A stretch of 64,000 nucleotides of DNA, taken from Loxodes magnus (lineage: Eukaryota; Ciliophora; Karyorelictea; Loxodida; Loxodidae). The translations under genes and the position numbers were made by a program. Within the stretch, counting starts at the first letter, position 1; the number at the start of each line of letters is the position of its first letter. Positions 1 to 64,000 of this stretch are shown here, piece after piece. The notes below the pieces were generated by a model. It was not told the origin of the DNA, did no database searches, and was given only the letters and a program-made list of their open reading frames with translations. The stretch is taken from positions 1-64,000 of the forward strand of contig CAMPDV010001973.1 of the NCBI GenBank assembly GCA_946699065.1. The letters are read 5' to 3'.

Positions 1-559
1 ATCTTGAGTAATCTAAAAATAGTTAAAACTTAATTTTATTTAATCTTGAGTAATCTAAAAATAGTTAAAACTTAATTTTATTTAATCTTGAGTAATCTAA
101 AAATAGTTAAAACTTTAATTTTATTTAATCTTGAGTAATCTAAAAATAGTTAAAACTTAATTTTATTTAATCTTGAGTAATCTAAAAATAGTTTAAAACT
201 TTAATTTTATTTAATCTTGAGTAATCTAAAAATAGTTAAAACTTTAATTTTATTTAATCTTGAGTAATCTAAAAATAGTTAAAACTTTAATTTTATTTAA
301 TCTTGAGTAATCTAAAAATAGTTAAAACTTAATTTTATTTAATCTTGAGTAATCTAAAAATAGTTAAAACTTAATTTTATTTAATCTTGAGTAATCTAAA
401 AATAGTTAAAACTTTAATTTTATTTAATCTTGAGTAATCTAAAAATAGTTAAAACTTTAATTTTATTTAATCTTGAGTAATCTAAAAATAGTTAAAACTT
501 TAATTTTATTTAATCTTGAGTAATCTAAAAATAGTTAAAACTTAATTTTATTTAATCTT

Positions 560-710
560 GAGTAATCTAAAAATAGTTAATTTTATTTAATCTTGAGTAA
601 TCTAAAAATAGTTAAAACTTTTTTTATTTAATCTTGAGTAATCTAAAAATAGTTAATTTTATTTAATCTTGAGTAATCTAAAAATAGTTAAAATTTTTAT
701 TTAATCTTGA
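560..710 (+). repeat. Cluster of shortened monomers
   Basis: Successive units here lack part of the junction between core and linker. AATAGTTAATTTTATTTAAT joins the core directly to the linker's TTTTATTTA at about 577 and 651. CTTTTTTTATTTA occurs at about 619 and AAAATTTTTATTTA at about 690. Deletions fall in the AAAACTT stretch, the usual slippage point of the array. Confidence 0.8.
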
Positions 711-3700
711 GTAATCTAAAAATAGTTAAAACTTTAATTTTATTTAATCTTGAGTAATCTAAAAATAGTTAAAACTTTAATTTTATTTAATCTTGAGTAA
801 TCTAAAAATAGTTAAAACTTTAATTTTATTTAATCTTGAGTAATCTAAAAATAGTTAAAACTTTAATTTTATTTAATCTTGAGTAATCTAAAAATAGTTA
901 AAACTTTAATTTTATTTAATCTTGAGTAATCTAAAAATAGTTAAAACTTTAATTTTATTTAATCTTGAGTAATCTAAAAATAGTTAAAACTTTATTTTAT
1001 TTAATCTTGAGTAATCTAAAAATAGTTAAAATTCATTTTTATTTAATCTTGAGTAATCTAAAAATAGTTAAAACTTTAATTTTATTTAATCTTGAGTAAT
1101 CTAAAAATAGTTAAAACTTTAATTTATTTAATCTTGAGTAATCTAAAAATAGTTAAAACTTAATTTTATTTAATCTTGAGTAATCTAAAAATAGTTAAAA
1201 CTTAATTTTATTTAATCTTGAGTAATCTAAAAATAGTTAAAACTTAATTTTATTTAATCTTGAGTAATCTAAAAATAGTTAAAACTTTAATTTTATTTAA
1301 TCTTGAGTAATCTAAAAATAGTTAAAACTTAAATTTATTTAATCTTGAGTAATCTAAAAATAGTTAAAACTTTAATTTTATTTAATCTTGAGTAATCTAA
1401 AAATAGTTAAAACTTTAATTTTATTTAATCTTGAGTAATCTAAAAATAGTTAAAACTTTAATTTATTTAATCTTGAGTAATCTAAAAATAGTTAAAACTT
1501 AATTTTATTTAATCTTGAGTAATCTAAAAATAGTTAAAACTTTAATTTTATTTAATCTTGAGTAATCTAAAAATAGTTAAAACTTAATTTTATTTAATCT
1601 TGAGTAATCTAAAAATAGTTAAAACTTTAATTTTATTTAATCTTGAGTAATCTAAAAATAGTTAAAACTTAATTTTATTTAATCTTGAGTAATCTAAAAA
1701 TAGTTAAAACTTTAATTTTATTTAATCTTGAGTAATCTAAAAATAGTTAAAATTCATTTTTATTTAATCTTGAGTAATCTAAAAATAGTTAAAACTTTAA
1801 TTTTATTTAATCTTGAGTAATCTAAAAATAGTTAAAACTTAATTTTATTTAATCTTGAGTAATCTAAAAATAGTTAAAACTTTAATTTTATTTAATCTTG
1901 AGTAATCTAAAAATAGTTAAAACTTTAATTTTATTTAATCTTGAGTAATCTAAAAATAGTTAAAACTTTATTTTATTTAATCTTGAGTAATCTAAAAATA
2001 GTTAAAACTTTAATTTTATTTAATCTTGAGTAATCTAAAAATAGTTAAAACTTAAATTTATTTAATCTTGAGTAATCTAAAAATAGTTAAAACTTTAATT
2101 TTATTTAATCTTGAGTAATCTAAAAATAGTTAAAACTTAATTTTATTTAATCTTGAGTAATCTAAAAATAGTTAAAACTTTAATTTTATTTAATCTTGAG
2201 TAATCTAAAAATAGTTAAAACTTAAATTTATTTAATCTTGAGTAATCTAAAAATAGTTAAAACTTTAATTTTATTTAATCTTGAGTAATCTAAAAATAGT
2301 TAAAACTTTAATTTATTTAATCTTGAGTAATCTAAAAATAGTTAAAACTTAAATTTTATTTAATCTTGAGTAATCTAAAAATAGTTAAAACTTTAATTTT
2401 ATTTAATCTTGAGTAATCTAAAAATAGTTAAAACTTAATTTTATTTAATCTTGAGTAATCTAAAAATAGTTAAAACTTTAATTTTATTTAATCTTGAGTA
2501 ATCTAAAAATAGTTAAAACTTTAATTTATTTAATCTTGAGTAATCTAAAAATAGTTAAAACTTTAATTTATTTAATCTTGAGTAATCTAAAAATAGTTAA
2601 AACTTTATTTTATTTAATCTTGAGTAATCTAAAAATAGTTAAAATTCATTTTTATTTAATCTTGAGTAATCTAAAAATAGTTAAAACTTTAATTTTATTT
2701 AATCTTGAGTAATCTAAAAATAGTTAAAACTTAAATTTATTTAATCTTGAGTAATCTAAAAATAGTTAAAATTCATTTTTATTTAATCTCGAGTAATCTA
2801 AAAATAGTTAAAACTTAAATTTTATTTAATCTTGAGTAATCTAAAAATAGTTAAAATTCATTTTTATTTAATCTTGAGTAATCTAAAAATAGTTAAAACT
2901 TTAATTTTATTTAATCTTGAGTAATCTAAAAATAGTTAAAACTTTAATTTTATTTAATCTTGAGTAATCTAAAAATAGTTAAAACTTAATTTTATTTAAT
3001 CTTGAGTAATCTAAAAATAGTTAAAACTTTAATTTTATTTAATCTTGAGTAATCTAAAAATAGTTAAAACTTAAATTTTATTTAATCTTGAGTAATCTAA
3101 AAATAGTTAAAACTTAAATTTTATTTAATCTTGAGTAATCTAAAAATAGTTAAAACTTTAATTTTATTTAATCTTGAGTAATCTAAAAATAGTTAAAACT
3201 TTAATTTTATTTAATCTTGAGTAATCTAAAAATAGTTAAAACTTAATTTTATTTAATCTTGAGTAATCTAAAAATAGTTAAAACTTTAATTTTATTTAAT
3301 CTTGAGTTATCTAAAAATAGTTAAAACTTTAATTTTATTTAATCTTGAGTAATCTAAAAATAGTTAAAACTTTAATTTTATTTAATCTTGAGTAATCTAA
3401 AAATAGTTAAAACTTAAATTTATTTAATCTTGAGTAATCTAAAAATAGTTAAAATTCATTTTTATTTAATCTTGAGTAATCTAAAAATAGTTAAAACTTT
3501 AATTTTATTTAATCTTGAGTAATCTAAAAATAGTTAAAACTTTAATTTTATTTAATCTTGAGTAATCTAAAAATAGTTAAAACTTTAATTTTATTTAATC
3601 TTGAGTAATCTAAAAATAGTTAAAACTTTAATTTTATTTAATCTTGAGTAATCTAAAAATAGTTAAAACTTTAATTTATTTAATCTTGAGTAATCTAAAA

Positions 3701-6700
3701 ATAGTTAAAATTCATTTTTATTTAATCTTGAGTAATCTAAAAATAGTTAAAACTTTAATTTTATTTAATCTTGAGTAATCTAAAAATAGTTAAAACTTAA
3801 ATTTTATTTAATCTTGAGTAATCTAAAAATAGTTAAAATTCATTTTTATTTAATCTTGAGTAATCTAAAAATAGTTAAAACTTTAATTTTATTTAATCTT
3901 GAGTAATCTAAAAATAGTTAAAACTTTAATTTTATTTAATCTTGAGTAATCTAAAAATAGTTAAAACTTAAATTTATTTAATCTTGAGTAATCTAAAAAT
4001 AGTTAAAACTTTAATTTTATTTAATCTCGAGTAATCTAAAAATAGTTAAAACTTTAATTTTATTTAATCTCGAGTAATCTAAAAATAGTTAAAACTTTAA
4101 TTTTATTTAATCTTGAGTAATCTAAAAATAGTTAAAACTTTATTTTATTTAATCTTGAGTAATCTAAAAATAGTTAAAACTTTAATTTTATTTAATCTTG
4201 AGTAATCTAAAAATAGTTAAAATTCATTTTTATTTAATCTTGAGTAATCTAAAAATAGTTAAAACTTTAATTTTATTTAATCTTGAGTAATCTAAAAATA
4301 GTTAAAACTTTAATTTTATTTAATCTTGAGTAATCTAAAAATAGTTAAAACTTAATTTTATTTAATCTTGAGTAATCTAAAAATAGTTAAAACTTTAATT
4401 TTATTTAATCTTGAGTAATCTAAAAATAGTTAAAACTTTAATTTTATTTAATCTTGAGTAATCTAAAAATAGTTAAAACTTTAATTTTATTTAATCTTGA
4501 GTAATCTAAAAATAGTTAAAACTTAATTTTATTTAATCTTGAGTAATCTAAAAATAGTTAAAACTTTAATTTTATTTAATCTTGAGTAATCTAAAAATAG
4601 TTAAAATTCATTTTTATTTAATCTTGAGTAATCTAAAAATAGTTAAAACTTTAATTTTATTTAATCTTGAGTAATCTAAAAATAGTTAAAACTTAAATTT
4701 ATTTAATCTTGAGTAATCTAAAAATAGTTAAAACTTAAATTTATTTAATCTTGAGTAATCTAAAAATAGTTAAAATTCATTTTTATTTAATCTTGAGTAA
4801 TCTAAAAATAGTTAAAACTTAATTTTATTTAATCTTGAGTAATCTAAAAATAGTTAAAACTTAATTTTATTTAATCTTGAGTAATCTAAAAATAGTTAAA
4901 ACTTTAATTTTATTTAATCTTGAGTAATCTAAAAATAGTTAAAACTTTAATTTTATTTAATCTTGAGTAATCTAAAAATAGTTAAAACTTAATTTTATTT
5001 AATCTTGAGTAATCTAAAAATAGTTAAAACTTTAATTTTATTTAATCTTGAGTAATCTAAAAATAGTTAAAACTTAATTTTATTTAATCTTGAGTAATCT
5101 AAAAATAGTTAAAACTTTAATTTTATTTAATCTTGAGTAATCTAAAAATAGTTAAAACTTTAATTTTATTTAATCTTGAGTAATCTAAAAATAGTTAAAA
5201 CTTTAATTTTATTTAATCTTGAGTAATCTAAAAATAGTTAAAACTTTAATTTTATTTAATCTTGAGTAATCTAAAAATAGTTAAAACTTAATTTTATTTA
5301 ATCTTGAGTAATCTAAAAATAGTTAAAACTTAATTTTATTTAATCTTGAGTAATCTAAAAATAGTTAAAACTTTAATTTTATTTAATCTTGAGTAATCTA
5401 AAAATAGTTAAAACTTTAATTTTATTTAATCTTGAGTAATCTAAAAATAGTTAAAACTTAAATTTATTTAATCTTGAGTAATCTAAAAATAGTTAAAACT
5501 TTAATTTTATTTAATCTTGAGTAATCTAAAAATAGTTAAAATTCATTTTTATTTAATCTTGAGTAATCTAAAAATAGTTAAAACTTTAACTTATTTAATC
5601 TCGAGTAATCTAAAAATAGTTAAAACTTAAATTTTATTTAATCTTGAGTAATCTAAAAATAGTTAAAATTCATTTTTATTTAATCTTGAGTAATCTAAAA
5701 ATAGTTAAAACTTTAATTTTATTTAATCTTGAGTAATCTAAAAATAGTTAAAACTTTAATTTTATTTAATCTTGAGTAATCTAAAAATAGTTAAAACTTA
5801 ATTTTATTTAATCTTGAGTAATCTAAAAATAGTTAAAACTTTAATTTTATTTAATCTTGAGTAATCTAAAAATAGTTAAAACTTTAATTTTATTTAATCT
5901 TGAGTAATCTAAAAATAGTTAAAACTTAAATTTTATTTAATCTTGAGTAATCTAAAAATAGTTAAAATTCATTTTTATTTAATCTTGAGTAATCTAAAAA
6001 TAGTTAAAACTTTAATTTTATTTAATCTTGAGTAATCTAAAAATAGTTAAAACTTTAATTTTATTTAATCTTGAGTAATCTAAAAATAGTTAAAATTCAT
6101 TTTTATTTAATCTTGAGTAATCTAAAAATAGTTAAAACTTTAATTTTATTTAATCTTGAGTAATCTAAAAATAGTTAAAACTTAAATTTATTTAATCTTG
6201 AGTAATCTAAAAATAGTTAAAACTTAAATTTATTTAATCTTGAGTAATCTAAAAATAGTTAAAACTTTAATTTATTTAATCTTGAGTAATCTAAAAATAG
6301 TTAAAACTTAATTTTATTTAATCTTGAGTAATCTAAAAATAGTTAAAACTTAATTTTATTTAATCTTGAGTAATCTAAAAATAGTTAAAACTTTAATTTT
6401 ATTTAATCTTGAGTAATCTAAAAATAGTTAAAACTTTAATTTTATTTAATCTTGAGTAATCTAAAAATAGTTAAAACTTTAATTTTATTTAATCTTGAGT
6501 AATCTAAAAATAGTTAAAATTCATTTTTATTTAATCTTGAGTAATCTAAAAATAGTTAAAACTTTAATTTTATTTAATCTTGAGTAATCTAAAAATAGTT
6601 AAAATTCATTTTTATTTAATCTTGAGTAATCTAAAAATAGTTAAAACTTTAATTTTATTTAATCTTGAGTAATCTAAAAATAGTTAAAACTTAAATTTAT

Positions 6701-7889
6701 TTAATCTTGAGTAATCTAAAAATAGTTAAAACTTAATTTTATTTAATCTTGAGTAATCTAAAAATAGTTAAAACTTTAAATTATTTAATCTTGAGTAATC
6801 TAAAAATAGTTAAAACTTAATTTTATTTAATCTTGAGTAATCTAAAAATAGTTAAAACTTAATTTTATTTAATCTTGAGTAATCTAAAAATAGTTAAAAC
6901 TTTAATTTTATTTAATCTTGAGTAATCTAAAAATAGTTAAAACTTTAATTTTATTTAATCTTGAGTAATCTAAAAATAGTTAAAACTTAATTTTATTTAA
7001 TCTTGAGTAATCTAAAAATAGTTAAAACTTTAATTTTATTTAATCTTGAGTAATCTAAAAATAGTTAAAACTTAATTTTATTTAATCTTGAGTAATCTAA
7101 AAATAGTTAAAACTTTAATTTTATTTAATCTTGAGTAATCTAAAAATAGTTAAAACTTTAATTTTATTTAATCTTGAGTAATCTAAAAATAGTTAAAATT
7201 CATTTTTATTTAATCTTGAGTAATCTAAAAATAGTTAAAACTTTAATTTTATTTAATCTTGAGTAATCTAAAAATAGTTAAAACTTAATTTTATTTAATC
7301 TTGAGTAATCTAAAAATAGTTAAAACTTAATTTTATTTAATCTTGAGTAATCTAAAAATAGTTAAAACTTTAATTTTATTTAATCTTGAGTAATCTAAAA
7401 ATAGTTAAAACTTTAATTTTATTTAATCTTGAGTAATCTAAAAATAGTTAAAACTTTATTTTATTTAATCTTGAGTAATCTAAAAATAGTTAAAACTTTA
7501 ATTTTATTTAATCTTGAGTAATCTAAAAATAGTTAAAACTTTAATTTTATTTAATCTTGAGTAATCTAAAAATAGTTAAAACTTTAATTTTATTTAATCT
7601 TGAGTAATCTAAAAATAGTTAAAACTTAAATTTATTTAATCTTGAGTAATCTAAAAATAGTTAAAATTCATTTTTATTTAATCTTGAGTAATCTAAAAAT
7701 AGTTAAAACTTTAATTTTATTTAATCTTGAGTAATCTAAAAATAGTTAAAACTTAAATTTATTTAATCTTGAGTAATCTAAAAATAGTTAAAATTCATTT
7801 TTATTTAATCTTGAGTAATCTAAAAATAGTTAAAACTTAATTTTATTTAATCTTGAGTAATCTAAAAATAGTTAAAACTTAAATTTTAT

Positions 7890-9010
7890 TTAATCTCGAG
7901 TAATCTAAAAATAGTTAAAACTTTAATTTTATTTAATCTCGAGTAATCTAAAAATAGTTAAAATTCATTTTTATTTAATCTTGAGTAATCTAAAAATAGT
8001 TAAAACTTAATTTTATTTAATCTTGAGTAATCTAAAAATAGTTAAAACTTTAATTTTATTTAATCTCGAGTAATCTAAAAATAGTTAAAACTTTAATTTT
8101 ATTTAATCTCGAGTAATCTAAAAATAGTTAAAATTCATTTTTATTTAATCTTGAGTAATCTAAAAATAGTTAAAACTTTAATTTTATTTAATCTTGAGTA
8201 ATCTAAAAATAGTTAAAACTTTAATTTTATTTAATCTTGAGTAATCTAAAAATAGTTAAAACTTTAATTTTATTTAATCTTGAGTAATCTAAAAATAGTT
8301 AAAATTCATTTTTATTTAATCTTGAGTAATCTAAAAATAGTTAAAACTTTAATTTTATTTAATCTTGAGTAATCTAAAAATAGTTAAAACTTTAATTTTA
8401 TTTAATCTCGAGTAATCTAAAAATAGTTAAAACTTTAATTTTATTTAATCTCGAGTAATCTAAAAATAGTTAAAATTCATTTTTATTTAATCTTGAGTAA
8501 TCTAAAAATAGTTAAAACTTTAATTTTATTTAATCTTGAGTAATCTAAAAATAGTTAAAACTTTAATTTTATTTAATCTTGAGTAATCTAAAAATAGTTA
8601 AAACTTAATTTTTATTTAATCTTGAGTAATCTAAAAATAGTTAAAACTTTAATTTTATTTAATCTTGAGTAATCTAAAAATAGTTAAAACTTTAATTTTA
8701 TTTAATCTTGAGTAATCTAAAAATAGTTAAAACTTTAATTTTATTTAATCTTGAGTAATCTAAAAATAGTTAAAACTTTAATTTTATTTAATCTTGAGTA
8801 ATCTAAAAATAGTTAAAATTCATTTTTATTTAATCTTGAGTAATCTAAAAATAGTTAAAACTTTAATTTTATTTAATCTTGAGTAATCTAAAAATAGTTA
8901 AAACTTTAATTTTATTTAATCTCGAGTAATCTAAAAATAGTTAAAACTTTAATTTTATTTAATCTCGAGTAATCTAAAAATAGTTAAAATTCATTTTTAT
9001 TTAATCTTGA
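7890..9010 (+). repeat. Four-unit (about 171-bp) higher-order recurrence
   Basis: TTCAT linkers fall at 7,964, 8,134, 8,305, 8,476, 8,819 and 8,990. The intervals are 170, 171, 171, 343 and 171 bp, that is 4, 4, 4, 8 and 4 units. Four of these TTCAT units (7,964, 8,134, 8,476, 8,990) are preceded by two consecutive units carrying CTCGAG in place of CTTGAG. A tetramer has therefore been copied several times, with some copies losing the CTCGAG changes. Confidence 0.85.
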
Positions 9011-9627
9011 GTAATCTAAAAATAGTTAAAACTTTAATTTTATTTAATCTTGAGTAATCTAAAAATAGTTAAAACTTTAATTTTATTTAATCTTGAGTAA
9101 TCTAAAAATAGTTAAAATTTATTTTTATTTAATCTTGAGTAATCTAAAAATAGTTAAAACTTTAATTTTATTTAATCTTGAGTAATCTAAAAATAGTTAA
9201 AACTTTAATTTTATTTAATCTTGAGTAATCTAAAAATAGTTAAAACTTAATTTTATTTAATCTTGAGTAATCTAAAAATAGTTAAAACTTAAATTTTATT
9301 TAATCTTGAGTAATCTAAAAATAGTTAAAACTTTAATTTTATTTAATCTTGAGTAATCTAAAAATAGTTAAAACTTAAATTTTATTTAATCTCGAGTAAT
9401 CTAAAAATAGTTAAAACTTTAATTTTATTTAATCTTGAGTAATCTAAAAATAGTTAAAACTTAATTTTATTTAATCTTGAGTAATCTAAAAATAGTTAAA
9501 ACTTTAATTTTATTTAATCTTGAGTAATCTAAAAATAGTTAAAACTTTAATTTATTTAATCTTGAGTAATCTAAAAATAGTTAAAACTTAAATTTATTTA
9601 ATCTTGAGTAATCTAAAAATAGTTAAA

Positions 9628-10394
9628 ACTTAATTTTATTTAATCTTGAGTAATCTAAAAATAGTTAAAACTTAAATTTTATTTAATCTCGAGTAATCTA
9701 AAAATAGTTAAAACTTAAATTTATTTAATCTTGAGTAATCTAAAAATAGTTAAAACTTAATTTTATTTAATCTTGAGTAATCTAAAAATAGTTAAAACTT
9801 TAATTTTATTTAATCTTGAATAATCTAAAAATAGTTAAAACTTTAATTTTATTTAATCTTGAGTAATCTAAAAATAGTTAAAACTTTAATTTTATTTAAT
9901 CTTGAGTAATCTAAAAATAGTTAAAACTTTAATTTTATTTAATCTTGAGTAATCTAAAAATAGTTAAAACTTAATTTTATTTAATCTTGAGTAATCTAAA
10001 AATAGTTAAAACTTAATTTTATTTAATCTTGAGTAATCTAAAAATAGTTAAAACTTAAATTTTATTTAATCTCGAGTAATCTAAAAATAGTTAAAACTTA
10101 AATTTATTTAATCTTGAGTAATCTAAAAATAGTTAAAACTTAATTTTATTTAATCTTGAGTAATCTAAAAATAGTTAAAACTTTAATTTTATTTAATCTT
10201 GAATAATCTAAAAATAGTTAAAACTTTAATTTTATTTAATCTTGAGTAATCTAAAAATAGTTAAAACTTTAATTTTATTTAATCTTGAGTAATCTAAAAA
10301 TAGTTAAAACTTTAATTTTATTTAATCTTGAGTAATCTAAAAATAGTTAAAACTTAATTTTATTTAATCTTGAGTAATCTAAAAATAGTTAAAA
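9628..10394 (+). repeat. Nine-unit (383-bp) tandem higher-order repeat
   Basis: Two adjacent copies share a nine-unit series: CTTAATTTT, CTTAAATTTT with CTCGAG, CTTAAATTTA, CTTAATTTT, CTTTAATTTT followed by the rare CTTGAATAAT core, three CTTTAATTTT, and CTTAATTTT. The rare GAATAAT core starts at 9,818 and again at 10,201, and the CTTAAATTTT-CTCGAG unit starts at 9,671 and 10,054; both pairs are exactly 383 bp apart. This indicates a recent duplication of nine monomers. Confidence 0.9.
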
Positions 10395-11457
10395 CTTTAA
10401 TTTTATTTAATCTTGAGTAATCTAAAAATAGTTAAAACTTTAACTTATTTAGTCTTGAGTAATCTAAAAATAGTTAAAACTTAAATTTATTTAATCTTGA
10501 GTAATCTAAAAATAGTTAAAACTTTAACTTATTTAGTCTTGAGTAATCTAAAAATAGTTAAAACTTTAATTTTATTTAATCTTGAGTAATCTAAAAATAG
10601 TTAAAACTTTAATTTATTTAATCTTGAGTAATCTAAAAATAGTTAAAACTTTAATTTTATTTAATCTTGAGTAATCTAAAAATAGTTAAAACTTAAATTT
10701 ATTTAATCTTGAGTAATCTAAAAATAGTTAAAATTCATTTTTATTTAATCTTGAGTAATCTAAAAATAGTTAAAACTTAATTTTATTTAATCTTGAGTAA
10801 TCTAAAAATAGTTAAAACTTTAACTTATTTAGTCTCGAGTAATCTAAAAATAGTTAAAACTTTAATTTTATTTAATCTTGAGTAATCTAAAAATAGTTAA
10901 AATTCATTTTTATTTAATCTTGAGTAATCTAAAAATAGTTAAAACTTTAATTTTATTTAATCTTGAGTAATCTAAAAATAGTTAAAATTCATTTTTATTT
11001 AATCTTGAGTAATCTAAAAAAAGTTAAAACTTTAATTTTATTTAATCTTGAGTAATCTAAAAATAGTTAAAACTTAAATTTTATTTAATCTTGAGTAATC
11101 TAAAAATAGTTAAAACTTTAATTTTATTTAATCTTGAGTAATCTAAAAATAGTTAAAACTTAAATTTTATTTAATCTTGAGTAATCTAAAAATAGTTAAA
11201 ACTTAAAATTTATTTAATCTTGAGTAATCTAAAAATAGTTAAAACTTTAATTTTATTTAATCTTGAGTAATCTAAAAATAGTTAAAACTTTAATTTTATT
11301 TAATCTTGAGTAATCTAAAAATAGTTAAAACTTAAATTTATTTAATCTTGAGTAATCTAAAAATAGTTAAAATTCATTTTTATTTAATCTTGAGTAATCT
11401 AAAAATAGTTAAAACTTTAATTTTATTTAATCTTGAGTAATCTAAAAATAGTTAAAA

Positions 11458-13170
11458 CTTTAATTTATTTAATCTTGAGTAATCTAAAAATAGTTAAAAC
11501 TTTAATTTTATTTAATCTTGAGTAATCTAAAAATAGTTAAAACTTTAATTTTATTTAATCTTGAGTAATCTAAAAATAGTTAAAACTTAAATTTTATTTA
11601 ATCTTGAGTAATCTAAAAATAGTTAAAACTTAATTTTATTTAATCTTGAGTAATCTAAAAATAGTTAAAACTTTAATTTATTTAATCTTGAGTAATCTAA
11701 AAATAGTTAAAACTTTAATTTTATTTAATCTTGAGTAATCTAAAAATAGTTAAAACTTTAATTTTATTTAATCTTGAGTAATCTAAAAATAGTTAAAACT
11801 TAAATTTTATTTAATCTTGAGTAATCTAAAAATAGTTAAAACTTTAATTTTATTTAATCTTGAGTAATCTAAAAATAGTTAAAACTTAAATTTATTTAAT
11901 CTTGAGTAATCTAAAAATAGTTAAAACTTAAATTTATTTAATCTTGAGTAATCTAAAAATAGTTAAAACTTAAATTTTATTTAATCTTGAGTAATCTAAA
12001 AATAGTTAAAACTTAATTTTATTTAATCTTGAGTAATCTAAAAATAGTTAAAACTTAAAATTTATTTAATCTTGAGTAATCTAAAAATAGTTAAAACTTA
12101 ATTTTATTTAATCTTGAGTAATCTAAAAATAGTTAAAATTCATTTTTATTTAATCTTGAGTAATCTAAAAATAGTTAAAACTTTAATTTTATTTAATCTT
12201 GAGTAATCTAAAAATAGTTAAAACTTTAATTTTATTTAATCTTGAGTAATCTAAAAATAGTTAAAACTTTATTTTATTTAATCTTGAGTAATCTAAAAAT
12301 AGTTAAAACTTAATTTTATTTAATCTTGAGTAATCTAAAAATAGTTAAAACTTAATTTTATTTAATCTTGAGTAATCTAAAAATAGTTAAAACTTAAAAT
12401 TTATTTAATCTTGAGTAATCTAAAAATAGTTAAAACTTTAACTTATTTAGTCTTGAGTAATCTAAAAATAGTTAAAACTTAAATTTATTTAATCTTGAGT
12501 AATCTAAAAATAGTTAAAACTTTAACTTATTTAGTCTTGAGTAATCTAAAAATAGTTAAAACTTTAATTTTATTTAATCTTGAGTAATCTAAAAATAGTT
12601 AAAACTTTAATTTATTTAATCTTGAGTAATCTAAAAATAGTTAAAACTTTAATTTTATTTAATCTTGAGTAATCTAAAAATAGTTAAAACTTTAATTTTA
12701 TTTAATCTTGAGTAATCTAAAAATAGTTAAAACTTAAATTTTATTTAATCTTGAGTAATCTAAAAATAGTTAAAACTTTAATTTTATTTAATCTTGAGTA
12801 ATCTAAAAATAGTTAAAACTTAATTTTATTTAATCTTGAGTAATCTAAAAATAGTTAAAACTTTAATTTATTTAATCTTGAGTAATCTAAAAATAGTTAA
12901 AACTTTAATTTTATTTAATCTTGAGTAATCTAAAAATAGTTAAAACTTTAATTTTATTTAATCTTGAGTAATCTAAAAATAGTTAAAACTTAAATTTTAT
13001 TTAATCTTGAGTAATCTAAAAATAGTTAAAACTTTAATTTTATTTAATCTTGAGTAATCTAAAAATAGTTAAAACTTAAATTTATTTAATCTTGAGTAAT
13101 CTAAAAATAGTTAAAACTTAAATTTATTTAATCTTGAGTAATCTAAAAATAGTTAAAACTTAATTTTATT
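11458..13170 (+). repeat. Segmental repeat of about 1.15-1.19 kb
   Basis: The linker series from 11,458 to about 11,970 (CTTTAATTTA, two CTTTAATTTT, CTTAAATTTT, CTTAA, CTTTAATTTA, two CTTTAATTTT, CTTAAATTTT, CTTTAA, two CTTAAATTTA) returns from 12,604 to about 13,160 with one extra CTTTAA unit. A weaker third version runs at 13.50-13.97 kb. Two GTCTTGAG units flanking a CTTAAATTTA unit also occur twice, at 10,438-10,530 and 12,436-12,530. Confidence 0.7.
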
Positions 13171-15834
13171 TAATCTTGAGTAATCTAAAAATAGTTAAAA
13201 CTTTAATTTTATTTAATCTTGAGTAATCTAAAAATAGTTAAAACTTTAATTTTATTTAATCTTGAGTAATCTAAAAATAGTTAAAACTTAAATTTTATTT
13301 AATCTTGAGTAATCTAAAAATAGTTAAAACTTTAATTTTATTTAATCTTGAGTAATCTAAAAATAGTTAAAACTTAAATTTATTTAATCTTGAGTAATCT
13401 AAAAATAGTTAAAATTCATTTTTATTTAATCTTGAGTAATCTAAAAATAGTTAAAACTTTAATTTTATTTAATCTTGAGTAATCTAAAAATAGTTAAAAC
13501 TTTAATTTATTTAATCTTGAGTAATCTAAAAATAGTTAAAACTTTAATTTTATTTAATCTTGAGTAATCTAAAAATAGTTAAAACTTTATTTTATTTAAT
13601 CTTGAGTAATCTAAAAATAGTTAAAACTTAATTTTATTTAATCTTGAGTAATCTAAAAATAGTTAAAACTTAATTTTATTTAATCTTGAGTAATCTAAAA
13701 ATAGTTAAAACTTTAATTTATTTAATCTTGAGTAATCTAAAAATAGTTAAAACTTTAATTTTATTTAATCTTGAGTAATCTAAAAATAGTTAAAACTTAA
13801 ATTTTATTTAATCTTGAGTAATCTAAAAATAGTTAAAACTTTAATTTTATTTAATCTTGAGTAATCTAAAAATAGTTAAAACTTAAATTTATTTAATCTT
13901 GAGTAATCTAAAAATAGTTAAAACTTAAATTTATTTAATCTTGAGTAATCTAAAAATAGTTAAAACTTAAATTTTATTTAATCTTGAGTAATCTAAAAAT
14001 AGTTAAAACTTAAATTTATTTAATCTTGAGTAATCTAAAAATAGTTAAAACTTAAATTTTATTTAATCTTGAGTAATCTAAAAATAGTTAAAACTTTAAT
14101 TTTATTTAATCTTGAGTAATCTAAAAATAGTTAAAACTTTAATTTTATTTAATCTTGAGTAATCTAAAAATAGTTAAAACTTTAACTTATTTAGTCTTGA
14201 GTAATCTAAAAATAGTTAAAAATTAATTTTATTTAATCTTGAGTAATCTAAAAATAGTTAAAACTTAATTTTATTTAATCTTGAGTAATCTAAAAATAGT
14301 TAAAACTTTAATTTATTTAATCTTGAGTAATCTAAAAATAGTTAAAACTTTAATTTTATTTAATCTTGAGTAATCTAAAAATAGTTAAAACTTAAATTTT
14401 ATTTAATCTTGAGTAATCTAAAAATAGTTAAAACTTTAATTTTATTTAATCTTGAGTAATCTAAAAATAGTTAAAACTTAATTTTATTTAATCTTGAGTA
14501 ATCTAAAAATAGTTAAAACTTTAACTTATTTAGTCTCGAGTAATCTAAAAATAGTTAAAACTTAATTTTATTTAATCTTGAGTAATCTAAAAATAGTTAA
14601 AACTTAATTTTATTTAATCTTGAGTAATCTAAAAATAGTTAAAACTTTAATTTTATTTAATCTTGAGTAATCTAAAAATAGTTAAAACTTAATTTTATTT
14701 AATCTTGAGTAATCTAAAAATAGTTAAAACTTTAATTTTATTTAATCTTGAGTAATCTAAAAATAGTTAAAACTTAAATTTTATTTAATCTTGAGTAATC
14801 TAAAAATAGTTAAAACTTTAATTTTATTTAATCTCGAGTAATCTAAAAATAGTTAAAACTTAATTTTATTTAATCTTGAGTAATCTAAAAATAGTTAAAA
14901 CTTAAATTTTATTTAATCTTGAGTAATCTAAAAATAGTTAAAACTTTAATTTTATTTAATCTTGAGTAATCTAAAAATAGTTAAAACTTAATTTTATTTA
15001 ATCTTGAGTAATCTAAAAATAGTTAAAACTTTAATTTTATTTAATCTTGAGTAATCTAAAAATAGTTAAAACTTAATTTTATTTAATCTTGAGTAATCTA
15101 AAAATAGTTAAAACTTTAATTTTATTTAATCTTGAGTAATCTAAAAATAGTTAAAACTTAAATTTTATTTAATCTTGAGTAATCTAAAAATAGTTAAAAC
15201 TTTAATTTTATTTAATCTTGAGTAATCTAAAAATAGTTAAAACTTTAATTTTATTTAATCTTGAGTAATCTAAAAATAGTTAAAACTTTAATTTTATTTA
15301 ATCTTGAGTAATCTAAAAATAGTTAAAACTTAATTTTATTTAATCTTGAGTAATCTAAAAATAGTTAAAATTCATTTTTATTTAATCTTGAGTAATCTAA
15401 AAATAGTTAAAACTTTAACTTATTTAGTCTCGAGTAATCTAAAAATAGTTAAAACTTTAATTTTATTTAATCTTGAGTAATCTAAAAATAGTTAAAACTT
15501 TAATTTTATTTAATCTTGAGTAATCTAAAAATAGTTAAAACTTTAATTTTATTTAATCTTGAGTAATCTAAAAATAGTTAAAACTTTAATTTTATTTAAT
15601 CTTGAGTAATCTAAAAATAGTTAAAACTTTAATTTTATTTAATCTTGAGTAATCTAAAAATAGTTAAAACTTAATTTTATTTAATCTTGAGTAATCTAAA
15701 AATAGTTAAAACTTAATTTTATTTAATCTTGAGTAATCTAAAAATAGTTAAAACTTAATTTTATTTAATCTTGAGTAATCTAAAAATAGTTAAAACTTTA
15801 ATTTTATTTAATCTTGAGTAATCTAAAAATAGTT

Positions 15835-16050
15835 AAAATCTAAAAATAGTTAAAACTTAATTTTATTTAATCTTGAGTAATCTAAAAATAGTTAAAACTT
15901 AATTTTATTTAATCTTGAGTAATCTAAAAATAGTTAAAACTTAATTTTATTTAATCTTGAGTTCTAAAAATTTAAAATCTTGAGTAATCTAAAAATAGTT
16001 AAAACTTTAATTTTATTTAAAAATCTAAAAATTTAAAATTTTATTTAATC
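15835..16050 (+). repeat. Scrambled patch in X copy 1
   Basis: Partial units are joined out of register: AAAATCTAAAAATAG at about 15,836, GAGTTCTAAAAATTTAAAATC at 15,959-15,979, and TTTAAAAATCTAAAAATTT at about 16,016. The corresponding parts of copy 2 (about 52.0-52.2 kb) and copy 3 (about 55.14-55.27 kb) both carry intact units, including an AACTT/CTCGAG unit, so the damage is private to this copy. Confidence 0.8.
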
Positions 16051-17820
16051 TTGAGTAATCTAAAAATAGTTAAAACTTAATTTTATTTAATCTTGAGTAA
16101 TCTAAAAATAGTTAAAACTTAAAATTTATTTAATCTTGAGTAATCTAAAAATAGTTAAAACTTTAATTTTATTTAATCTTGAGTAATCTAAAAATAGTTA
16201 AAACTTAAATTTATTTAATCTTGAGTAATCTAAAAATAGTTAAAACTTTAATTTTATTTAATCTTGAGTAATCTAAAAATAGTTAAAACTTAAAATTTAT
16301 TTAATCTTGAGTAATCTAAAAATAGTTAAAACTTAATTTTATTTAATCTTGAGTAATCTAAAAATAGTTAAAACTTTAATTTTATTTAATCTTGAGTAAT
16401 CTAAAAATAGTTAAAACTTAATTTTATTTAATCTTGAGTAATCTAAAAATAGTTAAAACTTAATTTTATTTAATCTTGAGTAATCTAAAAATAGTTAAAA
16501 CTTTAATTTTATTTAATCTTGAGTAATCTAAAAATAGTTAAAACTTAATTTTATTTAATCTTGAGTAATCTAAAAATAGTTAAAACTTTAATTTTATTTA
16601 ATCTTGAGTAATCTAAAAATAGTTAAAACTTTATTTTATTTAATCTTGAGTAATCTAAAAATAGTTAAAACTTTAATTTTATTTAATCTTGAGTAATCTA
16701 AAAATAGTTAAAACTTTAATTTTATTTAATCTTGAGTAATCTAAAAATAGTTAAAACTTAAATTTTATTTAATCTTGAGTAATCTAAAAATAGTTAAAAC
16801 TTAATTTTATTTAATCTTGAGTAATCTAAAAATAGTTAAAACTTTAATTTTATTTAATCTTGAGTAATCTAAAAATAGTTAAAACTTAAATTTTATTTAA
16901 TCTTGAGTAATCTAAAAATAGTTAAAACTTTAATTTTATTTAATCTTGAGTAATCTAAAAATAGTTAAAACTTAAATTTATTTAATCTTGAGTAATCTAA
17001 AAATAGTTAAAACTTAAATTTTATTTAATCTCGAGTAATCTAAAAATAGTTAAAACTTTAATTTTATTTAATCTTGAGTAATCTAAAAATAGTTAAAACT
17101 TAATTTTATTTAATCTTGAGTAATCTAAAAATAGTTAAAATTCATTTTTATTTAATCTTGAGTAATCTAAAAATAGTTAAAACTTAATTTTATTTAATCT
17201 TGAGTAATCTAAAAATAGTTAAAACTTTAATTTTATTTAATCTTGAGTAATCTAAAAATAGTTAAAACTTTAACTTATTTAGTCTCGAGTAATCTAAAAA
17301 TAGTTAAAACTTTAATTTTATTTAATCTTGAGTAATCTAAAAATAGTTAAAACTTAATTTTATTTAATCTTGAGTAATCTAAAAATAGTTAAAACTTTAA
17401 TTTTATTTAATCTTGAGTAATCTAAAAATAGTTAAAACTTTATTTTATTTAATCTTGAGTAATCTAAAAATAGTTAAAACTTTAATTTTATTTAATCTTG
17501 AGTAATCTAAAAATAGTTAAAACTTTAACTTATTTAGTCTCGAGTAATCTAAAAATAGTTAAAACTTAAATTTTATTTAATCTTGAGTAATCTAAAAATA
17601 GTTAAAACTTTAATTTTATTTAATCTTGAGTAATCTAAAAATAGTTAAAACTTTAATTTTATTTAATCTTGAGTAATCTAAAAATAGTTAAAACTTAATT
17701 TTATTTAATCTTGAGTAATCTAAAAATAGTTAAAACTTTAATTTTATTTAATCTTGAGTAATCTAAAAATAGTTAAAACTTAAATTTATTTAATCTTGAG
17801 TAATCTAAAAATAGTTAAAA

Positions 17821-18720
17821 TTCATTTTTATTTAATCTTGAGTAATCTAAAAATAGTTAAAACTTTAATTTTATTTAATCTTGAGTAATCTAAAAATAGT
17901 TAAAACTTAAATTTTATTTAATCTTGAGTAATCTAAAAATAGTTAAAACTTAATTTTATTTAATCTTGAGTAATCTAAAAATAGTTAAAACTTTAATTTT
18001 ATTTAATCTTGAGTAATCTAAAAATAGTTAAAACTTAAATTTTATTTAATCTTGAGTAATCTAAAAATAGTTAAAATTCATTTTTATTTAATCTTGAGTA
18101 ATCTAAAAATAGTTAAAACTTTAATTTTATTTAATCTTGAGTAATCTAAAAATAGTTAAAACTTAAATTTATTTAATCTTGAGTAATCTAAAAATAGTTA
18201 AAATTCATTTTTATTTAATCTTGAGTAATCTAAAAATAGTTAAAACTTTAATTTTATTTAATCTTGAGTAATCTAAAAATAGTTAAAACTTAAATTTTAT
18301 TTAATCTTGAGTAATCTAAAAATAGTTAAAACTTAATTTTATTTAATCTTGAGTAATCTAAAAATAGTTAAAACTTTAATTTTATTTAATCTTGAGTAAT
18401 CTAAAAATAGTTAAAACTTAAATTTTATTTAATCTTGAGTAATCTAAAAATAGTTAAAATTCATTTTTATTTAATCTTGAGTAATCTAAAAATAGTTAAA
18501 ACTTTAATTTTATTTAATCTTGAGTAATCTAAAAATAGTTAAAACTTAAATTTATTTAATCTTGAGTAATCTAAAAATAGTTAAAATTCATTTTTATTTA
18601 ATCTTGAGTAATCTAAAAATAGTTAAAACTTTAATTTTATTTAATCTTGAGTAATCTAAAAATAGTTAAAACTTAAATTTATTTAATCTTGAGTAATCTA
18701 AAAATAGTTAAAATTCATTT
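17821..18720 (+). repeat. Nine-unit (383-bp) repeat with three-unit (127-bp) sub-repeat
   Basis: TTCAT linkers lie at 17,821, 18,077, 18,204, 18,460, 18,587 and 18,714, giving intervals of 256, 127, 256, 127 and 127 bp (6, 3, 6, 3, 3 units). The six-unit part is TTCAT, CTTTAA, CTTAAATTTT, CTTAA, CTTTAA, CTTAAATTTT. The three-unit part is TTCAT, CTTTAA, CTTAAATTTA. The nine-unit block is duplicated and the three-unit block repeated once more. A related three-unit spacing recurs in block C (57,309 to 57,436 and 57,628 to 57,756). Confidence 0.88.
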
Positions 18721-21700
18721 TTATTTAATCTTGAGTAATCTAAAAATAGTTAAAACTTTAATTTTATTTAATCTTGAGTAATCTAAAAATAGTTAAAACT
18801 TTAATTTTATTTAATCTTGAGTAATCTAAAAATAGTTAAAACTTAATTTTATTTAATCTTGAGTAATCTAAAAATAGTTAAAATTCATTTTTATTTAATC
18901 TTGAGTAATCTAAAAATAGTTAAAACTTAATTTTATTTAATCTTGAGTAATCTAAAAATAGTTAAAACTTTAATTTTATTTAATCTTGAGTAATCTAAAA
19001 ATAGTTAAAACTTAATTTTATTTAATCTTGAGTAATCTAAAAATAGTTAAAACTTTATTTTATTTAATCTTGAGTAATCTAAAAATAGTTAAAACTTAAA
19101 TTTTATTTAATCTCGAGTAATCAAAAATAGTTAAAACTTTAATTTTATTTAATCTCGAGTAATCTAAAAATAGTTAAAACTTTAATTTTATTTAATCTTG
19201 AGTAATCTAAAAATAGTTAAAACTTAATTTTATTTAATCTTGAGTAATCTAAAAATAGTTAAAACTTTAATTTTATTTAATCTTGAGTAATCTAAAAATA
19301 GTTAAAACTTTAATTTTATTTAATCTTGAGTAATCTAAAAATAGTTAAAACTTTAATTTATTTAATCTTGAGTAATCTAAAAATAGTTAAAACTTTAATT
19401 TTATTTAATCTTGAGTAATCTAAAAATAGTTAAAACTTAAATTTATTTAATCTTGAGTAATCTAAAAATAGTTAAAATTCATTTTTATTTAATCTTGAGT
19501 AATCTAAAAATAGTTAAAACTTAATTTTATTTAATCTTGAGTAATCTAAAAATAGTTAAAACTTTAACTTATTTAGTCTCGAGTAATCTAAAAATAGTTA
19601 AAACTTTAATTTTATTTAATCTTGAGTAATCTAAAAATAGTTAAAATTCATTTTTATTTAATCTTGAGTAATCTAAAAAAAGTTAAAACTTTAATTTTAT
19701 TTAATCTTGAGTAATCTAAAAATAGTTAAAACTTAAATTTTATTTAATCTTGAGTAATCTAAAAATAGTTAAAATTCATTTTTATTTAATCTTGAGTAAT
19801 CTAAAAATAGTTAAAACTTTAATTTTATTTAATCTTGAGTAATCTAAAAATAGTTAAAACTTAAAATTTATTTAATCTTGAGTAATCTAAAAATAGTTAA
19901 AACTTTAATTTTATTTAATCTTGAGTAATCTAAAAATAGTTAAAATTCATTTTTATTTAATCTTGAGTAATCTAAAAATAGTTAAAACTTTAATTTTATT
20001 TAATCTTGAGTAATCTAAAAATAGTTAAAACTTTAATTTTATTTAATCTTGAGTAATCTAAAAATAGTTATCTAAAAATAGTTAAAATTCATTTTTATTT
20101 AATCTTGAGTAATCTAAAAATAGTTAAAACTTAATTTTATTTAATCTTGAGTAATCTAAAAATAGTTAAAACTTAATTTTATTTAATCTTGAGTAATCTA
20201 AAAATAGTTAAAACTTTAATTTTATTTAATCTTGAGTAATCTAAAAATAGTTAAAACTTTAATTTTATTTAATCTTGAGTAATCTAAAAATAGTTAAAAC
20301 TTAATTTTATTTAATCTTGAGTAATCTAAAAATAGTTAAAACTTTAATTTTATTTAATCTTGAGTAATCTAAAAATAGTTAAAACTTTAATTTTATTTAA
20401 AAACTTAATTTTATTTAATCTTGAGTAATCTAAAAATAGTTAAAACTTTAATTTTATTTAATCTTGAGTAATCTAAAAATAGTTAAAACTTTATTTTATT
20501 TAATCTTGAGTAATCTAAAAATAGTTAAAATTCATTTTTATTTAATCTTGAGTAATCTAAAAATAGTTAAAACTTTATTTTATTTAATCTTGAGTAATCT
20601 AAAAATAGTTAAAACTTTAATTTTATTTAATCTTGAGTAATCTAAAAATAGTTAAAACTTAAATTTATTTAATCTTGAGTAATCTAAAAATAGTTAAAAT
20701 TCATTTTTATTTAATCTTGAGTAATCTAAAAATAGTTAAAACTTTAATTTTATTTAATCTTGAGTAATCTAAAAATAGTTAAAACTTTAATTTTATTTAA
20801 TCTTGAGTAATCTAAAAATAGTTAAAACTTTAATTTTATTTAATCTTGAGTAATCTAAAAATAGTTAAAATTCATTTTTATTTAATCTTGAGTAATCTAA
20901 AAATAGTTAAAACTTTAATTTTATTTAATCTTGAGTAATCTAAAAATAGTTAAAACTTAATTTTATTTAATCTTGAGTAATCTAAAAATAGTTAAAACTT
21001 TATTTTATTTAATCTTGAGTAATCTAAAAATAGTTAAAACTTAATTTTATTTAATCTTGAGTAATCTAAAAATAGTTAAAACTTTAACTTATTTAGTCTC
21101 GAGTAATCTAAAAATAGTTAAAACTTAATTTTATTTAATCTTGAGTAATCTAAAAATAGTTAAAACTTAATTTTATTTAATCTTGAGTAATCTAAAAATA
21201 GTTAAAACTTAATTTTATTTAATCTTGAGTAATCTAAAAATAGTTAAAACTTTAACTTATTTAGTCTCGAGTAATCTAAAAATAGTTAAAACTTAATTTT
21301 ATTTAATCTTGAGTAATCTAAAAATAGTTAAAACTTTAATTTTATTTAATCTTGAGTAATCTAAAAATAGTTAAAACTTAATTTTATTTAATCTTGAGTA
21401 ATCTAAAAATAGTTAAAACTTTAATTTTATTTAATCTTGAGTAATCTAAAAATAGTTAAAACTTAAAATTTATTTAATCTTGAGTAATCTAAAAATAGTT
21501 AAAACTTAATTTTATTTAATCTTGAGTAATCTAAAAATAGTTAAAACTTAAATTTATTTAATCTTGAGTAATCTAAAAATAGTTAAAACTTAAATTTTAT
21601 TTAATCTTGAGTAATCTAAAAATAGTTAAAACTTAATTTTATTTAATCTTGAGTAATCTAAAAATAGTTAAAACTTTAATTTTATTTAATCTTGAGTAAT

Positions 21701-23628
21701 CTAAAAATAGTTAAAACTTAAATTTATTTAATCTTGAGTAATCTAAAAATAGTTAAAACTTAAATTTTATTTAATCTTGAGTAATCTAAAAATAGTTAAA
21801 ACTTTAATTTTATTTAATCTTGAGTAATCTAAAAATAGTTAAAACTTAAATTTATTTAATCTCGAGTAATCTAAAAATAGTTAAAACTTAATTTTATTTA
21901 ATCTTGAGTAATCTAAAAATAGTTAAAACTTAATTTTATTTAATCTTGAGTAATCTAAAAATAGTTAAAACTTTAATTTTATTTAATCTTGAGTAATCTA
22001 AAAATAGTTAAAACTTTAATTTTATTTAATCTTGAGTAATCTAAAAATAGTTAAAACTTTAATTTTATTTAATCTTGAGTAATCTAAAAATAGTTAAAAC
22101 TTAATTTTATTTAATCTTGAGTAATCTAAAAATAGTTAAAATTCATTTTTATTTAATCTTGAGTAATCTAAAAATAGTTAAAACTTTAACTTATTTAGTC
22201 TCGAGTAATCTAAAAATAGTTAAAACTTTAATTTTATTTAATCTTGAGTAATCTAAAAATAGTTAAAACTTTAACTTATTTAGTCTCGAGTAATCTAAAA
22301 ATAGTTAAAACTTTAATTTTATTTAATCTTGAGTAATCTAAAAATAGTTAAAACTTAAATTTATTTAATCTTGAGTAATCTAAAAATAGTTAAAACTTTA
22401 ATTTTATTTAATCTTGAGTAATCTAAAAATAGTTAAAACTTTAATTTTATTTAATCTTGAGTAATCTAAAAATAGTTAAAACTTAATTTTATTTAATCTT
22501 GAGTAATCTAAAAATAGTTAAAACTTAATTTTATTTAATCTTGAGTAATCTAAAAATAGTTAAAACTTAAATTTTATTTAATCTTGAGTAATCTAAAAAT
22601 ATTTAAAACTTTAATTTTATTTAATCTTGAGCAATCTAAAAATAGTTAAAACTTAATTTTATTTAATCTTGAGTAATCTAAAAATAGTTAAAACTTAAAT
22701 TTTATTTAATCTCGAGTAATCTAAAAATAGTTAAAACTTAAATTTTATTTAATCTTGAGTAATCTAAAAATAGTTAAAACTTAATTTTATTTAATCTTGA
22801 GTAATCTAAAAATAGTTAAAACTTAAATTTATTTAATCTTGAGTAATCTAAAAATAGTTAAAATTCATTTTTATTTAATCTTGAGTAATCTAAAAATAGT
22901 TAAAACTTTAATTTTATTTAATCTTGAGTAATCTAAAAATAGTTAAAACTTTATTTTATTTAATCTTGAGTAATCTAAAAATAGTTAAAACTTTAATTTT
23001 ATTTAATCTTGAGTAATCTAAAAATAGTTAAAACTTTAATTTTATTTAATTTTGAGTAATCTAAAAATAGTTAAAACTTAATTTTATTTAATCTTGAGTA
23101 ATCTAAAAATAGTTAAAACTTTAATTTTATTTAATCTTGAGTAATCTAAAAATAGTTAAAACTTTATTTTATTTAATCTTGAGTAATCTAAAAATAGTTA
23201 AAACTTTAATTTTATTTAATCTTGAGTAATCTAAAAATAGTTAAAACTTTAATTTTATTTAATCTTGAGTAATCTAAAAATAGTTAAAACTTAATTTTAT
23301 TTAATCTTGAGTAATCTAAAAATAGTTAAAACTTAAATTTATTTAATCTTGAGTAATCTAAAAATAGTTAAAACTTTAATTTTATTTAATCTCGAGTAAT
23401 CTAAAAATAGTTAAAACTTTAATTTTATTTAATCTTGAGTAATCTAAAAATAGTTAAAACTTAATTTTATTTAATCTTGAGTAATCTAAAAATAGTTAAA
23501 ACTTTAACTTATTTAGTCTTGAGTAATCTAAAAATAGTTAAAACTTAATTTTATTTAATCTTGAGTAATCTAAAAATAGTTAAAACTTTAATTTTATTTA
23601 ATCTTGAGTAATCTAAAAATAGTTAAAA

Positions 23629-23969
23629 CTTTAACTTATTTAGTCTCGAGTAATCTAAAAATAGTTAAAACTTTAATTTTATTTAATCTTGAGTAATCTA
23701 AAAATAGTTAAAACTTAATTTTATTTAATCTTGAGTAATCTAAAAATAGTTAAAACTTTAATTTTATTTAATCTTGAGTAATCTAAAAATAGTTAAAACT
23801 TTAACTTATTTAGTCTCGAGTAATCTAAAAATAGTTAAAACTTTAATTTTATTTAATCTTGAGTAATCTAAAAATAGTTAAAACTTAATTTTATTTAATC
23901 TTGAGTAATCTAAAAATAGTTAAAACTTTATTTTATTTAATCTTGAGTAATCTAAAAATAGTTAAAACT
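23629..23969 (+). repeat. Tandem tetramer with CTCGAG unit (170 bp)
   Basis: The series GTCTCGAG unit, CTTTAATTTT, CTTAATTTT, CTTTAATTTT starts at 23,629 and again at 23,799, exactly 170 bp apart. The second copy changes its last linker to CTTTATTTTATTTA. A GTCTTGAG unit precedes it by three units, at 23,501. The same trio, with the same spacing, appears inverted at 44,935/44,806/44,636 and direct at 62,519/62,641/62,811, which makes it a good anchor for aligning the three copies of X. Confidence 0.9.
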
Positions 23970-26900
23970 TTAATTTTATTTAATCTTGAGTAATCTAAAA
24001 ATAGTTAAAACTTTAATTTTATTTAATCTTGAGTAATCTAAAAATAGTTAAAACTTTAATTTTATTTAATCTTGAGTAATCTAAAAATAGTTAAAACTTT
24101 AATTTTATTTAATCTTGAGTAATCTAAAAATAGTTAAAACTTTAATTTTATTTAATCTTGAGTAATCTAAAAATAGTTAAAACTTAATTTTATTTAATCT
24201 TGAGTAATCTAAAAATAGTTAAAACTTTAATTTTATTTAATCTTGAGTAATCTAAAAATAGTTAAAACTTTATTTTATTTAATCTTGAGTTATCTAAAAA
24301 TAGTTAAAACTTTAATTTTATTTAATCTTGAGTAATCTAAAAATAGTTAAAACTTAATTTTATTTAATCTTGAGTAATCTAAAAATAGTTAAAACTTTAA
24401 TTTTATTTAATCTTGAGTAATCTAAAAATAGTTAAAACTTAATTTTATTTAATCTTGAGTAATCTAAAAATAGTTAAAATTCATTTTTATTTAATCTTGA
24501 GTAATCTAAAAATAGTTAAAACTTAATTTTATTTAATCTTGAGTAATCTAAAAATAGTTAAAACTTAATTTTATTTAATCTTGAGTAATCTAAAAATAGT
24601 TAAAACTTAATTTTATTTAATCTTGAGTAATCTAAAAATAGTTAAAACTTAAATTTTATTTAATCTCGAGTAATCAAAAAATAGTTAAAACTTTAATTTT
24701 ATTTAATCTTGAGTAATCTAAAAATAGTTAAAACTTTAATTTTATTTAATCTCGAGTAATCTAAAAATAGTTAAAACTTAATTTTATTTAATCTTGAGTA
24801 ATCTAAAAATAGTTAAAACTTTAATTTTATTTAATCTTGAGTAATCTAAAAATAGTTAAAACTTTAATTTTATTTAATCTTGAGTAATCTAAAAATAGTT
24901 AAAACTTAATTTTATTTAATCTTGAGTAATCTAAAAATAGTTAAAATTCATTTTTATTTAATCTTGAGTAATCTAAAAATAGTTAAAACTTTATTTTATT
25001 TAATCTTGAGTTATCTAAAAATAGTTAAAACTTTAATTTTATTTAATCTTGAGTAATCTAAAAATAGTTAAAACTTAATTTTATTTAATCTTGAGTAATC
25101 TAAAAATAGTTAAAACTTCAATTTTATTTAATCTTGAGTAATCTAAAAATAGTTAAAACTTTAATTTTATTTAATCTTGAGTAATCTAAAAATAGTTAAA
25201 ACTTTAATTTTATTTAATCTTGAGTAATCTAAAAATAGTTAAAATTCATTTTATTTAATCTTGAGTAATCTAAAAATAGTTAAAACTTAATTTTATTTAA
25301 TCTTGAGTAATCTAAAAATAGTTAAAACTTTAATTTTATTTAATCTTGAGTAATCTAAAAATAGTTAAAACTTTAATTTTATTTAATCTTGAGTAATCTA
25401 AAAATAGTTAAAACTTTAATTTTATTTAATCTTGAGTAATCTAAAAATAGTTAAAACTTAATTTTATTTAATCTTGAGTAATCTAAAAATAGTTAAAACT
25501 TAATTTTATTTAATCTTGAGTAATCTAAAAATAGTTAAAACTTTAATTTTATTTAATCTTGAGTAATCTAAAAATAGTTAAAACTTTAATTTTATTTAAT
25601 CTCGAGTAATCTAAAAATAGTTAAAACTTTAATTTTATTTAATCTTGAGTAATCTAAAAATAGTTAAAACTTTAATTTTATTTAATCTTGAGTAATCTAA
25701 AAATAGTTAAAACTTTAATTTTATTTAATCTTGAGTAATCTAAAAATAGTTAAAACTTTAATTTTATTTAATCTTGAGTAATCTAAAAATAGTTAAAACT
25801 TTAATTTTATTTAATCTTGAGTAATCTAAAAATAGTTAAAACTTAATTTTATTTAATCTTGAGTAATCTAAAAATAGTTAAAACTTTAATTTTATTTAAT
25901 CTTGAGTAATCTAAAAATAGTTAAAACTTTAATTTTATTTAAAGTAATCTAAAAATAGTTAAAATTCATTTTTATTTAATCTTGAGTAATCTAAAAATAG
26001 TTAAAACTTTAATTTTATTTAATCTTGAGTAATCTAAAAATAGTTAAAACTTAATTTTATTTAATCTTGAGTAATCTAAAAATAGTTAAAACTTTAATTT
26101 TATTTAATCTTGAGTTATCTAAAAATAGTTAAAACTTTAATTTTATTTAATCTTGAGTAATCTAAAAATAGTTAAAACTTTAATTTTATTTAATCTTGAG
26201 TAATCTAAAAATAGTTAAAACTTAATTTTATTTAATCTTGAGTAATCTAAAAATAGTTAAAACTTTAATTTTATTTAATCTTGAGTAATCTAAAAATAGT
26301 TAAAACTTAATTTTATTTAATCTTGAGTAATCTAAAAATAGTTAAAACTTTAATTTTATTTAATCTTGAGTAATCTAAAAATAGTTAAAACTTAATTTTA
26401 TTTAATCTTGAGTAATCTAAAAATAGTTAAAACTTTAATTTTATTTAATCTTGAGTAATCTAAAAATAGTTAAAACTTTAATTTTATTTAATCTTGAGTA
26501 ATCTAAAAATAGTTAAAACTTTAATTTTATTTAATCTTGAGTAATCTAAAAATAGTTAAAACTTAATTTTTATTTAATCTTGAGTAATCTAAAAATAGTT
26601 AAAACTTAATTTTATTTAATCTTGAGTAATCTAAAAATAGTTAAAACTTAATTTATTTAATCTTGAGTAATCTAAAAATAGTTAAAACTTAATTTTATTT
26701 AATCTTGAGTAATCTAAAAATAGTTAAAACTTTAATTTTATTTAATCTTGAGTAATCTAAAAATAGTTAAAACTTAATTTTATTTAATCTTGAGTAATCT
26801 AAAAATAGTTAAAACTTCAATTTTATTTAATCTTGAGTAATCTAAAAATAGTTAAAACTTAATTTTATTTAATCTTGAGTAATCTAAAAATAGTTAAAAC

Positions 26901-28049
26901 TTAATTTTATTTAATCTTGAGTAATCTAAAAATAGTTAAAACTTTATTTTATTTAATCTTGAGTAATCTAAAAATAGTTAAAACTTTAATTTTATTTAAT
27001 CTTGAGTAATCTAAAAATAGTTAAAACTTTAATTTTATTTAATCTTGAGTAATCTAAAAATAGTTAAAACTTAAATTTTATTTAATCTCGAGTAATCTAA
27101 AAATAGTTAAAACTTTAATTTTATTTAATCTTGAGTAATCTAAAAATAGTTAAAACTTAATTTTATTTAATCTTGAGTAATCTAAAAATAGTTAAAACTT
27201 AATTTTATTTAATCTTGAGTAATCTAAAAATAGTTAAAACTTAATTTTATTTAATCTTGAGTAATCTAAAAATAGTTAAAACTTAATTTTATTTAATCTT
27301 GAGTAATCTAAAAATAGTTAAAACTTTAATTTTATTTAATCTTGAGTAATCTAAAAATAGTTAAAACTTAATTTTATTTAATCTTGAGTAATCTAAAAAT
27401 AGTTAAAACTTTAATTTTATTTAATCTTGAGTAATCTAAAAATAGTTAAAACTTTAATTTTATTTAATCTTGAGTAATCTAAAAATAGTTAAAACTTAAT
27501 TTTATTTAATCTTGAGTAATCTAAAAATAGTTAAAACTTAATTTTATTTAATCTTGAGTAATCTAAAAATAGTTAAAACTTTAATTTTATTTAATCTTGA
27601 GTAATCTAAAAATAGTTAAAACTTAAATTTTATTTAATCTTGAGTAATCTAAAAATAGTTAAAACTTTAATTTTATTTAATCTTGAGTAATCTAAAAATA
27701 GTTAAAACTTTAATTTTATTTAATCTTGAGTAATCTAAAAATAGTTAAAACTTAATTTTATTTAATCTTGAGTAATCTAAAAATAGTTAAAACTTAAATT
27801 TTATTTAATCTTGAGTAATCTAAAAATAGTTAAAACTTAATTTTATTTAATCTTGAGTAATCTAAAAATAGTTAAAACTTAAATTTTATTTAATCTTGAG
27901 TAATCTAAAAATAGTTAAAACTTAATTTTATTTAATCTTGAGTAATCTAAAAATAGTTAAAACTTAATTTTATTTAATCTTGAGTAATCTAAAAATAGTT
28001 AAAACTTTAATTTTATTTAATCTTGAGTAATCTAAAAATAGTTAAAACT

Positions 28050-31000
28050 TTAATTTTATTTAATCTTGAGTAATCTAAAAATAGTTAAAACTTAATTTTA
28101 TTTAATCTTGAGTAATCTAAAAATAGTTAAAACTTAATTTTATTTAATCTTGAGTAATCTAAAAATAGTTAAAACTTTAATTTTATTTAATCTTGAGTAA
28201 TCTAAAAATAGTTAAAACTTAATTTTATTTAATCTTGAGTAATCTAAAAATAGTTAAAACTTAATTTTATTTAATCTTGAGTAATCTAAAAATAGTTAAA
28301 ACTTAATTTTATTTAATCTTGAGTAATCTAAAAATAGTTAAAACTTTAATTTTATTTAATCTTGAGTAATCTAAAAATAGTTAAAACTTTAATTTTATTT
28401 AATCTTGAGTAATCTAAAAATAGTTAAAACTTAATTTTATTTAATCTTGAGTAATCTAAAAATAGTTAAAACTTTAATTTTATTTAATCTTGAGTAATCT
28501 AAAAATAGTTAAAACTTAATTTTATTTAATCTTGAGTAATCTAAAAATAGTTAAAACTTTAATTTTATTTAATCTTGAGTAATCTAAAAATAGTTAAAAC
28601 TTAATTTTATTTAATCTTGAGTAATCTAAAAATAGTTAAAACTTAATTTTATTTAATCTTGAGTAATCTAAAAATAGTTAAAACTTAATTTTATTTAATC
28701 TTGAGTAATCTAAAAATAGTTAAAACTTAATTTTATTTAATCTTGAGTAATCTAAAAATAGTTAAAACTTAAATTTATTTAATCTTGAGTAATCTAAAAA
28801 TAGTTAAAACTTAATTTTATTTAATCTTGAGTAATCTAAAAATAGTTAAAACTTAATTTTATTTAATCTTGAGTAATCTAAAAATAGTTAAAACTTTAAT
28901 TTTATTTAATCTTGAGTAATCTAAAAATAGTTAAAACTTTAATTTTATTTAATCTTGAGTAATCTAAAAATAGTTAAAACTTTAATTTTATTTAATCTTG
29001 AGTAATCTAAAAATAGTTAAAACTTAAATTTATTTAATCTTGAGTAATCTAAAAATAGTTAAAACTTAATTTTATTTAATCTTGAGTAATCTAAAAATAG
29101 TTAAAACTTAATTTTATTTAATCTTGAGTAATCTAAAAATAGTTAAAACTTAAATTTTATTTAATCTTGAGTAATCTAAAAATAGTTAAAACTTTAATTT
29201 TATTTAATCTTGAGTAATCTAAAAATAGTTAAAACTTTAATTTTATTTAATCTTGAGTAATCTAAAAATAGTTAAAACTTAATTTTATTTAATCTTGAGT
29301 AATCTAAAAATAGTTAAAACTTAATTTTATTTAATCTTGAGTAATCTAAAAATAGTTAAAACTTAATTTTATTTAATCTTGAGTAATCTAAAAATAGTTA
29401 AAACTTTAATTTTATTTAATCTTGAGTAATCTAAAAATAGTTAAAACTTAATTTTATTTAATCTTGAGTAATCTAAAAATAGTTAAAACTTAATTTTATT
29501 TAATCTTGAGTAATCTAAAAATAGTTAAAACTTAATTTTATTTAATCTTGAGTAATCTAAAAATAGTTAAAACTTAATTTTATTTAATCTTGAGTAATCT
29601 AAAAATAGTTAAAACTTAATTTTATTTAATCTTGAGTAATCTAAAAATAGTTAAAACTTTAATTTTATTTAATCTTGAGTAATCTAAAAATAGTTAAAAC
29701 TTTAATTTTATTTAATCTTGAGTAATCTAAAAATAGTTAAAACTTAAATTTTATTTAATCTTGAGTAATCTAAAAATAGTTAAAACTTAATTTTATTTAA
29801 TCTTGAGTAATCTAAAAATAGTTAAAATTATTTTTATTTAATCTTGAGTAATCTAAAAATAGTTAAAACTTTAATTTTATTTAATCTTGAGTAATCTAAA
29901 AATAGTTAAAACTTTCATTTTTATTTAATCTTGAGTAATCTAAAAATAGTTAAAACTTAAATTTTATTTAATCTTGAGTAATCTAAAAATAGTTAAAACT
30001 TTATTTTATTTAATCTTGAGTAATCTAAAAATAGTTAAAACTTAATTTTATTTAATCTTGAGTAATCTAAAAATAGTTAAATCTTGAGTAATTTTATTTA
30101 ATCTTGAGTAATCTAAAAATAGTTTAAAACTTAAAATTTAACTCTTGAGTAATTTTACTTTTTAATCTTGAGTAATCTAAAAATAGTTAAAACTTTAATT
30201 TTATTTAATCTTGAGTAATCTAAAAATAGTTAAAACTTTAATTTATTTAGTCTTGAGTAATCTAAAAATAGTTAAAACTTTAATTTTATTTAATCTTGAG
30301 TAATCTAAAAATAGTTAAAACTTTAATTTTATTTAATCTTGAGTAATCTAAAAATAGTTAAAACTTAAATTTTATTTAATCTTGAGTAATCTAAAAATAG
30401 TTAAAACTTTAATTTTATTTAATCTTGAGTAATCTAAAAATAGTTAAAACTTAAATTTTATTTAATCTTGAGTAATCTAAAAATAGTTAAAACTTTAACT
30501 TATTTAATCTTGAGTAATCTTAGAGTAATCTAAAAATAGTTAAAACTTAATTTTATTTAATCTTGAGTAATCTAAAAATAGTTAAAACTTAATTTTATTT
30601 AATCTTGAGTAATCTAAAAATAGTTAAAACTTTAATTTATTTAATCTTGAGTAATCTAAAAATAGTTAAAACTTAAATTTTATTTAATCTTGAGTAATCT
30701 AAAAATAGTTAAAACTTTAATTTTATTTAATCTTGAGTAATCTAAAAATAGTTAAAACTTAAATTTTATTTAATCTCGAGTAATCTAAAAATAGTTAAAA
30801 CTTAAATTTATTTAATCTTGAGTAATCTAAAAATAGTTTTAATTTTATTTAATCTTGAGTAATCTAAAAATAGTTAAAACTTAATTTTATTTAATCTTGA
30901 GTAATCTAAAAATAGTTAAAACTTAATTTTATTTAATCTTGAGAGTAATCTTGAGTAAAAATAGTTAAAACTTTAATTTTATTTAATCTTGAATAAGTTC

Positions 31001-34000
31001 TTAAAAATCTTGAGTAATCTAAAAATAGTTTTAATTTTATTTAATCTTGAGTAATCTAAAAATAGTTAAAACTTTAATTTTATTTAATCTTGAGTAATCT
31101 AAAAATAGTTAAAATTCATTTTTAAATCTTGAGTTCTAAAAATAGTTAAAATTTTTATTTAATCTTGAGTAATCTAAAAATAGTTAAAACTTTAATTTTA
31201 TTTAATCTTGAGTAATCTAAAAATAGTTAAAATTCATTTTTATTTAATCTTGAGTAATCTAAAACTTAATTTTATTTAATCTTGAGTAATCTAAAAATAG
31301 TTAAAACTTTAATTTTAAATCTTGAGTAATCTTAATTTTATTTAATCTTGAGTAATCTAAAAATAGTTATCTTGAAATCTAAAAATAGTTAAAACTTATT
31401 TTTATTTAATCTTGAGTAATCTAAAAATAGTTCAATTTAATCTTGAGTAATTATAGTTTTAAAATTTATTAATCTTGAGTAATCTAAAAATAGTTAAAAC
31501 TTTAATTTTATTTAATCTTGAGTAATCTAAAAATAGTTATCTTGAGTAATCTTAAAACTTTAATTTTATTTAATCTTGAGTAATCTAAAAATAGTTAAAA
31601 CTTTAATTTTATTTAATCTTGAGTAATCTAAAAATAGTTAAAACTTTAATTTTATTTAATCTTGAGTAATCTAAAAATAGTTAAAACTTTATTTTAAATC
31701 TTGAGTTTAATTTTATTTAATCTTGAGTAATCTAAAAATAGTTAAAACTTAACTTATTTAGTCTTGAGTAATCTAAAAATAGTTAAAACTTAAATTTTAT
31801 TTAATCTTGAGTAATCTAAAAATAGTTAAAACTTAAATTTATTTAAAAATCTAAAAATAGTTAAATTTTATTTAATCTTGAGTAATCTAAAAATAGTTAA
31901 AACTTTAATTTTATTTAATCTTGAGTAATCTAAAAATAGTTAAAACTTAATTTTATTTAATCTTGAGTAATCTAAAAATCTTGAGTTAAACTTTATTTTA
32001 TTTAATCTTGAGTAATCTAAAAATAGTTAAAACTTAAATTTTATTTAATCTTGAGTAATCTAAAAATAGTTAAAACTTTAATTTTATTTAATCTTGAGTA
32101 ATCTAAAAATAGTTAAAACTTAAATTTATTTAATCTTGAGTAATCTAAAAATAGTTAAAACTTAATTTTATTTAATCTTGAGTAATCTAAAAATAGTTAA
32201 AACTTTAATTTTATTTAATCTTGAGTAATCTAAAAATAGTTAAAACTTTAATTTTATTTAATCTTGAGTAATCTAAAAATAGTTAAAACTTAAATTTTAT
32301 TTAATCTTGAGTAATCTAAAAATAGTTAAAACTTTAATTTTATTTAATCTTGAGTAATCTAAAAATAGTTAAAACTTTAATTTTATTTAATCTTGAGTAA
32401 TCTAAAAATAGTTAAAACTTAATTTATTTAATCTTGAGTAATCTAAAAATAGTTAAAACTTAATTTTATTTAATCTTGAGTAATCTAAAAATAGTTAAAC
32501 TTAAATTTTAAATCTCGAGTTAATTTTATTTAATCTTGAGTAATCTAAAAATAGTTAAAACTTTAATTTTATTTAATCTTGAGTAATCTAAAAATAGTTA
32601 AAAATCTTGAGTAATCTTAGTTAAAACTTTTTATTTAATCTTGAGTAATCTAAAAATAGTTAAAACTTAAAAATCTTGAGTAATCTAAAAATACTTAAAT
32701 TTATTTAATCTCTAAAATAGTTAAAACTTTAATTTTATTTAATCTTGAATAATCTAAAAATAGTTAAAACTTTAATTTTATTTAATCTTGAGTAATCTAA
32801 AAATAGTTAAACTTTAATTTTATTTAAAAATCTTAATTTATTTAATCTTGAGTAATCTAAAAATAGTTAAAACTTAAAAATCTTGAGTTCTAAAAAAGTT
32901 AAAAATTTTATTTAATCTTGAGTAATCTAAAAATAGTTAAGTAATCTAAAAATAGTTAATTTTTATTTAATCTTGAGTAATCTAAAAATAGTTAAAACTT
33001 AAAATTTATTTAATCTTGAGTAATCTAAAAATAGTTAAAACTTAATTTTATTTAATCTTGAGTAATCTAAAAATAGTTAAATCTTGAGTTCTAAAAATAG
33101 TTAAAATTTTTATTTAATCTTGAGTAATCTAAAAATAGTTAAAACTTTAATTTTATTTAATCTTGAGTAATCTAAAAATAGTTAAAACTTTAATTTTATT
33201 TAATCTTGAGTAATCTAAAAATAGTTAAAACTTAATTTTATTTAATCTTGAGTAATCTAAAAATAGTTAAAACTTATTTTTATTTAATCTTGAGTAATCT
33301 AAAAATAGTTAAAATCTTTAATCTTTTAAACTTTTTAATCTTGAGTAATCTAAAAATAGTTAAAACTTAATTTTATTTAATCTTGAGTAATCTAAAAATA
33401 GTTAAAACTTTAATTTTATTTAATCTTGAGTAATCTAAAAATAGTTAAAACTTTAATTTTATTTAATCTTGAGTAATCTAAAAATAGTTAAAACTTAATT
33501 TTATTTAATCTTGAGTAATCTAAAAATAGTTAAAACTTTAATTTTATTTAATCTTGAGTAATCTAAAAATAGTTAAAACTTTAATTTTATTTAATCTTGA
33601 GTAATCTAAAAATAGTTAAAACTTAAATTTTATTTAATCTTGAGTAATCTAAAAATAGTTAAAACTTTAATTTTATTTAATCTTGAGTAATCTAAAAATA
33701 GTTAAAATTAATTTTTATTTAATCTTGAGTAATCTAAAAATAGTTAAAACTTTAATTTTATTTAATCTTGAGTAATCTAAAAATAGTTAAAACTTAATTT
33801 TATTTAATCTTGAGTAATCTAAAATAGTTAAAACTTTAATTTTATTTAATCTTGAGTAATCTAAAAATAGTTAAAACTTTAATTTTATTTAATCTTGAGT
33901 AATCTAAAAATAGTTAAAACTTAATTTTATTTAATCTTGAGTAATCTAAAAATAGTTAAAACTTAATTTTATTTAATCTTGAGTAATCTAAAAATAGTTA

Positions 34001-34003
34001 AAA
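28050..34003 (+). repeat. Inner end of block A, mirror match not established
   Basis: From 28.05 to about 30.07 kb the units are mostly plain CTTAATTTT and CTTTAATTTT types with few markers, so I could not place them against block B. From 30.07 kb scrambled units begin. From 33.35 to 34.0 kb units are regular again and include one shortened core (TCTAAAATAG at about 33,822). The series next to the switch does not match the series on its other side. Confidence 0.6.
30075..33345 (+). repeat. Scrambled satellite zone near switch 1
   Basis: Intact units alternate with broken ones. Examples are a double ATCTTGAGTAAT without core at about 30,080, AACTCTTGAGTAATTTTAC near 30,140, GAGTAATCTTAGAGTAATC near 30,512, GAATAAGTTCTTAAAAATC near 30,990, and dense breakage at 31.12-31.56, 31.69-31.99, 32.50-32.96 and 33.08-33.33 kb. 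All pieces derive from the monomer and no foreign sequence is present. Short fragments are rejoined at ATCTTGAG, TCTAAAAA or TTAAAA motifs, as expected from template switching in DNA, or from a poor consensus. Confidence 0.85.
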
Positions 34004-34086
34004 TTCATTTTTAACTATTTTTAGATTACTCAAGATTAAATAAAATTAAGTTTTAACTATTTTTAGATTACTCAAGATTAAATAAA
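33926..34086. repeat. Orientation switch 1: 78-bp inverted repeat, 5-nt loop
   Basis: The arms at 33,926-34,003 and 34,009-34,086 are perfectly complementary around the spacer TTCAT (34,004-34,008), which is part of a TTCATTTTT linker. The arms stop matching at the second linker: CTTAATTTTATTTA on the left, CTTAAAATTTATTTA on the right. The following units also differ. The right side soon shows TTCAT units at about 34,300 and 34,475 that the left side lacks. This is a tail-to-tail switch without an extended mirror next to it. Confidence 0.93.
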
Positions 34087-37000
34087 TTTTAAGTTTTAAC
34101 TATTTTTAGATTACTCAAGATTAAATAAAATTAAAATTTTAACTATTTTTAGATTACTCAAGATTAAATAAAATTAAAGTTTTAACTATTTTTAGATTAC
34201 TCAAGATTAAATAAAATTAAAGTTTTAACTATTTTTAGATTACTCAAGATTAAATAAAATTAAAGTTTTAACTATTTTTAGATTACTCAAGATTAAATAA
34301 AAATGAATTTTAACTATTTTTAGATTACTCAAGATTAAATAAAATTAAGTTTTAACTATTTTTAGATTACTCAAGATTAAATAAATTTTAAGTTTTAACT
34401 ATTTTTAGATTACTCAAGATTAAATAAAATTAAGTTTTAACTATTTTTAGATTACTCAAGATTAAATAAAAATGAATTTTAACTATTTTTAGATTACTCA
34501 AGATTAAATAAAATAAAGTTTTAACTATTTTTAGATTACTCAAGATTAAATAAAATTAAAGTTTTAAACTATTTTTAGATTACTCGAGATTAAATAAAAT
34601 TAAAGTTTTAACTATTTTTAGATTACTCAAGATTAAATAAATTTAAGTTTTAAACTATTTTTAGATTACTCAAGATTAAATAAAATTAAAGTTTTAACTA
34701 TTTTTAGATTACTCAAGATTAAATAAAATTAAAGTTTTAACTATTTTTAGATTACTCAAGATTAAATAAAAATGAATTTTAACTATTTTTAGATTACTCA
34801 AGATTAAATAAAATTTAAGTTTTAACTATTTTTAGATTACTCGAGATTAAATAAAATTAAGTTTTAACTATTTTTAGATTACTCAAGATTAAATAAAAAT
34901 GAATTTTAACTATTTTTAGATTACTCAAGATTAAATAAAATAAAGTTTTAACTATTTTTAGATTACTCAAGATTAAATAAAATTAAAGTTTTAACTATTT
35001 TTAGATTACTCAAGATTAAATAAAATTAAAGTTTTAACTATTTTTAGATTACTCAAGATTAAATAAAAATGAATTTTAACTATTTTTAGATTACTCAAGA
35101 TTAAATAAATTAAAGTTTTAACTATTTTTAGATTACTCAAGATTAAATAAAATTAAAGTTTTAACTATTTTTAGATTACTCGAGATTAAATAAAATTAAA
35201 GTTTTAACTATTTTTAGATTACTCAAGATTAAATAAAATCAAAGTTTTAACTATTTTTAGATTACTCAAGATTAAATAAAATTAAAGTTTTAACTATTTT
35301 TAGATTACTCAAGATTAAATAAAAATGAATTTTAACTATTTTTAGATTACTCAAGATTAAATAAATTTAAGTTTTAACTATTTTTAGATTACTCAAGATT
35401 AAATAAAATTAAAGTTTTAACTATTTTTAGATTACTCAAGATTAAATAAAAATGAATTTTAACTATTTTTAGATTACTCAAGATTAAATAAAATAAAGTT
35501 TTAACTATTTTTAGATTACTCAAGATTAAATAAAATTAAAGTTTTAACTATTTTTAGATTACTCAAGATTAAATAAAATTAAAGTTTTAACTATTTTTAG
35601 ATTACTCAAGATTAAATAAAATTAAAGTTTTAACTATTTTTAGATTACTCAAGATTAAATAAAAATGAATTTTAACTATTTTTAGATTACTCAAGATTAA
35701 ATAAATTAAAGTTTTAACTATTTTTAGATTACTCAAGATTAAATAAAATTAAAGTTTTAACTATTTTTAGATTACTCAAGATTAAATAAAATTAAAGTTT
35801 TAACTATTTTTAGATTACTCAAGATTAAATAAAAATGAATTTTAACTATTTTTAGATTACTCAAGATTAAATAAAATTAAAGTTTTAACTATTTTTAGAT
35901 TACTCAAGATTAAATAAAATTAAAGTTTTAACTATTTTTAGATTACTCAAGATTAAATAAAATTAAGTTTTAACTATTTTTAGATTACTCAAGATTAAAT
36001 AAAATTAAAGTTTTAACTATTTTTAGATTACTCAAGATTAAATAAAATTAAAGTTTTAACTATTTTTAGATTACTCAAGATTAAATAAAAATGAATTTTA
36101 ACTATTTTTAGATTACTCAAGATTAAATAAAATAAAGTTTTAACTATTTTTAGATTACTCAAGATTAAATAAAAATGAATTTTAACTATTTTTAGATTAC
36201 TCAAGATTAAATAAATTTAAGTTTTAACTATTTTTAGATTACTCAAGATTAAATAAAATTAAGTTTTAACTATTTTTAGATTACTCAAGATTAAATAAAA
36301 TTAAAGTTTTAACTATTTTTAGATTACTCAAGATTAAATAAAATTAAAGTTTTAACTATTTTTAGATTACTCAAGATTAAATAAAAATGAATTTTAACTA
36401 TTTTTAGATTACTCAAGATTAAATAAAATAAAGTTTTAACTATTTTTAGATTACTCAAGATTAAATAAAATTAAAGTTTTAACTATTTTTAGATTACTCA
36501 AGATTAAATAAAAATGAATTTTAACTATTTTTAGATTACTCAAGATTAAATAAAATAAAGTTTTAACTATTTTTAGATTACTCAAGATTAAATAAAATTA
36601 AAGTTTTAACTATTTTTAGATTACTCAAGATTAAATAAAATTAAAGTTTTAACTATTTTTAGATTACTCAAGATTAAATAAAATTAAGTTTTAACTATTT
36701 TTAGATTACTCAAGATTAAATAAAAATGAATTTTAACTATTTTTAGATTACTCAAGATTAAATAAAATTAAAGTTTTAACTATTTTTAGATTACTCAAGA
36801 TTAAATAAAATTAAGTTTTAACTATTTTTAGATTACTCAAGATTAAATAAAATTAAAGTTTTAACTATTTTTAGATTACTCAAGATTAAATAAATTTAAG
36901 TTTTAACTATTTTTAGATTACTCAAGATTAAATAAATTAAAGTTTTAACTATTTTTAGATTACTCAAGATTAAATAAAATTAAGTTTTAACTATTTTTAG

Positions 37001-37760
37001 ATTACTCAAGATTAAATAAAATTAAAGTTTTAACTATTTTTAGATTACTCAAGATTAAATAAAATTAAAGTTTTAACTATTTTTAGATTACTCAAGATTA
37101 AATAAAATTAAGTTTTAACTATTTTTAGATTACTCAAGATTAAATAAAATTAAGTTTTAACTATTTTTAGATTACTCAAGATTAAATAAAATTAAGTTTT
37201 AACTATTTTTAGATTACTCAAGATTAAATAAATTTAAGTTTTAACTATTTTTAGATTACTCAAGATTAAATAAAATTAAGTTTTAACTATTTTTAGATTA
37301 CTCAAGATTAAATAAAATTAAAGTTTTAACTATTTTTAGATTACTCAAGATTAAATAAAATTTAAGTTTTAACTATTTTTAGATTACTCAAGATTAAATA
37401 AATTAAAGTTTTAACTATTTTTAGATTACTCGAGATTAAATAAAATTTAAGTTTTAACTATTTTTAGATTACTCGAGATTAAATAAAATTAAAGTTTTAA
37501 CTATTTTTAGATTACTCGAGATTAAATAAAATTTAAGTTTTAACTATTTTTAGATTACTCAAGATTAAATAAAGTTAAAGTTTTAACTATTTTTAGATTA
37601 CTCAAGATTAAATAAAATGAATTTTAACTATTTTTAGATTACTCAAGATTAAATAAAATTTAAGTTTTAACTATTTTTAGATTACTCAAGATTAAATAAA
37701 ATTAAATTTTAACTATTTTTAGATTACTCAAGATTAAATAAAATTAAGTTTTAACTATTT
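34009..37760 (-). repeat. TCAT-rich inner end of block B
   Basis: On the plus strand this part shows AAAAATGAATTTT (the TTCAT linker) repeatedly: about 34,300, 34,475, 34,775, 34,890, 35,065, 35,330, 35,450, 35,660, 35,830, 36,090, 36,175, 36,385, 36,510 and 36,725. It also has CTTTATTTTATTTA units, often next to a TTCAT unit. The other side of the switch, from 26.0 to 33.9 kb, has only a handful of TTCAT linkers. The density resembles block A before 9 kb and block C at 57-61 kb, which suggests that this sequence joined the array from another position. Confidence 0.75.
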
Positions 37761-37764
37761 TTAG

Positions 37765-37945
37765 ATTACTCTCGAGATACTCAAGACTAAATAAGTTAAA
37801 GTTTTAACTATTTTTAGATTACTCAAGATTAAATAAAATTAAAGTTTTAACTATTTTTAGATTACTCAAGATTAAATAAAATTAAAGTTTTAACTATTTT
37901 TAGATTACTCAAGATTATTAATAACTAAGATTACTCGAGAAGTTT
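37765..37945 (-). repeat. Scrambled patch in block B
   Basis: GATTACTCTCGAGATACTCAAG near 37,762 doubles the CTC motif, and GATTATTAATAACTAAGATTAC near 37,914 replaces a normal linker and core. Everything else on both sides is regular. Confidence 0.75.
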
Positions 37946-39359
37946 TAACTATTTTTAGATTACTCAAGATTAAATAAAATTTAAGTTTTAACTATTTTTA
38001 GATTACTCGAGATTAAATAAAATTTAAGTTTTAACTATTTTTAGATTACTCAAGATTAAATAAAAATTAATTTTAACTATTTTTAGATTACTCAAGATTA
38101 AATAAAATGAAGTTTTAACTATTTTTAGATTACTCAAGATTAAATAAATTTAAGTTTTAACTATTTTTAGATTACTCAAGATTAAATAAAATTAAAGTTT
38201 TAACTATTTTTAGATTACTCAAGATTAAATAAATTTGAAGTTTTAACTATTTTTAGATTACTCAAGATTAAATAAAATAAAGTTTTAACTATTTTTAGAT
38301 TACTCAAGATTAAATAAAATTAAAGTTTTAACTATTTTTAGATTACTCAAGATTAAATAAAATTAAAGTTTTAACTATTTTTAGATTACTCAAGATTAAA
38401 TAAAATTAAAGTTTTAACTATTTTTAGATTACTCGAGATTAAATAAAATTTAAGTTTTAACTATTTTTAGATTACTCAAGATTAAATAAAATTAAGTTTT
38501 AACTATTTTTAGATTACTCAAGATTAAATAAAATGAAGTTTTAACTATTTTTAGATTACTCAAGATTAAATAAATTTAAGTTTTAACTATTTTTAGATTA
38601 CTCAAGATTAAATAAATTTAAGTTTTAACTATTTTTAGATTACTCAAGATTAAATAAAATGAAGTTTTAACTATTTTTAGATTACTCGAGATTAAATAAA
38701 ATTAAAGTTTTAACTATTTTTAGATTACTCAAGATTAAATAAAATTAAAGTTTTAACTATTTTTAGATTACTCAAGATTAAATAAAAATGAAGTTTTAAC
38801 TATTTTTAGATTACTCGAGATTAAATAAAATTAAAGTTTTAACTATTTTTAGATTACTCAAGATTAAATAAAATTAAAGTTTTAACTATTTTTAGATTAC
38901 TCAAGATTAAATAAAATTAAAGTTTTAACTATTTTTAGATTACTCAAGATTAAATAAAAATGAAGTTTTAACTATTTTTAGATTACTCAAGATTAAATAA
39001 AAATGAATTTTAACTATTTTTAGATTACTCAAGATTAAATAAATTTAAGTTTTAACTATTTTTAGATTACTCAAGATTAAATAAAAATGAATTTTAACTA
39101 TTTTTAGATTACTCAAGATTAAATAAATTTTAAGTTTTAACTATTTTTAGATTACTCAAGATTAAATAAAATTAAGTTTTAACTATTTTTAGATTACTCA
39201 AGATTAAATAAATTTAAGTTTTAACTATTTTTAGATTACTCAAGATTAAATAAAATAAAGTTTTAACTATTTTTAGATTACTCAAGATTAAATAAAATTA
39301 AGTTTTAACTATTTTTAGATTACTCAAGATTAAATAAATTTAAGTTTTAACTATTTTTA

Positions 39360-40215
39360 GATTACTCTCTTTTTTTAGAGATTAAATAAAATTAAAGTTT
39401 TAACTATTTTTAGAACTCTACTTTTTTTAGATTACTCAAGAGTTTTAACTATTTTTAGATTACTCAAGATTAAATTTAAAGTTTTAACTATTTTTAGATT
39501 ACTCAAGATTAAATAAATTAAAGTTTTAACTATTTTAGAACTCGAACTAAATAAGTTAAAGTTTTAACTATTTTTAGATTACTCAAGATTAAATAAAATT
39601 AAGTTTTAACTATTTTTAATTACTCAAGATTTAAGTTTTAACTATTTTTAGATTACTCAAGATTAAATAAAATTAATAACTAAGATTACTCAAATTTAGA
39701 TTACTCAAGATTAAATAAAATTAAAGTTTTAACTATTTTTAGATTACTCAAGATTAAATAAAATTAAGTTTTAACTATTTTTAGATTACTCAAGATTAAA
39801 TTAAAGTTTTAACTATTTTTAGATTACTCAAGATTAAATAAAATTAAGTTTTAACTATTTTTAGATTACTCAAGATTAAATTAAAGTTTTAACTATTTTT
39901 AGATTACTCTAGATTACTCAAGATTAAATAAATTTAAGTTTTAACTATTTTTAGATGAATTTTAACTATTTTTAGATTACTCAAGATTAAATAAATTTTA
40001 ATAACTAAGATACTCAAGATTAAATAAAATTAAGTTTTAACTAAGATTACTCAAGATTATAAAATTAAAGTTTTAACTATTTTTAGATTACTCAAGATAA
40101 CTAAGATTACTCAAATTTAAAATTAAGTTTTAACTATTTTTAGATTACTCAAGATTAAATAACTAAGAACTGATTAAATAAAATTAAGTTTTAACTATTT
40201 TTAGATTACTCTCTA
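39360..40215 (-). repeat. Scrambled satellite zone in block B
   Basis: Broken units include CTCTCTTTTTTTAGAG at about 39,366, GAACTCTACTTTTTTTAG near 39,413, GAACTCGAACTAAATAAG near 39,538, ATTAATAACTAAGATTAC near 39,672, and many CTAAGATTACTCAAG joints up to 40,215. The motif TAACTAAGATTACTCAAG is a monomer that lost the middle of its core (the TTTTT run). The zone lies about as far from switch 1 as the scrambled zone on the left, but the two do not match in detail. Confidence 0.8.
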
Positions 40216-41909
40216 AGATACTCAAGATTAAATTTAAAGTTTTAACTATTTTTAGATTACTCAAGATTAAATAAAATTAAAGTTTTAACTATTTTTAGAT
40301 TACTCAAGATTAAATAAAATGAAGTTTTAACTATTTTTAGATTACTCAAGATTAAATAAAATAAAGTTTTAACTATTTTTAGATTACTCAAGATTAAATA
40401 AAATTAAGTTTTAACTATTTTTAGATTACTCAAGATTAAATAAAATTAAGTTTTAACTATTTTTAGATTACTCAAGATTAAATAAAATTAAAGTTTTAAC
40501 TATTTTTAGATTACTCAAGATTAAATAAAATTAAGTTTTAACTATTTTTAGATTACTCAAGATTAAATAAAATTAAAGTTTTAACTATTTTTAGATTACT
40601 CAAGATTAAATAAAATTTAAGTTTTAACTATTTTTAGATTACTCAAGATTAAATAAAATTAAAGTTTTAACTATTTTTAGATTACTCAAGATTAAATAAA
40701 ATTAAAGTTTTAACTATTTTTAGATTACTCAAGATTAAATAAAATTAAAGTTTTAACTATTTTTAGATTACTCAAGATTAAATAAAATTAAGTTTTAACT
40801 ATTTTTAGATTACTCAAGATTAAATAAAATTAAGTTTTAACTATTTTTAGATTACTCAAGATTAAATAAAATTTAAGTTTTAACTATTTTTAGATTACTC
40901 AAGATTAAATAAAATTAAGTTTTAACTATTTTTAGATTACTCAAGATTAAATAAAATTTAAGTTTTAACTATTTTTAGATTACTCAAGATTAAATAAAAT
41001 TAAGTTTTAACTATTTTTAGATTACTCAAGATTAAATAAATTAAAGTTTTAACTATTTTTAGATTACTCAAGATTAAATAAAATTAAAGTTTTAACTATT
41101 TTTAGATTACTCAAGATTAAATAAAATTTAAGTTTTAACTATTTTTAGATTACTCAAGATTAAATAAAATTAAAGTTTTAACTATTTTTAGATTACTCAA
41201 GATTAAATAAAATTAAGTTTTAACTATTTTTAGATTACTCAAGATTAAATAAAATTAAGTTTTAACTATTTTTAGATTACTCAAGATTAAATAAAATTAA
41301 AGTTTTAACTATTTTTAGATTACTCAAGATTAAATAAAATTAAAGTTTTAACTATTTTTAGATTACTCAAGATTAAATAAAATTTAAGTTTTAACTATTT
41401 TTAGATTACTCAAGATTAAATAAAATTAAAGTTTTAACTATTTTTAGATTACTCAAGATTAAATAAAATTAAGTTTTAACTATTTTTAGATTACTCAAGA
41501 TTAAATAAAATTAAGTTTTAACTATTTTTAGATTACTCAAGATTAAATAAAATTAAGTTTTAACTATTTTTAGATTACTCAAGATTAAATAAAATTAAAG
41601 TTTTAACTATTTTTAGATTACTCAAGATTAAATAAAATTAAAGTTTTAACTATTTTTAGATTACTCGAGACTAAATAAAGTTAAAGTTTTAACTATTTTT
41701 AGATTACTCAAGATTAAATAAAATTAAGTTTTAACTATTTTTAGATTACTCAAGATTAAAAAAAATTAAAGTTTTAACTATTTTTAGATTACTCAAGATT
41801 AAATAAAATTAAGTTTTAACTATTTTTAGATTACTCAAGATTAAATAAAATTAAAGTTTTAACTATTTTTAGATTACTCAAGATTAAATAAAATTAAAGT
41901 TTTAACTAT

Positions 41910-42170
41910 TTTTAGAACTCGAGACTAAATAAGTTAAAGTTTTAACTATTTTTAGATTACTCAAGATTAAATAAAATTAAGTTTTAACTAAGATTACTCA
42001 AGATTATTAAGTTTTAACTATTTTTAGATTACTCAAGATTAAATAAAATTAAGTTTTAACTATTTTTAGATTACTCAAGATTAAACTAAGATTACTCAAG
42101 ATTAAATAAAATTAAAGTTTTAACTATTTTTAGATTACTCAAGATAAATAAAGTTTTAACTAAGATTACT
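41910..42170 (-). repeat. Scrambled patch in X copy 2
   Basis: A shortened core (TTTTTAGAACTCGAGAC) lies at about 41,910. CTAAGATTACTCAAGATTATTAAG follows near 41,989, AAACTAAGATTAC near 42,084 and CTCAAGATAAATAAAG near 42,138. The flanking unit order still mirrors 26.1-26.4 kb of block A, where units are intact. Confidence 0.75.
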
Positions 42171-43179
42171 CAAGATTAAATAAAATTAAAGTTTTAACTA
42201 TTTTTAGATTACTCAAGATTAAATAAAATTAAGTTTTAACTATTTTTAGATTACTCAAGATTAAATAAAATTAAAGTTTTAACTATTTTTAGATTACTCA
42301 AGATTAAATAAAATTAAGTTTTAACTATTTTTAGATTACTCAAGATTAAATAAAATTAAAGTTTTAACTATTTTTAGATTACTCAAGATTAAATAAAATT
42401 AAAGTTTTAACTATTTTTAGATAACTCAAGATTAAATAAAATTAAAGTTTTAACTATTTTTAGATTACTCAAGATTAAATAAAATTAAGTTTTAACTATT
42501 TTTAGATTACTCAAGATTAAATAAAATTAAAGTTTTAACTATTTTTAGATTACTCAAGATTAAATAAAAATGAATTTTAACTATTTTTAGATTACTCAAG
42601 ATTAAATAAAATTAAAGTTTTAACTATTTTTAGATTACTCAAGATTAAATAAAATTAAGTTTTAACTATTTTTAGATTACTCAAGATTAAATAAAATTAA
42701 AGTTTTAACTATTTTTAGATTACTCAAGATTAAATAAAATTAAGTTTTAACTATTTTTAGATTACTCAAGATTAAATAAAATTAAAGTTTTAACTATTTT
42801 TAGATTACTCAAGATTAAATAAAATTAAAGTTTTAACTATTTTTAGATTACTCAAGATTAAATAAAATTAAAGTTTTAACTATTTTTAGATTACTCGAGA
42901 TTAAATAAAATTAAAGTTTTAACTATTTTTAGATTACTCAAGATTAAATAAAATTAAAGTTTTAACTATTTTTAGATTACTCAAGATTAAATAAAATTAA
43001 GTTTTAACTATTTTTAGATTACTCAAGATTAAATAAAATTAAAAGTTTTAACTATTTTTAGATTACTCAAGATTAAATAAAATTAAAGTTTTAACTATTT
43101 TTAGATTACTCAAGATTAAATAAAATTAAAGTTTTAACTATTTTTAGATTACTCAAGATTAAATAAAATTAAAGTTTTA

Positions 43180-43340
43180 ACTAAGATTACTCAAGATTAA
43201 ATAAAAAAGTTTTAACTATTTTTAGATTACTCAAGATTAAATAAAAATGAATTTTAACTATTTTTAGATACTCAAGATTAAAAAATTAAAGTTTTAACTA
43301 TTTTTAGATTACTCAAGATTAACTATAAAGATTAAAGTTT
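43180..43340 (-). repeat. Scrambled patch in X copy 2
   Basis: AACTAAGATTACTCAAG near 43,182, AAATAAAAAAGTTTT near 43,200, GATACTCAAGATTAAAAAATT near 43,268 and GATTAACTATAAAGATTAAAG near 43,317 break the regular pattern. The mirror region in block A (about 25.1-25.3 kb) is intact apart from one CTTCAATTTT and one short TTCATTTTATTTA linker. Confidence 0.75.
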
Positions 43341-44635
43341 TAACTATTTTTAGATTACTCAAGATTAAATAAAATTAAGTTTTAACTATTTTTAGATTAC
43401 TCAAGATTAAATAAAATTAAAGTTTTAACTATTTTTAGATAACTCAAGATTAAATAAAATAAAGTTTTAACTATTTTTAGATTACTCAAGATTAAATAAA
43501 AATGAATTTTAACTATTTTTAGATTACTCAAGATTAAATAAAATTAAGTTTTAACTATTTTTAGATTACTCAAGATTAAATAAAATTAAAGTTTTAACTA
43601 TTTTTAGATTACTCAAGATTAAATAAAATTAAAGTTTTAACTATTTTTAGATTACTCAAGATTAAATAAAATTAAGTTTTAACTATTTTTAGATTACTCG
43701 AGATTAAATAAAATTAAAGTTTTAACTATTTTTAGATTACTCAAGATTAAATAAAATTAAAGTTTTAACTATTTTTTGATTACTCGAGATTAAATAAAAT
43801 TTAAGTTTTAACTATTTTTAGATTACTCAAGATTAAATAAAATTAAGTTTTAACTATTTTTAGATTACTCAAGATTAAATAAAATTAAAGTTTTAACTAT
43901 TTTTAGATAACTCAAGATTAAATAAAATAAAGTTTTAACTATTTTTAGATTACTCAAGATTAAATAAAAATGAATTTTAACTATTTTTAGATTACTCAAG
44001 ATTAAATAAAATTAAGTTTTAACTATTTTTAGATTACTCAAGATTAAATAAAATTAAAGTTTTAACTATTTTTAGATTACTCAAGATTAAATAAATTAAG
44101 TTTTAACTATTTTTAGATTACTCAAGATTAAATAAAATTAAAGTTTTAACTATTTTTAGATAACTCAAGATTAAATAAAATAAAGTTTTAACTATTTTTA
44201 GATTACTCAAGATTAAATAAAATTAAAGTTTTAACTATTTTTAGATTACTCAAGATTAAATAAAATTAAGTTTTAACTATTTTTAGATTACTCAAGATTA
44301 AATAAAATTAAAGTTTTAACTATTTTTAGATTACTCAAGATTAAATAAAATTAAAGTTTTAACTATTTTTAGATTACTCAAGATTAAATAAAATTAAAGT
44401 TTTAACTATTTTTAGATTACTCAAGATTAAATAAAATTAAAGTTTTAACTATTTTTAGATTACTCAAGATTAAATAAAATTAAAGTTTTAACTATTTTTA
44501 GATTACTCAAGATTAAATAAAATAAAGTTTTAACTATTTTTAGATTACTCAAGATTAAATAAAATTAAGTTTTAACTATTTTTAGATTACTCAAGATTAA
44601 ATAAAATTAAAGTTTTAACTATTTTTAGATTACTC

Positions 44636-44980
44636 GAGACTAAATAAGTTAAAGTTTTAACTATTTTTAGATTACTCAAGATTAAATAAAATTAAAGTTT
44701 TAACTATTTTTAGATTACTCAAGATTAAATAAAATTAAGTTTTAACTATTTTTAGATTACTCAAGATTAAATAAAATTAAAGTTTTAACTATTTTTAGAT
44801 TACTCGAGACTAAATAAGTTAAAGTTTTAACTATTTTTAGATTACTCAAGATTAAATAAAATTAAAGTTTTAACTATTTTTAGATTACTCAAGATTAAAT
44901 AAAATTAAGTTTTAACTATTTTTAGATTACTCAAGACTAAATAAGTTAAAGTTTTAACTATTTTTAGATTACTCAAGATT
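44636..44980 (-). repeat. Inverted counterpart of the CTCGAG tetramer
   Basis: On the plus strand GAGACTAAATAAGTTAAAG occurs at 44,636 and 44,806 (170 bp apart), and a CAAGACTAAATAAG form at 44,935. Reading leftward, the units that follow are CTTTAA, CTTAA, CTTTATTTT, five CTTTAA, CTTAA, CTTTAA, then CTTTATTTT with GAGTTATCT. This is exactly the order after 23,799 in block A. Confidence 0.9.
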
Positions 44981-47900
44981 AAATAAAATTAAGTTTTAAC
45001 TATTTTTAGATTACTCAAGATTAAATAAAATTAAAGTTTTAACTATTTTTAGATTACTCGAGATTAAATAAAATTAAAGTTTTAACTATTTTTAGATTAC
45101 TCAAGATTAAATAAATTTAAGTTTTAACTATTTTTAGATTACTCAAGATTAAATAAAATTAAGTTTTAACTATTTTTAGATTACTCAAGATTAAATAAAA
45201 TTAAAGTTTTAACTATTTTTAGATTACTCAAGATTAAATAAAATTAAAGTTTTAACTATTTTTAGATTACTCAAGATTAAATAAAATAAAGTTTTAACTA
45301 TTTTTAGATTACTCAAGATTAAATAAAATTAAAGTTTTAACTATTTTTAGATTACTCAAGATTAAATAAAATTAAGTTTTAACTATTTTTAGATTACTCA
45401 AAATTAAATAAAATTAAAGTTTTAACTATTTTTAGATTACTCAAGATTAAATAAAATTAAAGTTTTAACTATTTTTAGATTACTCAAGATTAAATAAAAT
45501 AAAGTTTTAACTATTTTTAGATTACTCAAGATTAAATAAAATTAAAGTTTTAACTATTTTTAGATTACTCAAGATTAAATAAAAATGAATTTTAACTATT
45601 TTTAGATTACTCAAGATTAAATAAATTTAAGTTTTAACTATTTTTAGATTACTCAAGATTAAATAAAATTAAGTTTTAACTATTTTTAGATTACTCAAGA
45701 TTAAATAAAATTTAAGTTTTAACTATTTTTAGATTACTCGAGATTAAATAAAATTTAAGTTTTAACTATTTTTAGATTACTCAAGATTAAATAAAATTAA
45801 GTTTTAACTATTTTTAGATTGCTCAAGATTAAATAAAATTAAAGTTTTAAATATTTTTAGATTACTCAAGATTAAATAAAATTTAAGTTTTAACTATTTT
45901 TAGATTACTCAAGATTAAATAAAATTAAGTTTTAACTATTTTTAGATTACTCAAGATTAAATAAAATTAAGTTTTAACTATTTTTAGATTACTCAAGATT
46001 AAATAAAATTAAAGTTTTAACTATTTTTAGATTACTCAAGATTAAATAAAATTAAAGTTTTAACTATTTTTAGATTACTCAAGATTAAATAAATTTAAGT
46101 TTTAACTATTTTTAGATTACTCAAGATTAAATAAAATTAAAGTTTTAACTATTTTTAGATTACTCGAGACTAAATAAGTTAAAGTTTTAACTATTTTTAG
46201 ATTACTCAAGATTAAATAAAATTAAAGTTTTAACTATTTTTAGATTACTCGAGACTAAATAAGTTAAAGTTTTAACTATTTTTAGATTACTCAAGATTAA
46301 ATAAAAATGAATTTTAACTATTTTTAGATTACTCAAGATTAAATAAAATTAAGTTTTAACTATTTTTAGATTACTCAAGATTAAATAAAATTAAAGTTTT
46401 AACTATTTTTAGATTACTCAAGATTAAATAAAATTAAAGTTTTAACTATTTTTAGATTACTCAAGATTAAATAAAATTAAAGTTTTAACTATTTTTAGAT
46501 TACTCAAGATTAAATAAAATTAAGTTTTAACTATTTTTAGATTACTCAAGATTAAATAAAATTAAGTTTTAACTATTTTTAGATTACTCGAGATTAAATA
46601 AATTTAAGTTTTAACTATTTTTAGATTACTCAAGATTAAATAAAATTAAAGTTTTAACTATTTTTAGATTACTCAAGATTAAATAAAATTTAAGTTTTAA
46701 CTATTTTTAGATTACTCAAGATTAAATAAATTTAAGTTTTAACTATTTTTAGATTACTCAAGATTAAATAAAATTAAAGTTTTAACTATTTTTAGATTAC
46801 TCAAGATTAAATAAAATTAAGTTTTAACTATTTTTAGATTACTCAAGATTAAATAAAATTTAAGTTTTAACTATTTTTAGATTACTCAAGATTAAATAAA
46901 TTTAAGTTTTAACTATTTTTAGATTACTCAAGATTAAATAAAATTAAGTTTTAACTATTTTTAGATTACTCAAGATTAAATAAATTTTAAGTTTTAACTA
47001 TTTTTAGATTACTCAAGATTAAATAAAATTAAAGTTTTAACTATTTTTAGATTACTCAAGATTAAATAAAATTAAGTTTTAACTATTTTTAGATTACTCA
47101 AGATTAAATAAAATTAAAGTTTTAACTATTTTTAGATTACTCAAGATTAAATAAAATTAAGTTTTAACTATTTTTAGATTACTCGAGACTAAATAAGTTA
47201 AAGTTTTAACTATTTTTAGATTACTCAAGATTAAATAAAATTAAGTTTTAACTATTTTTAGATTACTCAAGATTAAATAAAATTAAGTTTTAACTATTTT
47301 TAGATTACTCAAGATTAAATAAAATTAAGTTTTAACTATTTTTAGATTACTCGAGACTAAATAAGTTAAAGTTTTAACTATTTTTAGATTACTCAAGATT
47401 AAATAAAATTAAGTTTTAACTATTTTTAGATTACTCAAGATTAAATAAAATAAAGTTTTAACTATTTTTAGATTACTCAAGATTAAATAAAATTAAGTTT
47501 TAACTATTTTTAGATTACTCAAGATTAAATAAAATTAAAGTTTTAACTATTTTTAGATTACTCAAGATTAAATAAGTTAAAGTTTTAACTATTTTTAGAT
47601 TACTCAAGATTAAATAAAATTAAAGTTTTAACTATTTTTAGATTACTCAAGATTAAATAAAATTAAGTTTTAACTATTTTTAGATTACTCAAGATTAAAT
47701 AAAATTAAAGTTTTAACTATTTTTAGATTACTCAAGATTAAATAAAATTAAGTTTTAACTATTTTTAGATTACTCAAGATTAAATAAAATTAAAGTTTTA
47801 ACTATTTTTAGATTACTCAAGATTAAATAAAATTAAAGTTTTAACTATTTTTAGATTACTCAAGATTAAATAAAATTAAGTTTTAACTATTTTTAGATTA

Positions 47901-48969
47901 CTCAAGATTAAATAAAATTAAGTTTTAACTATTTTTAGATTACTCAAGATTAAATAAAATAAAGTTTTAACTATTTTTAGATTACTCAAGATTAAATAAA
48001 ATTGAAGTTTTAACTATTTTTAGATTACTCAAGATTAAATAAAATTAAGTTTTAACTATTTTTAGATTACTCAAGATTAAATAAAATTTAAGTTTTAACT
48101 ATTTTTAGATTACTCAAGATTAAATAAAATTTAAGTTTTAACTATTTTTAGATTACTCAAGATTAAATAAAATTAAGTTTTAACTATTTTTAGATTACTC
48201 AAGATTAAATAAAATTAAAGTTTTAACTATTTTTAGATTACTCAAGATTAAATAAATTTAAGTTTTAACTATTTTTAGATTACTCAAGATTAAATAAAAT
48301 TAAAGTTTTAACTATTTTTAGATTACTCAAGATTAAATAAAATTAAGTTTTAACTATTTTTAGATTACTCAAGATTAAATAAAATTAAAGTTTTAACTAT
48401 TTTTAGATTACTCAAGATTAAATAAAATTAAAGTTTTAACTTTTTTTAGATTACTCAAGATTAAATAAAAATTAAATTTTAACTATTTTTAGATTACTCA
48501 AGATTAAATAAAATTAAAGTTTTTAACTATTTTTAGATTACTCGAGACTAAATAAGTTAAAGTTTTAACTATTTTTAGATTACTCAAGATTAAATAAAAT
48601 AAAGTTTTAACTATTTTTAGATTACTCAAGATTAAATAAAATTGAAGTTTTAACTATTTTTAGATTACTCAAGATTAAATAAAATTAAAGTTTTAACTAT
48701 TTTTAGATTACTCAAGATTAAATAAAATTAAAGTTTTAACTATTTTTAGATTACTCAAGATTAAATAAAATTAAAGTTTTAACTATTTTTAGATTACTCA
48801 AGACTAAATAAAGTTAAAGTTTTAACTATTTTTAGATTACTCAAGATTAAAATAAAATTAAAGTTTTAACTATTTTTAGATTACTCAAGATTAAATAAAA
48901 TTAAGTTTTAACTATTTTTAGATTACTCAAGATTAAATAAAATTAAAGTTTTAACTATTTTTAGATTAC

Positions 48970-49015
48970 TCAAGATAAATAAAATTAAAATTTTTGAACT
49001 CGAGTTTTAAGTTTT
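48970..49015 (-). repeat. Single broken unit
   Basis: CTCAAGATAAATAAAATT is followed by AAAATTTTTGAACTCGAG and TTTTAAG before the regular core resumes. A one-unit rearrangement inside an otherwise clean stretch. Confidence 0.7.
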
Positions 49016-49514
49016 AACTATTTTTAGATTACTCAAGATTAAATAAAATTAAGTTTTAACTATTTTTAGATTACTCAAGATTAAATAAAATTAAAGTTTT
49101 AACTATTTTTAGATTACTCAAGATTAAATAAAATTAAAGTTTTAACTATTTTTAGATTACTCAAGATTAAATAAAATTAAGTTTTAACTATTTTTAGATT
49201 ACTCAAGATTAAATAAAATTAAATTTTAACTATTTTTAGATTACTCAAGATTAAATAAAATTAAAGTTTTAACTATTTTTAGATTACTCAAGATTAAATA
49301 AAATTAAAGTTTTAACTATTTTTAGATTACTCAAGATTAAATAAAATTAAAGTTTTAACTATTTTTAGATTACTCAAGATTAAATAAAAATGAAGTTTTA
49401 ACTATTTTTAGATTACTCAAGATTAAATAAATTTAAGTTTTAACTATTTTTAGATTACTCAAGATTAAATAAAATTAAAGTTTTAACTATTTTTAGATTA
49501 CTCAAGATTAAATA

Positions 49515-49550
49515 AAAATGATAAACTAAATTACTCAAGATTAAAGTTTT
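49515..49550 (-). repeat. Single broken unit
   Basis: AAATGATAAACTAAATTACTC replaces a TTCAT linker and core, and ATTAAAG follows directly. The neighbouring units are regular. Confidence 0.7.
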
Positions 49551-51654
49551 AACTATTTTTAGATTACTCAAGATTAAATAAAATTAAAGTTTTAACTATT
49601 TTTAGATTACTCAAGATTAAATAAAAATGAATTTTAACTATTTTTAGATTACTCAAGATTAAATAAAATTTAAGTTTTAACTATTTTTAGATTACTCAAG
49701 ATTAAATAAAATTAAAGTTTTAACTATTTTTAGATTACTCAAGATTAAATAAAATTAAGTTTTAACTATTTTTAGATTACTCAAGATTAAATAAAATTTA
49801 AGTTTTAACTATTTTTAGATTACTCAAGATTAAATAAAATTAAAGTTTTAACTATTTTTAGATTACTCAAGATTAAATAAAAATTAAGTTTTAACTATTT
49901 TTAGATTACTCAAGATTAAATAAATTTAAGTTTTAACTATTTTTAGATTACTCAAGATTAAATAAAATTAAAGTTTTAACTATTTTTAGATTACTCAAGA
50001 TTAAATAAAATAAATTTTAACTATTTTTAGATTACTCAAGATTAAATAAATTAAAGTTTTAACTATTTTTAGATTACTCAAGATTAAATAAAATTAAAGT
50101 TTTAACTATTTTTAGATTACTCAAGATTAAATAAAATTAAAGTTTTAACTATTTTTAGATTACTCAAGATTAAATAAAATTTAAGTTTTAACTATTTTTA
50201 GATTACTCAAGATTAAATAAAATTAAGTTTTAACTATTTTTAGATTACTCAAGATTAAATAAATTAAATTTTAAACTATTTTTAGATTACTCAAGATTAA
50301 ATAAATTTAAGTTTTAACTATTTTTAGATTACTCAAGATTAAATAAAATTAAAGTTTTAACTATTTTTAGATTACTCAAGATTAAATAAAATTTAAGTTT
50401 TAACTATTTTTAGATTACTCAAGATTAAATAAAATTAAAGTTTTAACTATTTTTAGATTACTCAAGATTAAATAAAATTAAAGTTTTAACTATTTTTAGA
50501 TTACTCAAGATTAAATAAAATTAAAGTTTTAACTATTTTTAGATTACTCGAGATTAAATAAGTTAAAGTTTTAACTATTTTTAGATTACTCAAGATTAAA
50601 TAAAATTAAAGTTTTAACTATTTTTAGATTACTCAAGATTAAATAAAATAAAGTTTTAAACTATTTTTAGATTACTCAAGATTAAATAAAATTAAAGTTT
50701 TAACTATTTTTAGATTACTCAAGATTAAATAAAAATTAAGTTTTAACTATTTTTAGATTACTCAAGATTAAATAAAATTAAAGTTTTAACTATTTTTAGA
50801 TTACTCAAGACTAAATAAGTTAAAGTTTTAAACTATTTTTAGATTACTCAAGATTAAATAAAATTAAATTTTAACTATTTTTAGATTACTCAAGATTAAA
50901 TAAAATAAAGTTTTAACTATTTTTAGATTACTCAAGATTAAATAAAATTGAAGTTTTAACTATTTTTAGATTACTCAAGATTAAATAAAATTAAAGTTTT
51001 AACTATTTTTAGATTACTCAAGATTAAATAAAATTAAAGTTTTAAACTATTTTTAGATTACTCGAGATTAAATAAAATTAAAGTTTTAACTATTTTTAGA
51101 TTACTCAAGACTAAATAAGTTAAAGTTTTAACTATTTTTAGATTACTCAAGATTAAATAAAATTAAAGTTTTAACTATTTTTAGATTACTCAAGATTAAA
51201 TAAAATTTAAGTTTTAACTATTTTTAGATTACTCAAGATTAAATAAAGTTAAAGTTTTAACTATTTTTAGATTACTCAAGATTAAATAAAATTAAGTTTT
51301 AACTATTTTTAGATTACTCAAGATTAAATAAAATAAAGTTTTAACTATTTTTAGATTACTCAAGATTAAATAAAATTAAAGTTTTAACTATTTTTAGATT
51401 ACTCAAGATTAAATAAAATTAAAGTTTTAACTTTTTTTAGATTACTCAAGATTAAATAAAATAAAGTTTTAACTATTTTTAGATTACTCAAGATTAAATA
51501 AAATTAAAGTTTTAACTATTTTTAGATTACTCAAGATTAAATAAAATTAAGTTTTAACTATTTTTAGATTACTCAAGATTAAATAAAATTAAAGTTTTAA
51601 CTATTTTTAGATTACTCAAGATTAAATAAAATTAAAGTTTTAAACTATTTTTAG

Positions 51655-51695
51655 ATTACTCAAGAGTTTTAACTATTTTTAGATTACTAAATAAA
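51655..51695 (-). repeat. Single broken unit
   Basis: ACTCAAGAGTTTTAACTA lacks the whole linker, and GATTACTAAATAAAATT lacks the CAAGATT of the next unit. Two deletions of about 10 bp lie within 40 bp. Confidence 0.7.
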
Positions 51696-53159
51696 ATTAA
51701 AGTTTTAACTATTTTTAGATTACTCAAGATTAAATAAAATTAAGTTTTAACTATTTTTAGATTACTCAAGATTAAATAAAATTGAATTTTAACTATTTTT
51801 AGATTACTCAAGATTAAATAAATTAAAGTTTTAACTATTTTTAGATTACTCAAGATTAAATAAAATTAAAGTTTTAACTATTTTTAGATTACTCAAGATT
51901 AAATAAAATTAAAGTTTTAACTATTTTTAGATTACTCAAGATTAAATAAATTTAAAGTTTTAACTATTTTTAGATTACTCAAGATTAAATAAAATTAAAG
52001 TTTTAACTATTTTTAGATTACTCAAGATTAAATAAATTTAAGTTTTAACTATTTTTAGATTACTCAAGATTAAATAAAATTAAAGTTTTAACTATTTTTA
52101 GATTACTCGAGATTAAATAAAGTTAAAGTTTTAACTATTTTTAGATTACTCAAGATTAAATAAAATTAAGTTTTAACTATTTTTAGATTACTCAAGATTA
52201 AATAAAATTAAAGTTTTAACTATTTTTAGATTACTCAAGATTAAATAAAATTTAAGTTTTAACTATTTTTAGATTACTCAAGATTAAATAAAATTAAGTT
52301 TTAACTATTTTTAGATTACTCAAGATTAAATAAAATTAAAGTTTTAACTATTTTTAGATTACTCAAGATTAAATAAAATTAAGTTTTAACTATTTTTAGA
52401 TTACTCAAGATTAAATAAAATTAAGTTTTAACTATTTTTAGATTACTCAAGATTAAATAAAATTAAGTTTTAACTATTTTTAGATTACTCAAGATTAAAT
52501 AAAATTAAAGTTTTAACTATTTTTAGATTACTCAAGATTAAATAAAATTAAAGTTTTAACTATTTTTAGATTACTCAAGATTAAATAAAATTAAAGTTTT
52601 AACTATTTTTAGATTACTCAAGATTAAATAAAATTAAAGTTTTAACTATTTTTAGATTACTCAAGATTAAATAAAATTAAAGTTTTAACTATTTTTAGAT
52701 TACTCGAGACTAAATAAGTTAAAGTTTTAACTATTTTTAGATTACTCAAGATTAAATAAAAATGAATTTTAACTATTTTTAGATTACTCAAGATTAAATA
52801 AAATTAAGTTTAACTATTTTTAGATTACTCAAGATTAAATAAAATTAAGTTTTAACTATTTTTAGATTACTCAAGATTAAATAAAATTAAAGTTTTAACT
52901 ATTTTTAGATTACTCAAGATTAAATAAAATTAAAGTTTTAACTATTTTTAGATTACTCAAGATTAATAAAATTTAAGTTTTAACTATTTTTAGATTACTC
53001 AAGATTAAATAAAATTAAAGTTTTAACCTATTTTTAGATTACTCAAGATTAAATAAAATTAAGTTTTAACTATTTTTAGATTACTCAAGATTAAATAAAA
53101 TTAAAGTTTTAACTATTTTTAGATTACTCAAGATTAAATAAAATTAAGTTTTAAACTAT

Positions 53160-54141
53160 TTTTAGATTACTCAAGATTAAATAAAATTAAAGTTTTAACT
53201 ATTTTTAGATTACTCAAGATTAAATAAAATTTAAGTTTTAACTATTTTTAGATTACTCAAGATTAAATAAAATTAAGTTTTAACTATTTTTAGATTACTC
53301 GAGATTAAATAAAATTAAAGTTTTAACTATTTTTAGATTACTCAAGATTAAATAAAATTTAAGTTTTAACTATTTTTAGATTACTCAAGATTAAATAAAA
53401 TTAAAGTTTTAACTATTTTTAGATTACTCAAGATTAAATAAAATTAAGTTTTAACTATTTTTAGATTACTCAAGATTAAATAAAATTAAAGTTTTAACTA
53501 TTTTTAGATTACTCAAGATTAAATAAAATTAAGTTTTAACTATTTTTAGATTACTCAAGATTAAATAAAATTAAGTTTTAACTATTTTTAGATTACTCGA
53601 GACTAAATAAGTTAAAGTTTTAACTATTTTTAGATTACTCAAGATTAATTTAATTAATCTTGAGTAATCTAAAAATAGTTAAAACTTTAACTTATTTAGT
53701 CTCGAGTAATCTAAAAATAGTTAAAACTTAATTTTATTTAATCTTGAGTAATCTAAAAATAGTTAAAACTTAATTTTATTTAATCTTGAGTAATCTAAAA
53801 ATAGTTAAAACTTTAATTTTATTTAATCTTGAGTAATCTAAAAATAGTTAAAACTTAATTTTATTTAATCTTGAGTAATCTAAAAATAGTTAAAACTTTA
53901 ATTTTATTTAATCTTGAGTAATCTAAAAATAGTTAAAACTTAAATTTTATTTAATCTTGAGTAATCTAAAAATAGTTAAAACTTTAATTTTATTTAATCT
54001 CGAGTAATCTAAAAATAGTTAAAACTTAATTTTATTTAATCTTGAGTAATCTAAAAATAGTTAAAACTTAAATTTTATTTAATCTTGAGTAATCTAAAAA
54101 TAGTTAAAACTTTAATTTTATTTAATCTTGAGTAATCTAAA
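53160..54141. repeat. Orientation switch 2: near-perfect palindrome, centre 53,651
   Basis: The centre reads CTCAAGATTAATT, then T, then AATTAATCTTGAG. I found no mismatch for about 490 bp on each side. The first differences are single-base length changes: GTTTAAAAC in block B near 53,155 and AAAAAATAG in block C near 54,181. Beyond that, the unit order keeps mirroring to at least 52,510 and 54,750, and more loosely for about 10 kb. The arms meet inside a linker, so the switch needed no foreign DNA. A cruciform in DNA or a hairpin in a transcript is expected from such symmetry. Confidence 0.93.
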
Positions 54142-57100
54142 AATAGTTAAAACTTAATTTTATTTAATCTTGAGTAATCTAAAAAATAGTTAAAACTTTA
54201 ATTTTATTTAATCTTGAGTAATCTAAAAATAGTTAAAACTTAATTTTATTTAATCTTGAGTAATCTAAAAATAGTTAAAACTTTAATTTTATTTAATCTT
54301 GAGTAATCTAAAAATAGTTAAAACTTAAATTTTATTTAATCTTGAGTAATCTAAAAATAGTTAAAACTTTAATTTTATTTAATCTTGAGTAATCTAAAAA
54401 TAGTTAAAACTTTAATTTTATTTAATCTTGAGTAATCTAAAAATAGTTAAAACTTTAATTTTATTTAATCTTGAGTAATCTAAAAATAGTTAAAACTTAA
54501 TTTTATTTAATCTTGAGTAATCTAAAAATAGTTAAAATTCATTTTTATTTAATCTTGAGTAATCTAAAAATAGTTAAAACTTTTAACTTATTTAGTCTCT
54601 GAGTAATCTAAAAATAGTTAAAACTTTAATTTTATTTAATCTTGAGTAATCTAAAAATAGTTAAAACTTTAATTTTATTTAATCTTGAGTAATCTAAAAA
54701 TAGTTAAAACTTTAATTTTATTTAATCTTGAGTAATCTAAAAATAGTTAAAACTTTAATTTTATTTAATCTTGAGTAATCTAAAAATAGTTAAAACTTAA
54801 TTTTATTTTAATCTTGAGTAATCTAAAAATAGTTAAAACTTAATTTTAATTTAATCTTGAGTAATCTAAAAATAGTTAAAACTTAATTTTATTTAATCTT
54901 GAGTAATCTAAAAATAGTTAAAACTTAATTTTATTTAATCTTGAGTAATCTAAAAATAGTTAAAACTTTAATTTTATTTAATCTTGAGTAATCTAAAAAT
55001 AGTTAAAACTTAATTTTATTTAATCTTGAGTAATCTAAAAATAGTTAAAACTTAAATTTTATTTAATCTTGAGTAATCTAAAAATAGTTAAAACTTTAAT
55101 TTTATTTAATCTTGAGTAATCTAAAAATAGTTAAAACTTAATTTTATTTAATCTTGAGTAATCTAAAAATAGTTAAAACTTTAACTTATTTAGTCTCGAG
55201 TAATCTAAAAATAGTTAAAACTTTAATTTTATTTAATCTTGAGTAATCTAAAAATAGTTAAAACTTAAATTTATTTAATCTTGAGTAATCTAAAAAATAG
55301 TTAAAACTTTAATTTTATTTAATCTTGAGTAATCTAAAAATAGTTAAAACTTAAAATTTATTTAATCTTGAGTAATCTAAAAATAGTTAAAACTTAATTT
55401 ATTTAATCTTGAGTAATCTAAAAATAGTTAAAACTTAAATTTATTTAATCTTGAGTAATCTAAAAATAGTTAAAACTTTAATTTTATTTAATCTTGAGTA
55501 ATCTAAAAATAGTTAAAACTTAAAATTTATTTAATCTTGAGTAATCTAAAAATAGTTAAAACTTAATTTTATTTAATCTTGAGTAATCTAAAAATAGTTA
55601 AACTTTAATTTTATTTTAATCTTGAGTAATCTAAAAATAGTTAAAACTTAATTTTATTTAATCTTGAGTAATCTAAAAATAGTTAAAACTTAATTTTATT
55701 TAATCTTGAGTAATCTAAAAATAGTTAAAACTTTAATTTTATTTAATCTTGAGTAATCTAAAAATAGTTAAAACTTATTTTATTTAATCTTGAGTAATCT
55801 AAAAATAGTTAAAACTTTAATTTTATTTAATCTTGAGTAATCTAAAAATAGTTAAAACTTTATTTTATTTAATCTTGAGTAATCTAAAAATAGTTAAAAC
55901 TTTAATTTTATTTAATCTTGAGTAATCTAAAAATAGTTAAAACTTTAATTTTATTTAATCTTGAGTAATCTAAAAATAGTTAAAACTTAAATTTTATTTA
56001 ATCTTGAGTAATCTAAAAATAGTTAAAACTTAATTTTATTTAATCTTGAGTAATCTAAAAATAGTTAAAACTTTAATTTATTTAATCTTGAGTAATCTAA
56101 AAATAGTTAAAACTTAAATTTTATTTAATCTTGAGTAATCTAAAAATAGTTAAAACTTTAATTTTATTTAATCTTGAGTAATCTAAAAATAGTTAAAACT
56201 TAAATTTATTTAATCTTGAGTAATCTAAAAATAGTTAAAACTTAAATTTTATTTAATCTCGAGTAATCTAAAAATAGTTAAAACTTTAATTTTATTTAAT
56301 CTTGAGTAATCTAAAAATAGTTAAAACTTAATTTTATTTAATCTTGAGTAATCTAAAAATAGTTAAAATTCATTTTTATTTAATCTTGAGTAATCTAAAA
56401 ATAGTTAAAATCTTAATTTTATTTAATCTTGAGTAATCTAAAAATAGTTAAAACTTTAATTTTATTTAATCTTGAGTAATCTAAAAATAGTTAAAACTTT
56501 AACTTATTTAGTCTCGAGTAATCTAAAAATAGTTAAAACTTTAATTTTATTTAATCTTGAGTAATCTAAAAATAGTTAAAACTTAATTTTATTTAATCTC
56601 GAGTAATCTAAAAATAGTTAAAACTTTAATTTTATTTAATCTTGAGTAATCTAAAAATAGTTAAAACTTAATTTTATTTAATCTTGAGTAATCTAAAAAT
56701 AGTTAAAACTTTAATTTTATTTAATCTTGAGTAATCTAAAAATAGTTAAAACTTTAATTTTATTTAATCTCGAGTAATCTAAAAATAGTTAAAACTTAAA
56801 TTTTATTTAATCTTGAGTAATCTAAAAATAGTTAAAACTTCATTTTTATTTAATCTTGAGTAATCTAAAAATAGTTAAAACTTTAATTTTATTTAATCTT
56901 GAGTAATCTAAAAATAGTTAAAACTTTAATTTTATTTAATCTTGAGTAATCTAAAAATAGTTAAAACTTTAATTTTATTTAATCTTGAGTAATCTAAAAA
57001 TAGTTAAAACTTAATTTTATTTAATCTTGAGTAATCTAAAAATAGTTAAAACTTAATTTTATTTAATCTTGAGTAATCTAAAAATAGTTAAAACTTTAAT

Positions 57101-57519
57101 TTTATTTAATCTTGAGTAATCTAAAAATAGTTAAAACTTAAATTTTATTTAATCTTGAGTAATCTAAAAATAGTTAAAACTTAATTTTATTTAATCTTGA
57201 GTAATCTAAAAATAGTTAAAACTTTAATTTTATTTAATCTTGAGTAATCTAAAAATAGTTTAAAACTTAAATTTTATTTAATCTTGAGTAATCTAAAAAT
57301 AGTTAAAATTCATTTTTATTTAATCTTGAGTAATCTAAAAATAGTTAAAACTTTAATTTTATTTAATCTTGAGTAATCTAAAAATAGTTAAAACTTAAAT
57401 TTATTTAATCTTGAGTAATCTAAAAATAGTTAAAATTCATTTTTATTTAATCTTGAGTAATCTAAAAATAGTTAAAACTTTAATTTTATTTAATCTTGAG
57501 TAATCTAAAAATAGTTAAA

Positions 57520-57615
57520 ACTTAAAATTTAATTTAGTAATTAATCTCGAGTAATCTAAAAATAGTTAAAACTTTAATTTTATTTAATTTAGTAATTATA
57601 GTTCTCTTGAGTAAT
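57520..57615 (+). repeat. Scrambled patch in X copy 3
   Basis: AAAATTTAATTTAGTAATTAATC appears near 57,524 and AATTTAGTAATTATAGTTCTC near 57,587. Both use a TTTAGTAATTA joint seen nowhere else in block C. TTCAT units on both sides keep their three-unit spacing. Confidence 0.7.
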
Positions 57616-58699
57616 CTAAAAATAGTTAAAATTCATTTTTATTTAATCTTGAGTAATCTAAAAATAGTTAAAACTTTAATTTTATTTAATCTTGAGTAAT
57701 CTAAAAATAGTTAAAACTTAAATTTATTTAATCTTGAGTAATCTAAAAATAGTTAAAATTCATTTTTATTTAATCTTGAGTAATCTAAAAATAGTTAAAA
57801 CTTTAATTTTATTTAATCTTGAGTAATCTAAAAATAGTTAAAACTTAAATTTTATTTAATCTCGAGTAATCTAAAAATAGTTAAAACTTCATTTTTATTT
57901 AATCTTGAGTAATCTAAAAATAGTTAAAACTTTAATTTTATTTAATCTTGAGTAATCTAAAAATAGTTAAAACTTTAATTTTATTTAATCTTGAGTAATC
58001 TAAAAATAGTTAAAACTTAATTTTATTTAATCTTGAGTAATCTAAAAATAGTTAAAATTCATTTTTATTTAATCTTGAGTAATCTAAAAATAGTTAAAAC
58101 TTTAATTTTATTTAATCTTGAGTAATCTAAAAATAGTTAAAACTTTAATTTTATTTAATCTTGAGTAATCTAAAAATAGTTAAAACTTCATTTTTATTTA
58201 ATCTTGAGTAATCTAAAAATAGTTAAAACTTAATTTTATTTAATCTTGAGTAATCTAAAAATAGTTTAAAACTTAAATTTTATTTAATCTCGAGTAATCT
58301 AAAAATAGTTAAAACTTTAATTTTATTTAATCTCGAGTAATCTAAAAATAGTTAAAATTCATTTTTATTTAATCTTGAGTAATCTAAAAATAGTTAAAAC
58401 TTAATTTTATTTAATCTTGAGTAATCTAAAAATAGTTAAAACTTTAATTTTATTTAATCTTGAGTAATCTAAAAATAGTTAAAACTTTAATTTTATTTAA
58501 TCTCGAGTAATCTAAAAATAGTTAAAATTCATTTTTATTTAATCTTGAGTAATCTAAAAATAGTTAAAACTTTAATTTTATTTAATCTTGAGTAATCTAA
58601 AAATAGTTAAAACTTAATTTTATTTAATCTTGAGTAATCTAAAAATAGTTAAAATTCATTTTTATTTAATCTTGAGTAATCTAAAAATAGTTAAAACTT

Positions 58700-60745
58700 A
58701 ATTTTATTTAATCTTTTTATTTAAAATCTCTGAGTAATCTAAAAATAGTTAAAACTTTAATTTTATTTAATCTTGAGTAATCTAAAAATAGTTAAAATTC
58801 ATTTTTATTTAATCTTGAGTAATCTAAAAATAGTTAAAACTTTAATTTTATTTAATCTTGAGTAATCTAAAAATAGTTAAAACTTAAATTTTATTTAATC
58901 TTGAGTAATCTAAAAATAGTTAAAACTTTATTTTTATTTAATCTTGAGTAATCTAAAAATAGTTAAAACTTTAATTTTATTTAATCTTGAGTAATCTAAA
59001 AATAGTTAAAACTTAAATTTTATTTAATCTTGAGTAATCTAAAAATAGTTAAAACTTTAATTTTATTTAATCTTGAGTAATCTAAAAATAGTTAAAACTT
59101 CATTTTATTTAATCTTGAGTAATCTAAAAATAGTTAAAACTTTAATTTTATTTAATCTTGAGTAATCTAAAAATAGTTAAAACTTTAATTTTATTTAATC
59201 TTGAGTAATCTAAAAATAGTTAAAACTTAATTTTATTTAATCTTGAGTAATCTAAAAATAGTTAAAACTTTAATTTTATTTAATCTTGAGTAATCTAAAA
59301 ATAGTTAAAACTTTATTTTATTTAATCTTGAGTAATCTAAAAATAGTTAAAACTTTAATTTTATTTAATCTTGAGTAATCTAAAAATAGTTAAAGTAATC
59401 TAAAAATAGTTTTCATTTTTATTTAATCTTGAGTAATCTAAAAATAGTTAAAACTTTAATTTTATTTAATCTTGAGTAATCTAAAAATAGTTAAAACTTA
59501 AATTTATTTAATCTTGAGTAATCTAAAAATAGTTAAAACTTATTTTTATTTAATCTTGAGTAATCTAAAAATAGTTAAAACTTTAATTTTATTTAATCTT
59601 GAAATCTAAAAATAGTTTTAATTTTATTTAATCTTGAGTAATCTAAAAATAGTTTAAAACTTTAATTTTATTTAATCTTGAGTAATCTAAAAATAGTTAA
59701 AACTTTAATTTTATTTAATCTTGAGTAATCTAAAAATAGTTAAAACTTCATTTTTATTTAATCTTGAGTAATCTAAAAATAGTTAAAACTTTAATTTTAT
59801 TTAATCTTGAGTAATCTAAAAATAGTTAAAACTTAATTTTATTTAATCTTGAGTAATCTAAAAATAGTTAAAACTTTAATTTTATTTAATCTTGAGTAAT
59901 CTAAAAATAGTTAAAACTTTAATTTTATTTAATCTTGAGTAATCTAAAAATAGTTAAAACTTTAATTTTATTTAATCTTGAGTAATCTAAAAATAGTTAA
60001 AACTTTAATTTTATTTAATCTTGAGTAATCTAAAAATAGTTAAAACTTAATTTTATTTAATCTTGAGTAATCTAAAAATAGTTAAAACTTTAATTTTATT
60101 TAATCTTGAGTAATCTAAAAATAGTTAAAATTCTTTTTATTTAATCTTGAGTAATCTAAAAATAGTTAAAACTTTAATTTTATTTAATCTTGAGTAATCT
60201 AAAATAGTTAAAACTTTAATTTTATTTAATCTTGAGTAATCTAAAAATAGTTAAAACTTTAATTTTATTTAATCTTGAGTAATCTAAAAATAGTTAAAAC
60301 TTTATTTTATTTAATCTTGAGTAATCTAAAAATAGTTAAAATTCATTTTTATTTAATCTTGAAATCTAAAAATAGTTAAAAAATTTTATTTAATCTTGAG
60401 TAATCTAAAAATAGTTAAAACTTAAATTTATTTAAAAATCTAAAAATAGTTAAAATTCATTTTTATTTAATCTTGAGTAATCTAAAAATAGTTAAAACTT
60501 AATTTTATTTAATCTTGAGTAATCTAAAAATAGTTAAAACTTTAATTTTATTTAATCTCGAAATCTTAAAACTTAATTTTATTTAATCTTGAGTAATCTA
60601 AAAATAGTTAAAACTTAATTTTATTTAATCTTGAGTAATCTAAAAATAGTTAAAACTTTAATTTTATTTAATCTTGAGTAATCTAAAAATAGTTAAAACT
60701 TAAATTTATTTAAAAATCTAAAAATAGTTAAAAATTTTTATTTAA
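58700..60745 (+). repeat. Zone of scattered broken units in block C
   Basis: Breaks occur near 58,711 (ATCTTTTTATTTAAAATC), 59,393 (GTTAAAGTAATCTAAAAATAG), 59,601 (CTTGAAATCTAAAAATAG), 60,359 (the same CTTGAAATC joint), 60,433 (ATTTAAAAATCTAAAAATAG), 60,558 (CTCGAAATCTTAAAAC) and 60,710 (ATTTAAAAATC). Most delete GAGTAATC or ATCTTGAGTA, so the same two joints recur. Regular units lie between. Confidence 0.75.
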
Positions 60746-62518
60746 TCTTGAGTAATCTAAAAATAGTTTAAAACTTAAATTTTATTTAATCTTGAGTAAT
60801 CTAAAAATAGTTAAAACTTTAATTTTATTTAATCTCGAGTAATCTAAAAATAGTTAAAATTCATTTTTATTTAATCTTGAGTAATCTAAAAATAGTTAAA
60901 ACTTTAATTTTATTTAATCTTGAGTAATCTAAAAATAGTTAAAACTTAATTTTATTTAATCTTGAGTAATCTAAAAATAGTTAAAACTTTAATTTTATTT
61001 AATCTCGAGTAATCTAAAAATAGTTAAAATTCATTTTTATTTAATCTTGAGTAATCTAAAAATAGTTAAAACTTTAATTTTATTTAATCTTGAGTAATCT
61101 AAAAATAGTTAAAACTTTAATTTTATTTAATCTCGAGTAATCTAAAAATAGTTAAAATTCATTTTTATTTAATCTTGAGTAATCTAAAAATAGTTAAAAC
61201 TTAAATTTATTTAATCTTGAGTAATCTAAAAATAGTTAAAACTTTAATTTTATTTAATCTTGAGTAATCTAAAAATAGTTAAAATTCTTTTTATTTAATC
61301 TTGAGTAATCTAAAAATAGTTAAAACTTAATTTTATTTAATCTTGAGTAATCTAAAAATAGTTAAAACTTAAATTTTATTTAATCTTGAGTAATCTAAAA
61401 ATAGTTAAAACTTTAATTTTATTTAATCTTGAGTAATCTAAAAATAGTTAAAACTTTAATTTTATTTAATCTTGAGTAATCTAAAAATAGTTAAAACTTT
61501 AATTTTATTTAATCTTGAGTAATCTAAAAATAGTTAAAACTTTATTTTATTTAATCTTGAGTAATCTAAAAATAGTTAAAATTCATTTTTATTTAATCTT
61601 GAGTAATCTAAAAATATTTAAAACTTTAATTTTATTTAATCTTGAGTAATCTAAAAATAGTTAAAACTTAATTTTATTTAATCTTGAGTAATCTAAAAAT
61701 AGTTAAAATTCATTTTTATTTAATCTTGAGTAATCTAAAAATAGTTAAAACTTAAATTTTATTTAATCTTGAGTAATCTAAAAATAGTTAAAACTTAAAT
61801 TTTATTTAATCTCGAGTAATCTAAAAATAGTTAAAACTTAAATTTATTTAATCTTGAGTAATCTAAAAATAGTTAAAATTCATTTTATTTAATCTTGAGT
61901 AATCTAAAAATAGTTAAAACTTTAATTTTATTTAATCTTGAGTAATCTAAAAATAGTTAAAACTTTAATTTTATTTAATCTTGAGTAATCTAAAAATAGT
62001 TAAAACTTTAATTTTATTTAATCTCGAGTAATCTAAAAATAGTTAAAACTTCAATTTTATTTAATTTTGAGTAATCTAAAAATAGTTAAAACTTAATTTT
62101 ATTTAATCTTGAGTAATCTAAAAATAGTTAAAACTTTAAATTTATTTAATCTTGAGTAATCTAAAAATAGTTAAAATTCATTTTATTTAATCTTGAGTAA
62201 TCTAAAAATAGTTAAAACTTAATTTTATTTAATCTTGAGTAATCTAAAAATAGTTAAAACTTAAATTTTATTTAATCTCGAGTAATCTAAAAATAGTTAA
62301 AACTTAATTTTATTTAATCTCGAGTAATCTAAAAATAGTTAAAACTTAAATTTATTTAATCTCGAGTAATCTAAAAATAGTTAAAACTTTAATTTTATTT
62401 AATCTTGAGTAATCTAAAAATAGTTAAAACTTTAATTTTATTTAATCTTGAGTAATCTAAAAATAGTTAAAACTTAATTTTATTTAATCTTGAGTAATCT
62501 AAAAATAGTTAAAACTTT

Positions 62519-62985
62519 AACTTATTTAGTCTTGAGTAATCTAAAAATAGTTAAAACTTAATTTTATTTAATCTTGAGTAATCTAAAATAGTTAAAACTT
62601 TAATTTTATTTAATCTTGAGTAATCTAAAAATAGTTAAAACTTTAACTTATTTAGTCTCGAGTAATCTAAAAATAGTTAAAACTTTAATTTTATTTAATC
62701 TTGAGTAATCTAAAAATAGTTAAAACTTAATTTTATTTAATCTTGAGTAATCTAAAAATAGTTAAAACTTTAATTTTATTTAATCTTGAGTAATCTAAAA
62801 ATAGTTAAAACTTTAACTTATTTTAGTCTCGAGTAATCTAAAAATAGTTAAAACTTTAATTTTATTTAATCTTGAGTAATCTAAAAATAGTTAAAACTTA
62901 ATTTTATTTAATCTTGAGTAATCTAAAAATAGTTAAAACTTTATTTTATTTAATCTTGAGTAATCTAAAAATAGTTAAAACTTTA
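62519..62985 (+). repeat. Third copy of the CTCGAG tetramer
   Basis: A GTCTTGAG unit at 62,519 is followed by GTCTCGAG units three units later (62,641) and four units after that (62,811; the last with one extra T, CTTATTTTAGTC). CTTTAA, CTTAA, CTTTATTTT and a run of CTTTAA units follow, as in blocks A and B, before the order diverges at about 63.15 kb. One intervening core is shortened to TCTAAAATAG near 62,583. Confidence 0.85.
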
Positions 62986-64000
62986 ATTTTATTTAATCTT
63001 GAGTAATCTAAAAATAGTTAAAACTTTAATTTTATTTAATCTTGAGTAATCTAAAAATAGTTAAAACTTTAATTTTATTTAATCTTGAGTAATCTAAAAA
63101 TAGTTAAAACTTTAATTTTATTAATCTTGAGTAATCTAAAAATAGTTAAAACTTAATTTTATTTAATCTTGAGTAATCTAAAAATAGTTAAAACTTAATT
63201 TTATTTAATCTTGAGTAATCTAAAAATAGTTAAAACTTTATTTTATTTAATCTTGAGTAATCTAAAAATAGTTAAAACTTAATTTTATTTAATCTTGAGT
63301 AATCTAAAAATAGTTAAAACTTTAATTTTATTTAATCTTGAGTAATCTAAAAATAGTTAAAACTTAAATTTATTTAATCTTGAGTAATCTAAAAATAGTT
63401 AAAACTTTAACTTATTTAGTCTCGAGTAATCTAAAAATAGTTAAAACTTTAATTTTATTTAATCTTGAGTAATCTAAAAATAGTTAAAACTTAATTTTAT
63501 TTAATCTTGAGTAATCTAAAAATAGTTAAAACTTTATTTTATTTAATCTTGAGTAATCTAAAAATAGTTAAAACTTTAATTTTATTTAATCTCGAGTAAT
63601 CTAAAAATAGTTAAAACTTAATTTTATTTAATCTCGAGTAATCTAAAAATAGTTAAAACTTTAATTTTATTTAATCTTGAGTAATCTAAAAATCTAGTTA
63701 AAACTTTAATTTTATTTAATCTTGAGTAATCTAAAAATAGTTAAAACTTTAATTTTATTTAATCTTGAGTAATCTAAAAATAGTTAAAACTTTAATTTTA
63801 TTTAATCTTGAGTAATCTAAAAATAGTTAAAACTTAATTTTATTTAATCTTGAGTAATCTAAAAATAGTTAAAACTTTAACTTATTTAGTCTCGAGTAAT
63901 CTAAAAATAGTTAAAACTTTAATTTTATTTAATCTTGAGTAATCTAAAAATAGTTAAAACTTTAATTTTATTTAATCTTGAGTAATCTAAAAATAGTTAA

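What the first reader, a model, noticed from the sequence alone, without database searches (positions are those of the whole stretch)
14490..64000. Satellite array arranged as X, inverted X, X (about 19.5 kb each)
Seen: the order of linker types and rare core variants is shared by block A from 14.5 kb, block B reversed, and block C. Rare markers pair as A/B/C: AATATTTAAAAC at 22,600/45,850/61,614; AATTTTGAG at 23,050/45,401/62,060; the GTCT trio at 23,501/44,935/62,519. GAGCAATCT (22,630/45,821) and AATCAAAAAAT (24,673/43,776) are shared by A and B only. Inference: either a real inverted triplication, of the kind produced by template switching or breakage-fusion events, or a fold-back read or assembly-graph artefact. 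Differences between copies are mostly single-base changes in run length, plus a few block changes.
Basis: seen in the sequence. Interest (0 to 1): 0.75.

Follow-up and report, generated by a model that had tools for sequence, protein, structure and literature searches.

The report
Fold-back read artefact in a satellite
A repeat array that seems to be copied forwards and backwards several times is best explained as an artefact of DNA strands that folded back on themselves before or during sequencing, not as a real rearrangement of the genome.

Summary
The mirrored order is real in the letters. The window is the first 64 kb of an 86,938-bp contig made wholly of a 43-bp AT-rich satellite, and the series continues beyond the window as a fourth, inverted block (X, X', X, X').

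A real inverted triplication is not supported. By size (705.7 Mb) and genetic code, the assembly is almost surely the published Loxodes magnus macronuclear one (PacBio HiFi, Falcon, Racon). Patterns found 74 fold junctions in 70 contigs, in four unrelated tandem repeats, one of them coding. In 72 of 74 the centre is 1-16 nt. Of 72 with known contig length, 66 lie 7-21.5 kb from a contig end and none closer. In seven other contigs of this satellite, mirrored arms differ next to the fold mainly by single-base indels. In this contig all three folds lie in or at the edge of noisy, read-long blocks.

Best reading: snap-back (hairpin-ended) molecules gave palindromic reads, which the assembler chained inside a 95%-self-similar satellite. 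I saw no raw reads. Native hairpin-ended DNA in the cell is not excluded; I give it about 5%.

The parts
1..14492 (+). Satellite array upstream of X (not part of the mirrored series)
   Evidence: Unit-order scores vs B, C, D are only 48, 106, 74; few singleton units, 6 of 340
14493..34006 (+). Block A (first X); its last 4-5 kb are scrambled
   Evidence: Unit alignment with inverted B and with C starts at 14,493; scrambled units at 30.0-33.3 kb
33985..34027 (.). Fold junction J1, head to head, 19-bp arms and 5-nt centre
34006..53651 (-). Block B (inverted X), 19,645 bp
53627..53675 (.). Fold junction J2, tail to tail, 24-bp arms and 1-nt centre
53651..64000 (+). Block C (second forward X), runs on to contig 72,496, where J3 and an inverted block D (to 86,938) follow
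   Evidence: J1 is 581 bp (in B) and J3 578 bp (in C) / 581 bp (in D) from the same marker units
43362..47736 (-). Clean block of B, practically identical to A 20.7-25.1 kb
   Evidence: 103 units in register, 3 kb with 0 substitutions and 1 indel, no singleton units in 44-48 kb; the B coordinates are converted by hand from the constant offset
30000..44000 (.). Noisy block spanning J1 (about one read long; 35-37 kb within it is clean)
   Evidence: Singleton and odd-length units
48000..64000 (.). Noisy block spanning J2 (about one read long)

Best explanation
Artefact. A small share of DNA molecules in the PacBio library had one end closed by a short snap-back: a 3' strand end folded at a tiny inverted repeat of the satellite unit and was extended (inferred). 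Such a molecule is read through its hairpin, so the consensus read is X followed by its reverse complement (inferred; the palindromes themselves are shown). In a satellite whose unrelated stretches are about 95-96% alike, an assembler set to accept 96% overlaps chains these palindromic reads with ordinary ones. That gives the X, X', X, X' contig, with clean and noisy read-long blocks (blocks shown, chaining inferred). No inverted triplication of the chromosome is needed.
For: (1) Generality: the 43-bp satellite has 12 junctions in 9 contigs, a second satellite 26 sites, a third 15, and a WD40-coding repeat 21 (WD40). Control patterns read backwards gave 0 in each of these searches. At 10 of 10 sampled sites of the other three repeats the orientation is reversed 1 kb to either side, and in 8 of 10 the two 60-base pieces mirror each other in register. 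(2) Mirrored unit order at the 9 junctions of the 43-bp satellite so tested, scores 134-839, against a median of 10 for 180 other arm pairs; the two further ones tested at base level are mirrored too. (3) The centre is 1-16 nt in 72 of 74 junctions. (4) Place: 48 of 52 junctions lie 7-21.5 kb from a contig end and 0 of 52 closer; random places would give 25.3 and 16.1. In the WD40 repeat, used as a fresh test, 18 of 20 and 0 of 20, against 8.4 and 5.5. (5) Arms differ near the fold mainly by single-base indels: 0 substitutions and 28 indels in 5 kb of C2323; 0 substitutions in the first 5 kb of C4804, 1 in the first 7 kb of C4633, 7 against 80 indels in 9.9 kb of C2492. Two between-contig controls carry 17-36 substitutions per kb. 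(6) In C1973 the three folds lie in, or for J3 at the edge of, noisy blocks of 14-16 kb between clean ones. (7) J1 and J3 are the same point of X to within 3 bp. (8) The Loxodes paper reports CCS reads, Falcon at 96% identity, and blames misassembly of low-complexity repeats for the MIC/MAC size difference (passages seen).
Against: No raw reads could be examined. A survey of fold-back reads, with only three PacBio samples, found virtually none in PacBio HiFi (PMC12870357, Results). The 6mA analysis in the Loxodes paper used native subreads, so whole-genome amplification, the best-known source of such palindromes, is unlikely. 0 of 6 non-satellite small contigs showed a mirrored start, though that test was weak. 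A real long palindrome with identical arms could also make a contig end about one read past the fold. Block A continues 14.5 kb past the point where B turns into C, so one single read cannot explain the whole contig. C4615 is mirrored only with a 4.3-kb offset from its junction. C656 and C709, two 200-kb contigs, reverse orientation but are not mirrored 1 kb from the fold. C4585 and C4804 carry substitution patches inside their arms, and C2326 loses the mirror between 1 and 1.5 kb. Near J1, and near J2 beyond the first kb, the arms of C1973 differ by as many substitutions as much of the array does.
Confidence: 0.85

Rival explanations
1. Real inverted amplification in the chromosome (breakage-fusion or replication template switching such as ODIRA), giving X, X', X, X'.
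For: J1 and J3 coincide, as if an X-X' unit had been duplicated. Junctions lie at short inverted repeats, as in ODIRA (PMC10766183).
Against: It would have to have happened privately in 70 contigs and in four unrelated repeats, including a coding one, in 66 of 72 cases 7-21.5 kb from a contig end. The centres are 0-16 nt, while yeast ODIRA junctions prefer interrupted repeats of 40-80 bp; my patterns could not see centres over about 30 nt. Arms next to the fold differ mainly by indels.
Confidence: 0.05
2. The fold-backs are native: Loxodes DNA carries hairpin-closed ends or snap-back palindromes in its tandem repeats in the living cell.
For: The sequenced DNA was probably unamplified (6mA called from subreads). 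No telomeres or telomerase were detected in Loxodes (PMC11441545, passage). Junctions look like hairpins.
Against: Both head-to-head and tail-to-tail folds occur in the same satellite, even in one contig, which a terminal array with one polarity would not give. Four unrelated repeats are involved. Fold points differ from contig to contig, though some repeats reuse the same place in the unit.
Confidence: 0.05
3. SMRTbell adapters missed in the raw read, so that successive passes of one 19.6-kb insert were left joined.
For: Blocks of 19.6, 18.8 and 14.4 kb with the same turning points. C4772 has blocks of 11.3, 15.6 and 13.7 kb.
Against: Adapter joints would be blunt mirrors with a zero-length centre or an adapter remnant; 72 of 74 junctions have a 1-16 nt centre. 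Block A runs 14.5 kb past the insert's supposed end.
Confidence: 0.05

Closest known systems
Fold-back artefact reads (Heinz, Meyerson and Li 2026, PMC12870357; abstract, Results and Discussion read)
   Same: Second half maps to the same place on the opposite strand; often no adapter between; attributed there to library preparation
   Different: That survey saw them in ONT and hardly in its three PacBio samples; here they appear in assembled contigs, in tandem repeats, with up to four passes
Whole-genome-amplification palindromes (Pacasus, Warris et al. 2018, PMC6218980; abstract and Background read)
   Same: Figure 1 legend describes repeated fold-back giving a fragment with four copies
   Different: The Loxodes DNA was probably not amplified
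ODIRA inverted triplications in yeast (Martin et al. 2024, PMC10766183; abstract and one Results section read)
   Same: Inverted copies with junctions at short inverted repeats
   Different: Inverted repeats of 40-80 bp with spacer at a selected locus; here 0-16 nt centres spread over unrelated repeats
Low-complexity tandem repeats of Loxodes magnus (Seah et al. 2024, PMC11441545; outline, passages and two sections read)
   Same: Very likely the same assembly (706 Mbp MAC)
   Different: The passages I saw name misassembly of repeats but not fold-backs; 'palindrom' and 'hairpin' and 'chimer' do not occur in the main text; the supplement was not seen

Membership tests
Fold-back read artefact | Mirror image of the same sequence about one point | tested here: met
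   43-bp satellite: 11 of 12 junctions tested, 11 mirrored, C4615 only with a 4.3-kb offset, J1 and J2 weak by this test alone but supported by the whole-block test. Other repeats: 8 of 10 sampled sites mirrored 1 kb out, C656 and C709 not
Fold-back read artefact | Arms alike apart from sequencing-type errors | tested here: met
   Indels outnumber substitutions near the fold in 7 of 7 other contigs tested (C4585 3 to 13 in 5 kb, C2326 0 to 2 in 1 kb), and in the first 6 kb around J3; in C1973 itself not met near J1, and near J2 only in the first kb
Fold-back read artefact | Supported by single symmetric reads only | not testable with these tools
   No raw reads; indirect support from distance to contig ends
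Missed SMRTbell adapter | Blunt mirror with zero-length centre or adapter remnant | tested here: not met
   Centre length 0 in 2 of 74, 1-16 nt in 72 of 74
Whole-genome-amplification palindrome | DNA was amplified before sequencing | tested here: inconclusive
   Library details are in a supplement I could not read; native subreads were used for 6mA
ODIRA / inverted triplication | Junctions at interrupted inverted repeats of 40-80 bp | tested here: inconclusive
   Centres found are 0-16 nt, but the search patterns allow at most 30 nt between anchors
ODIRA / inverted triplication | Three copies between unique flanks | tested here: not met
   At least four blocks and no stretch between satellite units longer than 113 bases in the 86,938-bp contig
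Satellite DNA array | Head-to-tail repeats of one unit | tested here: met
   43-bp period over 1-64,000, 1,502 copies

The most novel reading that the evidence does not exclude
Loxodes, a ciliate in which telomeres and telomerase were not found, carries naturally hairpin-closed DNA ends or snap-back palindromes inside its tandem repeats, and the palindromic reads record them.
Probability: 0.05. Interest if true: 0.85.

Novelty: not a real feature. Interest (0 to 1): 0.2.

Why it matters
It warns that the tandem-repeat contigs of this published assembly probably hold many false palindromes: 74 fold junctions by patterns that can catch only part of them. They should not be read as inverted amplifications, and they give a ready list of places to test whether the folds are made in the tube or in the cell.

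Tried and rejected
Base-level identity as proof of the mirror: rejected, because many registers of the array align at 94-96%. Chains of rare 64-mers: too noisy, replaced by unit-order alignment. A single polymerase read with missed adapters as the only cause: rejected because of block A's extra 14.5 kb and the non-blunt centres. Whole-genome amplification: thought of first, then set back because 6mA was called from native subreads. Non-satellite fold-backs: 0 of 6 contig starts had a reverse match in their own contig; the seventh piece, C5612, proved to be another tandem repeat with all listed copies on one strand; some pieces are dispersed repeats found on both strands of other, larger contigs (C902, C340, C280, C195); only 40 of 1,978 candidates were scored. 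In one search one further high pair (the two controls ctl1 and ctl2, 487) was left out of both groups, because these two stretches overlap by construction. Paper searches for a snap-back end-repair source and for palindromic HiFi reads gave no paper that I used beyond PMC10766183; a search for Loxodes with telomere or palindrome listed no Loxodes paper among its 8 rows.

Full report
What is there. The window is positions 1-64,000 of an 86,938-bp contig in a 705.7-Mb, 7,843-contig assembly. It is one tandem array with a 43-bp period, 1,502 copies, at 14.5% G+C (base counts). Orientation runs + to about 34,006, - to 53,651, + to 72,496, - to the contig end.

Is the mirrored order more than chance? 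I cut the array into units, scored identical rare units by rarity and aligned the orders. A vs inverted B scored 462, A/C 177, A/inverted D 317, B/C 221, B/D 344 and C/D 333. Three shuffles of B gave 24-35 and B in reversed order 37. The first 14 kb gave 48, 106 and 74 against B, C and D, so the array also has some ordinary direct similarity of its own. Base identity alone is useless here, since many registers align at 94-96%.

Agreement is patchy. A and B share a block of about 4.3 kb with practically no difference; C and D agree at about 99.6% for 6 kb around J3; B and C agree exactly for about 2 kb near J1/J3; elsewhere similarity falls towards the background of the satellite. Singleton units show why: 0-29, 44-48 and 64-72 kb are mostly clean, while 30-44, 48-64 and 72-87 kb are noisy. 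J1 and J2 lie in noisy blocks and J3 at the edge of one. The noise is out-of-register scrambling of the unit, which looks like failed consensus, not evolution. From one shared marker the distance to J1 is 581 bp in B, and to J3 578 bp in C and 581 bp in D, so J1 and J3 are one turning point of X, although the unit types next to it differ between B and C/D. The last 5-6 kb of A before J1 does not match B at unit level.

Which organism. The Loxodes magnus macronuclear assembly is reported as 706 Mbp, with 231 Mbp of low-complexity tandem repeats, assembled from CCS reads with Falcon at 96% identity and polished with Racon. The authors say that misassembly of such repeats likely explains the size difference between their two assemblies (PMC11441545, passages). 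Of 29 chaperonin matches in this genome, 29 have in-frame TAA or TAG and 7 have an in-frame TGA, which fits the ambiguous karyorelict code described there. The identification is an inference; the genome itself is unnamed.

Is it special to this locus? No. Patterns that catch a fold within a short gap found 7 + 5 folds of this satellite in 9 contigs, 23 + 3 sites of a second satellite (one search lists one site twice), 15 of a third, and 4 + 17 of a coding WD40 repeat. The sum is 74 sites in 70 contigs; control patterns gave none. In the 43-bp satellite 11 of the 12 folds were tested for mirrored arms and all 11 are mirrored: nine in unit order (134-839; median of 180 other pairs 10) and C2323 and C2326 at base level. 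Cautions: J1 and J2 alone (176 and 134) are not above the best other pairs within C1973 (323 between two copies of X, 218 with the first 10 kb), the best pair between other contigs scores 146, and C4615 is mirrored only with an offset of 4.3 kb. In the other three repeats most sites are known only by the short dyad. At 10 sampled sites the orientation is reversed 1 kb to either side in 10 of 10. The two 60-base pieces mirror each other in 8 of 10: in 7 the match beats every cross-contig match of the same repeat, in C1165 it ties with the best. In C656 and C709 it does not.

What the folds look like. 72 of 74 have a non-palindromic centre of 1-16 nt, 55 of 74 of 1-5 nt. A missed adapter would leave a blunt mirror, so this speaks for snap-back of a strand at a tiny inverted repeat. 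Mirrored arms near the fold differ mainly by single-base indels: C2323 has 0 substitutions and 28 indels in 5 kb; C4804 has no substitution in the first 5 kb, C4633 one in 7 kb, C4772 four (against 42 indels) in 7 kb, C4585 three (against 13) in 5 kb, and C2492 seven (against 80) in 9.9 kb. C4633 and C4772 lose the mirror abruptly at about 7-7.7 kb, C2326 between 1 and 1.5 kb, while C4585 and C4804 have substitution patches inside the arms. Unrelated stretches carry 17-36 substitutions per kb in two between-contig controls and 7-21 in a within-contig control.

Where the folds lie. For 72 sites the contig length is known (C4773 and C5107 were not looked up). 48 of 52 in the first set lie 7-21.5 kb from a contig end and none closer; random placement gives 25.3 and 16.1, and no simulation of 20,000 reached either value. 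The range was chosen after seeing these 52 and just includes C2817 (21.4 kb). J1 and J2 of this contig, C2323 and C2103 lie outside it. In the WD40 set, examined afterwards, 18 of 20 lie in the range (8.4 expected, no simulation reached it) and none closer (5.5 expected, P 0.0008); C89 and C1843 lie outside. Contig C2500 folds at 8,727 bp from both of its ends with reverse-complementary junctions, as if one palindromic read had been used at both ends. This means that beyond most folds the contig holds only about one read length of sequence, so the assembly offers no independent second arm there. It does not by itself tell a tube artefact from a native hairpin, because a true palindrome with identical arms could end a contig in the same way.

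Mechanism, shown and inferred. Shown: palindromes, hairpin-like centres, sequencing-type differences, read-length spacing, generality over four repeats. Inferred: snap-back priming at molecule ends during library preparation, reading through the hairpin, and chaining of such reads by 96% overlaps in a satellite whose unrelated stretches are about 95-96% alike. Against it: HiFi libraries surveyed elsewhere (three PacBio samples) show virtually no fold-backs (PMC12870357), and I found no fold-back in 6 non-satellite contig starts (weak test). The native alternative (hairpin-closed DNA in a ciliate whose telomeres have not been found) is kept as the novel case at about 5%. It is disfavoured by folds of both polarities in one satellite and by their spread over four repeats.

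Verdict. Observation confirmed; interpretation as a real inverted triplication not supported; fold-back artefact most likely.

Noticed in passing
Contig C1973 64,001-86,938 (L009-L011): Block C runs to 72,496, then a fourth, inverted block D of 14,442 bp follows to the contig end.
   Followed up: yes
C2500 (L065): Two folds at 8,727 bp from each contig end with reverse-complementary junction sequences, as if one palindromic read closed both ends.
   Followed up: partly
C656 (L122, L123) and C709 (L124, L125): Orientation of the second satellite reverses at the fold, but pieces 1 kb to either side do not mirror each other; these may be joins of different array stretches.
   Followed up: no
C1165 and C2087: Folds of the third satellite lie exactly 14,091 bp from the end in both contigs, with different junction sequences; may be chance.
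   Followed up: no
C4615 (L034, L035): The mirrored part begins 4.3 kb away from the orientation switch on one side only.
   Followed up: no
L059 (C7418), L058 (C7117): Coding tandem repeats of WD40 type, 333 aa translated without a stop from L059 under code 27, with 21 fold junctions of the family elsewhere.
   Followed up: partly
window 964-8,835 vs contig 66.9-72.4 kb: Weak direct higher-order similarity (score 106) between the array's start and the end of block C.
   Followed up: no
genome-wide chaperonin matches: 7 of 29 chaperonin matches hold an in-frame TGA besides many TAA/TAG, fitting an ambiguous stop/sense code.
   Followed up: no
C5612 (L053): Another tandem repeat of about 300 bp, listed copies on one strand over the first 6.4 kb.
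   Followed up: no
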